Notes under the pieces: generated by a model
The model's input: only the letters and a program-made list of their open reading frames with translations
Told to the model about the DNA's origin: nothing
The model's database searches: none
Assembly (NCBI GenBank): GCA_963281255.1
Contig: OY725491.1
Coordinates: 4,700,857 to 4,764,856 of the forward strand
Origin: Aphrocallistes beatrix
Taxonomy: Eukaryota; Porifera; Hexactinellida; Sceptrulophora; Aphrocallistidae
Length of the DNA: 64,000 bases
Direction: 5' to 3'
Position numbers and translations under genes: made by a program
Shown: one piece after another, positions 1-64,000 of the stretch
Layout of the letters: each line of letters opens with the position of its first letter
How positions within the stretch are numbered: position 1 is the first letter of the stretch

Positions 1-641
1 CGCGGTTCGCTTGCTTGCGCTGCGCGGCTTGCTGACACTTCGTGTCCGCAGAGTCGCCCTGCGAGCGCCTGGAGTTACTCAATCTAAACTATTTTTGGAA
101 TTTTTTCCTTTATATATATATTGTAAACAAAAGGTCAACGAATAATTTTTCATATGGATCCGAAAATATGATATTCGAAATCTACACCCCTAAAAACCCC
201 ATGTCAACCGTTGGAAGCTAGTTTCTAGCATAATTTTCAAAATTCGTCAAATCGTGTGAAAATATGTATATAAAGGTGTGAAAATATACAAATAACCTTT
301 TTAACTGCCATACACTATAATATATAATTGAGACATTCATAAAAGTTATTGCTTTGAAGTAGTATTAATTACAATTACAGCCTACAATAGTGTCTTATAA
401 TGAATTCTATTGTGAGAGTGAAGCCGTACATAGTATTGTATAGAAAAGGTGTGAAAAATTGTTTTCCATTTTTTTTGCAGAGGTGTGAAAATTTCGCTTA
501 GATCTTAGAACTTAATCGTAGATTCATCATTTGACACCTTCATGCCAATTTTCGTATCTCTACGACTTACCAATTCTTCAATCAATTCGGGCAAACAAAC
601 AAACAAAACAAAAAAAAATCCTAGCATTTTAATATATAAGA
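1..641 (-). repeat. Helitron-like repeat, subfamily B, nearly complete copy
   Basis: Read on the minus strand, this copy starts at about 641 with TCTTATATATTAAAATGC and runs to the GC-rich 3' end at the window edge, which contains the CGCTTGCTTGCG core and a GGACAC/GTGTCC hairpin. The body contains several 'ggtgtgaaaa' motifs. It includes one unit of a roughly 140-bp segment (around 160-235) that is tandemly repeated in other copies. No protein is encoded. Assignment to Helitron/Helentron-type rolling-circle elements rests on the TC...TTAAAA 5' end and the terminal hairpin. The 3' end reads CTTGTA rather than the canonical CTRR, so the class is inference. Confidence 0.6.
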
Positions 642-1474
642 TACAAGCACGCTTCGCTTGCTTGCGCTGCGCGGCTTGCGGACACTGTGTGTCCGCAGAG
701 TCGCCCTGCGGGCGCCTGGAGTTACTCAATCTAACATATTTTGGGAATTTTTCCTTTATATAAATATCGTAAACAAAGGTCAACGAATAATTTCTCATAT
801 GGATCCGAAAGTATAATATTCGAAATCTACACCCCTGAAAACCCCATGTCAACCGTTGAAAGCAAGTTTCCAGCATATTTTTGAGATTTGTTTACTTTAT
901 GTATATATTGTAAACAAAAGTAAACAAATAATTTATCATATAGATCTGAAAATATGATATTCGAAATCTACTTCCCTGAAAACCCCATATCAACCGTTGG
1001 AAGCTAGTCTCTAGCCTATTTTTGTAATTTGTTTACTTTATGTATCTATTGCAAACAAAAGTAAACAAATAATTTATCATATAGATCTGAAAATATGATA
1101 TTCGAAATCTACACCCCTGAAAACCCCATGTCACCCGTTGGAAGCTAGTCTCTTGCATTATTTTCAAAATTCATCAAATGGTGTGAAAATATGTATATAA
1201 AGGTGTGAAAATATGCACATAATCTTTTTTATTGCCACACACTCTAATACATTTAAGATATCAAACATTAGTTGCTTTGAAGTATTATTAACGATGACGA
1301 TCTATTTATTGTAGTGTCGTACTTGTACAATGATTTCTATTGTAATAGTGTAGTCATTTATTTTGTATAGAAAAGGTGCGAAAAATTGTTTTCCATTTTT
1401 TTTGCAGAGGTGTGAAAATTTCGCTTAGATCTTAGAACTTAATCGTAGATTCATCATTTGACACCTACATGCCA
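642..1474 (-). repeat. Helitron-like repeat, subfamily B, second head-to-tail copy
   Basis: The 3' hairpin end of this copy (about 642-725) directly follows the 5' end of the previous one with no spacer, so the two form a head-to-tail pair. It has two or three tandem units of the roughly 140-bp internal segment that begins near 'accccatgtcaaccgttgga' (about 840-1145). Its 5' end is lost where the LINE fragment begins. Confidence 0.6.
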
Positions 1475-2030
1475 ATTGAACAGTGCAGCCAGGCTTATCT
1501 ACAATGTCTCTCGTACCTTTTCGTCATCTCCTCTTCTTATTAACCACTGGCTGCCTGTTAAACATCGTATCCTCTTTAAAATCCTCCTCATAACTTACAA
1601 AGCCATCCATTCTCTTGCTCCGGACTATATCATCCAGCTCATACAGGTTAAGTCATCCAATCGTACTCTACGATCATCCAACGCCATCCTCCTTGAGCAT
1701 CCTACTATCAAATCTTCCAAAACTCTGGGTGATCGTGCATTCACTTTAGCTGCGCCTGTTGAGTGGAATCTTCTGCCTCCGAGCATTCGGAATGCCCCCT
1801 CACTTCTTCTCTTCAAAAAACTCTTGAAAACTCATCTTTTCCGTATCGCGCACGACACATCCACTTAAATTAATTTCAATGCATATACATACCTTACAAG
1901 CATACATACACATACATACACATACATACATAACACACACCTACTTTTATTGAATTGTACAGCGCACTTGAACATATTAATATGGAATCTGCGCTATATA
2001 AATGTATATTATTATTATTATTATTATTAT
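1475..2030 (+). mobile_element. CR1/L2-type LINE, 3' end of the reverse transcriptase ORF plus tail
   Basis: The open frame to 1868 encodes the region after the palm of a non-LTR reverse transcriptase. It has the conserved blocks LNSAARLIYNVSR, HWLPVKHRI.FKILL.TYKA, LRSS, RAFTLAAPVEWNLLP and F.FKKLLKTHLF in the usual order. After the stop come (CATA)n and then GCGCTATATAAATG followed by an (ATT)n microsatellite at about 2012-2030, the typical 3' tail of CR1/L2-like LINEs. Only about 550 bp remain, so this is a 5'-truncated, dead copy. It lies exactly between two oppositely oriented subfamily B repeats. Confidence 0.85.
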
Positions 2031-2290
2031 GAAGTAAACAAATTCTAAAATAGGCTAGAGACTATCTTCCAAAGGTTGACATGGGGTTTTCAAGGGTGTA
2101 GAGTTCGAATATCATATTTTCGAATATATATATGAGAAATTATTTGTTAACTTTTGTTTGCAATATTTATATAAAGTAAATAAATTCCTAAAATAGGCTA
2201 GATTGAGTAATTCCAGGCGCCCACAGGGAGACTCTGCGGGCACAAAGTGTCCGCAAGTCACGCAGCGCAAGCAAGCGAAGCTCGCTTGTA
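2031..2290 (+). repeat. Helitron-like repeat, subfamily B, 3' end
   Basis: This piece holds one of the internal roughly 140-bp units, the 'gattgagtaattccaggcgcc' junction, the GC hairpins and the CTTGTA terminus at about 2290. Only the 3' part is present, because the LINE abuts its left side. Confidence 0.6.
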
Positions 2291-2871
2291 CTTTTCTAGT
2301 TGACTTGTTTAGATCAAGCTTGTCCAATCGGCCACACTCCGGCCCGTGAAAAGATTCTATCTGGTCGCTCACATGCTCGGGAATTGTTACTAAATGCACG
2401 CGATACTTGATTGAGTGAAACCTATTTGAGCGAACCCAATTTAACCAAATTTTATTTCGAATTTCGTAACCAAATTTTAACGAAACCATTTTCAACAAAG
2501 GTGTGGTTCAAATAACCTTATAAATCCTAATACGGTATTACTTTTTAATTGAGTTTTGATCTAATATTATCTGGCACATAACTGGGTTTCTCTCAACTTG
2601 AACAGTTCATATAAATTCCTAATAATAAACCATCTCAAACAGTGCTAAATATCGAATTAAAAATGTCAAAAGCAAACCTAGATCATTCCTAACAGACTCA
2701 TTCATCAAGAATATTACCGATTGCGACATCAAATATACGAGCTGACATTGACTCTTTGTGTAAACTAAATAAATGTAAGATATCCCAATATAATTGTTTC
2801 TATTATTAAAATTTCCTATCCTTACTATTAGAAGTCGATTAATGTGTATATGTACGTATGTATGTATGTAT

Positions 2872-3195
2872 CAGAGTTGCACGCGGGCCGAAATTTGTAA
2901 CCGCGGACGGCCCGCGGCCCGCAACTAAATTATTCGGCCCGCAAGAAGCCCGCATAAATATTTTTGGCCTGCTTTGTAAGTTACTAACTATAAACATAAT
3001 AAGTAAGTGGAAACTAACAAAGTTCCATTTACGTTAGTATTCCTTAATTGGTGCCTCGTGACAATTAAAAACATCGTCTCGGTTGCCATCGCGGGGAGTC
3101 CTGCCAAGATTTCCGGCCGCGGATCCCGCAAACTATTATATTCGGCCCGCACGGCCCGCGGGCCGATGAGAAAAGTCGGTCCGCGTGCAACTCTG
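2872..3195. mobile_element. hAT-type MITE with 8-bp target duplication
   Basis: Inverted ends CAGAGTTGCACGCGGGCCGA and TCGGTCCGCGTGCAACTCTG are flanked by gtatgtat (2864-2871) and gtatgtgt (3196-3203), an 8-bp duplication with one difference. The subterminal parts are rich in CGGCCCGC motifs. No transposase is present. Confidence 0.75.
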
Positions 3196-3204
3196 GTATG
3201 TGTA

Positions 3205-3882
3205 CTAGGGTCAATCCCAAAGTTTTGTCGTATAAAAAAACTATTACACATATCTAATTCAAATTTTCAGAGCTTTTCAAAGTATTGTCCACAATATTCT
3301 ATGCAAAGATTCATTCGACGAAACCAACTATCGAAGGAGTTATGCCATTTTTCCTGTGGTAGGGTCCAAAAGGCCTCTTCAAATGCCAGTCGGGCCTCTC
3401 CGGACTGTCAAACTTTATCCCACGGATATTTTCTCTAACAGTTGGGAACAGAAAGAAGTCACATGGGGCCAAATCTGGACTGTCCAGTGTCGCAGTTGCT
3501 GTGTGTGCAGAAGCGTTATCATGATGGAGAAGTAGACCTCGGATTCCGATCTTTCTTCTCCAAGCATCAAAGGCCTTAGGAAGACAATGGTTGATATACC
3601 AGTCCGCGTTTACCGTGCAACGATCCTCGAGGTGAATTATGGCCTACTGGTCCACTCTTGCAGAAAAATTCGGCCACCAACTTCTTGCCAACACTGCGAG
3701 CCCTGCGAACCTTTAATGGAGGTTCTTCTCCAGGAAACACCCATATTGAAGATTGCCGCTTTGTTTCCGGGTCGTATTGATATATCCAAGTCTCATCAAA
3801 TAAGTAAGATCATAATATCAAGTTAATGAAACTTTAGATTCAGTAACACTCTCGTACGACAAAACTTTTGGACTGACCCTCG
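3205..3882 (-). mobile_element. mariner transposon remnant with part of the transposase
   Basis: Terminal inverted repeats of about 28 bp (ctagggtcaatcccaaag at left; cttttggactgaccctcg at right) are flanked by TA. On the minus strand, around 3640-3340, the blocks LLHHDNASAHTA and SPDLAPCDFFLFP are readable. These are the hallmark of the mariner catalytic region (the D in HHDNA and the D in SPDLAP). Most of the transposase is missing and the frame is interrupted, so this is an internally deleted, dead copy. Confidence 0.85.
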
Positions 3883-4522
3883 TATATATTTATATTTCTG
3901 TAACGATTAGAGAAACTGCCAAGCACAGAAAGCTGAATTTTGGCATGTGGGAGTCTTTTGGCTATGGCTCCACTAAGTTCTGATCTCAGACGAAAATATT
4001 GACTCATCATGGAATTATGGTGTCATTGTCACCTTTTTATAGTTAGAAATTTCAGTTTTTTACTATAACTCTTAAAAGATTGTGTAATATTAATATTCTT
4101 CAAATATGATACAGATCATCAAAAAATGATGACTCATCATTCTGTTATGACGTCATCATTATGCATCAAAAAAAATGAAAAATTGACAAATTTTGTGAAT
4201 TTTCGAGTGATATGACGTATTTAGAGATATTATCTACCTTTTTTAATCAATGTGAGCCTAGGCGCTCAAAAGACGCCTCTGGCGGACACAAAGTGTCCGC
4301 CAGTCGCGCAGCGCAAGCAAGCGAAGCGCGTTGTAATGAAATAAAATATGTAGTTATTTTTCTGGAGAGTATAATCTATAATAATACAAGTTAACGCCAT
4401 CCCTAAATAAATAACAGTCATCATGTTGCCGTGATATATCCAAGGTTGTGCGGCCCTCAAGTAGCTAAAAAATCCCTTATTTGGCCCGCGAACAAATAAG
4501 TTTGGACAAGCTTGGTTTAGAT

Positions 4523-4903
4523 GACACATTTTAAAAGGTAGTATAATAGTATTACCTAGAATCTAACTACAAATTCTAACTTTCTCCAGACCGGCATACT
4601 TCACATACATGTGCATGTTCAATATGAGATTATTAGTAAATCTTACTTTGCATTTTCAACATTGATATGTCCCTATGTGACTAATCAAATGTTATCTCCC
4701 TGAAATCTTAAATTATAATACATGATTTGTCAACATAAAATGTACTTACTGTACTACGTTTTGGCACAGGATGAGGTGGTTTTTATTTTGGCACTGTTAA
4801 TGAAATTAGCATTAGGAGCAAAGCATAGCCTATAAATAGTCGTACTCTTTCTTAAGGATTAAATACTATCATCTGAACTAATAGAACTTTAAGTGGTTAT
4901 AAA
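4523..4903. other. Intergenic upstream region of the membrane protein gene
   Basis: AT-rich sequence without a repeat I recognise. It should contain the promoter of the gene starting at 4904; the TATA box is listed separately. Confidence 0.4.
4831..4838 (+). promoter_or_regulatory. TATA box, TATAAATA
   Basis: TATAAATA lies 73 bp before the ATG at 4904. The same octamer lies 53-68 bp upstream of three NHL genes in this window, which supports it as a core promoter element and implies a short 5' leader. Confidence 0.5.
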
Positions 4904-6052
4904 ATGATACTGACAATTATTGATGACGTTCAGATAAGTACACTGATGCCTTTTCTTTTCCTTCTCATTATACTATCCATTATCTGGGACGTTTTCTTTG
5001 TTAAAAAGATCAGGCATTTATTTTTATTATATCGTGGATGTATGGCGAAGACAAATACTGATCCATTTGGGAATTTCTTGGAAGCAGCTCATCATTTTAA
5101 AATCGAAATTCACGAATATACATTTTTACTTTTAATGAATGTCACCGAATTTGGTGGGATGCAAATCTATGCATTAGGAGCTGCTCTCGGGTTTACTCGA
5201 CAGCCTGGCGACATTATAAATTCTTCAAGATTTGTAATTCCTAACTGTACCACTGAGTTAGCTCATTTTAATAACGTAATGATATACGCTATGATCGCAA
5301 ATCCATCCGTTTCCATACTTTTTTCCATTGGACAAGCTGGACTGTTGTTCTCGATGGCTTTAGGGATTTGTCTTATGAAGTATCTTGATGTGAAGTATCA
5401 TGACATATATGGAAAAACAGCTCGATACATCCGAATGTTTCTTCTGGTCACAGTAATGTTAGGAATTTTCATGATCATAGCAGGTTCTGTTCCCCAACTG
5501 ATGTTGATTCAAAAAGTTGTTGAGCCAATATTGCAACTAATCTACTTCAGTATTTGGATCAAACACATATGTACCTTTTACAAGACACTGAAATGGAGGA
5601 CAATTGAGTTTCGTGTGAGAGGTAGATCCAATCAAGTTGTTAGGAGATCTCTCATCAGTAGGTATCAGTTTGTAATCATAATGGGTTGTATGTTGATCAG
5701 TACTGCCTGTTTTATCCTCGCTGAATTTCTAACACAATACTTCACACTGATCGCTACCATTCTCTATTACGGTCCTTGTATCTTCAATTATCTTTATGCT
5801 ACTCCAGACTACCAAACACTTCTCGTTACCCAGCAACAGATCGAGGTTCTACACACTACCAATACAGTTATCGGATATTTTTCGACATTTCTAGTTATAC
5901 CAGCATCTGCTATAATTGGAACACAATACTTACTGGCCACCTGCTTATTCTTTGGACGAATAATCGTGAGGAAACTGAAATATCGATTTGGGTATATCCC
6001 CACCAGATTTAGACGCAGCTTGACTAATCCTCTCCTCGCAGTTCCTCAATGA
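4904..6052 (+). CDS. Multi-pass membrane protein of unknown family
   Basis: Intact single-exon ORF of 382 residues, strongly hydrophobic. Likely membrane segments lie near residues 13-32, 62-85, 120-160 (probably two), 175-200, 204-225, 250-270, 272-295 and 320-350, giving seven to nine passes. Basic loops lie between them (KTLKWRTIEFRVRGRSNQVVRRS near residue 230) and the C-terminal tail is basic. There is no signal peptide before the first segment and no motif I can assign; a GPCR-like or transporter fold is possible but not supported by a signature. A TATA box is correctly spaced upstream. A partial, broken second copy lies 3 kb downstream at 8932-9830, so this gene was duplicated locally. 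That the copy decayed while this one stayed open suggests it is functional. Confidence 0.7.
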   Translation: MILTIIDDVQISTLMPFLFLLIILSIIWDVFFVKKIRHLFLLYRGCMAKTNTDPFGNFLEAAHHFKIEIHEYTFLLLMNVTEFGGMQIYALGAALGFTRQPGDIINSSRFVIPNCTTELAHFNNVMIYAMIANPSVSILFSIGQAGLLFSMALGICLMKYLDVKYHDIYGKTARYIRMFLLVTVMLGIFMIIAGSVPQLMLIQKVVEPILQLIYFSIWIKHICTFYKTLKWRTIEFRVRGRSNQVVRRSLISRYQFVIIMGCMLISTACFILAEFLTQYFTLIATILYYGPCIFNYLYATPDYQTLLVTQQQIEVLHTTNTVIGYFSTFLVIPASAIIGTQYLLATCLFFGRIIVRKLKYRFGYIPTRFRRSLTNPLLAVPQ

Positions 6053-6613
6053 GATGAGATGTATTGTAGAGAACAAGCTCATACTTTATTTTCCTCTAAT
6101 TTACTTTGTAAATGATGTTAAATTTTGAATTAAATAATGATAAAATAGAACTTCATCCAATTTATTTTCGCTATTTATAGACTACTTTTATGGAGAAAGG
6201 AGGTTCTGGCGGCCTTATTCTCAGATTGATTTCAACTTAGACTTAATTTAAACTGAGTAAAAACATTAAAAACTAAATTGAAACAAGTATATTTATCCTT
6301 TGATAGCAAAAACTACGTACTTCTTGTAGATACTTAGTTTTAACTTAAATTCATATATTTTTTAGTTGACTTCGAAGGTGACTTAACTTACAATTTTACA
6401 AGCGCGCTTCGCTCGCTTGCGCTACGCGACTGGCACTTTGTACCGGAAACATCCTTTGGGTGTCTAGGCCTGCATTGATTAATTATAAGGTATAGTCAAA
6501 AACTGAAATTTGATTACGCATCAAAAATTGAAAAATTGGCAAATTTTGTGATTTTTATATAGATATAGATATATATTACTCCATAATAAGATTTATTATA
6601 TTTTCCCTTCAGG
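6053..6613. other. 3' flank of the membrane gene with an A-type Helitron-like fragment
   Basis: The first 120 bp are also present after the downstream copy and probably form the 3' UTR. At about 6396-6560 lies a minus-strand 3' end of a subfamily A repeat, with a degenerate hairpin (cgcttcgctcgcttgcgc). Confidence 0.5.
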
Positions 6614-8931
6614 TTGATAACATGACTGGACTCTGCAATTCTCTCCGGAACCTTCTGAAGGAGGTGAGAACATAGACTTTTATTTGTATACTAAATCAAT
6701 GTAGTGTCTTAATTAATAAGATATGAACATGATTCAAGGCACACTCTCCAGTTGGTTCAACTGAAGATGAATACAAGAGACTAGCTCGTGGTCTGTCTAG
6801 GGAGTTCGACAGGTGTCTAGAACTGGACTACAGCAAGGGCTACCAGGCAATCCTAGCTCTGAGTCAGAAGATCCAGTACTTCTCTCCTCCCTACTCTCAG
6901 AGGGTGAGGGAGATGGTGGAGAATGTGGTCAGCTACTACTCAGACTTCATCCTCAAGATACAGGTTAGAGAGAATAACTGATCGATTTGTTATATCTTAG
7001 CGAAAAATACAAATAGAGAGTATAGTCTCAATTACTTATTCTGAGTTGCATACTGTGAAATAAATATTATCTCCCTTCATCCCGATCACACGGTTCAGTT
7101 CAGATTTCATTATACGTATATTAGGCGATTAAAACACAAAATTTGCTCCTCTAAGAGCTTCAAATAAATATCAGTTCTTTTTTGTATGTATAATAAAGGA
7201 TGCCAGCTGTTTTTAGTATAAATATTTTAAAGATTAAAGCTAAATTATTTCACGGAATTTTGCAATGATTTGCTGAAAATACTCCCGATTAAGTTCGACA
7301 GATTTTGGTGAATTTACTGATCTCGTAAAGTGGTTAATAGGAATTATATTAATAATTAACCCAGGCATTCGTATGCTAGACTATTTAAATTGAATGCTAA
7401 GTGGGATCACCAGTGATCCCACTCCTGCGTTTCTACTAAGTGGGGTCAGTGGTGACCCCACTTGGTGATACGTACTGAGAACTTATTGATTAGTTAGTTT
7501 TCCTTTCAACTCCTAAACAATTTTCGGAATCACATACCAATACTTCTCAAATATTAATGATTACCTGATCACTTGAGGACGTAGTTGAGGTAGAATATCT
7601 ACACATGTAGAGTAGAACATCGTTAATACGAACAGGCATTTTATCTCTACGGACGAAGATATATGTAAATCACTCTGGTTAATACGAACAGATTTCTACA
7701 GTTCCATGATGTTCGCATTAATGAGGTTTTCCTGTATTTATATAGGCTCGCATGCAGAGTTCATTTTCTCTGATGAGCTCCATGGACAGTATAGTATCGC
7801 AGCTAACAAGCTTCACAGACAACCTGTCACTCGTCTACACGCGTAAACTGCTGGAGATACAGACCCAGTGGAGAAAGGAGATGCACTGTTTGGTGCTTGC
7901 TCCCCACTTCCCCTCTCTCCCGTGTCTCATGACGAGGACACACTAACTCGACACAAGCGCAGAGCTAATCTACAGCAACAACTGGAGTACAAAAACAGAG
8001 AGAATACTAAGCTCATTGAGAAGTGTAAGTATTCTCAAATTTCCTACACACCTGTAATTTCCTTGTCTCAATTACCTGAGACCTTCATTTACCTCCAGAG
8101 GCGTTCACATGGTACAATCCCGCTATATTTACCCGTTACAATTGACAACACAGTGTTAAAAATTAAGTTTGGAAATATTATATTTCATAAATATAAGGCA
8201 TTGGAACGTAAATTCTTACCAGATCAATTTTAAACAGTTTTTTTTTCGCAGAAGGTGTTCTTTAACAAGAGTTTAAGAACAAAGAATGTATATGCAACAT
8301 TCGGGCAGAAAAATGCTTTCTTTCTATATTTCTATCGGAGCATTCCTACATTTTCATTTCATTTTTTAATTAGTAATTATACAACTCGAAGGAAAACACA
8401 TATAATTTCTAAAATGAAGTATAGTACTATGCTGAGTTATTTTCTTGTGGTTGTAGGCGATAAGTTGAAGTCTCAAGTGAAGAAAGCAGAGCTGAGAGCT
8501 AGCACAGCAGAAGACTTGCTCTCTAAGCAATCAGACATCCTCAGCGATCAGAGCCAGATCGAGATATTCTACTCCTGCATGAAGCTCATACAGACCGTAT
8601 GTCCCCCGGTCTCCCCCACTCCCGAACCGAACCTTGAGAGAATTCAGCGGTCTGTCCCTCAAAGAACCGGTAGTTACCCCTGCGCAGAAACTGCAAGAGA
8701 GCTTGAGAGACTTGTCCCAGTTAGACATCAACAAGCTGAGAGAACACTTGGAGAGAAAACTCGAATCAAGAGTTGGAGCTACCTCCAATGCGCTTATATC
8801 AGTCGCTAATTTCAAGAAAGATGACGTCATCCTTTTCTTACCCACCAAGCATCAACCGGGGTTCTACACCATACCGCAAGCCTTCACTACTCAACACGAC
8901 ACCATCTACCTCGAGAGAGCTAGCTACAAGT
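6614..8931 (+). pseudogene. RB1CC1/ATG11-like autophagy scaffold, C-terminal part, truncated
   Basis: Exons can be read at about 6614-6663, 6740-6963, 7748-8024 and 8457-8931, each with AG/GT borders (for example donors GAGGTGAGA and AAGTGTAAGT). They encode helical, coiled-coil-like sequence (YKRLARGLSREFDRCLELDY; VYTRKLLEIQTQW; DKLKSQVKKAELRASTAEDL). The last exon has ISVANFKKDDVILFLPT followed by FYT, which resembles the start of the C-terminal CLAW domain of RB1CC1/FIP200 and ATG11, a domain that binds selective-autophagy receptors ('ISI..F..GDLVL'). The reading frame changes inside the third exon (near 7870) and the fourth (near 8630). The domain is cut at 8932, where the copy of the neighbouring membrane gene begins. 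I read it as a decayed or mis-assembled gene; the family call is inference from one motif. Confidence 0.45.
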
Positions 8932-9830
8932 CGAAATTCACAAATATACATTTTTACTTGTATTGAATGTCACCGAATTCGGTGGATTGCAAATCTATGC
9001 ATTGGGAGCTCTTCTTGCGCTTACACGACACCCTAACGACATTCTAAATTCTTCAAGATTTATAATCCTTTTCTTCTTATCACAGTAATGTTAGGAATTT
9101 TCTTGATCATCGCAGGATCTGTTCCCCAATTGATGATTATTCAAAGAATTGTTCATTCAATATTGCAACTAATCTACTTCAGTATTTGGCTCAAACACAC
9201 ACGTACCTTTTACAAGACACTGAAATAGAGGACAATTGAGTTTCGTGTGAGAGGTGAATCCAATCGAGTTGTTAAAAGATCTCTCATCAGTAGCTATCAG
9301 TTTGTAATCATAATAAATTGTATGTTGATCGGTTTTTCCTGTTTAATCCTCTCTGAATTTCTACCACAATACTTCACACTGATCGCTACCATTCTCTATT
9401 ACGGTCCTTGCATCTTCAATTATCTATATGCTACTCCAGACTACCAAACACTTCTCGTTACACAGCAACAGATCGAGGCTCTAGAGTCTAGACACTTCTA
9501 ATACAGTTATCAGATATTTTTCTATAATTTTATTTACATTTGCATGTATTATAGATGGATCACACTACATACTGGTTACTTGCTTATTCTTCGGACAAAT
9601 AATCGTAAAGAAACTGAAATATCGATTTGGGTATATCACTATCAGGTTTCGACCCAGCTTGACAAATCCTCCCCTCGCAGTTCATCAATGAGATGTATTA
9701 TAGAGACATGCCCGACTCTACACTATTGACTCTAATTTGTATCTGTAAATAATCATTAAATTTTTCATCAAATAACAAATAATAAAATATCAAAACATGA
9801 CTTCATCTACTTTGTAATCTACGTAATTAT
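8932..9830 (+). pseudogene. Partial broken duplicate of the membrane protein gene
   Basis: From 8932 the sequence matches the 4904-6052 gene beginning at about its position 5103, inside the coding region. It lacks about 200 bp corresponding to 5233-5430, then follows the parent to the stop and through roughly 120 bp of 3' flank. In-frame stops and shifts interrupt it (for example before TIEFRVRG and after QQIEALES). Segments such as QYFTLIATILYYGPC are unchanged, so the duplication is not very old. An AATAAA signal lies near 9778. Confidence 0.8.
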
Positions 9831-9849
9831 AGAAGAGTTTATTAAAAGA

Positions 9850-10005
9850 CTAAGAAGGGCTAAGATCAGGAAGGATGTTTACTCTGTCCTCAATTGTTTG
9901 AATCTGCTCGATATTAATGTACGTTTTCGCACAAATCGGACAACCTAGGCAAGAGTCCTCATCGCCTATCTCCATCCATATACTATGATTGCTTTCGAAA
10001 GACAT
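9850..10005 (-). CDS. Short ORF with a RING-like cysteine cluster, probably a gene fragment
   Basis: The minus-strand ORF of 51 residues starts MSFESNHSIW and contains SCLGCPICAKTY followed by IEQIQTIEDRVNIL. The C-x2-C pair in a 'CPIC' context resembles the last ligand pair of RING-type zinc fingers or the C-terminal end of NFX1/ZNFX1-type proteins. Another frame just upstream reads GDECLSKAIIVYGW, which looks like the preceding RING part, so the true frame may be split by a shift or a splice. I cannot name the gene. Confidence 0.3.
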   Translation of the reverse strand: MSFESNHSIWMEIGDEDSCLGCPICAKTYINIEQIQTIEDRVNILPDLSPS

Positions 10006-10613
10006 TCATCACCGAAAATATCCTAAATATCACGGACAATGTACGAGCTAGAGTTCTCTTTTTTCACAGATACCAAATTATTTGTCGCTTTCCTTCCATA
10101 CTAGAATCCATTAATTGAAGTAGCCTATACAAATAAAATGGTATATCCTGAAGAATTCAGTTGCTAGGTGAATGTAGAGCTTTGTCTGTTAAGCTGGTAA
10201 TGTGATATGACGCCTATAGACTATGAAATCGATAGATAGATTAGTCACATTACCTATTTATCCTTCTCCTAATGTATATAGCAATATTCAGAATTTGAAC
10301 CCAGATTCAAATATCCACATATTAAGAATACGTATCTGGTCCAAATTTGAAGCAATATGGTCTAATATTTATAATTCCAGGAGTGACCAGACGGACTAAC
10401 GTACGTATGGACGGACGTTGCATGCCGATCATGACATAAGGCATCTCCTATACTAGGAGCTGCACTATAAATAGGTCTCAATGCAGCAGTGAATTATGTG
10501 GGATTTAGGAAGAAATTTTTCCTCACGCTATAGTTTGCAACTAATAGAATCGCAAAATGATATTATTCAAGATCCCCATTTGATTTGCTATGATTAAATG
10601 GTGCTTTATATTT
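10006..10613. other. Intergenic, no feature recognised
   Basis: AT-rich sequence with no open frame of note. I see no repeat shared with the rest of the window. Confidence 0.3.
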
Positions 10614-10702
10614 ACAAGCGCGCTTCGCTTGCTTGCGCTGCGCGGCTGGCGGACACTTTGTGTCCGCCAGCCGCGCAGCGCAAGCAAGCGAAGCGCGCTT
10701 GT
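10614..10702. repeat. 89-bp perfect palindrome made of the Helitron-like 3' end
   Basis: Two 43-bp arms, perfectly inverted, flank a 3-base TTT loop. Each arm is the terminal sequence shared by all Helitron-like subfamilies here (acaagcgcgcttcgc ... ggcggacac). It is GC-rich in AT-rich surroundings and no body of any subfamily is attached. Confidence 0.9.
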
Positions 10703-11757
10703 ATTCATAATATCACTTGATAGAATTGTTTGGAATTAGATTTGGATTCAATACTTTTCCCATAAAAAGGATGTCAATATCCGTCTGGAAATCTTTGCGA
10801 AAGGTTTGTATGAATTGATGTAATTAAAGGTTGAAAAAATGTTACCGAGAAACCGAGCCTCATTTCAACTAACAAGTATTTCAAAAGCAAATATATAAAG
10901 AAAATGTATATTGGATGTGAGGATTGATGGATGATAAATGTAGATATTTTATGCTTGAATAACACATGGGAACCTATCCCAAATATCCATTAAAGCATTG
11001 CAAAATTTTAGTCTTAAAATCTTAAACTTATTACTTTATCATAAATTAATTTTGAGAAATTTGACCAGTAAATCTCCATCTAGACTATGGGGGAAGTTAC
11101 TATTTAACAATTAGCACTAAATAAATCATAATCATATAACAACAAGCATGATGGTGAAGATAAATTATTTTTGTTATGTCATTTTTGGATTGTTTCGGTT
11201 TTACTCCCTTCATGTCATAAATGGGGGCCAAAACTCAAAAACAAATACCAGGAGTGACATTCCAGTTAAATTCTACACAATTTTTAAAAAATTAAACTGT
11301 AAACTTTGAAATGAAGGAATTTATGGATTTAAATCAGCCTCCAATGTCTGTGGTTATATCGATGATACTGATGTTTCAGAAATACATCAAAGGAATTGTG
11401 AGCGAGACCTCGAAGCGAGTGTAAACAGAACTAAATATTTCGGAGAGCAAGTGGCTGAAAATTCCCGTTGCGAAGCGATCGAGCCTGTATGGTGCGTTGT
11501 ACCATGAACAGTATTGACGTATAATTTGACGAATAATTATTAAACAATCCATTCATACTTTTTTGGGTAGTAATTACGCGACGGGAATTCAATCACAAAG
11601 CCTGCGGAGTCTAGTGATTTTAGAACTGACAATTTACTTTATTTCTCTCCCCTAGTAGCAAAACTAATCCGACTCATAACACAGATATAATCAAAAACAT
11701 ATTTTTAAAAAGAATACAAAAACTAGGCAAATGATAGCAAAAACAATAGCAAGAATA
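10703..11757. other. Intergenic, no feature recognised
   Basis: AT-rich sequence between the palindrome and the 3' end of the first NHL gene. Short ORFs here have no recognisable content. Confidence 0.3.
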
Positions 11758-12981
11758 TTAAAACACTTGCAAAGAGTATTCAGGGTTACGAGACAACACA
11801 AACAATTTTCCAGAATTAGAAAGGGCAATACCAACTGGTTCTTTGAATTCTCCTTTCTTTTTCCCTTCTTGGTTCTCTTTCTTTCCAATGGTGTGCAGTA
11901 GCTTCTCTGAGCTTGAGAATATCTTGATCACATGGTGTAAGTGGTCACTAATGAGGATATTCTGCACGCAATCCAGACAGAAGAACCAGGGTTGATAGAC
12001 CAAGCCCTTATTTACGCAGGAGGCAATGAGGTCTCCATTTCCTCTGGAGAAGAAGTGGATGCATTTAGGACTGTTGTCTAGTACTACCACTCTATCCATG
12101 GTTAGTTCGACGTCTTTAGGGAAAGATAGCGATCCTTTTCCTATAGTGAGCTTGTACTGTAAATGGTTAGAGAATACAGATATTCTGTGGTTGAGTCGGT
12201 CTGCTACGAACAAGTCCCCATTCCAGTCCACGCTTAATCCCCGTGGACCAAACAGCTGTCCTTCATCACTTCCTTTCAAACCAGCTCTGTACAGTAGTTG
12301 GTGACTGTTCTTGCAGAATCGGGAAAGCGTGTGATTACCGTAGTCTGTTACGAAGATGTCACCATGGCTGGCTGATATTCCCCAAGGACAGGAGAGTACG
12401 TTTTCGCCAAACTGAGATAGGATCTCTCCTTGGAAGGAGATTACTTGGACGCGATGGTTGGGTGTGTCCGTTATATATACCTTCTCATTAAGTTCGTCTA
12501 ATGAGAGTCCATTAAGCCCGCAATTTTCCCTTCCCACCACCGGGGTTAGGATGGGTTGTTTCTGAGAATACTCCGGTGCTTTCAGCTGGACTACCTCCCC
12601 GAGTTGCTCTATTTGTGACTGAAGGAGGGAGAAGGAGGGACAGGAGAAGGAAAGGTAGGGGGTTTGGTAGGGAACAGACTGCTGTTGCTCGGCCTCTTTG
12701 TACAGGACACCTGCTTGCTCGTGAACGGGGAGGTTAATATTACTCCTCTTCATTTGTTCCAGTTGTACTTGAGTTTTCTGCAACTCTTCGACGGCCTGGA
12801 CACGAGCAGGCTCTCTGTTTAGATAGTCCTCTCGGAGTTGAGCTACGTAACTACCGAGATCTTCCATCCTCTTAATCAGCTGCTTAATTAGAATGTTGAA
12901 AGTATCTTGGATTCGAGCGGCAATGAAATCGAATTGTGTGTCTGTGTTGTAAGGGGCGACATCTTGAACATCAGTTTCCAT
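11758..12981 (-). CDS. Coiled-coil/NHL-repeat protein 1
   Basis: Intact single-exon ORF of 407 residues. Residues about 20-95 form a heptad-like coiled coil (IKQLIKRMEDLGSYVAQL, VEELQKTQVQLEQMK). From about residue 150 it carries NHL repeats with the usual pattern of a start glycine, a hydrophobic V/I-x-D and N-H-R-I/V (ITDTPNHRVQVIS, VTDYGNHTLSRF, VADRLNHRISVFS), consistent with a six-bladed propeller. The layout resembles TRIM/NHL proteins without RING or B-box, so ubiquitin-ligase activity is not expected. NHL propellers bind RNA or protein, but no ligand can be deduced. It is the most divergent of the five family members in this window and the only intact one lacking the TATAAATA box. Confidence 0.8.
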   Translation of the reverse strand: METDVQDVAPYNTDTQFDFIAARIQDTFNILIKQLIKRMEDLGSYVAQLREDYLNREPARVQAVEELQKTQVQLEQMKRSNINLPVHEQAGVLYKEAEQQQSVPYQTPYLSFSCPSFSLLQSQIEQLGEVVQLKAPEYSQKQPILTPVVGRENCGLNGLSLDELNEKVYITDTPNHRVQVISFQGEILSQFGENVLSCPWGISASHGDIFVTDYGNHTLSRFCKNSHQLLYRAGLKGSDEGQLFGPRGLSVDWNGDLFVADRLNHRISVFSNHLQYKLTIGKGSLSFPKDVELTMDRVVVLDNSPKCIHFFSRGNGDLIASCVNKGLVYQPWFFCLDCVQNILISDHLHHVIKIFSSSEKLLHTIGKKENQEGKKKGEFKEPVGIALSNSGKLFVLSRNPEYSLQVF

Positions 12982-14002
12982 TGATTAGGATTTGGGCGAG
13001 TTTGTGTCGAATAGAATATTATACTAGACTAAGACACAATCTGTATTATATGTAACCGGAGAACGCCAGACGATCTCAATGGTAGATATGGATACTACTG
13101 GAGAATTAAGCAATTCAATCAAAACCCAAAAATTACCTAAATTCCCTTACATATCCACGTGGCCAATTTACATAACATTACCTCGCTCAATCCAAATAGA
13201 TCTGTTACACAATGATCGTAAAAATCGTTTGAAATAGGTGGATTTGTTCCGATTAGTAAATAGCATAATTCATTGGTTAATTAACAACATATCGGTTCCA
13301 TTCTAATACCAAAGGTATACTATAGGTATATCTACAACATTATGCAGACAAAATGATGATGAAAAAAATTTAAAACTGAAATGGTGTCTTCTTACGAATG
13401 ATAAGAGATAGGATAAAACTTATGATTGATCAAACGTTCAGTATGGATGTCTCTACAATACCATACTAACGCCATCATGATGATGTCATAGTGAGTGGAA
13501 CTATGACATCATCATGATGGCTTTTCATGTATAAGCTTGAAAATATAATAACCGTTTATATTAAATCCAAGCCTCTCAACTCTCACGATCTCGTGTGTCA
13601 CGATTTTCGCTGTTATACAATACAATTCTACCATATCTCACGATTTGCTATATGTCATCACACGATTTAGTTAGATTATCGGTTGAGAGGCAATCTAAGC
13701 CCATTTTGTATCGCAGATTTATTAACCATTTTCGCGTCATCATTTTACCAAATAGTATAAAGTTAATATCTAATAAGAAGATAGAAGTGAACATAGGATT
13801 CATAAAATGTTTAGTATGGTTGACTCCACAATATTATACGCCTTTTATTTAATAACGTCATTATGAATTAGGAAAAAAATATAAAATTGAGGGATAGTGA
13901 CGCAATAACAGAACCTTTCACATGTGTATTTTCACAATAAGTTGGAAGCACACTCCCATCCCGTCTTTGAGGTTTTTTCCAATTTCTTTTCCATTTTATG
14001 AA
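12982..14002. other. Upstream region of NHL protein 1 and intergenic DNA
   Basis: AT-rich. A degenerate stretch near 13185-13260 (cctcgctcaatccaaat ... tgttccgattagtaaat) resembles the pogo-like MITE at 21369. A separate perfect hairpin lies at 13471-13521. Nothing else is recognised. Confidence 0.35.
13471..13521. repeat. Perfect 21-bp inverted repeat with 9-base loop
   Basis: gccatcatgatgatgtcata with one further g is repeated exactly inverted at 13501-13521. The arms contain TGATGTCA, a CRE-like variant. It could be a short MITE or an isolated hairpin; there is no flanking duplication that I can see. Confidence 0.6.
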
Positions 14003-14217
14003 CATACATGCCAACTTGAGCCATGATTAAAGTGGGACGCAGGGTTAAATTTCGCGGGACATGGCGGGACGCAATAGAAAAGTATTATACATAGAGTCAA
14101 AAAAGCAGGACATAATAGGGAATTTCTTGTAAAAGCGGGACACTCGAGAAAATTAGCTCAATAGAAGAGTGAAAAAAGCGGGACGTTCCGCCAAAAACGG
14201 GACAGTTGGTAAGTATG
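14003..14217. mobile_element. hAT-like MITE with GGGAC subterminal motifs
   Basis: Inverted ends CATACATGCCAAC and GTTGGTAAGTATG enclose many GCGGGAC motifs in direct and inverted order, the layout of subterminal transposase sites in hAT elements. A related fragment lies at about 47330-47480. No target duplication is visible. Confidence 0.5.
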
Positions 14218-14652
14218 CATTAATCACTTTCTATTGCATTTGTTTGAGAAGATTCCCTTTCATACCTGATTCAACTTGAGATTTCGCGGTACCTATGGGT
14301 GAGATCATTTCTTCACGTTGAGTGTCTGTAGCTCGTGATTCTTCTCTCCTCTCCTCTCACGCAGTTGCGCCATAATTTCAAATCTTCTTGCGTCCATTTA
14401 CCGATTATTCGATCAAAATGGAGTTGATTTCCACTCCAACGGATCAGTAGTTTGGGAAGGAGCATGATATTTTTTGCCATTTAAACTGTTCTTATCAAAC
14501 GATTCAATTATTATATATTAAGCTTAGTGTACGATCACAGAACTCGATAAATATATTTATAGAATTCTATCAAATAGCAGAGTATATAAGCAACAGCTCA
14601 AGAATATTACATGGAATAATGGAATATAGATTTTAGACGGAATAAAGCACTT
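14218..14652. other. Intergenic, no feature recognised
   Basis: AT-rich sequence without recognisable genes or repeats. Confidence 0.3.
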
Positions 14653-15190
14653 TAATCTTATATATTAAAATGCTAGGATTTTTTTTATTTGTCCGAATTG
14701 ATTGAAGAATTGGTAAGTCGTAGAGATACGAAAATTGGCATGTAGGTGTGAAATGATGAATCTACGATTAATTTCGAAAATCTAAGCGAAATTTTCACAT
14801 CTCTGCAAAAAAATGGAAAAAAATTTCACACTTTTCTATACAAAATAAATGACTACACTATCACAATAGAAATCATTGTACAAGTACGACACTACAATAG
14901 ATCGTCATTGTTATTAATACTTCAAAGCCACAACTTGTTTGATATCTTAAATGTATTATAGTGTATAGCAATAAAAAAGATTATGTGCATATTTTCACAC
15001 CTTTATATACATATTTTTTTGACGTCATTGTCACCTTTTATAATTAGAAATTTTAGTTTTTCGACTATAACTCAAGCCATTTTAGGTGATAGAAAGCTGA
15101 AATTATAATAGAATGTGTTACGTGTATATTAATATATCTCATATATGATACAATTATCATTAAGAAATGATGACTCATCACTCTGTTATA
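14653..15190 (+). repeat. Chimeric Helitron-like repeat: B 5' part joined to A body
   Basis: It begins with the B-type 5' end TCTTATATATTAAAATGC at about 14656 and follows subfamily B to about 15009. It then switches to subfamily A sequence (ttgacgtcattgtcacc ... gatgactcatcac). The 3' hairpin end is absent. Next to the switch lies a fragment of an NHL gene. Confidence 0.6.
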
Positions 15191-15262
15191 ATCAATTCTG
15201 TGGTGGATACGTGTCGGGGATTTTGTTGGTTGCAACTACTGGTTCATGTGGGTTGCTGCCAT
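15191..15262 (-). pseudogene. Fragment of the NHL gene 2 start region
   Basis: About 70 bp match, with a few differences, the first codons of the NHL gene that starts at 17211 (shared tract 'ttgcaactactggttcatgt' and the ATG context ctgccattctt). Homology stops abruptly on both sides. The fragment directly follows Helitron-like sequence, as in gene-fragment capture; a local duplication is the alternative. Confidence 0.65.
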
Positions 15263-15910
15263 TCTTTTCTTAAGATGTCAGCAATGGGGTCGTGTTGTAA
15301 CACACACAAATCATTATTAGGTAGACAACGCTAGCTATCTAGATTGGTAGATACAGTGTAGCAGTTAGGGGTAGCGGACTACAGTCGCACCACACCAGAC
15401 GCATAAACTTAGATCTTTCTCGCCATTCCTAATTTTGCGGACTTTAGGCAATATTATCTACCTATGGGTGGATACTTAGGTCATTAAGAAAAACCATGAA
15501 CTGGAATCAGAAAATTGTGTTATACGTATAATATCAAATCTTAGTTTTATGCTAAATACTTAATATTAACAACACTTAGAAGTGCCCTTTTTAAACCGGC
15601 TGTGAAAAATCATTAATTTCGTCATAAATGTAACTTACTCCGCAATCATATAATGGCTAATAAAAATTTTAGCAACGGATATGGGTACTGTAGAATCTAT
15701 ATTTAGTAGCATTGTGGTGTAACACGCTTATTTATTTACTGGTCAGATAGCAAAGTGCGATTCATTTCATTTGTTCTATAAATTTAATTAAGCTCAAAAA
15801 TGCTTATTATGAACCTCCAATGGATCCAAATACACACTTGTTTATACTAATGAAGTATTTATATACGTAGAAATACTAATATTACATATACGAATCTTTA
15901 AATTTACAAT
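15263..15910. other. Intergenic with a remnant of a foldback element
   Basis: Around 15640-15720 'aaaattttagcaacggatat' and following bases resemble the right arm of the foldback element at 44545-45752. The rest is unassigned. Confidence 0.35.
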
Positions 15911-17211
15911 TTAAAAGGCTTGGAGTATGTTGCTATCTTTCTCATCCACTATAATTATTCTTTGTTTGGAGTCTACTGTTATACCTCTAGGGTAACATAG
16001 CTCTCCTGCTTCCTTCTTTCCCTCTCTACCAATCTTCTGTATCAGGATTCCGTCTGGAGAGAATATTCTGATACAGTGACCTCTATAATCACTCACCAGA
16101 ATATTCTCACAGGAATCTAGACAGAAGTACCGAGCATTCTTGATGTCGTTTCCTGTTACTAGGGAGCGTATGAGGGTACCATCTAGCTCGAATACTTGGA
16201 TTGGATCTGGATGGTAGTCGCTGTAGTATCTGTAGCCGAATAGAACAAATATTTGTTGTTTGTGTACGATGATGTCTCGAGGAGTCGTATCTTCATTAAA
16301 CGAGATAGCCTTCAGAATAATATTATCAGTAGGTACGAGGTCGAGATCAAATATCCCTACTGTTAGAGAGTTATTTTCACAAGTGTAGATATTGGATCTT
16401 TCTATAGATATCCCCGTAAATGAACAATATATATTCAATTTCTTTGTGAGTATTTTTTCGCGAGTTTCTCCATTTTTGTTCATTTTAATAATGTCATGTG
16501 ACTCAGTAGTTGCATATATGTGGTCCCCCTTGATAGTCATATAGCATACACTGCTTAGAAGTGGATTCTGTAGAGTTGTGTAGTGCTTACCCTCACTAGT
16601 AAAGACTTGTATTCTTCTAGTTTTGAAAAACTCTCATAAATCAGTTTGCTGGTGGGATCTATACAGACAGCTGTGGGGTAGAATAGTTGATCTTCTTCTT
16701 TACCTTCCTTAACTCCGTGTCAGATAGGTAGAGTCCTGAACCTGTATGGATTGAGTGACTTCATAATGCGGCACTTCTCTTCTAGTGCATTCTCTATCTC
16801 TTCCATCTGACAGCTGATCGACACGAGAGGAAAAGCAATCTGTTCTGAAAGGATTTTATCCATTTCATCTTCGATATTTTTTAGGTTTTTCTGGAGCAAC
16901 GTGTTCAGCCTGTTGGCATGTAGCTTTTTTTCAGTGTCTTCTTTCAGTTGAGTTAACTCCTCTAAGCTAATTTTACTCTCGTTTATTTTCACTGCGATTT
17001 CAGCTGGGATGGCATCCAGCTCTGCCAAGAGTGTCACTTCTCTTTGTGCCACCATTTGGTGGATCTGTGCGAAAGTGTCGCTGAGTTGTCTCTTCCTCTC
17101 TGCCACTTGTTGAGCCAGTTCTTCTAGAGCTCTTTCCAATTCTGTGATGGAGACGTGTCGGAGATTTTGTATGGTTGCAACTACTGGTTCATGTGGGCAC
17201 CTTGCTGCCAT
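15911..17211 (-). pseudogene. Coiled-coil/NHL-repeat protein 2, interrupted
   Basis: The first part (17211-16720) encodes 163 residues with a long coiled coil (ITELERALEELAQQVAERKR; KISLEELTQLKEDTEKKL). An in-frame TGA follows FRTLPI. The same frame continues with an NHL-like G-V-K-E-G-K-E-E-D-Q-L-F-Y-P-T-A-V block, and one frame change near 16620 leads into TRRIQVFTSEGK and the NHL part (16540-15911; ENILVSDYRGHCIRIFS, YPRGITVDSKQRIIIVD). Read through, it would be about 430 residues, the normal size for this family. With one stop and one shift it is either a young pseudogene or an assembly error. Confidence 0.75.
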
Positions 17212-17594
17212 TCTTTGCTTTGTTCGTTATTGAGTGTTTGTAGTTTGTTGGCTAGATAAATTAGTGAGAATCTTAGACTAGTAATGGAACTAACATAGCA
17301 CAGCTAAATATAGGATTGAAAGTGGTTTCATCACTCACTGCCATCTCTTCATGTCCCATGATACTCCTGTTATGTAATAACTTTCATTATTGTTAGATTT
17401 AGTTCCAATTTGTTTTATATTTTGTTTCAATTCTGTTTTAGGCTGGTTTGTGAATATTTCAGTATTTCGTAATTTTGATAATATTTACAGTTTCAGATTT
17501 GAGACACTCAGTAATACTAATAAATTGTTTTTGAATTTTTTTCTATTGTTTGTAACACTGAATTGTGATTGGTGACTATCTGAATGAATTCCAG
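17212..17594. other. Upstream region of NHL gene 2 and 5' flank of the SRCR gene
   Basis: Divergent intergenic region, rich in T on the plus strand before 17594, as expected for an intron end leading to the acceptor ATTCCAG. No repeats recognised. Confidence 0.35.
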
Positions 17595-18222
17595 GTAATC
17601 GCATACAGCTTGGGTTCCCCACCGAGAACCTCAGTGCCTACAGTCGAGTTGGATCAACCAATCAGACTCTACTACTTCTACTGTACCGGAGCTGAAACTA
17701 ACATTAGTGAGTGCAGGCATCTCACTGAAGTGTCAACTGAGCACTTCTTTCTTTGTGACAATCATGCGAATTGGGAAGGAGTACCACCTCAAAAGTGAGA
17801 ACCATATACAATACTCTATATTCATACTTAAATATGTTTCTACACTTTTAAGAAGATTGCGTGGTTTATTTTTAATGATATATTATCCACAAATGTATCG
17901 CATATTTTCTATTTTTAGACCTCAGAGTTCTCTGTCACTCGATCAGCGGGAATAGGGACAGGCGAGGCTGTGGGCTTTGCGTTGGTCCTTGTTACCCTGG
18001 TTGTTGTGGGGATTGTGACTATTGTAGTTGTGTGCTACTCTTCGTAAGGAAATGAGTCTTCAGGAAAACGGTGAGTTTCCCGCCGAATTTACTCAATTTA
18101 GAAGTTATTTTGTAATTCCTTGGCAACAGATTAACCGCATTCACTCCACTACTGAAACTGAAACTGAACCTGAACCTGTTGATGTGTCAGCTGATGATGA
18201 TCTCATGATTCCCATTAACTAA
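17595..18222 (+). pseudogene. SRCR-domain single-pass membrane receptor, C-terminal exons
   Basis: Exon 17595-17794 encodes the second half of a scavenger-receptor cysteine-rich domain: QLGFPTENLSAYS in one frame, then YCTGAETNISECRH and FLCDNHANWEGV in another. These match the SRCR pattern LGF/Y...C.G.E..L..C......C.H. Exon 17919 to about 18043 encodes AVGFALVLVTLVVVGIVTIV, a clear transmembrane helix. A tail exon from 18130 (after GGCAACAG) encodes INRIHSTTETETEPEPVD and ends at 18222. Two frame changes inside the SRCR exon (near 17660 and 17781) and an unclear junction after the membrane helix suggest decay or sequencing indels. The first half of the domain and any upstream domains were not found. 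Confidence 0.6.
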
Positions 18223-18296
18223 TATTTCCTGAAAAGATGTATTTGTATTTACTCTATGATTATTCGAGTTTATTTGAGATTGTTTATATCTTTAAT

Positions 18297-18584
18297 CAGA
18301 GGCGTAGCTTACACCTATGTCGCCCGGGGCGGATGTATTTCATGCCGCCCCTCAACACATATTTCTACCTCAACTTGGCAAGTGTATTAACTTAATTTGT
18401 GGTGTGTTTTGTGTGTTAATTTAAAATACTATTCATACTTGTATTAGCTGGAAAAAGCATGTTCAAATTCAAAATACCTTGGAAAATTCTGAGTTTACCA
18501 ATATATATTTTATGAAACACAAGGTCAAGTGCCGCCCCCTATTAAGCGCCGCCCGGGGCGGTCCGCCCCCTAGCTACGCCACTG
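18297..18584. mobile_element. hAT MITE with perfect 8-bp target duplication
   Basis: The ends CAGAGGCGTAGCTTACACC and TAGCTACGCCACTG are of the CAGNGGCGTAGC type common in hAT elements. TCTTTAAT flanks both sides (18289-18296 and 18585-18592). The interior has CCGCCC/GGGGCGG motifs. A truncated second copy lies at about 29511-29610. Confidence 0.85.
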
Positions 18585-18592
18585 TCTTTAAT

Positions 18593-19849
18593 AACTTTCG
18601 CTACCCCAAACAAATACCTCAATCAAGATCGGAATTATTTAAAACTTAATTATTAATTAGGGTATGTCACGGAATATATGAGACTCCCGAAATATTTGGG
18701 GTCCCCGGAACAAAAAAATTTCGAAGCCACCATCTAACCCAAACAGCAAAAGCAAAAATACGCAAAATAGATATTTTTAATCAAACAACGCTGCCATCTC
18801 ATTCGTACACTAACTATACACCCCTGGCAATTTTCTGGTGAGGTCTCCCCTTCCAACACGGGCAACTATTTTGGAAGGTCCTTACTCCCTAAGTATGCGG
18901 GGGGGCATATGTGTGGGTCCCCGGGGTAAGTTCCCCGTTTGCCTTAAATCCAGCCCTGCAATTGACCTCTGTATAACGGTGGTCCATATATTTCATTATA
19001 ACACTTAAATATTGGTTTCATTCTAGGGGAGGTGGTCTAAATATTTCGTGACAGGTATCAGGATTGATTTATTCACTTTCTAGTTCTCTTGATTACACTT
19101 CAAGTTGGACGTGAACGGTCAATTGATCGCATTCAAACAAACATAGCATATATACACTAAGGCTATGGCAGTGTGATTTTAGACCATGGATTCACTTATT
19201 TCACTGTATCCTCAAACGGTGAATTTGAATTAGTTCGAGGATATTCAAGTTCTGGGGATCTAATAATTTCATCAAGCAAAACTTAAAAGGACTCATAGCA
19301 TCTTTGATTTGTATGAAGCTCTCATTTGTTTAAAAAGAAGGGACATACCTAATTTACGGAATGGTTCCGGAATTTTAAATGCCTATTTTAAGGAATATTC
19401 CATTCCGGATATTATAAATGCCTAATTTACGGAACATTCCTTAAATTAGTTATGTCCAAAAGAAGTACATATTTTACATCAATTTGACTTTTTGAGGTAT
19501 GAGTAAACTGCACAGCCAGAAACAATAAGAGAACGTCCAATGTAAGAAGGTAGGTCATTAACTATAATTTTGGAAAAAAGGGCGTCTGAGTTTATGAAAA
19601 ATCAAATATAATATATCAACTGTATTATCATATCAAGTGGTGTAAAGAGAAACTTACTCATTATAGTTTGGCTTTCCAGTCGAGTTTGATTGATTACAGC
19701 CCTGAAACATCATTTTATCATTCTTTTGGGTTTCTTGTTCTGTTAGAATCAGTTAGATAAATAACCTGGATACTTTGGAAAATAGTGGGTAAAGAAGAAT
19801 CTTTCAATTGAAGGTTACACGATCTCGAGGCGTAACTAGCATATTATCA
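18593..19849. other. Intergenic with hAT ends and a short palindromic MITE
   Basis: About 18660-18957 ends in TTAAATCCAGCCCTG, a hAT-type terminus, with GGGGTCCCCGG motifs inside; its left end is unclear. At about 19345-19450 the motif CCTAATTTACGGAA recurs in direct and inverted order, which may be a small MITE. At 19670-19713 (minus) a possible short exon (GCNQSNSTGKPNYNE) lies between AG and GT borders, downstream of the THAP domain. Confidence 0.4.
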
Positions 19850-20095
19850 GTTCTCCCCATCAAAATATTGAAAAATTCTCTGTAGGTTTTCTTCTCTTAA
19901 GTGATGATGTATACAGACTCTGAGTTTCTTGTAGGTCTGGAAATCTTTTCTCGGTCTGGGAATCGCTCTAAACCATCTATCGCATAAATCATCATCCTTG
20001 AAAAAGTTGAAAACCTTTGTGAAGACTTCAGCTCCATGTAATTAGAGTTACAGCCGAGTACAAGACAGGATAGCAATGTAGTATATTAGGGCTCC
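19850..20095 (-). pseudogene. THAP-type zinc finger, frame-shifted
   Basis: On the minus strand CLVLGCNSNY begins a C2CH THAP domain. After one frame change near 20010 it continues VFNFFKDDDLCDRWFRAIPR and LRVCIHHHLREENLQ, giving the family order C-x4-C-N-S-N, F-x-F, W, then C-x2-H with the 'HF..ED'-like end. THAP domains bind DNA and derive from P-element transposases, so this may be a host THAP gene or a P-like element. The frame change and the stop soon after the domain indicate a broken copy, or a missing intron in my reading. Confidence 0.5.
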
Positions 20096-20254
20096 CTAAT
20101 TAAAAAAGAATATCGAAGAAAAAAAGTCAAGTTATTGTAAAAAAAAAAAAATTCGAGAAAAAAATTGAGCCGTTTTCACCTCGTACTAGACATAAAATAA
20201 AAAGAAAGAAAAGTGAGCTTTGGGCACACGCTAGTAGTTAGACAACACCTCGTG

Positions 20255-20392
20255 CAGGCCCGGCGGAAGCAACTTTTTATTGGTCCGGCCATAGCGAGAG
20301 TTGGTCCGGCCAAAAGCAAATTTGCATATGAAAATAAGCCATAATAGCATAAAATTGGTCCGGCCAAAGCCGGACCAGTTCCGCCGGCCCTG
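20255..20392. mobile_element. Short MITE with GGTCCGGCC motifs
   Basis: Inverted ends CAGGCCCGGCGGAA and TTCCGCCGGCCCTG enclose four copies of TTGGTCCGGCC in both orientations. A 5-bp tcgtg is present on both sides, but the longer flanks do not match, so the superfamily is open. Confidence 0.6.
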
Positions 20393-21056
20393 TCGTGTTG
20401 GCAGAGTCGCTATGCGAGCGCATGTGAATCTCAACGAATTCAGACCCGACAGGTGTCAAATATCGATTACTTTCACTAATCCATTTCAAATTTGCTTACT
20501 TATGAATTTATACTATTCGAATACATGTTTAGGAGGGATTTTAGGAGGGACTTCTGCGAATATGTCTCGAATGAAAGTGATCTGAGAGATTTTTTAAATT
20601 CTGATTGTTTAGTTTTTCGAAATAAATTCAATTTCCAGTGTTAGCAAGTTTTGACGAAAATGCATGTGTTCATTTTCTGAATAAAATTCGACGGATTTGC
20701 TTCAAATCTCTCACAAACTTGACAAAAGAATAAAAAAAGATTTTTGTGGAATGCATCACCGAAATTGATTGGTCAATATAGTAATTTAGTAAATAGAACA
20801 GAGTGACAGAAGTAGAAGAGAGGAGATTAATTGGCTCACCTCTCCGACAAGCCTCATCAAATGACAGAGTTTTGACTCCCTGAGTCCCATCTATTACAGC
20901 TAAACTCTAAAAATAAAAAATAATAACAGAATTCATTTAGCTTCCTTAGAAGCAAGTTCACTTCTTAGAAAGGGAATTAATAGCAGAAGATTCTCTGTAA
21001 GGTATGGACATTTGTGATCTCCAAAATAAAAGTGGTCTGAATTTTTTCTATATAGG
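20393..21056. other. Intergenic, one possible exon
   Basis: On the minus strand 20826-20890 lies between ...TTTAG and GTGAGC and reads AVIDGTQGVKTLSFDEACRR. It could be an exon of an unknown gene. No other feature is recognised. Confidence 0.25.
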
Positions 21057-21164
21057 CAGTGGCGTATTTACACACGGGAATATGCCCTAGTTACCTCTTA
21101 TACTGCCTTAGTAAGCAGAATCGGTAGAACTTGTAAAAATCATATAATTTGATTTACGCCACTG
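21057..21164. mobile_element. 108-bp hAT MITE
   Basis: The ends CAGTGGCGTATTTAC and TTTACGCCACTG are flanked by tatatagg and attatagg, an approximate 8-bp duplication. Confidence 0.65.
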
Positions 21165-21368
21165 ATTATAGGCATAGCTAGGACAGTTGAGTATATGCAA
21201 TTTACTATTAGAACAACTGCTAATAGTAGAACTGCTTGTTTTCCCACACCTGTTTATTGAATTATTTCCCGTGTATGATGGTTGTAATCTTATTTTTTGC
21301 GTTAAGGTTTCTTCCCCTAATCATCTTAAATATACGCACTACTAAAAAGGTTTTCAATATTGTATGTA

Positions 21369-21668
21369 CAGTACACCCTCGCTAATCCGAACAGCTCTGT
21401 GCCAATGATCGAAAAAATCGTTCGGATTAGTGAATTTGTTCCGATTAGTGAAATAACACTAATTCAATGGGGTATTAACTATAAAAAAATTGAATTGTTA
21501 GAATATTAAGGATAATATTTTGTTATGATGCTTCTTTAATGAGGTTTCTCAATCTTATTGAAATATATAATATTATAAACGTTGATTTAAAGCATAGAGG
21601 CGAGTAATATTATATTTCGGGTGTTCGGATTGTAAGAATGAAGTGTTCGGATTAGCGAGGGTGCACTG
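21369..21668. mobile_element. pogo-like MITE inserted at TA
   Basis: Inverted ends CAGTACACCCTCGCTAATCC and GGATTAGCGAGGGTGCACTG are flanked by TA. Inside, 'ttcggattag' motifs recur. The CAGT...ACTG ends and TA target are typical of pogo/Tigger-related elements. There is no transposase. Confidence 0.75.
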
Positions 21669-21952
21669 TATTGGCATTTAACAACACTGGTATACACTAA
21701 CTGTAATAGAAAATATTAAATTATGTGAACGAATATTATCTGGACTAAGGGTTCGATTCATGTATTCCAGTCTAGAATAACTACCGCTAGGACCACTAGA
21801 ACAATGTATCTAAACTTATGACTAGCCAGTGTGTGCAACCACTATATACGGTTTTGTGTCTTTTAGAGAGTTAAAGGTCATTCAAAAAATGTATTGATCA
21901 GAATAGCACACAAATTATCCAATAAACAACAACAAAATAAATAAATGCAAAA

Positions 21953-23131
21953 CTAATAAAAGTTTATCCTATTAGTACTATAATCAACACAAATAATGAT
22001 ATTATCTTGAGTTACTGCAATTCCGTTGAGATAATGATCACACTTAATACTATGAATTAACAGACCTTTTAATGTGTATATTTGTATTACTTTACCTGAA
22101 CTATCACTAATTAGAATATTATTAAACTTATCAAAGCATAAAAATATATAATCAGTTCCACCTCTCAAGCTTATGAAACTATTCAGTAAATGTCCTAACT
22201 TAGAAAATACATGTACATTATGATGCTTACTATTATCAGCTACAAACAGTTTATTATTATTTATTTTAACATCTTGTGGATTTACCAACTTCTTATTTCC
22301 TAATTCTCTAATAAATGTAAGATCTAAGCTTAACACTACTATTCTATTATTATAACAATCTGCTACAAACACTTCATCATTTTCTACTGTTATACCTTTT
22401 GGCCAATCGAGTTCTAACTGACTCTTACATTCTAAATTATAGTTTTGTGTTTTATATTTTAGGACTTTATGCAGATGTCGATCAGTTACAAACAACCAAT
22501 GGTTGTATAGAGCTATGGAGACAGGGCTATTTAACTCTCTCTTACCAAATTCTCTAATGAAATGACCCTCCAAGCTAACTAACTGAATCCTACTGTTTGA
22601 CGTGTCAGCTATGAATATATTTCCTTTCCCATCTATCGCTATACCATGTGGATCACATAGTTCTACTGTACCTTTTCCATACTTGCCTATAGACCTAATA
22701 GGATGTACTTTTGTGCGATATGTGAGAGCTAAATCTTGTAGAGATCCAAACTTCTCTATATTTTGAAGTAGATCCCCCAGGAGAGATGTGTCTAAGTGGG
22801 GAAGTGGGATATGAGTTGGCTCTTGGAAATTCTCTTTTTCTTTTTTCACTTTTTCGATATATCCATCTTGTAGGTCGACAATGAGATTCTGCTCGATAGT
22901 TGCCTCTTGAATCTTTCTAATCAGCTTATCCAGATCCTTGATCTGTTTCTGTCTCGTCTCTTCTTTGCCGAAGTAGTTAGAACTCATCTCATGCAGCTCT
23001 ACCAGCAGTTGGTCCCTCCTCGCTTCCAGTTTCTTTATCAGGGAGTTAAACGTGGAATTGATGAGGAATTCTGCTCTTAGAAATGGATTGGAGTGGAGGG
23101 AAGGCTCGCTCTCAGGGAATCTTGAAGCCAT
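21953..23131 (-). CDS. Coiled-coil/NHL-repeat protein 3
   Basis: Intact single-exon ORF of 392 residues. The N-terminal part MASRFPESEPSLHSNPF is followed by a coiled coil (residues about 25-115, LIKKLEARRDQLLVELHEM). Six NHL blades start near residue 145 (GIAIDGKGNIFIADTSNSRI, GITVENDEVFVADCYNNRI, FDKFNNILISD). There is no RING or B-box. It is roughly four-fifths identical by eye to the gene at 33254-34432, and the similarity continues about 300 bp upstream to near 23440, so promoter and gene were duplicated together. The start is fixed by the TATA box 56 bp upstream and by the shared start in the paralogue. Likely a cytosolic scaffold or RNA/protein binder; the ligand is unknown. Confidence 0.85.
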   Translation of the reverse strand: MASRFPESEPSLHSNPFLRAEFLINSTFNSLIKKLEARRDQLLVELHEMSSNYFGKEETRQKQIKDLDKLIRKIQEATIEQNLIVDLQDGYIEKVKKEKENFQEPTHIPLPHLDTSLLGDLLQNIEKFGSLQDLALTYRTKVHPIRSIGKYGKGTVELCDPHGIAIDGKGNIFIADTSNSRIQLVSLEGHFIREFGKRELNSPVSIALYNHWLFVTDRHLHKVLKYKTQNYNLECKSQLELDWPKGITVENDEVFVADCYNNRIVVLSLDLTFIRELGNKKLVNPQDVKINNNKLFVADNSKHHNVHVFSKLGHLLNSFISLRGGTDYIFLCFDKFNNILISDSSGKVIQIYTLKGLLIHSIKCDHYLNGIAVTQDNIIICVDYSTNRINFY

Positions 23132-23186
23132 TTATTGTTTTTTCTTGTTTGATTTGTAGTTAATAATGAATTGTTTACTGAGTGTA

Positions 23187-23194
23187 TATTTATA
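23187..23194 (-). promoter_or_regulatory. TATA box of NHL gene 3
   Basis: TATAAATA on the minus strand, 56 bp before the ATG at 23131. It lies in the segment conserved between the two paralogues. Confidence 0.6.
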
Positions 23195-23534
23195 GCGAGA
23201 AGTGTGTTGGTATCATGTACTGATAGTGTGTGTTGTGTCGTAGTGAGAGGGAGAGACTGATTAGAGAATGACTGGTAGATTTGTGGTTAGTTTCCTTGAA
23301 GCAGGAGTGTGTCGTGTTTCTGAAAGGATATCTCTTTGTGGAACTTGCTTTTACAATCAGAAATTACTTTCAATGTTAACTACTTTAATATCAATTTTAT
23401 ATAAATTAATGTTTGAATAATTATGCAAATTTATAGGACCACATCCTCTTTTAATCTTAATTTACGATTAGAGCTGTTGCATGGTATCTTTATTCAAACG
23501 TATTCCTGGACTATGCATGTTATTATGTTATGAG

Positions 23535-24093
23535 TAGGGGTTACAATCCCGGGATCCCGGTCCATTTTACCTCCGGGATTCAATCCCGGGATTAGTTTTA
23601 TAATCCCGATCCCGATATTTCAATCCCGGGATTACCTTTTCAATCAGGGGATCCCGAAACTTTAGTCGATTGAACAATTTCCTTACTTATAATTACCAAT
23701 CACACTACTTGGAAACGAGATCCTATTTACAATGGTAACTTACAAATACACTATTCAGTGTCAAATAACAACAATACGATTTACAAGTATGTACTGTATT
23801 ACTATTTGCAAATCTATAAATAGGCTTTCTACAATAATAAATAATCAAATATTACGATTATCTCATATTTTTATGGCAGAAAGTACATCCCTTGTTTTCA
23901 AAGAGTTTGTCAAGAATTAAATTATATAATATCTTCCTTCTCTAAATTTTCCAAATTAAAATTTAAATAAATTTTGCTGCAAGATACAATCCCGAAAAAT
24001 CCCGGGATTGGAAAGATCTTGAATCCCGGGATTAGAAAAATATCAATCCCGAAATCCCGGGATTGAGAAATTTGGCCGGGATTGGAATCCCTA
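23535..24093. mobile_element. hAT MITE with ATCCCGGGAT motifs and perfect 8-bp duplication
   Basis: The ends TAGGGGTTACAATCCCGGGA and GGGATTGGAATCCCTA are flanked on both sides by GTTATGAG (23527-23534, 24094-24101). About ten AATCCCGGGATT palindromes crowd both ends, and the middle is unrelated AT-rich filler. The layout matches the ATCCGGAT-rich end of the hAT element at 52503. Confidence 0.9.
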
Positions 24094-24101
24094 GTTATGA
24101 G

Positions 24102-24465
24102 TCTTATGGCAAATTAATTTACGTCTTAAATCGCCCTTGACCCACCCCCACTAAATTTATAGGTGAAAGAGTGTAGAATAGTTTGAGAGAAAAGCATTTA
24201 AAAGCAGTTTTTGTCGGATCTTCTGGGGTTATATTTGAAGCAAAAATACTTATAAGAAATATCTGATCCGATTCATTCTTTTGAACACGAGAAAAAAGGT
24301 AGATAGCCTGAGTAAGATTAGTAGTGAATTCATTTTCGAGGCCAAATGAAGAATAAAGTTTTTCTAAAGTGTGGTAATGTGGAAGAGAAATATAATCTAA
24401 ACTCTGGAGGTAGTTATAGCAAGAAGGTTAAATTAGATGAGTATTGAACGCAAAAATTTTTGAAT
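24102..24465. other. Intergenic, no feature recognised
   Basis: AT-rich, no recognisable gene or repeat. Confidence 0.3.
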
Positions 24466-24893
24466 TGATTGAAGAATTGACAAGTCGTAGAGATATTAAA
24501 ATTGGCATGTATGTGTCAAATGATATGACTACGATTAAGTTCCAAGATCTAAGCGAAATTTCACACCTCTGCAAAAAAAATGGAAAACAATTTTCAACCT
24601 TTTCTATACAAAAGAAATGACTCTACACTATCGCAATAGAAACATTGTACGACACTAGTACAATAGATTGTCATTGTAATCACTATTTCAAGGCCACAAC
24701 CTAGGTTTGATAACTTAAATGTATTAAAGTGTATTGCAATAAAAAATTATGCGTATATTTTCACAACTTTATACACATATTTTCACACCATTTGACGAAA
24801 TTTGAAAAGTATGCTAGAGACTAGCTTCCAACGGTTGACATGGGGTTTTCAGGGGGTGTAGATTTCGAACATCGTATTTTCGAGTAAATTAGA
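24466..24893 (+). repeat. Helitron-like repeat, subfamily B, internal part
   Basis: From 'ttgattgaagaattgacaag' to one roughly 140-bp unit ending at about 24893. Both the terminal 5' bases and the 3' hairpin end are missing. Confidence 0.6.
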
Positions 24894-25531
24894 TAATTAA
24901 ATTGTTCAATAAATTCTATAAACTATTTTAAATAATGGACATTATTATCCGCTAGTTATAATCTCAAAATCCCTAGATTTTTCATTAAATCCCTAGATCC
25001 CTGGATCATAAGTCATTTTCCTGGATAATCCAAGGGATCCCTGGAGGGTTGGTAAGTATGCCAGTGGTCCTGACTATAAGGATGTAGGGGAATGTTGAGT
25101 TTGCTGAAATCTTCCCCCATCACCAGGAGCATCATCTCTTTCAATATCAGATGAGAAAGGGTGAGAAAGTAATTATCCGAATTCGAATTAGTTATTGTAG
25201 GATATTTCTAATCAATTACTAATTCCCAATTATTTCACATTATCAATCACTGCCACCTTGTGCTACATATGTCCCTTTTTATCACCATACATGATGGTGA
25301 TGTACTACTCCACAGGTTGATAATTTTACTCATTGAGTTGAGCAATTTGTTAGAAATCTTCAACTATTACTAATTCGAATGTGAAGATTTCGAATCTTAA
25401 ATCAGACTCTTAATAGCTCTTAGAGTTTGAATACTTTTCCATTCATGAAAAGATCAATTTAGTACCATTTGTATGGGGAAGAATATAGTGTACAAATACT
25501 TTTGTCCGGTTAGTGTATATATATATAGATA
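24894..25531. other. Intergenic with a single hAT-type end
   Basis: At about 24960-25060 'atccctgga' motifs lead to AGGGTTGGTAAGTATG, a hAT-type terminus; no partner end was found. The rest is unassigned. Confidence 0.35.
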
Positions 25532-25701
25532 CAGTCAACTCCGCTTAATAGAGCCACTGTTTAATCTGGCCACTTTTGGCAGGACCGGAATAGCTCTCAC
25601 ACATAGAAGCTAATACAAATATTTTCGGTTAATAGGGTTCTCCGCTTAATCGGGGCAAAATGTCCTCTGACCGATGTGACCCCATTAAGCGGAGTCAACT
25701 G
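25532..25701. mobile_element. pogo-like MITE, type 1 (CAGTCRACTCCGCTTAAT), shortened
   Basis: Inverted ends CAGTCAACTCCGCTTAATAG and TTAAGCGGAGTCAACTG are flanked by TA. It is 170 bp against 188-189 bp for the other three copies. It is followed directly by the start of a subfamily A body (25705-25778). Confidence 0.8.
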
Positions 25702-25844
25702 TATGTAACAAATTGATTGAAGAAACTGCAGCTCAGAAAGCTGATTTTTGGCATGTGGGAGTTTTTGGCTATGGCACATCTAGTTAGCATCAATAGGTTT
25801 TAAATTGTTATTCTTTAAATTTACGTACAATTGGTAATATTATA

Positions 25845-26219
25845 TACAAGCGCGCTTCGCTTGCTTGCGCTGCGCGGCAGGCGGACACTTTGTGTCCACC
25901 GGAGGCGCCCTGCGGGTGCCTGGGGTCACATTGGTTAATGATAAGGGGAATAACATCTCTAAATACGTCTGTCCTACTGTTATAATCGATATCGTACAAA
26001 AGTCACAAAATTTATCAGTTTTTAAAATTTTGATGAGTAATGATGACGTAATAACAAAGTGATGAGTCATTATTTTCGGATGATACTATGTGAGGCATGT
26101 TAGTATACAGATTCTATTAAAAATTTCAGTCTTCTATCTCCTATAATGGCTGAGTTATGCCGAATAACTGTGTTGCTTAACTTTTAAAAATGTGACAATT
26201 ACGTCATAATTCCATGATT
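25845..26219 (-). repeat. Helitron-like repeat, subfamily A, 3' half
   Basis: The terminal hairpins lie at 25845-25925, with the body up to about 26219, where a pogo-like MITE interrupts. It contains a TGACGTAA-like remnant and GATGAGTCAT sites. Confidence 0.65.
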
Positions 26220-26617
26220 CACCTGTCTATAGCGGTCACCAATGAACAGTCCCGCCCGAAATTTCATAATATTGACCCTGTGTATAGCGATCACCTGCTC
26301 AACGCGGCCAGCGGCCACCCATTTGCAGTCCCAAAACTGTGTATAACGGCCATCATCTGTATATAATGGTCACTACCTGTCTATAACGACCATCACCGTT
26401 TCCACCTTTTTATGTGTTTATGACAGGACCTGTTACTAACGATAAACAAGTGTCAATATATTACTTCAAGTAATAGATTTCTAAAAACTTGATTATTCAT
26501 TTCACTACGTTGATACCTTTTGGGGATTAAGACAATCACCTGTATATAACGGCCACCTGTGTATAACGGCCATTTTTGTCCAGTCCCTTGGGTGGCCGTT
26601 ATATACAGGTTCCACTG
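26220..26617. mobile_element. pogo-like MITE, type 2 (ATAACGGCCAC), left end missing
   Basis: It shares the 'ctgtctatagcggtcacc' and 'gtgtataacggcca' blocks and the right end CCGTTATATACAGG...CACTG with the complete copy at 44617-45019. The left terminus is lost. Confidence 0.7.
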
Positions 26618-26621
26618 TATA

Positions 26622-27518
26622 TATATATATGTAACGAATTGATTGAAGAAACTGCCTGTCATAGAAAGCTGATTTTTGGCTATGGCTCCAGTAAGTTCTG
26701 AGCTCAGACGAAAATGGGATACCGACAATTCGCACCACGACAATTCGCACCCGACAATTCGCACCAACGACAATTCGTATTGCGACAATTGGCACCACGA
26801 CAATTCGTACCACTTTTGATTGGTCAATTTAATTTATTATACGAGTACATACAAGCATAATGTTCTACTATTTTAAAATTAAATACTTAATTCGCTCCCA
26901 AACAGAAATGATGGGCCACACCCCTTAAGAATTCCATCTTAGTACGATCTTCGTCAAAATACATAGTGCAAGACTAAATCAATCAGGGCTTGTTCACTTG
27001 CTTGAGACCGCTTTCTCTTTGTCGGGGCCCTACCGTAAGGAACCTAGCCTGCCTCACTTCCACTAACCCCTGCTCACGCTTGAGGGCGGCAATAAATTCC
27101 CATATTGTGGGATGGTGGCACCCAACAGTGGCGTTGAAGCTATGGTGCCAGCTTCAGTTCCACAGGGCGATAGGGTCGGCTCACTGTAGTATCCGCTTAA
27201 GAGTGTGCGCACGACATAGGTCCTCTGAAAGTAGTCGAGTTGTTCGGCTGCTTCGGCAGTGGGTGGAAGCAAGAGTGCAACGCTGTCAAACAGCTCGTAT
27301 ACATCAAAGGGATGTACGAATCTTATTTTGTGTTGTAATAACAACAATTGTGGTGCGAATCGTCAGTATCCCGACGAAAGTGTCGACTCATCATGGAATT
27401 AAGACGTCATTGTCACATTTTTAAAAGTTATGCAATACAGTTATTCGAGCATAACTCACACAAAGCGACACAAAGTGTCCGCCAGCCGCGCAGCGCAAGC
27501 AAGCGAACCGCGCTTGTA
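26622..27518 (+). repeat. Helitron-like repeat, subfamily A, interrupted by a MULE
   Basis: A-type body from 'taacgaattgattgaag' to 26715, resuming at 27373 and ending with the hairpin terminus at 27518. The insertion duplicated gacgaaaat. Confidence 0.7.
26716..27372 (-). mobile_element. MULE (Mutator-like) element, deleted, with transposase C-terminus
   Basis: Inverted ends GGGATACCGACAATTCGCAC and GTGCGAATCGTCAGTATCCC are flanked by a 9-bp duplication, gacgaaaat (26707-26715) and gacgaaagt (27373-27381). Repeated 'cgacaattcgcacc' units mark the left end. On the minus strand SWHHSFNATVGCHHPTIW is followed by EFIAALKREQGLVEVRQ, the conserved C-terminal block of MULE transposases of the FLYWCH-associated type (usually 'NN.VEGWH..F...HPTIWKFI.ALK'). 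The preceding YFQRTYV..R block lies in another frame. Most of the transposase is absent. Confidence 0.75.
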
Positions 27519-27532
27519 TATATATATATATA

Positions 27533-27569
27533 TCCTTACTATTAAAACTCGATTAATGTTTGTATATAC

Positions 27570-27601
<32 letters not shown>

Positions 27602-28103
27602 GTATATCTGTAACGAATTGATTGAAGAAACTGCCGGTCATAGAAAGCTAATTTTTGAAATGTGGGAGTATTTTGGCTATGGCTCCAGTAAGTTCTGAGC
27701 TCAGAGCAAAATGTCGACTCATCATGGAATTATGACGTCATTGTCACATTTTTAAAAGTTAAGCAATACAGTTATTCGAGCATAACTCAGCTATTATAGG
27801 AGATAAAAGGTTGAAATTTTAATAGATTATGTATATTAATATATCTTACATATGGCACAACTGTTATCAAAAAATGATGACTCATCACTTTGTTATGACG
27901 TCATCATTACTCATCAAAATTTTAAAAATTGGTAAATTTGGTGATTTTTCGTGCGATAGAGTTTATAACAGTAGGACAGACGTATTTAGAGATGATATCT
28001 CCCTTATAATTAACCAATGTGACCTCAGGCGACCGAAGGGAGCTTCAGGCGGACACAAAGTGTCCGCCAGCCGCGCAGCGCAAGCAAGCGAAGCGCGCTT
28101 GTA
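27533..28103 (+). repeat. Helitron-like repeat, subfamily A, complete copy
   Basis: Starts TCCTTACTATTAAAACTCG, then a (TA)n/ACGTATA tract, the A body and the 3' hairpins (GGCGGACACaaaGTGTCCGCC, then CGCAAGCAAGCG), ending CTTGTA at 28103. It contains TGACGTCA at 27733 and 27896 and TGACTCA at 27878. It lies head-to-tail between two other A copies. Confidence 0.75.
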
Positions 28104-28124
28104 TATATATATACTATATATATA

Positions 28125-28619
28125 TGTAACGAATTGATTGAAGAAACTGCCAGGCACAGAAAGCTGATTTTGGCATGTAGGAGTCTTTTGGCTATGGCTC
28201 CAGTAAGTTCTGAGCTCAGAGCAAAATGTCCACTCATCATGGAATTATGACGTCATTGTCACATTTTTAAAATTTAAGCAACACAGTTATTCGAGCATAA
28301 CTCAGCCATTATAGGAGATAAAAGGCTGAAATTTTAATAGAATATGTATACTAACATACCTCACATATGACCCAACTATTATCAAAAAATGATGACTCAT
28401 CACTCTGTTATGACGTCATCATTACGCATCAAAAATTTTAAAAATGTACAAATTTGCTGATTTTTCAAGCGATATCGATTATGCCAGTAGGACATGCTTA
28501 TTTAAGGATTTCATCTCCCATCTAATTAATCAATGTGACCCCAGGCGACTGAAGGGAGCCTCCGGCGGACACAAAGTGTCCGCCAGCCGCGAGGCGCAAG
28601 CAAGCGTAGCGCGCTTGTA
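28125..28619 (+). repeat. Helitron-like repeat, subfamily A, head-to-tail copy
   Basis: Follows the previous copy after a 21-bp TA spacer. It has TGACGTCA at 28248 and 28411 and TGACTCA at 28393, and ends with the hairpin terminus at 28619. The TCCTTACT start is missing. Confidence 0.7.
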
Positions 28620-28623
28620 TATA

Positions 28624-28811
28624 CAGTCGACTCCGCTTAATAGGGCCACATCGGTCAGAGGACATTTTGGCCCGATTAAGCGGAGGACCCTATTAACCGA
28701 AAATATTTTGTATTAGCTTCTATGTGTGAGAGCTTTTCCGGTCCTTCCAAAAGTGGCCCGATTAAGCGGCTGACCCGATTAAACAGTGGCCCTATTAAGC
28801 GGAGTCGACTG
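28624..28811. mobile_element. pogo-like MITE, type 1, 188 bp
   Basis: Inverted ends CAGTCGACTCCGCTTAATAG and TATTAAGCGGAGTCGACTG are flanked by TA, with 'gattaagcgg' motifs throughout. Inserted in the TA tract after a Helitron-like end. Confidence 0.85.
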
Positions 28812-28819
28812 TATATACA

Positions 28820-29502
28820 TTAGGGTGCTCCAAGAAATTCCAAAGTTTGAATCTTATGATGCACACTCTTCAAAAAGTTTACCTTGATCACCAAGTATTC
28901 ACCATAAAATTTTCATGCGATTTGGAGATGGTATAGTGGTCGCGCAAGGTAGCCTCCCCCTCGTGCTAATTTATAATGGAATATGTCAGGGTTGAAGCCA
29001 GTAGTTGTCAAAAGCGTACTTCTGACATTTAAATAAACTAGTAGCTTGATTTTTGTAATATTTGAGGGTGGTTTTATATCAGCTAATAATACATTTTAAT
29101 ATCCTAAAATCTACCGGTTCCGACATATTGGTGAAAACAGTTGGGACCATTAATAATTTCAAGTATGAAGGCTGGTCCCAACTGTTTACACCAATATCTC
29201 GGAACCGGTAGATTTTAGGTTATTAAAATGTATTATTAGTTGATATAAAACCACCCTCAAATATTACAAAAATCAAGCTACTAGTTTATTTAAATGTCAG
29301 AAGTACGCTTTTTACAACTACTGGCTTCAACCCGGACATATTCCATTATAAATTAGCACGAGGGGGAGGCTACCTTGCACGACCACTAAACCATCTCCAA
29401 ATCGCATGAAAATTTTATGTTTAATACTTGGTGATCAAGGTAAACCATCTGAAGAGTGTGCATTATAAGATTCAAACTTTGGAATTTTTTGGAGCGCCCT
29501 AA
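28820..29502. mobile_element. Foldback element with arms of about 330 bp
   Basis: TTAGGGTGCTCCAAGAAATT at left is repeated inverted at right (ttggagcgccctaa). The complementarity runs almost to a short centre near 29150. The arms differ by few bases, so it is young. No coding potential. Superfamily unknown. Confidence 0.8.
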
Positions 29503-29941
29503 TATATATATACACTGGCGTAGCTTACACCTATGTCGCCACGGGCGGATGTATTTCATGCCGCTCCTCAACACATATTTCTGGAAAAATTCTGAGTTTA
29601 CTAATATATATTTTGAAGAGAGAAATAGAGAGGAGAAGGCTTAGGGAGGAAAGGAAAATGATGCAAAATTTAATAGAGACGGATAAGGGAAGAGCAGATA
29701 AGAGATCGACGGCAGAGATGGGTAGATAGTCAGGTGAATAGACAGGGACATGGTGGGCAGGTTGGAAGGGGAGATAGATGGGGAGGTGGACGAGAAGACT
29801 GAAGCAGAGGTGAACAAATGGATGGAGAGGCAGATGGATGGGTTGTTGTTGTTTTCATATAGTTCTCTTAGTTTAATGTAGATTATTTGAGTTTAGTGCA
29901 GATAATTTGAGTTTATTGTAGATAATTTGGGTTTAGTGTAG
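29503..29941. other. Truncated hAT MITE, purine-rich tract and 20-bp repeats
   Basis: 29511-29610 is a shortened copy of the MITE at 18297. 29620-29845 is a low-complexity G/A-rich strand (agaga, gatagatgg). About 29865-29945 has three to four units like 'tttagtgtagataatttgag', and two further units occur at 32705-32745. Confidence 0.5.
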
Positions 29942-30152
29942 ACAAACGCGCTTCGCTTGCTAGTGCTGTGCGGCTTGCGGACACATGATGTCCGCAGAGT
30001 CGCCCTGCGGGCGCCTGGAGTTACTCAATCTAACCTATTTTAGGATTTTTTTTACTTTATAAATATTTTAAACAAAGGTTAACAAAAAAGTAAACAAAGT
30101 AATTTTCAAATCTACTCGAAAATATAATATTCTAAATCTACACCCCTGAAAA
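29942..30152 (-). repeat. Helitron-like repeat, subfamily B, 3' end
   Basis: Hairpin terminus (diverged core gcttgctagtgctgtgc) and the first part of the B body, cut at about 30152 by the hAT element that follows. Confidence 0.55.
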
Positions 30153-30196
30153 CCCGGGCTTGCCGTGGAGATAAAAAATCCCATCCATATCCATAT

Positions 30197-30382
30197 CAGG
30201 TTTCATACAGGATTTACATGCAAGGGGGCAATCTGGGATATCTAAATTTGAAAGGGGGCAGGCACTAGATCACATCTCTTCATTTAATGCTTCATTGTAT
30301 TTCTTCATTTTATTTCTAGGGGGGCACTTGAATGACTAGGGGGGTCAAGTGCCCCCCCTACCACCCTCTGTATGAAACCCTG
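30197..30382. mobile_element. MITE nested in the hAT 3' end
   Basis: Inverted ends CAGGTTTCATACAG and CTGTATGAAACCCTG, with 'agggggca'/'tgccccccct' blocks inside. It splits the ATCCATATCC repeat tract of the host element. Confidence 0.6.
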
Positions 30383-31365
30383 CATATCCATATCCACGCC
30401 ATTTTTCGTGGATATCCATGGATATCCATAGATATTTCTAAAACCTAATACTGTACGCATTGAAACTTCTATCTACTAGATCTCTAAAAATAACAACAAA
30501 ACCTAAATTTCGTCAATATCAGATTCAGCATCAGTTTCAAGAGTATCCTTTTCTCTGTCTTCGTTGATGGCCTTTGCTAGTTCATCTGGTTCGATAACAA
30601 TTCCCAGCTTCTTGATGAGGTCCTTATATTTATTCTGGTACCTGATGTAGACCAGTTTCTTCATGACAGCCGGTGAAATCCTCTTTATCATCTTCGAAAG
30701 TAGGATGCCGGCCTGGCTGAACAACCTCTCGACGGCTGCAGAAGATACTGGCGCCGAGAAAACTATCTTGCACAGGTCGCAGACGTGTTAACCGACTGTA
30801 CCGCCAAAACTCAGTGGGATCCTTCATGGGTACCCGAGTGCCTCTGAACTCCTGGAGTACTAACCTTTGACTTTTTGGCTAGCGATTGCTAATCCTCCCC
30901 ATCGTCATCGTCACCGGTTACCAGGCATAGATCTTCAAAGGGGTCTTCCGAGATTTGATGACTGACCATTTCAGCCCATGTAGATCGGACTGTTTGGCTG
31001 TTGGCTCACACATTCCGAAGAGTTCTTCGGTGCTGATCAACGAGGCTGTCGTGTTCGGCGGCCACCTTCAGCCAGGTGGCAGCGAAGGTTTTCTGTAGCG
31101 AGCTTGTCGATCGGGAATACTGCTTTACATATCCTCTAATGGTTTTCGAGATGTCCAGATCTGCAAGAATGAAATTTTAAATTGCAGAAATGTACATAGC
31201 AGAGAAACTGGTGCTTAAAAATAATAAGTGGTGAGTGTAGGTCTAGTTACTTACTTACCAGAGAGCAGCAGACTGTGAAAAGGGAGAGCCAGAATACATC
31301 CACAATTTTAGTTCCATTTGATCTCGTAGATCTTGGCATAAGTTTTTGTAACACGTTGCTCAGAT

Positions 31366-31565
31366 NNNNNNNNNNNNNNNNNNNNNNNNNNNNNNNNNNN
31401 NNNNNNNNNNNNNNNNNNNNNNNNNNNNNNNNNNNNNNNNNNNNNNNNNNNNNNNNNNNNNNNNNNNNNNNNNNNNNNNNNNNNNNNNNNNNNNNNNNNN
31501 NNNNNNNNNNNNNNNNNNNNNNNNNNNNNNNNNNNNNNNNNNNNNNNNNNNNNNNNNNNNNNNNN
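31366..31565. other. Assembly gap of exactly 200 N, flanked by an identical 17-mer
   Basis: taacacgttgctcagat ends at 31365 and occurs again at 31566-31582. The transposase frame also carries S-E-Q-R-V on both sides. The contig ends therefore overlap and the gap is probably not real. Confidence 0.85.
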
Positions 31566-32639
31566 TAACACGTTGCTCAGATTCATCCACTTGGCGATCG
31601 AACAAATGCATATCAAGAAGCAGGTAATTTACAAAGGATCGATGCGATGTTACACCGTCCACCTCAACCCAATCAAAGAAGAGTTTCACCTGGTCCATCA
31701 CTGCAAACAGACTTCAGTAGGGCTAGGGATGGTAGATTATCCACCACTGAGTTATCATCTTCTGTGAGGTACACCACATAGTTATGCACTGCAGCTAACA
31801 GTCTGTTATAATGGGATCGCCAAGGACGCGTGGTGGATTTCTCTGGTATCGATCTCACCAGCTTTTTTGCCTTGTCATCACGGCGGTTATAGAAATTTTC
31901 AATATTGTTTATTTTATCCATTAACTGATCCTTTAATTCTAACCTGCAGTGCCCTTTTGGTTTAGCATCAAGTACGTAGGTGAGACATGTTGACAATGCA
32001 TGCTCTGTGCATCCAATCCTGCCTCCAAAGTTGTAATCAGATGTTTCCCATCGCCCATCGAAAGCCGCCTTCATCTTGTTCTCATTATCCGTAGTCACAA
32101 AGAATGGGTACCGTGGTTTCATCTCCAAACAGAATGCCTCTTCAAACATTTTGAATGTAAATTCCGAGTCATGCGAGACGTTGTCGAGGTTCTCCAGACG
32201 AAGGGAAAACTGGGACCACTTCCATTCCTCGGTCAATCCACATGCAATGATTCCATCATATCCAACTCGTTGCTGGTGCCTTCCAGACCAAAAATCCATA
32301 ATCCCGGAGACACAAGAATCGGCCACTTCAGAGTGTGAGCATAACATGTACAGCTGCTTCAGTTGTAAATGGGCGGTTGTCCCTTTCTCTAGTATACCTG
32401 TAAAACAGTTTTTTGAAGTTGGTATGAGCTTGTAAACATAAGTCGCATTATTTGTCGATTAGTATGCTAGCTATTGATATGTATTTCACACAAATTTGTC
32501 TTAATCATATCGTACAGCAGGGAACAAATTAAGAAAATCACGTACCGCTAGTGATGTAGGTTCGCCCAATGCTCCAGTTGTAGAGAGAATTCGTTCTTAA
32601 GGTGACCCCAGCTGCATAGTTGGCATGAGCAGAAGCCAA

Positions 32640-32802
32640 CTTTGTAATTTGTTTACTTTATGTATTTAGTGTAAACAAAAGTAAACAAAGAATTTATCAC
32701 ACATATTTGAGTGCAGATAATTTGATTTTAGTGTAGGTAATGCTCAGACAGACACAAAGTGTCCGCCAGCAGCGCAGCACAAGCAAGCGAAGCGCGCTTG
32801 TA
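32640..32802 (+). repeat. Helitron-like 3' end, subfamily B type
   Basis: 'tttgtaatttgtttacttta' body sequence followed by the GTGTCCGCC hairpin half and the CTTGTA terminus. Confidence 0.55.
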
Positions 32803-33253
32803 TATCTAGAATATTTGCTTTCGAAAATTTTCATCATTTATAACTAAACTATTAAGATTCTATTTATGTTATTGTTGTTGTTGTTTTTTTGTTTTTATTT
32901 TACTTAGAACGTAAGAATGTGATTTTAGGAGTTATAACCATTATGCTACTTAATAGTATTGACTGTAGAATCTCAATCTCGGGTGGATTTGGCAAATGTT
33001 CATATTTTTAGAGACATTTGTATTTCAAATTAGAATTTTTGGCTAATTCACTATTTATATTTTTAATTTCACATTTTGAATGCTCTAAAATTAATAGTTC
33101 CTGATGTATTCCAATATTCACATTTCACTTTCCTTCGAGTCACTTCCTGGAGCTGCGCTATCGGTCTGTCTGCCGACATTTTTTTAAATTATTTTGCCCG
33201 CAAGGTGGCTCTATGTATGCAAGAATGCGAAGCGCGCTTGTAAATATTAAAAT
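32803..33253. other. Intergenic, degenerate Helitron-like terminus
   Basis: AT-rich; a degraded hairpin end (gcgaagcgcgcttgtaaa) lies at 33224-33243, just beyond the stop of NHL gene 4. Confidence 0.35.
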
Positions 33254-34432
33254 CTAATACAAGTTTAATTTACCATTATAATAATCAACGCAAATAATAA
33301 CAATATCTTGAGTTACTGTTAATCCTGTAGAATAATAATCACACTCAATACTATGAATTAAACGACCTTCTAATGTGTATATTTGTATTATTTTAGCTAA
33401 ATAGTCACTAATTAGAATATTATTGAACTTATCAAAACAAAGAAATATAGCACCAGTTCCACGTCTCAAGCTGATAATACTATTCAGTAAATCTCCTAAC
33501 TTAGAAAATACATGTACATTATGATGTTTACTATTATCAGCTACAAACACTTGACTATTATTTACTTTAACATCTTGCGGCTCTACCAATTTCTTTTTTC
33601 CTAATTCTCTGATAAATTTAAGATCTAAGTTCAACACTACTATTCTATTATTATAACGATCTGCTACAAACACTTCCTTATTATCTACTGTTATATTAAT
33701 TGGACAATCAAGTTCTAACTCACTCTTACATTCTAATTTATAGTTTAGTGTTTTATATTTTAGGACTTTATTAAGATTAGAATCAGTTACAAACAACCAA
33801 TCATTGTATAGAGCTATGGAGTAAGGACTAGTTAGCTCTCTCTTACCAAATTCTCTAATTAACTGACCCTCCAAGCTAACTGACTGAATCCTACTGTTTA
33901 ACGTGTCAGCTACGAATATATTCCCTTTCACATCTATCGCTACACCAAATGGACCACGTAGTTCTACTCTACCCTTCCCATGTCTGCCTATAGACCTAAT
34001 TGGATATACTTTCGTGCGGTATATGGGAGCTACATCTTGTAGAAATCCAAACTTCTCTATATTTTGTAGTAGATCCCCCAGGAGAGATGTGTCGAATTGA
34101 GGGAGTGGTATAGGATTTGGCTGTTGGAATTGTTTCCTTTCATTTTTCATCTTTTGAATTTCTTGTTCTTGTAGGTCGACTATGAGACCCTGGTCTTTTG
34201 TCGCATCTTCAATCCCTCTGATCAGCTGATCCAGATCCATGATCTGTTTCTGTCTCGTCTCTTCTTTGCTGAAGTAGTTAGAACTCAACTCATGCAGCTC
34301 TGCCAGCAGCTGGTCCCTCCTCTCTTCCAGTTTCTTTATCAGGGAGTTGAAGGTGGATTTGATGAAGAGTTCTGCTTTTAGAAATGGATTGGAATGAAGG
34401 GAAGGTTCGCTCTCAGGGAATCTTGAAGCCAT
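33254..34432 (-). CDS. Coiled-coil/NHL-repeat protein 4
   Basis: Intact single-exon ORF of 392 residues, exactly as long as the paralogue at 21953-23131, with the same start MASRFPESEPSLHSNPF. It has a coiled coil (LIKKLEERRDQLLAELHEL) and six NHL blades (GVAIDVKGNIFVADTLNSRI, DNKEVFVADRYNNRIVVLN, FDKFNNILISDYLAKI). Differences from the paralogue are spread over coiled coil and propeller while the frame is kept, as expected for two functional copies. A TATA box lies 53 bp upstream. No RING or B-box. Ligand unknown. Confidence 0.85.
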   Translation of the reverse strand: MASRFPESEPSLHSNPFLKAELFIKSTFNSLIKKLEERRDQLLAELHELSSNYFSKEETRQKQIMDLDQLIRGIEDATKDQGLIVDLQEQEIQKMKNERKQFQQPNPIPLPQFDTSLLGDLLQNIEKFGFLQDVAPIYRTKVYPIRSIGRHGKGRVELRGPFGVAIDVKGNIFVADTLNSRIQSVSLEGQLIREFGKRELTSPYSIALYNDWLFVTDSNLNKVLKYKTLNYKLECKSELELDCPINITVDNKEVFVADRYNNRIVVLNLDLKFIRELGKKKLVEPQDVKVNNSQVFVADNSKHHNVHVFSKLGDLLNSIISLRRGTGAIFLCFDKFNNILISDYLAKIIQIYTLEGRLIHSIECDYYSTGLTVTQDIVIICVDYYNGKLNLY

Positions 34433-34737
34433 TGAATGTTTCTGTGTTTTATTTGAGTCAATAATGAATTGTTTACTGAGTATATATTTATATCAGATGA
34501 GAAGTGTGTTGGTCTCATGAGCTGATAGTGTGTGTTGTGTCGTAGTAAGAGGGAGAGACTGATTAGAGAATAACTGGTAGGTTTGTGGCTAGTTTCCTTG
34601 AAGCAGGAGTGTGTCATGTTTCTGAAAGGATATCTCCTTGTGTAACAAGCTTTTACACTCAGTAATTACTTTCAATGTTCTCTACTTTAATATCTCATTT
34701 TGAACAAATGAATGTTTGAATAATTATGCAAATATGC
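34433..34737 (-). promoter_or_regulatory. Upstream region conserved between NHL genes 3 and 4
   Basis: About 300 bp match the upstream region of the gene at 23131, including a TATAAATA box at 34485-34492 (minus), 'gttgtgtcgtagt' and 'tccttgaagcaggagtgtgt' blocks. Similarity ends at about 34735, marking the edge of the duplicated unit of about 1.5 kb. Confidence 0.7.
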
Positions 34738-34905
34738 CGTGTCCTCGCCAATTTGTACCCCCACTCCTGTCAGACAGATATTTCTAGAACCACTCCACCG
34801 ATGCATCCGATACCCGTGCAGCTAGGCTGTAGGATGGCTTCCTGTGGATCATGTCCAAGTCCGTAGAGCAGTCTAGTGCCAGTACCGCAGCTAACCGCCA
34901 GTGCC
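34738..34905 (-). mobile_element. LINE reverse transcriptase fragment
   Basis: The minus strand reads VLALDCSTDLDMIH...VSDASVEWF, then KYLSDRS after a stop. This matches the non-LTR palm block 'LDLS.AFDTV.H...LG....LEWF.SYL..R'. It abuts the end of the duplicated NHL upstream region. Only about 50 codons remain. Confidence 0.55.
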
Positions 34906-35807
34906 CTGTCTAACCACTAATAGCTTCAACCGCCTCTGCAGCACTGACAGACAGGAGTCTCTTCTGCTCTGGAATTCATGGTCTCTGTCATCGAGGCGAC
35001 TGGGATTCTAAGAATGCTTGAAATTTTAACACAGTGCCTCAAAATGAACAGGAAAATGATCGGTTAAAAAAGGATTGCAATCTACCATCTGATCATTCAC
35101 ATGATAAAATATCGCCGATCCTCATTCGATACTCAAAATAGGCTCGAATCTATTGTACCTATCATCGAGACAGCGATTGTCCTCCGGAAAGTCCAGCCGT
35201 CCACACACCAGCGCAGAGGATGTTAATGGAGCGGTACGTAGCGGTGTTCACTCTCGCAGCCCTTCTTGAATCATCGGGAAGACGCAAGCCCTTCCCCAGC
35301 TGCGGGAGCACTACACCTGGATGGATGATGGATAGTGTTTGGCAGTGGAACATCATAGACGCTGTGTGCTACAAAGCTCGTGGATGAATAGGATCGATTC
35401 CGGTTGTCTTTTGAGGTAGAAGTTCTGCAGAGTAATCAGCACAGCCTGACACCTGTTAGATCTCAAAGGAGGTCTTGTGTCTCAGTTGCTGATGCACTGA
35501 CTCCATCGGGGAGGAGACAGCTCATGTGAGCTCCTCATACCCAGTAATATCTGCTAAGCTGAATTGCTTCTAGTGCACTTATGCTCAACATGTACAGGAC
35601 ACTCGGGAAGACTCAGGGCTTCTGACGGAGTCGGCAAGATCGTCCAGAACACTTTCAAGTTTCTTGTGAAAACTTCACATTGTCTACCACTCATTGCCTG
35701 TCTCCAGTGGCTGTGGTATCTCGGGTTTCGAGATGCGTACTTGCAATTTCTCAAATTCCAAATAGATCATTCGAAGCTATATATTTGGTGTATTTAATCG
35801 TTGGAGG
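34906..35807 (-). mobile_element. Degraded LINE segment
   Basis: On the minus strand at about 35330-35230, HPGVVLPQLGKGLRLPDDSR resembles the 'QA.LP...GGLGLR.A' block found C-terminal of the palm in LINE ORFs. A further upstream stretch (35754-35554) may be the preceding part. The segment has higher GC than its surroundings and several stops. Order relative to 34738-34905 is wrong for one element, so two fragments may be present. Confidence 0.4.
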
Positions 35808-36362
35808 CATGGCCTACTTATTATACGGCTGTATATGTCATCGAGAAGGCCATCTCATTACTTCTCAATAGACCGTGATAAAATCCTAGATAACTCAGAA
35901 CTTATTGAAAATAGACATGTGAATAGTATTATTCTCATATAGGAAGTAATAGTTTATGGATTAAATGGTATAATTTCTTAGTGTATACGATCTATACTTT
36001 TCGAGTTATGGCTTAAAAACATGTAATTTTTGGTTTCCATAGCAGCTGAGGAATGCATAGACATTCCAACTAAAACAGATTTTTTGGCTTGAGGTCTTCC
36101 TATTGTTGCTCTATCAAAAAATCAAGCATTAGAAATGCAGATACTCGTAACGATGTTTAATATGAGCTGGAAATTTTTGACAGCGGAATTGGATACTCTG
36201 ATATAATTAATGTTTGTATATGGTAATAATACATTTCAAATGTCTATCGGAAGCGGTTTTTGATTTATCGGTCTAATTAAATTTTGACTTTGTTAAAACT
36301 GGCCTCTTCGTTTTATGGCTTTCTCGGTGACATATATAGCCGTATATTAAGTAGGCCATGTT
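35808..36362. mobile_element. Foldback element with about 50-bp arms
   Basis: catggcctacttattatacg at left is inverted at right (cgtatattaagtaggccatg), and the complementarity continues through 'gtcatcgagaaggccat'. The centre is AT-rich and noncoding. Confidence 0.7.
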
Positions 36363-36887
36363 AGAGGATATTATTTAATTAATATCGTTCAACGCGTTAA
36401 ACACATATCTTCCCCCATTCGATTTCGATTACAAATTAATATGCTTTGATAGTCTCAATCGAGGGAGGTATCAAATATTGTCAAATATTACCTAAAATAT
36501 TACTGAAGATTCTCAGAAACTCAATGGATTGTACTGCAAACTAAGAAACAATTCACCACAGCAGTCCTCAGGCATAATTCATCATCTTATACACCACTGC
36601 GAAAAGTATTGGAAGTTAACCACCAATTAGCTAACCCCTAAAATTGAATATACAAACTTTTTTGCGTTCCACAAAAGGACCCTACATGTAGACTAATACG
36701 TTGCTATGTACTATATCTGTGTGTATTAACAATATACTTCCCAATTGTCACAATCGTGCATGATTTTGCCATTTATCCAAGCCATTTCTATGACACTGAA
36801 GCAATTTGTCCCAGAGTAATGTAAATACTTCAATAATTATTAATAAAATCAATACTGTATTAGACACAAATCAAGACAAAAACAGAT
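36363..36887. other. Intergenic, no feature recognised
   Basis: AT-rich 3' flank of NHL gene 5 without recognisable repeats. Confidence 0.3.
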
Positions 36888-38120
36888 CTAATAGAATACA
36901 TGCATCATAAACTTAGTAAGATAAGAAGAACAAACAATCTTGTTGTTCGAGGTGACAGTAATTCTTTGAGGTTTTATTTCCTCATTTCCATCCTGACTAC
37001 TTCCTAGTGTGTGTAGGAGAATGCCTGTTGGAGAGAATACCTTGATGCATTTAGCTGTGAAGTCACCGATAAGGATATTGTTCTGTTTATCTAAACAGAA
37101 ACAATATCTTCCTACTTGATTGTCACTTCCCTTACCACGAGTAATAAATGAACGGAGTTTGCTACCAGATTTATGAAACACGTGGAGACACGGGTTATCT
37201 TGTGAGCTCAGTACATATACTTCATCATTTAGTGTCTTCACGTCTTGAGGTTTAGTCATAGTAGTTTAATGGAATGTTTAAACCTTAGTTCACAATCCAT
37301 AACAACAACTCTTGTTATCCCTATCAGCTACATACACATCTCCATTACTCGAGGCAGAGATGTCTAGAGGATAAGAGAACTCGTTCTCTCCAGATCCCTT
37401 CTTACCTACGCTAGAAACTAAACAGTAGTCTGGTAGTTTGTAATGGAAAATGGTGCACTTTAAGAATTCGCTAACATATATATTATCCCCATTGATAGCT
37501 ACTCCTATTGGAATACCTAATTCTCCTTCACCGAATGAGTGAATGTATTCTCCTTCCTCAGAGAATACACAGACTCTACCAAACAAGCGAACACCACTAT
37601 CCACTACATATATGAGATGACTAGTCTCATCATATGCTACTCCAAAAGGCCTACAGAGTTGTCCAGGTCCTGTCCCTTCCTCACAGACAGAGATGCGTGG
37701 TGGTGAGAGTGCGGGGCAGTTGGGAGTGGAGTGGATCTGCTCCTGGATCAGCTGTCCCAGTTGAGAGATGGTCTCCTCCACCTCCCGTGTTTCGCACTGG
37801 AACAACAGCTCCATTGGTCCATCAGTCACCTCCAGGTCTCTCAGCTTCGTATCGATTTCCTCCTTTATCTTCTCACTCAGAGAGTGGAGCATATTCTCTG
37901 CCATTTTTTCGAGTTGTTCCTTGATTTGGAGGAGCTGTTGTCTCGTCTTGATGAGGCCTGTCTCCCTTGCTCGCATCTCGTCCCTCCTCTCTCGGTACTC
38001 GAGGAGGAGCTCTACACGTCGCCTATTCACTGTCTGCACCAGCTCATTAAAGCGTGAGTTGATTGCTACCTCCACTGGGTCCACCACGACAGCTGCTGGT
38101 TCAGGGAATCTTTCTGCCAT
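36888..38120 (-). pseudogene. Coiled-coil/NHL-repeat protein 5, two nearby frame changes
   Basis: The first part (38120-37290) encodes a coiled coil (ELVQTVNRRRVELLLEYRE; LQIKEQLEKMAENML) and the first blades (RPFGVAYDETSHLIYVVDSG, PLDISASSNGDVYVADRDN). The second (37259-36888) encodes the last blades (TKPQDVKTLNDEVYVLSSQ, CLDKQNNILIGDFTAKCIKV). Between them two frame changes within about 60 bp break the sequence after VADRDNK; the middle frame still reads RVVVMDCELRFKHS as expected for the blade. The total length of about 410 residues fits the family. Because the rest is well preserved, indel errors in the assembly are as likely as a recent pseudogene. A TATAAATA box lies at 38188-38195 on the minus strand, 68 bp upstream. 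Confidence 0.75.
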
Positions 38121-38187
38121 TCTGTTTGCTTGTATTAATTGGTTGGATCAGTTGTGTACTAGAAATGGTGTATCAGGATTGAGTGTC

Positions 38188-38195
38188 TATTTATA
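38188..38195 (-). promoter_or_regulatory. TATA box of NHL gene 5
   Basis: TATAAATA on the minus strand, 68 bp before the ATG at 38120. Confidence 0.55.
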
Positions 38196-38554
38196 GTAGT
38201 GGTTATTGCTCCCGCAAGAGACAGAGAGTGCAACCACATCTCGTGGATTGTGTCTAGATGGCTGCACTATCAGAGGATGTGGAGTGGTGGTCCACTCTCT
38301 GAGAGGAAGCAACTCTTGCACTATGACTCATATTTCCTCTCACTGGATAATTTAAGACATGTCACTACCTCATTCACTTTCAGGATTGAGTTCACCTCTT
38401 ACAATCTATTATATAAGTTAAATGAAAGTAATGAATTTAAGTTATAAAATGAGAAGTTATAAATGGTTAAAATAGTATAAGTGAGAAGAACTAGTAAGCT
38501 ATCTTTTTTTTTTCTGTATCTAAATATTCTTTTGCATCATCCTAATGTTGCAAT
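38196..38554. other. Intergenic, no feature recognised
   Basis: Region between the NHL gene 5 promoter and the OTU gene. No repeats recognised. Confidence 0.3.
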
Positions 38555-39169
38555 TTATGCTGAATCCACCTTAATTACTGACTGAAAATGATTCCAACGT
38601 AACCTAAAATATATTCTTTTGTCTGTTAACTCATGAACGTCCTGTTTGTTATTAAAGCCATATCCTGAGAATTTGTTCCACCTGTGGCTACAATCTGTAT
38701 AAATGAAAATGTAAGTTTTCAGAATTTGGGCTACGAGGAAAAAGTCTAAATCAGTTCCCCATGAACCAATACTTTCCATTCTACTCTTAAATATATAATC
38801 ATCTATAGAAAGGCAGCGATGCTCCGGAAATAATTAATAGTGGAAAGTACAGTAGTTAGTACGTTTCTCTCGGTAGGCTCCCCTCATATTTTCCAATAGC
38901 AGTTCTCTGATTTCTCTATGGAATCGGTCAGTTCCTGTGATCACATATGACAATGAACTGAATAGACAATTTCCATCAGGTGAAATTCCTCTTTCTTTTG
39001 ATGGTACTAGCTGGTGAAGGTCTATATTTTTAACCTTAGACTGATTTTCAAATATAATCCCTGATATAGTAAACGTTAATTTGACTATTCTGCATTTGCT
39101 CTTTTGCCATTTCGTATATATAGGTGTAAAGTCTCCATGTGGATGGACAGTTATTGTGATATTATTCAT
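38555..39169 (-). pseudogene. OTU-family cysteine protease, probably transposon-derived
   Basis: The minus strand contains ISPDGNCLFSSLSYVITGTD followed by HREIRELLLENM, the catalytic cysteine block of OTU deubiquitinases ('DGNCLF.SLS..L.G...H..IR'). Farther on come GSWGTDLDFFLVAQIL, IFIYTD and, at the end, RWNHFQSV with the catalytic histidine (N-H-F). The domain is thus complete from Cys to His, about 200 residues. It is not one continuous open frame, being interrupted between the two halves. OTU domains occur in host proteins and in ORFs of several eukaryotic transposon families. The companion ORFs at 39401-40141 point to a mobile element of unknown type. Confidence 0.6.
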
Positions 39170-40141
39170 AAGTAAAGAATCACTGCTCTCTTCGCTTGAA
39201 AATTGATTGCCAAATATATTATTATCTAAAGATGAAGTTGTAGCTTTATTAATGTAGACACTTTTTCAGAGGTTTTTTGTTTATTTTGTAATTTATTAGT
39301 TGCATTTTCCTTTTTTGAAATCTTCATAGTTTTTCTTTTACAATTATCAACTTCACTCTTTTTCGAGATCTTATAACTATTTGGACTAAAATAACTTCTC
39401 TTATTTATTGTTCTTTCGTCTTTTCCACACTTCCTCCATTAGACTATCTTTACTATGAGTGCAACTTTTCTGCTTAAAAACCTTTGAACTTATCGGCAGA
39501 AATACAAATTCAAATGCTTTCTGTCTAGCGAATATCCCTTCACGTAGTTTTCTGATGAAGTCTGCTGGTCTTAATTTCGCTTCATTAGCCAATAAGGTTT
39601 TTTTCACGATTCTCATCCAGTTTTCCACTATAGCGTTTGAACACATATTACCTTACTGACATGATGGTAATAGTCGTGCTAAAAAATTGCCTGTCCATAG
39701 GGGAAAAATGGGCATATAATGAGTTGTTAGGAAGTCTTCCCATTTGGGGTGATAATAGAAATTATTGTCCTCTAATTGAACAGAATCTGCGTATTTATTT
39801 TCTAATTCAGAAATACAAACTTGACATCTATTTAAGGAATTGGTGAAGTATTTTCCAAAGGGAGACTTATTCTTGTAAGTAAAACTGTCTCCCAAGTCAT
39901 TAGGGAGTTTCTCATCAAAATCTTCGATAAAATCAATATCAATATCTATTCACTCTTTCTCGCAACTAATGATACTTTGAAGCTTTGTGATATAAACTTC
40001 GACTTCTGGATATATTTTCCTAGTTGAACAAGAGATAACTAAGGCGACAAAAATTTGATGTATTTCTTCGAATGATTCGCAATCAATAATTCGAGCCATT
40101 ACGAAAAGAATTCTCTTATTGGTTTCCTTAGGTATTTTCAT
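39170..40141 (-). pseudogene. Transposon-like ORFs upstream of the OTU domain
   Basis: Minus-strand segments read LFVMARIIDCESFEEIHQIF (about 40120), HYMPIFPLWTGNFLARLLP and then NAIVENWMRIVKKTLLANEA and RPADFIRKLREGIFARQKAF (39660-39480). The 'VENW.K.VK...L......P..FI.K' pattern is one I associate with uncharacterised repeat-encoded proteins of animals, often with OTU domains. The frames are separated by stops, so it is degraded. Family not identified. Confidence 0.4.
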
Positions 40142-40304
40142 ATGCGATCAAGTTTGAAGCTGAAAAATATGTGGAGAGCATAAATGTATTATTGTTCTAG
40201 AATAAATCATTGATAAGTTATTGGTTGCATTCATTTTCCAACAAGTAGTAAGGTACTCCTCAAGACTTATTTGGTTAAAACTTCGACATGTGCTGTGTAG
40301 CATA
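40142..40304. other. Short spacer
   Basis: No recognisable content, except that 'aaaacttcgacatgtgctgt' resembles sequence before the G-run repeat at 47840. Confidence 0.3.
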
Positions 40305-40655
40305 GCCTGTAGGGTTTCAGTTGGGGAGGCTCCCCCATATTTGGGGGGAACCCCCCCATTTCTATCAAATTTTGGATCCCATTTGGGGGGGCCCCTTCAA
40401 ATTGGGGGGGGACCCCCCCAATTTTTATTATTATTATCCTCGATTTGGGGGAGCCCCCCCAAATTTGGGGGGTACCACCCAATTATTTCTATTTTAGCAG
40501 TCTATATGGGGGGTCCCCTCCAGAATTGGGGGGAACCCCCCCAAATTAACATTTAGATTTCTGCCTAGGGGGACCCCCTCAAATTTGGGGGGGTCCCCCC
40601 GATTTTATCATTAGTCATATTTTTATTTGGGGGGGGGGTCCCCCCATTTATAATT
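40305..40655 (+). repeat. G-run/C-run palindrome repeat, copy 1
   Basis: About ten short palindromes of the form G(5-8)-NN-C(5-8), often joined as CCCCCCAAATTTGGGGGG, separated by AT-rich spacers, with an outer 'tgtagggtttcagttggg'. It is inverted relative to the copy at 42400-42728, to which it matches nearly along its whole length. Noncoding. It may be one arm of a 2.4-kb foldback element or one of two independent inverted copies. Confidence 0.8.
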
Positions 40656-40754
40656 TTATGAAAAGTATTACCCATTTGTTTCTACTACTACTAATGTTTT
40701 GGCAATTAATGTTTACTAGTTAATGTTGATATAACCTGACAATTTATAATTGAA

Positions 40755-40985
40755 TTGTATTTCAGAGCCGTAAGAGCTGTTCGACCGAGGTCAGCCCATA
40801 GGAAACCGCCCCTGCTCTCCCCGTCCGCTGCGAATAGTTTTAGACGATTTCTAAAGGTCACTATTCTGAAAAGTGCAATGCCTGACGGCTTCTACGCCAT
40901 GACTGGTCCGGCCCCGACCTGTTGTGGAAAGGGACGGCCAGTTATGGCATCCACAATTGCTCCCTTCGTACTAGTTAAGGCGTGA
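40755..40985 (+). CDS. Unassigned 76-residue ORF in a GC-rich island
   Basis: The ORF begins right before TTTCAG and continues through a 230-bp island of clearly higher GC than the surrounding DNA. It encodes a basic, proline-rich stretch (RAVRPRSAHRKPPLLSPSA, FRRFLKVTILKSAMP). I recognise no family. The 'tgtatttcag' just upstream could be a splice acceptor, so it might be an exon or cargo between the two G-run arms. Coding status is doubtful. Confidence 0.2.
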   Translation: MYFRAVRAVRPRSAHRKPPLLSPSAANSFRRFLKVTILKSAMPDGFYAMTGPAPTCCGKGRPVMASTIAPFVLVKA

Positions 40986-41044
40986 CAGGTCGATCAAGGT
41001 GGTGTTATAACGATAAAACATTGAGAATACCAAAAAACTGAGAT

Positions 41045-41357
41045 TGTGCACTTTTTTGGACTCATGGACTGGAATGATTATTTAAGTATAATAATCTTTA
41101 GTAATGTGAACTTTGTGTATTCAAATTGGGCTTACATTCGGGATTAGTTGACTTAATACGAAGTAAATTATATTTATCAAGAAATAAAATTTATGCTACA
41201 GTTCTGGTTTCATTAATGTAACCGTAGACAAATGATAATCCAGCGTACTTAGTATAAAACAAGAAAGCGACGTATATTCCCAAGCACCCACTGGGTAAAT
41301 CTGCGGACACGCAGTGTCCGCAAGCCGCGCAGCGCAAGCAAGCGAAGCGTGCTTGTA
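41045..41357 (+). repeat. Helitron-like repeat, subfamily C, 3' part
   Basis: 'catggactggaatgattatt' to 'gcttacattcgggattagt' matches 52418-52502. After that comes the common hairpin terminus (GCGGACACgcaGTGTCCGC, then CGCAAGCAAGCG) ending at 41357. With the 5' part at 51989 it defines a third subfamily. Confidence 0.6.
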
Positions 41358-42399
41358 TACAGTAGATTGACGTGCTTCAATCGTCAGATAATTATTATTT
41401 TTTCTAAACACCATATAGAAATAATTATAGATACTCTACAAATGCATCAATGTTCCTAGTATGAATACAGTATTTGCTAACGATAGTTTGCATTTACGAA
41501 TTCTATCAATTGTTAGAGCTTCACAAGTATAACGTAGGAGGCAGAACCTAAATTGAAATGGCTTCTAGCTTAGTTAAATCCAAGCAACATTATCACTCTC
41601 ATTAGCTAAATTTCGTAGTTTAGGTATATTTTTCTGCAAATCTAAGTTTAGTACTATTGTCCACTTGCTAGAAAACAAGCTGAGTTCAAAAGAGACATCA
41701 AATGATTCGAATCCATTCAAAATATTATAATTTAAGTCAATAACCTGAATTTACAAGTAGAATCCATTGTTAATGCAATATGAGGTCAAATATTATAGCT
41801 TGAAAATTGATTAAACTAAAGCCACAGGCGATCTATGATTTGTGGCCCGTAAGGCGGAGCCTAATTTTTAAAGTGGCCTGTAGATTTGAAAGTTTGAGCA
41901 CCCCTGCTATGTATCATCTGTAGCACTCGTAGCAGTGTGTGTTAGTACTATTTTATTAGTTAACAAAAGCACACTAATTGTTGTAACTTGTAAATAATCC
42001 AAAGGGATTAGTTTATTAAATTTGATTTTTGAGCGTACTCGATTACCCTAACTAGCCGTTGAGAGCAAGCCTCTTCGATTATTTTGGTATTACACAATAC
42101 TTCGTCTAAACAATAAATATCGGCCCAGTAAAAACAACCTAGGATGTAATCTAAACTGCGGAATTCGAATTCAGAATATTTAAATATTAATCAAAGTTGA
42201 ATCACACTGCTTACATTCTTGAAAAATAACACGTAATCAATAAGTTTTCAATGCTCTATTATTATAATAGAAGACACAGACACACCCAGACACACTCAAA
42301 GATAAATTTAAAAAAACAACGAAATAATACAGAATCTTAAAGATTAACGATGTTTAATGCTTGTTTCCAGAAATAATTAGAGCTTGAAATCGCTACATT
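41358..42399. other. Region between the inverted G-run copies; one hAT-type end
   Basis: AT-rich. About 41812-41911 ends in GTTTGAGCACCCCTG with 'gtggcccg' motifs, a hAT-type terminus without a visible partner. The rest is unassigned. Confidence 0.4.
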
Positions 42400-42728
42400 A
42401 ATATAAATGGGGGGACCCCCCCAAATTAAAATATGACTAATGATAAAATCGGGGGGGGGGGCCCCAAATGTGGGGGGTACCCCTAGGCAGAAATCTAAAT
42501 GTTAATTTGGGGGGGTCCCCCCCAATTCTGGAGGGGACCCCCATATAGACTGCTAAAATAGAAACAATTGGGGGGTAGCCCCCAAATTTGGGGGGGCTCC
42601 CCCAAATCGAGGATAATAATAATAAAAATTGGGGGGGTACCCCCCAATTTGAAGGGCCCCCCCAAAATGGGATCCAAAATTTGATAAAATGGGGGGGGGC
42701 CCCCCCCAACTGAAACCCTACATAGCCC
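42400..42728 (-). repeat. G-run/C-run palindrome repeat, copy 2 (inverted)
   Basis: Reverse complement of the copy at 40305-40655, with the same spacers (for example 'gaggataataataataaaaa', 'ctaggcagaaatctaaatgt') and small length changes in the G and C runs. Apparent ORFs across it are artefacts of the Gly/Pro-coding runs. Confidence 0.8.
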
Positions 42729-43271
42729 AACTAAAGTCTATTCAGGATTTGCTTCAATATCACCACAAATTTCTAATTGAAGAGGAGATTTAACCCAAAA
42801 GTTTAACAATTGCCTGTATACGAGTACAACAATTTGTCAGCATAATAATAGATGAGATACGAAAAATGAACATAAATTGATGTTTGATAAATGACAAGAA
42901 AATAAATTGTTATGGAATGGCATGCCCTTGAATAAATAGTCAAATATAAACACTAAGAAAGTGTTTTAAGGCATAACAATTAGAAACAGTATAAAATGGA
43001 AGCCATTAAAAAAATCGAGAATTAGAAGACATAATTTGAAGGATAACATAGATATTGTTTCCTGAGTTTACTGTAGAATGCCCAACATTTTTATGGCTTC
43101 ACTTGTATAGAAAATGACTGGGAGACATCCGCGATTTCAGGAACACTGTGTCCCCAATCGGTACTCTACGGTTTAAGAATTAGGTAACTAAATTATTTTT
43201 CATATACAACCTTAACGCTGTATACAGTCAGGGAGTCAGAAAAGAAATTTGAGGAGGCGTAATATAGAGTG
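42729..43271. other. Intergenic, no feature recognised
   Basis: AT-rich, no gene or repeat recognised. Confidence 0.3.
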
Positions 43272-43614
43272 CTAAGTTGACTAATTCATGAATTAATGAA
43301 TAATTCGAATAATACATAATTCATTATACCTGAGAAGAATTATTTAAAAATGTATAGTTTTAGCCAAGAAAAAGTCATAAATTGTAGGGATAAATTATTC
43401 GAATAATTTTTAATTCAGGAAGTGGAGACATATTTGTCGAGGATTGATGGATCAATGCTATTGAAAATGTTTGGAACACTTTCCATAATCTTTATTAGTT
43501 AGTAATTGTTACTTTCCTTTTTATCACACATGTTTGACTAATTCATACTTGAATTATGAATTATTCGAATAATTCATAATTCTTTGCCATTTTTTAATGA
43601 ATTAGTCAACTTAG
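43272..43614. mobile_element. hAT MITE with ATTCGAAT motifs and perfect 8-bp duplication
   Basis: Inverted ends CTAAGTTGACTAATTC and GAATTAGTCAACTTAG are flanked on both sides by ATAGAGTG (43264-43271, 43615-43622). Subterminal 'attattcgaataat' palindromes occur near both ends and in the middle. Confidence 0.85.
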
Positions 43615-43622
43615 ATAGAGTG

Positions 43623-43938
43623 GTGCTCGAATTTGTCTATGGGAATATTGTATTAGAAAATTGCAATGTCATTGTGGAATGAAGAGAGACGGTATACACT
43701 AATTATCAGAATGGAGGAAAACTCCATACTAGATTAAGCCATATAACAAGTTTGACCATGATTGATACTGAATTGCTTGAGAAATTTTGCCGTAAGTAGT
43801 GCTCACATCTAGCTGCTAACTTCACATTCGTGTTTTAGCCAGGGATCGCTCCTCTTTAGGGGAGAAGCACCATTCAGTTACAATTCTCCCTGATTTGTGA
43901 CTTTGGGATTATATACTCAATTTTACAAAACATATATC
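43623..43938. other. Intergenic, no feature recognised
   Basis: No gene or repeat recognised. Confidence 0.3.
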
Positions 43939-44365
43939 AACAAGCACGCTTCGCTTGCTTGTGCTGCGCGGTTGGCGGACACTTTGTGCCTGGTCTCACA
44001 ATGAGTAATTATAAAGGAGATAAGATCTCTAAATATGTGTTGCTTACTGTTATAATCGATATCACTCGAAAATCATCAAATTCGTCAGTTTACGTCATAA
44101 GAGTAATGAGTCCTCATTTTTTGATGAAAGTTTTATCATATGTTAGATATATTCATATACACATCCTATTAGAAGCCTTCTATGTATCACCTAAAATGGC
44201 TGGGTTCTAGTCGAAAAACGGAAATTTCTAATTATAAAAAAGGTGACAATGAAGTCATAATTCCATGATGAGTCCACATTTTCGTCTTTAGTCAGAACTT
44301 AGTGGGGCTATAGCCAAAAATCAACTTTCTACGCCAGGCAGTTTCTTCTATCAATTGGTTATATA
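43939..44365 (-). repeat. Helitron-like repeat, subfamily A, 5' end missing
   Basis: Hairpin terminus at 43939-43990 (partly deleted after GGACACTTTGTG) and an A body up to 'agtttcttctatcaattgg'. It continues into an AT tract. Confidence 0.6.
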
Positions 44366-44544
44366 TATATATATTTAGGCGTATGATTTTAAGCTGCAAA
44401 GTGTTTAGGAGCGTAAAAATTCAGAAAAATACCCAATTTACCCAATATTATAATGTCATTTAGCGATTTAGGCGTATGAAAATTTAGAAATTTTAGATAG
44501 GAGCGTATCTCTGGAAGGCTGTATAATACCCTGATATATATCTA

Positions 44545-45752
44545 ACTAATACATGAGGTGCCTTAAATCATTATAACAAAGCACAATAAAGCTTAGGAAT
44601 GTATTACCAGCATATACAGTCGAACCTGCTATAACGGCCACTCTATATAACGGTCACCTGTCTATAGCGGTCTCCAATGAACAGTCCCGTCCGAAATTCC
44701 ATTATATTGAACCTGTGTATAGCGGTCACCTGCTCAACGCGGCCAGCGGCCACCCGTTTGTAGTCCCTTACTGACCCTAAAATGTGTATAATGGCCACTA
44801 CCTGTCTATAACGACCTTCACCTTTTTATGTGTTTATTACAGGACCTGTTACGAACGATAAACAAGTTTCATGTAATTACTTCAAGTAATGGAACTACGT
44901 ACATGTAGTAACTATGTTTCAGATAGGGTCCTGACAATCACCTGTATATAACGGTCACCTGTGTATAACGGCCAATTTTGTCCAGTCCCTTTGGTAGCCG
45001 TTATATACAGGTTCCACTGTATAAATATGTGTCAAAATACGTTGGTAAAAAAGTGACAAATTTGGTGGTTCAGAGGACGTTTAATGGCACTTCTAAGTGT
45101 TTTTATTATAAAATATTTCCCATAGAACTGAGATGTGAATGGGTTTTAATGCGAAAAATGTGGAATTTATTCATGGCATGTTGATATGGAAACGTGATTG
45201 GTCAGTTGAGGCCATATCTTGAAAACCACAAGAGCTAGACATTCAAATGTAATTCTATTTGATAGCCAATAGTCTATTTCCTATTAAGTGATAATATAAT
45301 TTATTTGTCTAAATTCAATGGTTTACGAGTTATTTGACAATTTATCATATTGGTCGCATTTGGTAATTTGTCGAATATCTCGTAAACCATTGAATTTAGA
45401 CTTCGAAATTATATTATCACTTAATAGGAATTAGTCTATTCACTATTAAATGGAATTACATTTGAATGTCTAGCTATCGTTGTTTTCAAGATATAACCCC
45501 AACTGACCAAAACACGTTTTCATAGCAACACTGGAATGTAGCAACTTTCCATGAATAAATTCCACATTTTTCGTATTAACTCATTCACATCTCAGTTCTA
45601 TGCGAAAAACTTTATAGGTGCCTTTAAACGACCTGATCTAAATTTTAACAACGGATATAGGTACTTTGATACCATATTTATATATGCTGGTAATACCTTT
45701 CCAAGCTTTATTGTGCTTTGTTAATGATTTAAGGCAGCTCATGTATTAGTTC
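44545..45752. mobile_element. Large foldback element, left arm split by a MITE
   Basis: The left arm starts 'ctaatacatgaggtgcctta' and the right arm ends with its inverse near 45752. After removing the MITE at 44617-45019, the arms are about 370 bp and complementary to a centre near 45350 (tggtttacgagttatttgac). A diverged remnant is at 15640. Noncoding. Confidence 0.8.
44617..45019. mobile_element. pogo-like MITE, type 2, complete, 403 bp
   Basis: Ends CAGTCGAACCTGCTATAACG and CGTTATATACAGG...CACTG are flanked by TA. Repeated 'tataacggccac' motifs. It lies inside the left arm of the foldback element; the right arm shows the site without it. Confidence 0.85.
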
Positions 45753-46334
45753 AACCATCTTATACCGCATCCCTAGTCCCAAATCCGCAAGTCACTGTGA
45801 GGCCTTATATACGTTTCTACAAGTATCAGAATAGTACTGTCATATACATATTTCATTCATACGAAATAACTCTTGTAGTACTAAAATAGGAGATTATCTA
45901 GTCCTACCCCGCTAACGGAAAATTCGTTACCGAAAAATTTGTTGCCGAAAAATTCGTCGTCGGAAGATTCGTCGCGGGAATTTCGTCCCGGGGGAAACCT
46001 ATATACTCACGTGATATCATGGCATTTTAGGCGCATGATTATTTAATCATGGGATTTTGCACTCACTACAGCCGTACTTTATGTATAAGCTTGTACTGTC
46101 TATTAGATAAGTTATGAGATTTGCCTTATTTAAATCGTTTACGAGACTATACTAGACTGCTAGTTAGTGAATGGTACGTAGTAGGAATTCGTATCTAGTT
46201 ACAGTATATGGTGGAATATTACATACAGTGCCACCCCATATCAGGGCATTTCTCTGGAATTGTATTTCATTAGGCATACTGTTGAGTATATATGTGCAGA
46301 GAAATTGAGCTAGCTATTCAAGAAACTACTCAAC
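45753..46334. other. Intergenic with a 15-bp repeat
   Basis: At about 45915-45990 five units like 'gaaaaattcgtcgccg' follow each other. The rest is unassigned. Confidence 0.4.
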
Positions 46335-46430
46335 TCAAAACAAACGAATTAAAAAAATCAACAACTCAACCAAAACAAACGAATCAAGACAACCAACAAC
46401 TCAACTCGAAACAAAGCAGTTCGAACACAC
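46335..46430 (+). repeat. Three imperfect 35-bp direct repeats
   Basis: Units beginning 'actcaactcaaaacaaacga'. They lie in a 65-residue ORF (46292-46489) rich in Gln, Thr and Asn, which I regard as a by-product of the repeat. Confidence 0.5.
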
Positions 46431-46569
46431 ATTCAAGTGAGTATATATTGTTATTTTATAATATACTTGTGTCTACGTATTATTCTTAATTCGTTTACAA
46501 GCCTTCGCGATACGACTCAATTTGTACAACCACTTCATTACTGTTGATGGTAATAGTAACTGTTTATTG

Positions 46570-46656
46570 TGGAGCATGCCTAATTTCCGGGATGGGACGG
46601 GTTAATACCTAATTTCCGGGACTGGATACCGTCCCGTCCCAGAAATTAGGCATGCC
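46570..46656. repeat. Short palindromic MITE-like repeat
   Basis: GCATGCCTAATTTCCGGGA is inverted as CCCAGAAATTAGGCATGC; GGGACGG motifs are inside. Confidence 0.55.
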
Positions 46657-46675
46657 CTTATTATGAACTACCAGT

Positions 46676-46826
46676 AATTACCAGGATTACTGTGGGAATG
46701 GGAATCCCTATGGGATAGGGATGGGAATTGAAATTATTTTTTCCTCCATGGGCATTCCCACAGGAATTCTATGGGAATGGGATGGGAATAAGAATTGAAA
46801 TTTCATTCCCACGGCAACCTTGGTAA
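46676..46826. mobile_element. hAT-like MITE with GGGAATGGGA motifs
   Basis: The ends CCAGGATTACTGTGGGAATG and CATTCCCACGGCAACCTTGG are inverted. Repeated 'tgggaatggga' inside; 'taatta' flanks the left end and 'taattac' the right. Confidence 0.55.
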
Positions 46827-47191
46827 TTACACCATATGTTCATAACTAGAGCATTGATCCAATCCTTGGGAGTCGAGATTGTAAAAGTATTTTATGGAAT
46901 CAAGTACTGAAGTATCATTTCCAATGGAGGCGCGAATTTTAGCTCAGCATCCAAATTTAATCCTCTCTAACTTTATTTCTTTCATTGTGCCACTAGTGCC
47001 ACTGGTTCTGGGTTATTCTTAAAAAATGTCGACTGAAAGTGTAGTTCCAGTAAGTAATCGAAGGAATATATTGAATGCAAATATCGTAATACATTGAAAA
47101 TATTCATTTTAAAGCTTTCTAACTGTGAAATCTTTGAAATCCACATAGTGGAATGCCTTACTTACTCGTTGAGATCCCACTAGGATGCGGC
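46827..47191. other. Intergenic, no feature recognised
   Basis: No gene or repeat recognised. Confidence 0.3.
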
Positions 47192-47815
47192 CAGGGGTGT
47201 AGTGTAGGGGGAGCAGCGTTCCCCTACTACAAATTCAAGGGGGAGCGGTGCTCCCTCACTTTAACTTGACGATTGCTATTACCTATAGAATCGTTTGGCA
47301 AGAATGAATTGCGGAGTCGACGTACTGAAAGAATACATGCCAACCTCTGCATGCAAAATAACGGGACATAAGTAGTACTTTTAGCGGGACATTGAGTTAT
47401 ATCGCGGGACATCGTATATTTGTATTATAGTAGGCTGAAAAAGCGGGACAATTACACTTTTTGCAACGTTTTCGCGCGACATAACTCTCTAAGCCTCTCT
47501 TCATATGTCCGAAAAAGCGAAAAAAATTCTTTTGGGGGAGCGCTTATAAAAGAATATACAGTCGACTCCGCTTAATAGGGCCACTGTTTAATCGGGTCAA
47601 CCGCTTAATTGGGCCACTTTTAGCAGGACCGGAAAAGCTCTCACACATAGAAACCAATACAAAATATTTTCGGTTAATAGGGTTCTCCGCTTAAACGGGG
47701 CAAAATGTCCTCTGACCGATGTGACCCTATTAAGCGGAGTCGACTGTATTACATTCTTTTATAATCGCTCCTTTTATAATCGCTCCCTAAAACAAATTTG
47801 AGCACTACACCCCTC
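47192..47815. mobile_element. hAT MITE with perfect 8-bp duplication, two nested pieces
   Basis: The ends CAGGGGTGTAGTG and CACTACACCCCTC are flanked by GATGCGGC on both sides (47184-47191, 47816-47823). Inside are a fragment related to the MITE at 14003 (about 47330-47480, GCGGGACA motifs) and a pogo-like MITE at 47559. Confidence 0.85.
47559..47746. mobile_element. pogo-like MITE, type 1, 188 bp
   Basis: The same 188-bp length, ends and 'cttaataggg' motifs as the copy at 28624, flanked by TA. Confidence 0.85.
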
Positions 47816-47839
47816 GATGCGGCACAAAATTATTGGGTT

Positions 47840-48720
47840 GAAACTTCGATGTGTAAGGTTCCATTTGGGGGGAACACCCCCATTTGAACATATGTAGGTT
47901 TCATTTGTTCCCTCCCCAAATTTGGAGGGTATTCCCCATTTTTAAAATTTATTGCTCCGATTTAGGGGTTCCACCCATTTTAGTATACAATCCACTTCCG
48001 AAAATCGGGGCTCCCTTAAACCGGGGCGCATCCGAAAAAATATGGTCTTATTCTATACAAAACTATCGGAAACCGGGGCGAGTTTGGATGATATTTTTCT
48101 TTGCAAAATTATGTTTTTAATTTAAAGCATTCCATTTGTATATACTTAATGTATAAAGAGTTGTTACACAGCATTTATGGGTGTGGGTGCCACGATGAAT
48201 TAGAGTCAAAGCACAAATTTTACTATCATCAAAAACTTAAACTTTAACTTTAGTATGTACATACGTATGTACTATACAAGGGCGAAATAACAGGATCGGC
48301 GGGTATGTGAGAGCCGTGTCACTTTTTGCAGTGGTCCTACTATAGCATAATGATTGAGGATGCTAGTTTGCACGGACCCAATATGATTTCCCTTAAAATG
48401 CTTTGTTTTTGTCACGAGCTAAACTAACTTGATACAGTACATCTAATCACTCGAAAACCGGGGCGCCCAGCTCTGGTCCCGAGGTGCTTCGGTTTTCGGA
48501 AGTGGACTGTATTTGTTTTTATATACAATATATATTGAATATAGTGATAAAAACAAAAACTGAAAGTTAAACCATAGATATAGCATCCAGAATATAAACA
48601 GTTCTAAACTTTTAATCAACAAATTGAAAAAATCGGGGGATTCCCCCCCCCCCCCCACCCCAATTTGGAGAGGCCTCCCCATGCCGTGTGTGCTGCACCC
48701 TTGCTACGCCGCTGTTCTAA
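47840..48720. repeat. Diverged G-run repeat, split by a MITE
   Basis: 47860-47970 and 48630-48690 carry short-run versions of the G-run/C-run palindromes (ggggggaacaccccc; cgggggattccccc) and the same lead 'aacttcgatgtgtaaggttc'. A pogo-like MITE lies between them. Confidence 0.55.
47988..48509. mobile_element. pogo-like MITE, type 3, 522 bp
   Basis: The ends CAATCCACTTCCGAAAATCG and GGTTTTCGGAAGTGGACTG are flanked by TA, with 'aaaccggggcg' motifs inside. Confidence 0.7.
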
Positions 48721-48811
48721 CTTAAGATACAACTTTATACCAGGTATGAAAATATGTATAGCTTATGCATACAGTAGTATATTAATAATTGATAAAATAT
48801 TCAAATTATTA

Positions 48812-49238
48812 CAATGGAACGCCAGTTATCCGAACATGTTAGGACCAAAGGAGGTTCGAATAAGTGAAATGTTCGGATAACTGAATTTTGAAAAACTGGA
48901 GTTCAAATACGTGACTTTCTACTGCAGCCCTATAACTTATGTTGAACTGAAAATAATTTATGTAATGTGGTTGAGTGACACTATTCTAAAGTGATGAAAC
49001 GAACCAGGAATGTGATGTGCTACTATTTATATGGATTACATATTGGTTGAGTTCTAGGTATAGCATCTTATGATTGTGTCTTATCGATAGTAGTTAATTT
49101 TGTGGACTTAATGCTTTCGATTCTCTAGACTTAAATAGAGTCATTTATAATATTTCCATTTGTACTAGTCTGGTTACCCGGGGGTTGGATACTTGAAATG
49201 TTCGGATGATAGAAGTTCGGGTAACTGACATTCTACTG
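48812..49238. mobile_element. pogo-like MITE, type 4 (CAGTTATCCGAAC)
   Basis: The ends CAATGGAACGCCAGTTATCC and GGGTAACTGACATTCTACTG, with 'ttcggataactga' motifs. TA is at the left; the right TA is altered. Related to the copy at 50201. Confidence 0.6.
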
Positions 49239-49948
49239 TCTTTTCAAAGTACGAAAATCGGATTCTCACAAATTGAAATTCACCTATATTAGCTAATCTT
49301 TGAGACCTCGCTTCCTGCTCAAAATATTTAAAAGGTGTGAAAATATGTAACACATACAGTGGAATTCGTTTATTAGAAACTCGAGTTAGTCCACGAAAAG
49401 GTTGCTAAGGGAACATAATAATACACATACTGATACTTGAAATTTGGATATTAATGCATAGAGCAATGTTGTTAATAGTTGAAGTCCGCATAGTATGTTA
49501 ATAACAAAAGCTTTCCAACGGTGGGAATTCTTGAAATATGACACCAAACGTCCGGACGCGTCCGAAACCCTTTGGACGAAAATGACCATCTTGTATTTTT
49601 TTAACTCCATTATTTTTCACTTCTTTTGGGTATACTAAATGCTTTCTAATCTAGATATATGTTTATTGCTAAATCTAATTGTCATAAATACGAATACATT
49701 GATAATGGAGTATACCTGGTGTGTCATTGTATTTTCTCTTAAGATTGGAGTTCACTCGACAGTTTCTTTTGTTGATTGAATTTATGCACAAGTTGTATGC
49801 TATCAATCGTGTTAAATATGATTAAACCGAAGTATTTCATGGCATTCTTGACTAAATTCGAATTGAAATAAGAGTTATGGTGCAGTGTGAGTTGTTACAA
49901 AAGTGATTAACTTCATATCTTGTTTCATAAATATCGTCCATAATAGTA
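49239..49948. other. Intergenic with one MITE-like end
   Basis: CAGTGGAATTCGTTTATTAG at 49355 looks like a pogo-type end without a partner. Nothing else recognised. Confidence 0.3.
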
Positions 49949-50726
49949 TACAAGCGAGCTTCGCTTGCTTGCGCTGCACGCGGCTGGGGGACACTTTGTG
50001 TCCGCCAGAGGTGCACTTTGGGCGCCTGGGGTCAGATTGATTAAGTATAAGGGAGATAGCAACTCTAGATACGTTTGTCCTACTGCTACTTGTATAATCG
50101 ATATCGCACGAAAAATGACCAAATTTGTCAATTTTTAAATTTTTTTGATGCGTAATGATGACGTCATAACTGAGTGATGAGTCATCATTTTTTGATGATA
50201 CAGTATAACGTCAGTTATCCGAACCCCTTGGTTGACCAAACTAAGCAGTCAATCAGGTAGCACACCAAAGGGTTCTATCGTCCTACTCTATGCGCTGCTT
50301 ACTCAGATATCGGGAAAACGATTTCAGCCGCTAATACAGTCTAAAGTTAGCGATTATTTTGAAAAGGTCGAGATCAATATGTATTTTATCCATATTGATC
50401 ATTATGACTACTTAGTACTACTAACCAACTTTTCTATATAATTACATAACAACTTCAGTTATTCGAACATTTCAGTTATCCGAACCCCCTCGGTCCCAAC
50501 CCGTTCGGATAACTGAAGTTCTACTGTAGTTGCATCATATGTAAGGCATAATAATATACACATTCTATTAATTTCTGCCTTCTATCCCCTAAAATTCCAT
50601 GATGAGTCGATATTTTGGTCTGAGATCAGAACTTAGTGGAGCCATAGCCAAATGATTCCTACATGCTAAAAATCAGCTTTCTGTGTCTGGCAGTTTCTTC
50701 CATCAATGCGTTACAGATATATTTTA
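49949..50726 (-). repeat. Helitron-like repeat, subfamily A, interrupted by a MITE
   Basis: Hairpin terminus at 49949-50030 and A body to 50200, resuming at 50527 and ending at 'agtttcttccatcaatgcg'. First of three same-orientation copies in a row. Confidence 0.65.
50201..50526. mobile_element. pogo-like MITE, type 4, with an empty-site comparison
   Basis: The ends CAGTATAACGTCAGTTATCC and GGATAACTGAAGTTCTACTG are flanked by TA. The A copy at 51121-51603 has the uninterrupted site (ttgatgatagttgcatcat at about 51281-51299), proving insertion at one TA with TA duplication. Confidence 0.9.
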
Positions 50727-51095
50727 TACAAGCGCGCTTCGCTTGCTTGCGCTACGCGGCTTGCGGACACTGTGTGTCTGCAAAGTCGCCATGCGGGCGC
50801 CTGGAGTTACTCAATCTAAACTATTTTTGGAATTTTTTTCCTTTATATATATATTGTAAACAAAGGTCAACGATAATTTTTCATATGGATCCGAAAATAT
50901 GATATTCGAAATCTACACCCCTAAAAACCCCATGTCAACCATTGGAAGCTAGTCTCTAGCCTATTTTGTAATTTGTTTACTTTATGTATATATTGTAAAC
51001 AAAAGTAAACAAATAATTTATCATATCGATCTGAAAATATGATATTCGAAATGTACACCCCTAAAAACTACATGTCAACCGTTGGAAGTTAGTTT
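50727..51095 (-). repeat. Helitron-like repeat, subfamily B, 3' part
   Basis: Hairpin terminus directly after the previous element, then B body with two of the roughly 140-bp units. The 5' part is missing. Confidence 0.65.
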
Positions 51096-51120
51096 TAATT
51101 AAAAATGATAGATGATAGTA

Positions 51121-51603
51121 TACAAACGCGCTTCGCTTGCTTGCGCTGCGCGGCTGGTGGACACTTTGTTACATCTGTACTAATGTTATAATCGATCATA
51201 CGAAAAATCACCAAATTTATCAATTTTTAAAATTTTGATGAGTAATGATGACCTCATAACAAAGTGATGAGTCATCATCTTTTGATGATAGTTGCATCAT
51301 TTGTGAGTTATGTTAGTATACAGAGTCTCTTAAAATTTCAGCCTTCTATCTCCTATAATGGCTGAGTTATGCTCGAATAACTGTATTGCTTAACTTTTAA
51401 AAATGTGACAATGACGTCATAATTCCATGATGAGTCGACATTTTGCTCTGAGCTCAGAACTTAGTGGAGCCATAGCCAAAATACCCCCACATGCCAAAAA
51501 TCAGCTTTCTGTGCCTGTCAGTTTCTTCAATCAATTCGTAATATACACGTATAGATATATATACACACATACAAACACATTAATCGAGTTTTAATAGTAA
51601 GGA
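51121..51603 (-). repeat. Helitron-like repeat, subfamily A, end to end
   Basis: Has both ends: the hairpin terminus at 51121 (the second hairpin partly lost) and the 5' end, here CGAGTTTTAATAGTAAGGA, at 51603. Contains TGACGTCA at about 51413 and GATGAGTCATC. Confidence 0.7.
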
Positions 51604-51824
51604 TATAATTTTGCACAGTTGGGTGATAAGACAATATATCAGTAGGGAATACATTGATATGGTAAATACCAACATATTCTAAGAGTAGTTGTTATTTATA
51701 ACGACTTCGAAGCTGATGAACTCCCAATTTTATAAAGAAAATATTTTTTACATCTTTGCAAAGAGAAATATGTTAAAATCAAGTTTGAAACCGCTTCAAC
51801 AAAATGCCAATTTAACCGAATAAT

Positions 51825-51944
51825 GGTCGGACCAAATAATTTGGTCAACTGAATAATTTGGTTAACCGAATAATTTGGTCAACCAAATAATTTGGTCAAC
51901 CAAATAATTTGGTTTACCGAATAATTTGGTCAACCAAATAATTT
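51825..51944 (+). repeat. 17-bp minisatellite, seven units
   Basis: Units of GGTCAACCAAATAATTT with GGTTAACCGA variants. Each contains a small palindrome (GGTcaACC). No gene. Confidence 0.85.
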
Positions 51945-51988
51945 GCATGCTTTCCTAACACAATCACTATATATTCAAAATATAAACA

Positions 51989-52502
51989 TCTTATATATTA
52001 AAACGCAATGTGTTTTTTTGTTTGTGCAAATTGATTGAGGAACTGGGAGATGCTAGAAACGTGAAATTTGGCACACACGTAATTAGTAATGAAACGAAGG
52101 GAGTTCGAAGATCTAAGCGAAATGTTCACACCTCGCCGAGATAGGTGACAAATAAAATCGATTTATAATGCAAATACATTGGAATAAAATAGTAGTGACT
52201 TATGCATATAATCAAAAGGACTATTTGTGATTGAAATTCATTGGTTTATGTGAGAACCAATCAATTATTAGCCTTTTATAATGCCATTCATACGATTCTA
52301 TTTCATATAAATGATTGAATACTGCTATTTTGAGTATAAAATTTAATTGTTAACAACAATTAAAGTGTGTTATATGCTACGATCAATCAATTCGATCATA
52401 AAATAACTTTTAACGACATGGACTGGAATTGATTATTTAAGTAGAATAATCTTTAGCAATGTGAACTTTGTGTATTCAAATTGAGCTTACATTCAGGATT
52501 AG
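51989..52502 (+). repeat. Helitron-like repeat, subfamily C, 5' part
   Basis: Starts TCTTATATATTAAAACGCAA, then 'tttgtttgtgcaaattgatt' and 'gtgaaatttggcacacacgt', a start style common to animal Helitrons. It breaks off at the hAT element at 52503. Confidence 0.65.
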
Positions 52503-53285
52503 TAGGGTTTGGAATCCGGATAGTAATATCCGGATACTATCCGGTTACCTAAACCATACAAATTATCCGCTATCCGGATATTAGCCTGATGGATATCCGG
52601 ATTCATACAATTGATTCGTTTAAAATCGTTATAACAAATCTGATACAAATATAGATTCGTTGCTGTTGACAAGCTTCAAGCATAATACCAATAACAATGA
52701 TTGTTTTACTATAACACATTTCTATACATACTACTCGACTATCTGTCTGATTCTATCAGCTACAAGATGACTATAAGTATATTATCAAAATATTTCCTCC
52801 AATTATATTCTACATGTCCACAATTCAAGTAAAGAAATCTGAAGTTTGGCAACATTTTTCACGACAGGGCGATTTAGCAACATGCAATATATGTAATACA
52901 CAAATTTGTTGTAAGGGCGGTTGTACTAGTGCTATGCGAAATCATTGCCGCTCGAAGCACAAAATTTGTTTTAATGAGTTCCCAGAAACGGCAAAGAAGA
53001 AATGTAATAATCAATCAGAAATTCTACAGTATTATACCAAGAAGGAGTCTTTAGCAGAAATTATCTCTAGACTTACTGCGGAGGATGGATTTAGCTTCCA
53101 TGGAATAGTAAGAAGTCAATTCATTAGGAGATCTTTGAATGAAAAAGGATATAGCCCACCTTTGTGCCCGAAAACTGCAGCAAGACTTGTCATTTCCTTC
53201 AGCAAAAGTATTAAAGAAAATTTGTCAAGACAAATATCAGGATTACTTCTCAAAGGAACAAGATTCAGTATTTCATTAGATGGTA
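52503..53285 (+). pseudogene. hAT element, 5' end with BED-finger transposase, truncated
   Basis: TAGGGTTTGGAATCCGGATA starts the element, followed by many ATCCGGATA motifs to about 52600. The ORF starts at 52814 and encodes about 157 transposase residues: a BED zinc finger (VWQHFSRQGDLATCNICNTQ, then a C-C and H-x4-H context RNHCRSKH), then ITRL-like hAT sequence up to GTRFSISLDG, the start of the catalytic domain. There a MITE is inserted, and the remaining ORF codons to 53398 are MITE sequence. The rest of the transposase is absent. Confidence 0.75.
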
Positions 53286-53889
53286 TGTTGCAGTGTGAAT
53301 GCGAAACTGGTGGATTCGCGAATACACTGAATAGTTGGTGGATTCGCGAATACACCGGTGCAAATGTGAAACCTTTTTATCTTAAACCTTATGGTTGATT
53401 TATATTTCTCATAGGAACAACTAGATTACAACAAACGAGATAATGTGTGATTATTCGAAATGAACAAAGATGTTGTATAGATTGGGAAGAAGATCGACAA
53501 TATATACTAAGTACAATGAAATCTATTACCTATTCTTGACAGTTTATTATTACATACTTGTATCCTGAACTGATTCAAAAAACAAAGTTGACTAATCTTT
53601 TTCTCACGCCAAAAATGTAGTTGTATAGTAGCTTTGAAAACATGTTGTTTACATCATCTTACTGTCAAATTTTTAGTTATGAAACAGCTGAGTATTACTA
53701 ATAATAGTACAAATACTACTTATTTCCTTTGAGTTATATAATTAACCAACCATAAGATTTAAGATAAAAAGGTTTCGCATTTGCACCGGTGTTTTCGCGA
53801 GTCCACCAACTATTCAGTGTATTCGCGAATCCACTAACTAGTATTCAGTGTATTCGCGAATCCACCAGTTTCGCATTTACACTGCAACA
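53286..53889. mobile_element. MITE with TTCGCGAAT repeats, copy 1
   Basis: Inverted ends TGTTGCAGTGTGAATGCGAA and GCATTTACACTGCAACA. Both arms carry direct repeats of 'ttcagtgtattcgcgaatcc', two at the left and three at the right. Inserted in the hAT transposase ORF. Confidence 0.8.
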
Positions 53890-53919
53890 TCTATCTATCT
53901 ATATATATATATATATATA

Positions 53920-54286
53920 TGTTGCAGTGTATATGCGAAACTGATGTATTCGCGTTGTTTCTAAAACTTAAAACATACCAAAAAGCAAATAATATGGCAT
54001 AGCATGAGGAGTGATGTATGTAATGTAAGAATGATTTATCATGCTTGAAGATTACATGGAAACGATTTAGAATAAGGTTTTACATTCATTGATCTTGATT
54101 AAAAGTTTTGTTGTAATCTAGTTGTTCTTATGAAAAATTTAAATCAACCTTAAGATTTAAGATAAAAAGGTTTCGCATTTGCACCGGTGTATTCGCGAAT
54201 CCACCAACTATTCAGTGTATTCGCGAATCCACCAACTATATTCAGTGTATTCGCGAATACAGCAGTTTCGCATTTACACTGCAACA
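53920..54286. mobile_element. MITE with TTCGCGAAT repeats, copy 2
   Basis: Same ends as copy 1, 30 bp away across a (TA)n tract. The left arm is shortened and the right arm nearly identical, including 'aaggtttcgcatttgcaccg'. Confidence 0.75.
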
Positions 54287-54294
54287 TATATATA

Positions 54295-54483
54295 CAGTCG
54301 ACTCCGCTTAATAGGGCCACATTGGTCAGAGGATATTTTGCCCCGATTAAGCGGAGGATCCTATTAACCGAAAATATTTTGTATTAGCTTCTATGTGTGA
54401 GAGCTATTCCGGTCCTGCCAAAAGTGGCTCGATTAAGCGGCTGACCCGATTAAACAGTGGCCATATTAAGCGGAGTCGACTGT
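54295..54483. mobile_element. pogo-like MITE, type 1, 189 bp
   Basis: Fourth copy of the CAGTCGACTCCGCTTAATAG family, flanked by TA. Confidence 0.85.
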
Positions 54484-55370
54484 ATATATAAACAAACAAT
54501 AATCGAGTTTTAATAGTAAGGATAGCTAGTTTAGGGCAGAGGAGAAAAAGGAACACAAATTAATCCCAAGATCATGAGAACAGCATCAGATTACATTTTC
54601 ATTGAACATTTCAGAAATTTTTAAATATCACTGATTGCGGTCATTGACAGCAAAACTGAAATAATTATCACTTATATGATATTTTTCACATTTACAACAC
54701 TTCAAGTGATTCGCTAGCCTATTGGCATACGTATATTCTGAGTTTCATGTAATCCAACATGTAAAGGTATTTAATTAATCTACTTGTTTTCTTCTGTTAG
54801 TAATTCGTGATTCAATTATTTCACATGTTGCTTTTGTATTAAATTGGGAAATTTTATACTTTCGTGCACTTATTGATGGTATTGGAGCTGATATTTTGCT
54901 TAGAATATCATTTTCAGGAATATAACAAATGTACGAGTGTTATCTTAGCAGCGGATTCGAAGTCGCACTTAATCGCTTATAACTCGAAAAGTATTCGTCC
55001 TAGATCAAAAATAATTATGCCAGTGGAAAGAAGAGAGTTGGTGTATTTCATTTTTAAGTTTAATATTTAAAATTTTCACAAAATGAGTTAGCAGTGACAC
55101 ATCAAATTTAGGTCTCAGTTTTTGGTTAATATCTCATGAAATATTTATGATAAAAACTTTTCCTTTAAACTACGTTTATTTCAGCCTTAGTGTATTTTGT
55201 ATTTCAAATTTCAAATTAAAATATTAATTTTTGGACGAATTATTAATAATTGAATTTTACATTATAATAATGTGATATCCCCGGGATTGAATCTATCAAA
55301 AATATCTTCTTTTGATTGCTAAATTCGTGTCCCACTAAATTTCCAGCAATTTGATATATATATTGACCCA
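54484..55370. other. Intergenic with one Helitron-like 5' terminus
   Basis: 54496-54525 is the inverted 5' end of subfamily A (taatagtaagga). Thereafter AT-rich sequence without recognised content. Confidence 0.4.
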
Positions 55371-56910
55371 TAGCCTACTGCACCAATAAGGCCTTTTCAC
55401 TGAACAATTTTCCATGGTACCAGGGATAAGATAAAGTGGATTTTCTTACGCACCCATAATATGAATAAATAATTTTTATTCCAAATCTAATTCATCATTT
55501 GTTTAATGTATAACTAACTATATGAAACTAGTCTACGTTCCAATAAATTATATATCAATAATTTTCTTTCTCTGCTATACTTGTATGGTTCCTTTTTACT
55601 TTTACGTTGTATTTGTTTTTGAATGTTAGCTCTCAACTGTTTCTGTACATATAAGGATGCGCCACGCAGCAAAGGGGCAATGGGGAGGCGGGATGGACCC
55701 ACAAGGAAGTATCCGGCGACGCAGCATAGTGTTGTACATGAGACGGTGGTTGTGGTACCAGTTAAATGGAACGGCAAACCCATCAATGTAATGATAGACA
55801 CGGGGGCGGATCCTTCGGTGGTGGACAAAAGCTGAATATCCCTTACAGCACAAAGTACAGTCAAGTGTATGGGCTTGGGCGGACAGCGCTTGCGGTCTGT
55901 GGTACGGCCTGCGTGGCGATAGATGTGGGGGAAGGTCGACCACTAGAACACGAAATCGAAGTACTCGATACAAACAATAGGGTGGTTATATTGGGGCGAA
56001 GGTTACTCTCGCGCGCTTCAAGAATACTGCTTTCGATTGGGAAAACATGAGAGTTAGGCTAGGTGGTTGTTGGAAAACCTCTTTAGCTGCGGCATATGCG
56101 GCGACTAGAGCAGAAATTATGCAGGCTGAGATGGGAAAGGAGGGAGATAGCTTGGAGGCCAGGTTCGATATAAACCCGAAACTATCACCGCGAGAAGAGA
56201 CAGCCATACGCAAGGTGCTGTCGAGACGGAAATACGTTTTCGCTGAGAACCCGAAGAGCCCGCGTGAAATTGGAACCGCGGAACACGTTATCACTCTTCT
56301 GGATGAGCGGCCGATCAGAAGTCGACCGTTGCGTGTTTCTCCGGAAATTGGGGCGGAGGTATCCAAGCAGATAGATGAAATGCTCGAGAATGGGATCATA
56401 CGTCCCTCTTCTTCCTCTTGGGCGAGTCGAGTGATCTTAGTGAAGAAAAAAGACGGGACCCATCGATTTGCCGTAGATTACCGGGATCTCAACGATGTGA
56501 CGAAGCGAGATGCCTATCCGATGCGGGATCCCCGAGATGTTTTCGATCGTATGGGAGGGGCAACTGTATTCTCTACATTGGATGGGGCATCCGCATACTG
56601 GAGCGTGCCTGTGAAGGAAAAGCATAGGGAGTTCACTGCGTTTGTTTCAACTCGCGGCCAGTTTGAATTCAACCGCATGCCTTTTGGATTGTCAAACTCA
56701 CAGGCTACCTATCAGCAAGCGGTAGACCAGGTTCTACGAGGGTGTCCAAATGTACAGGCATTTGTTGATGACACATGTGTCCACTATCCCAGTTTCGATA
56801 AGCACCTGGAGCATTTGGATGAGGCTCAGTTGGCTATTCTAAAATTTGAGGATGAAGAATGTGAGGATTTGGCTTTTGAGTGTACTGATTGCTGTATTGA
56901 CGGAAAAGAT
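55371..56910 (+). mobile_element. Ty3/gypsy-type retroelement fossil, copy 1
   Basis: A leader of about 245 bp shared with copy 2 is followed by a retropepsin region with the D-T-G-A motif and a reverse transcriptase region with the FAVDYR, LDG.SAYWSVPV and F-V-D-D blocks typical of Ty3/gypsy. The match to copy 2 ends soon after the palm. RNase H, integrase and LTRs were not found. It is a broken, partial fossil with several breaks. The high similarity to copy 2 suggests it is not ancient. Confidence 0.8.
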
Positions 56911-57192
56911 ATGCTACGTTGTATTTTAATGACTTCAAGTAACTGTTTACTCAACAACAAGGCCAAGAATATTCTTCTACCACCTCTTGTCCCAAAGATA
57001 CTCAAAGGAAGATACTTAAACTCACCTCTAATTAATATATGTATATATATATACACCTATATATTTATGTAGTATTCCTTGTCCGTCAACTAAATTATGC
57101 CAGCAGTCAGTAATATCATTATTGTGGGGTAGAGGATGTATAATTACACGATATTAAATATATCAAAATGATATTGTGTTAAATTTAATTGT
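56911..57192. other. Sequence between the retroelement fossil and the foldback element
   Basis: Not shared with copy 2 of the fossil. AT-rich and unassigned. Confidence 0.35.
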
Positions 57193-57712
57193 ATTAAAAA
57201 CTCGACTTTATCTTATCCCTGGTCTAAAGTAGTGAAATGGCCTGTATATAGTAGGCTATGGTTGACCATATTTGGAGAATTATTTTGGTTGCCCGTTCCT
57301 AGCAACGGCCAGGAATGTTAAAACATTCCGATCTCCAAATTTTGGAGTAACCATATCGAGTGACCCCTTGTTCTTCTCGGCTAGGTTCAGCGAGTACGAA
57401 TATGCTAATTAGAACACTCTGACATATCATATGTGGAATATATGAAAGTTTTACCACATTCAACTAGACCTGCCACAATGGCATGCCACAAAACTCTCTA
57501 ATTAGCATATTCGTACTCGCTGAACCTAGCCGAGAAGAACAAGGGGTCACTCGATATGGTTACTCCAAAATTTGGAGACCGGAATGTTTTAACATTCCTG
57601 GCCGTTGCTAGGAACGGGCAACCAAAATAATTCTCCAAATATGGTCAATCATAGCCTACTCTAATAAGGCCTGACATCTAATGTACCATGGATGAGGTAG
57701 AGGACGGGAATG
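57193..57712. mobile_element. Foldback element sharing outer sequence with the fossils
   Basis: Arms of about 220 bp; the inner 165 bp of each (from 'tagtaggctatggttgacca') are nearly perfect inverted repeats. The outer parts, 'actttatcttatccctggt' at left and its diverged inverse at right, match the first 60 bp of both retroelement fossils (55377 and 61575). Confidence 0.8.
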
Positions 57713-57970
57713 TAAAATTCCAAAATTTTACTAGCTTAGCTTATTAACTGATTCAATGGATTCAAACTGTGTATTTTATTATATTCCCAACCTTGGTACA
57801 TTTGTAATCATCAAATTCATCCAAAATTATATTTAATGAATTACTAATATATAACAACTCAAACATCTTTGTATATCAATTAATCAATGGAAAATGGCAA
57901 TAAATGTCTTCATAATGATTCTTTGCATTCTGCTCTATTTCTCATTCTCTCTCTCTCTCTCTCTCTCTCA
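57713..57970. other. Intergenic, ends with a (CT)n microsatellite
   Basis: (CT)n at about 57947-57970. Otherwise nothing recognised. Confidence 0.5.
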
Positions 57971-58600
57971 CAATAGAAATCATTATACGACAATATTGTA
58001 GGCTGTAATTGTAAATTATTACTTCAAAGCAATAAGTTTTATGAATGTCTCAGTTATATATTATAGTGTATGGCAATTAAAAAGGTTATTTCTATATTTA
58101 CACACCTTTATATACATATTTTCACACGATTAGAAGAATTTTGAAAATTATGCTAGAAACTAGCTTCCAACAGTTGACATGGGGTTTTTAGGGGTGTAGA
58201 TTTCGAATATCATATTTTCAGATCGATTTCATAAATTATTTGTTGACTTTTGTTTACAATAGACACATAAGGTAAACAAATTACAAAATTATGCTACAAA
58301 CTAGCTTCCAACGGTTGACATGGGGTTTTCAGGGGTGTAGATTTCGAATATCATATTTTCAGATCTATATGATAAATTATTTGTTTACTTTTGTTTACAA
58401 TAGACACATAAAGTAAACAAATCTCAAAAATATGCTAGAAACTAGCTTCCAACGTTTGACATGGGGTTTTAAGGGGTGTAGATTCCGAATATCATATTTT
58501 CGGATCCCAATGAAAATTATTCGTTGACCTTTGTTTACAATATATATATATAAAGGAAAAAAATCCGAAGATAGTTTAGATTGAGTAACTCCAGCGCGCT
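57971..58600 (+). repeat. Helitron-like repeat, subfamily B, with three 140-bp units
   Basis: Body from 'cacaatagaaatcattatac', then three tandem roughly 140-bp units (each with 'cttccaac.gttgacatggggt'), then the shared 'agattgagtaactcca' joined directly to GCGCGCTTGT. The hairpins between are deleted. Confidence 0.65.
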
Positions 58601-58733
58601 TGTTAATTATTAATTATTAATTATTAATTATTAATTATAAAATTATTAATTATATTTCGTCTATTAGTTATCATTACGAAACATGTTAGGCAGTTAGGGT
58701 CAGTACTCAGTAGTATACGTACACTATGGTACC
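58601..58733. repeat. (TTAATTA)n microsatellite and spacer
   Basis: Tandem 'ttaatta' units to about 58655, then unassigned sequence up to the hAT target duplication. Confidence 0.6.
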
Positions 58734-61308
58734 CAGGGTTGGGTTCAATTATAATTGTAATTAATTAATTACAATTAATTACGTTTTGTACATAATTGTA
58801 ATTGTAATTGTAATTGTAATTGAAAAAAATTGACATAATTGTGATTGTAATTGAAGTACATAATTGTAATTACGTCTAAATTATACCTAAGGCTAAAGCC
58901 ACGCTTACAATTCCTATACATGTGTTAATTCTTTACATTATTGTTTTGATTTCGTTGTGTTTGGTGTTTCTCGAGAATTGGTAAGTGTAAGTTGACAACT
59001 TTACAAGTAAGCATATGGATTCTCTCTTTTTCATGGCTCCTGTGCACTATAGATATGTCACCACACACAAATTCATTTTACTGAGATGACTCCTCCTATT
59101 TTTAAACACTATTCAGAACCCACTGGGACAACTACAGGTCAGTTCAAATTGATATGTAAGCACTGCAGCAAGTCAGTCTCGGGTTCCACATCCACTTCCA
59201 ACTTTCACACACACACATCAAGGTTAGATAGAGAAATAAGAGAAAATTTATTATACTTTTTTAATAATTCATTTTAATGAGGTAATATGTTTATCCCACG
59301 TTCTCTGTTTAGAGACATCATCCAGAAATTCTCATAGATTCTATCCAGCCATCTTCGCAATTAAAACAAACCCCTGTAACTACCTTTGTGTCTGTTAATG
59401 TCAATCCAGTTCACTGGAAATAAACAGATCCTAAACAGATAGAAATGACAGAATATTTGGTTAGATATATCTGCAATTCACTAAAGCCCCTTTCTGAGGT
59501 TGAAAACCCTGATTTTTGTGCGCTACTTAAGAAAGCCCAGCCTGCATACAAAATACCTTCTCGTAAGTATTTCAGTTCTAAGATGCTCCCTGCGACATCT
59601 TCAAAGCTACACGGTGACATTTGTATAAGACTGAATGCACTACCTACAATATGTCTTACTGTGGATATTTGGACGAATAGGACGATGCGTGCCTACATTG
59701 GTGTTACTGGACATTTTATTGAAGATTATCAGTTGCAGAGTGTCATGTTAGCATGTAGACGATTTGAGGGGTTGCATACTGCAGAAAATTTGTTGACAAA
59801 TTACCAGGACATTATAACACAATTCAATTTACAAGGAAAAGTTGGATACATCATCACAGACAATGCAGCCAATATGCTAAAAGCATTTATTAAATTGCCA
59901 GGTGTGGAAGTGGAATATGGTGGTGACAGTGAATCAGATGAGGATGAAGATCAAGATTTCTACATACCTGTCGATTCACCTGAGATGTTCTAACACATAC
60001 CGCAGCATATTTCTTGTTTCATTCACACGCTACAGTTAGTAGTCCAGGATGGGCTAAAAGATATTGCCGCTGTATCGTCAATTATTAGCAAAGCATCAAA
60101 GATGGTTAGTTTTGTTCGTCATTCCTGCAAAGCTTCTTCTCTTTTTGAAAGGCATAACAAACTCCAGGCAAAGAACGATACAAGATGGAATAGCACAAAT
60201 AAGATGCTGAAATCACTTTTAAATGTAGACCCTCAAATAATAGAGGAACTGGATTATCCAGCGAAATTAACGAAGTCTGAGATGAAAATTATAAATGAGA
60301 TTACAGCGATACTCACACCATTCGAAGTAGCAACTATCCAATGTCAAGCACATAATTCCGTAACATCAAGTTTGATAATCCCTTGCATCCGTGGAATTAG
60401 AGTTGAACTGAAAGAATTGTTCACCACATATAAGTCAAAAATGTTAACTACCCTAACTTCATCTCTTGAAAGGCGACTGCTCAAGTATGAAGATGAAGAC
60501 ATTTTTAAACTGGCTGCTACGCTCGATCCTAGGTGGAAACTAGACTGGTGCGATCATTTAGATGCAAATTATATTAAAGATCTGATAACCAAGAAACTTT
60601 GTGAAATGATGGTCCATGTCCAATCGGATAGTCAAGTTTCAGAATCTGAATCTATTGCTCCGCCCAAGAAAAGATGCAAGCTCTTTAGATTCATGGGTGA
60701 TGGCGATGCATCCGTTAAGCAACAGGGTGACAACTTATCTCTAGCCTCAATGCAACTGGGAAACTATCTTACTCAACCAAACATCCCAGAAGATCATGAT
60801 CCACTCCAATACTGGAAACAGAACAAACAGACAATGCCTGAACTCACTACTCTGGCTCTTTATTATCTAGCAATACCTGCTTCATCAGCTCCAGTAGAAC
60901 GCTTGTTTTCTATTGCAGGGAAGGTGTTTCGCCCAGACAGATGTAGACTGTCAGACAAGAGATTTGAGGAACTGATGTTTGTGAGAGGAAATAAGCATTT
61001 ACAATAATTATCACATTATTCTCTAATTGAAGTGTTTAGTTAAAATAAATATATGCACTTATTAGTCATCGTATAAATAGGATAGATATATAATAGATTA
61101 AAAACTTTGCATTAATTCTAATGAAGATATATTTGAATACACGCATCATTTTTGTAATTGTAATTATAATTGTAATTGTGAATATCTTCTCAATTATAAT
61201 TATAATTATAATTAGAAATTAAAGTTGCTTGTAATTGTAATTATAATTGTAAATTAGAATTATTTGTAATTGTAATTAAATATAAAAATATAATTGAACC
61301 CAACCCTG
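58734..61308 (+). mobile_element. Nearly whole hAT transposon, 2.6 kb, with 8-bp duplication
   Basis: Inverted ends CAGGGTTGGGTTCAATTATA and TATAATTGAACCCAACCCTG are flanked by ATGGTACC (58726-58733) and ATGGTAGC (61309-61316). Both subterminal regions are (TAATTG)n-like. The transposase gene fills the interior. It lies between the two retroelement fossils. Confidence 0.9.
59086..61007 (+). pseudogene. hAT transposase, BED finger to dimerisation domain, two in-frame TAA
   Basis: Exon 1 (59086 to about 59225) encodes a BED zinc finger (FKLICKHCSKSV, HTHTS). A likely intron of about 88 bp (GTTAGA...TTTAGAG) leads to HHPEILIDS. The same frame then runs to the stop at 61007: MTEYLVRYICNSL, LTVDIWTNRTMRAYIGVTGH (catalytic D), YIITDNAANMLKAF (second D region), CFIHTLQLVVQDGL, KNDTRWNST and IPASSAPVERLFSIAGKVF (dimerisation block, the 'W...' and E region). 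TAA codons at 59421-59423 and 59991-59993 interrupt an otherwise open frame; both could be CAA to TAA changes. About 620 residues in all, normal for the Ac/ZBED-like group. Recently dead, or suppressed in a way the sequence does not show. Confidence 0.85.
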
Positions 61309-61316
61309 ATGGTAGC

Positions 61317-61574
61317 ATTACAAATCAGTAATAATCCAAATTTCACAAACTTGGACTCTTTCTTCAAATATTAGAGAGTGACACGGCAGCAGAGCAATAG
61401 CTAACTAAATAACTTAGATACGAATAGAATATATTGAGTCCTGAGTAGAGAGTAGTCGGACAGGACTCAAAATTCTCCAAACCAGGACAAATTCATCCCA
61501 TTCCCGGACTCCGGACAAATGGCTCGAAACCCGGACTGTCCGGGTCAAAACCGGACGTCTGGCAACCCTAGCCA
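61317..61574. other. Intergenic with a hAT-type end
   Basis: 61450-61568 has 'ccggac' motifs leading to GGACGTCTGGCAACCCTAG, a hAT-type terminus. No partner end is visible. Confidence 0.4.
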
Positions 61575-63256
61575 TAGCCTACTACAATAAGGCCTTTTCA
61601 CTGAACAGTTTTCCATGGTACCAGGGATAAGATAAAGTGGATTTTCTTACGCACCCATAATATGAATAAATAATTTTTGTTCCAAATCTAATTCATCATT
61701 TGTTTGATACATAAGTATATGAAACTAGTCTACGTTCCAATAAATTATATATCAATGTTATGGCTATTTTCTTTCTCTACTATATTCCTTTTACTTTTAC
61801 GTTGTATTTGTTCTTGAATGTTAGCTCTCAACTGTTTCTATACATATAAGGATGCGCCACGCAACAAAGGGGCAATGGGGAGGCGGGATGGCCCTACAAG
61901 GAAGTATCCGGCAATTCAATTCAGGTCGGTGCTTTATTTGCGACTCGGACAGGCACTTTACGGCCCAATGCCCGGAACGGCACTGTGCGAAATGTGGCGA
62001 AAGATGACACGAGGTCCGCTATTGCCCACATACACGAAGTCGAAGAGGGGTATTCCAGGTCACGACGCAGCATAGTGTTGTACATGAGACGGCGGTTGTG
62101 GTGCCAGTTAAATGGAACGGCAAACCCATCAATGTAATGATGGACACGGGGGCAGATCCTTCAGTGGTGGACAGAGGCACCGTACAAAAGATGAATATCC
62201 CTTACAGCACAAAGTACAGTCAAGTGTATGGGCTAGGGCGGACAGCCCTTGCAGTCTGTGGTACGGCCTGCGTGGCGATAGATGTGGGGATGGTCGACCA
62301 CTAGAACACGAAATCGATGTACTCGATACTAACAATAGGGTGGTTATATTGGGACAAAGCTTCAAGAATACTACTTTCGATTGGGAAAACATGAGAGTTA
62401 GGCTAGGTGGTTGTTGGAAAACCTCTAGCTGCGGCACGCGGGGGATACGCGGCGACTAGAACAGAAATTATGCAGACTGAGATGGGAAAAGAGGGAGATA
62501 GCTGGCCAGGTTCGATATAAACCCGAAACTATCACCGCGAAAAGAGACAGCCATACGCAAGGTGCTGTCGAGATGGAAAGACGTTTTCGCAGGGAGAACT
62601 TGAAGTGCCCCCGCGAAATTGGAACCGCGGAACACGTTATCACTCTTCTGGATGAGCGGCCGACCAGAAGCCGCCGTTGCGTGTTTCTCCGGAAATTGAG
62701 GCGGAGGTATCCAAGCAGATAGATGATATGCTCGAGAATGGGATCATACGTCCCTCTTCTTCCTCTCGGGCAAGTCGAGTGATTTTAGTGAAGAAAAAGG
62801 GCGGGACCCATCAATTTGCCGTAGATTACCGGGATTTCAATGATGTGACGAAGCGAGATGCCTATCCGATGCCGGATCCCCGAGATGTTTTCGATCGTAT
62901 GGGAGGGGCAACTGTATTCTCTACACTGGATGGGCCATGGGGCATCCGCATACTGGAGCGTGCCTGTGAAGGAAAAGCATAGGGAGTTCACTGCGTTTGT
63001 TTCAACGCGCGGCCAGTTTGAATTCAACCGCATGCCTTTTGGATTGTTAAACTCACAGGTTACCTATCAGCGAGCGGTAGACCAGGCTCTACGAGGGTGT
63101 CCAAATGTACAGGCATTTGTTGATGACACATGTGTCCACTCGCCCAGTTTCTGTACGCACCTGGAGCATTTGGATGAGGCTCAGTTGGATATTCTAAAAA
63201 TTGAGGATGAAGAATATGAGGATTGGACTTTTGAGTGTACTGGTTGCTGTATTGCA
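61575..63256 (+). mobile_element. Ty3/gypsy-type retroelement fossil, copy 2
   Basis: The same leader and coding regions as copy 1, plus a zinc-knuckle segment of the capsid protein (CFICDSDRHFTAQC) that copy 1 lacks. Then retropepsin (D-T-G-A) and reverse transcriptase up to shortly after F-V-D-D. RNase H and integrase are absent. Broken, with several breaks; young by its similarity to copy 1. Confidence 0.8.
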
Positions 63257-63613
63257 AGCATCAATGTCCCAATCATCCCCTGCTTAAGGTACAGAAGTAC
63301 ATATATACTATTCAAACTAAACGAGGAGCACATAAAACACGCCTATATAGGAACAACAAACATACAAAAAACTAACATTTGCAACGTGGGTAAATACAAC
63401 AGGATACGCATACATCTAAAGGAAAGAACAAACATCGGATGGCAATACCTAACATTATACGGTGCGAAAGACAAAATGCCACAAGGCGAAAAAACAAGGA
63501 AACACAAAGAATGGGAAAAGAAAATTAAACATAAATACCCCAGAATCCGATTGTTTTCTACAGACGAACTCGTAAGATTTTACGAGATATGCGACACGTA
63601 TAACCCAGAATAA
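63257..63613 (+). CDS. Unassigned ORF of about 118 residues in A+C-rich DNA
   Basis: Continuing in frame after the last position shared by the two fossils, the sequence encodes a basic stretch (YILFKLNEEHIKHAYIG, KYNRIRIHLKERTNIGW, KYPRIRLFSTDELVRFYEI) ending at 63613. Lys, Arg, Ile and Tyr are frequent. I recognise no family. The plus strand here is poor in G, unlike the preceding 1.5 kb, so it is a different insertion or a distinct element. Its start is not defined. Confidence 0.35.
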   Translation, partial: SINVPIIPCLRYRSTYILFKLNEEHIKHAYIGTTNIQKTNICNVGKYNRIRIHLKERTNIGWQYLTLYGAKDKMPQGEKTRKHKEWEKKIKHKYPRIRLFSTDELVRFYEICDTYNPE

Positions 63614-64000
63614 AAAGGCCCCCAAATCTTCTAAACTCGTTCCTACCCCCGCATCTAAATCCCCTCGAACTTTCATAACACCGGACGAAAAAAACCCCAT
63701 ATCACACTGCACTCACACAACATCGAACAGAAAAACCCCTCAAATCTCCCCCGAATAACTACATTCCCCAACCAAAACACCATTACCCCTTTTATATGAC
63801 TCGTTTCTTTACACTATCCAACTTTTTGCTACTTTTTTTAATTGAAGAAACCACAACCTACTACTCTTTCATACAATTCAAGAAACCGCAACCTACTACT
63901 CCTTTTTTCTAATCCAATATACTACTCCTTTTTAATCCAAGACTACTCCTTATTTCTAATCCAATATACTACTCCTTTTTAATCCAAGAGAACTCACCCC
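63614..64000 (+). repeat. G-poor, pyrimidine-rich tract with direct repeats
   Basis: The plus strand is rich in C, A and T with very few G. From about 63840, units like 'aatccaatatactactcctt' and 'aagaaaccacaacctactac' recur to the window end. Confidence 0.6.

Follow-up and report, generated by a model that had tools for sequence, protein, structure and literature searches.

The repeats described here are compared with four published systems, as portrayed in the portions of the papers cited. Helraiser of bats (Helibat1; PMC4778049; PDB 7lcc) starts with TC, inserts between A and T and ends with CTAG, its 3' palindrome forming a hairpin 11 nt from the terminus. Bypass of its 3' end, as well as copies abutting each other and new 3' ends in Myotis, are described in the same source, where CTTG figures among the de novo ends. 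CTTG is also the end of HELPO2 of the fungus Pleurotus, an element with an A/T target and a subterminal hairpin (PMC4289320), and has been reported for maize Helitrons (PMC4289320, PMC4778049). In Helentrons a coding element is accompanied by numerous short derivatives (HINE, DINE-1); they insert in T-rich sites, and some carry OTU genes (PMC4067079). The Helitron2 elements FoHeli of Fusarium encode a RepHel; FoHeli1 and FoHeli2 have an ATTTT end and asymmetric terminal inverted repeats, and their hairpin is separated from the 3' terminus by about 30-40 bp (PMC5148889).

The window, i.e. the whole stretch of 64,000 nucleotides analysed (contig OY725491.1), is part of the genome of the hexactinellid sponge Aphrocallistes beatrix, which measures 100,537,919 bases in 28 contigs. 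The repeats found in the window (Table 1) are mostly short, gene-less Helitron copies, and represent a variant of a known rolling-circle kind. The three families A, B and C are almost certainly non-autonomous derivatives of canonical Helitrons (Helitron1, Helraiser-like), moved by the RepHel of autonomous copies hosted by the same genome. A dense and odd-looking repeat set can in this way be recognized as Helitron, and autonomous partners can be named for it, long open frames being present in some.

The repeats are real, as tail motifs exceed chance by far and the tail is present thousands of times genome-wide. The motif GGCGGACAC, with up to 1 mismatch, has 27 matches in the window, whereas 3.26 would be expected and none of 100 shuffles exceeded 9; for CGCAAGCAAGCG, 2 mismatches being allowed, there are 19 matches versus 1.46 expected (largest shuffle, 5), one of which (27006, minus strand) is no tail on inspection. 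The exact tail pattern is found in the genome 1467 times in forward and 1561 times in reverse orientation, its reversed control never. Exact tails of all families number 4059, and the 23-base start of family B has 3520 exact matches; the two patterns differ in length, and the figures are only roughly comparable. The earlier note on this DNA had counted about twenty copies, which is roughly true for tails (17 ends scanned), while 5' starts are only 7. Two of the 17 ends belong to one palindrome, the end at 33240 lacks the hairpin part, and the scan overlooks both the mutated end at 4334 and an end cut by the window edge. An Rfam search of the window returned nothing at gathering score. No account of this tail emerged from a literature search that scarcely reached subscription journals, which is weak evidence.

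Table 1. Helitron copies and fragments identified in the window.
Position	Strand	Feature
1..641	-	family A copy, 5' start 641, tail cut by window edge
644..1477	-	family A copy, tail end 644, 141-bp tandem array 730-1164, 5' start not found
2029..2288	+	family A tail and array remnant
3891..4334	+	family B body and tail, terminus mutated
6399..6489	-	degenerate tail
10614..10701		near-perfect palindrome, two tails back to back, no 5' start found
14656..15189	+	A-type 5' start and body, tail not found
24462..24905	+	A-type body fragments
25847..26218	-	family B copy, apparently 5'-truncated, 372 bp
27373..27516	+	family B piece with tail
27533..28101	+	family B, complete, 569 bp, TC...CTTG flanked by A and T
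28115..28617	+	family B body and tail
29943..30155	-	family A, tail plus body
32751..32800	+	tail alone
41063..41355	+	family C, body plus tail
43941..44373	-	family B body and tail
49951..50200	-	family B, apparently 5'-truncated
50729..51089	-	family A tail with 140-bp array
51123..51603	-	family B, complete, 481 bp, TC...TTTG flanked by A and T
51989..52503	+	A/C-type 5' start, C-type body, tail not found
54502..54522	-	family B 5' start
58056..58565		A-type 141-bp array, ends not found

The window holds other sequences as well. A BED zinc-finger frame (52751-53398) is located about 250 bases past the C-type fragment for which the window shows a 5' start and no tail. A reverse-transcriptase frame (55981-57072) has a near copy 6.35 kb on (62674-63236), with stretches 95% alike, and hAT-like transposase frames are found at 59424-61007, the second including a hAT dimerisation domain. 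NHL-repeat proteins are encoded at 11758-12984 and 21953-23131, both confirmed by Pfam, and at 33254-34492, a region resembling a copy of the second. Two arrays, at 40321-40543 and 42504-42666, consist of short GGGGGG/CCCCCC palindromes repeated at a period near 61.

The limits of the elements are TC at the 5' end and CTTG at the 3' end. The 5' motif as written in the earlier note has no match in the window at up to 1 mismatch, the actual starts being TCCTTACTATTAAAA (4) and TCTTATATATTAAAA (3). The 22 aligned B copies start with TCCTTACTATTAAAACTCGATTA, preceded by A, and end with GCGCGCTTG, followed by T; A- and C-type copies begin with TCTTATATATTAAAA. In the extracted loci, duplicate or overlapping ones being excluded, A precedes 51/53 starts, the other two being direct joins of CTTG to TC, and T follows 68/68 ends, a count including loci (L001-L008 and L039-L058) found by a pattern that requires CTTGTA. 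At the window ends and the four autonomous loci described below, the next base is T in 21/21 and the next two are TA in 16/21; genome-wide, T follows 3987 of the 4059 exact tails and is missing in 72. Because T regularly follows CTTG, and TA does so in most cases, the CTTGTA terminus previously proposed must be split into CTTG, which is part of the element, and a TA-rich target, in which T is flank and A a mere preference. One extracted copy ends with CTAG. The TC start and the insertion between A and T are those of canonical Helitrons; CTTG stands in place of CTRR. In B copies, among which L001 and L046, a TA run is located just inside the 5' end, and is a likely preferred target; nested copies and 5' starts arranged in strings would be accounted for in this way. 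A copy nested in the flank of H12, one of the autonomous elements, starts with TA.

It had been suggested that an autonomous copy encoding Rep/helicase be sought between such ends, and four full-length elements with the same ends, 9.5-9.9 kb in size, have been identified. H12 (9510 bp), H13 (9505 bp) and H14 (9587 bp) feature single frames of 1947, 1959 and 1970 aa, respectively; in H09 (9949 bp) the frame is broken in two (1531 and 452 aa; all measured stop to stop). RepHel is the only frame of at least 200 aa in the first three, and H09 has an extra 202-aa frame. As in canonical Helitrons, a HUH Rep and a PIF1 helicase are thus joined in a single protein, in one frame in H12, H13 and H14. 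Helitron_like_N, PIF1 and Pif1 2B domains were detected by Pfam in the two proteins scanned (H13 and H14), along with STPR repeats in H13 and an OTU domain in H14; the H13 C-terminus also matches OTU (6.4e-05, 23.9 bits versus a cut-off of 23.3). Helitron_like_N (PF14214) has 106 matches in the genome, many with stops or fragmentary, and is found in 0 of 14 control genomes. A 1652-aa piece of H14 matches Helraiser (7lcc) with 1041.9 bits, residues 189-1650 of the query being aligned to residues 22-1468 of the 1496 of the chain. The HUH stretches are aligned, and YLYKYVYKG is opposite YLFKYIYKG (YxxxY). These stretches presumably hold the catalytic residues.

The identity between H13 and H14 is 69% across 4157 aligned positions, and the top local alignment between their initial 600 bases spans only 16 bases. 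Family B consists of a tail joined to roughly 480 bp from the 5' part of the H13 lineage; families A and C have the 5' start common to a second autonomous lineage (H09, H12 and H14). The partition in three subfamilies with different bodies holds in that bodies do differ, and is explained by B being the 5' part of one lineage and A and C sharing the 5' start of the other.

Filled and empty sites were aligned, as the earlier note had proposed. Of 14 joined flanks, five have a place in the genome spanning the join: 29 places for H13, 8 for H09, 3 for an A/C-type copy of 752 bp, 1 for a B copy, and 2, both partial, for another B copy. The search scored 40 of 6280 first-look candidates, and unmatched joined flanks thus carry no information. 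No junction gap was seen in the 5 H13 sites inspected, nor in the 4 inspected for H09, where A is found to the right instead of the T of the filled site. All three sites of the A/C-type copy were inspected; two are exact and one is short of a base beside the junction. One B empty site, which falls within a TA run, is ambiguous. In a B copy nested in another, an uninterrupted B copy matches across the junction. No target-site duplication was found in the clear cases (H13, the A/C-type copy, H09, the nested B), and the target is A/T, one element remaining ambiguous.

RepHel located between the ends, empty sites without duplication and the dominance of RepHel frames support, at the sequence level, rolling-circle transposition. 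By analogy to published Helitron work, RepHel would nick the 5' TC, one DNA strand would then be peeled off, the tail hairpin would serve as stop signal, and the freed strand would join a new site between A and T.

Tail hairpins were analysed in a sample in which 47/61 tails passed a filter that required an arm of the first hairpin and an arm of the second to be present, and that therefore favours these two. The alignment used for pairing includes 37 of the 47 tails and three autonomous tails (39 distinct), and was compared with 500 shuffles, which ignore the relatedness of tails. The middle stem is paired in 336/351 cells from 39 tails (shuffle mean 324.8, largest 333), and at its base a G-C pair changes to T-A between families, after a manual alignment shift of one column. 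The first stem is paired in 243/310 cells (mean 241.4, largest 247) and in B carries two mismatches at its centre; the third, paired in 295/310 (mean 295.4, largest 297), does no better than shuffles, and its palindrome, folded alone, is as stable as shuffles (z -0.06). Three whole tails fold more stably than shuffles (z -3.84, -3.72 and -2.99). Of the up to three hairpins previously described, the middle one is hence firm, the first depends on the family, being weakened in B, and the third is unproven. The middle hairpin is 29 nt from CTTG and the third palindrome ends at CTTG, an arrangement differing from that of canonical Helitrons, where a palindrome of 16-20 nt is separated from the 3' terminus by about 11 nt.

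The displaced hairpin is one of the features that would be expected if the families were short HINE-like derivatives of a Helentron or Helitron2 lineage, since 29 nt is near the 30-40 bp of FoHeli1/2; the OTU-like domain of both scanned proteins and the internal tandem arrays of family A point in the same direction. This is nonetheless very unlikely. The target is A/T and not T/T or T-rich, the 5' flank being A in nearly all starts; TC start, CTTG end and the strong Helraiser match disfavour it as well, and no endonuclease family, and hence no AP endonuclease fused to RepHel as in Helentrons, was detected in the two scanned proteins at E up to 0.001. Target, ends and Helraiser match are the grounds on which the elements are assigned to Helitron1 and plausibly set apart from Helentron and Helitron2, the latter being typified by asymmetric terminal inverted repeats together with a hairpin at either end. 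It is scarcely credible that the elements form a distinct, unnamed group transposing as single strands, as had been considered on account of the CTTG terminus, the displaced hairpin and the up to three tail palindromes: the RepHel gene between the ends is Helraiser-like, target and start are A/T and TC, and CTTG ends are already published. Of that earlier proposal the rolling-circle part stands, given RepHel within the ends and no target-site duplication, and the distinctness does not. A SINE-like retroelement with a fixed 3' end, or a MITE duplicating TA, has a negligible probability, for although several B copies appear 5'-truncated and TA is often found on both flanks, exact B starts are, in a rough comparison, about as common as exact tails, TA is missing from 20/53 left flanks, empty sites keep the flanks once, and the same ends are found in copies that encode RepHel.

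In both H13 and H14 the terminal tail is B-like and is preceded by an older, broken one, and the junctions differ. The end tails are alike to that of one B copy at 135/140 and 106/119 positions, respectively. The exact junction of the H13 type is found at 3 places in the genome, that of the H14 type at 8; an identical double-tail arrangement is shared by H12, H14 and H09, which inserted separately. The second tail may have been acquired by bypass and take-over, and broken and new tails resemble natural cases of Helraiser 3' end bypass. Palindromic double tails were also considered as a mobile class, and rejected because rare. Ten genome sites were found (the pattern occurs at 5 forward and 10 reverse places); of four inspected, the one in the window and L069 are stand-alone, L067 is in a larger inverted arrangement, and L071 is an ordinary tail.

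A tail and a B start lie within 12 bases of each other at 162 places, and no spacer separates them at 100, versus about 0.7 head-to-tail abutments expected by random A/T insertion, an approximate figure that takes neither the preference for TA nor clustering into account. If copies enter at the A/T of a resident's 5' border, abutment would be explained with no new target rule; alternatively, insertion may occur at the 3' border of the resident. In 8 of 17 abutting loci inspected both units are complete, and these are 0.903-0.974 alike, 112 unit pairs from different loci having a mean of 0.939 and a maximum of 0.986; unit identities do not support the notion that abutting pairs are concatemers of one event. 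The upstream unit is nearer to the majority sequence in 3/8 pairs. Abutting copies provide a countable pattern of insertion at resident-copy borders. We tentatively propose that the 3' tail is a portable terminator: each lineage may have run past its stop and adopted the tail of a neighbour, insertions favouring the borders of resident copies and thereby supplying neighbours.

Set against the systems cited at the outset, and within what the cited portions of those papers report, the elements are most similar to Helraiser, sharing with it the RepHel, aligned over residues 22-1468 of 1496, the TC start, the A/T insertion and a 3' palindrome, besides the abutting copies and new 3' ends described in Myotis; they differ for CTTG instead of CTAG, for the supported hairpin, 29 instead of 11 nt off, and for the OTU-like C-terminus and up to three tail palindromes found here (PMC4778049). 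The likeness to HELPO2, judged by description, concerns CTTG end, A/T target and subterminal hairpin (PMC4289320). With Helentrons they share the abundance of short copies derived from a coding element and the OTU genes, which some Helentrons carry, but Helentrons insert in T-rich sites, whereas the elements here are at A/T and an endonuclease was not found in the scanned proteins (PMC4067079). RepHel and hairpin position are reminiscent of FoHeli1/2, which end with ATTTT, the sponge elements with CTTG, and which bear asymmetric terminal inverted repeats (PMC5148889).
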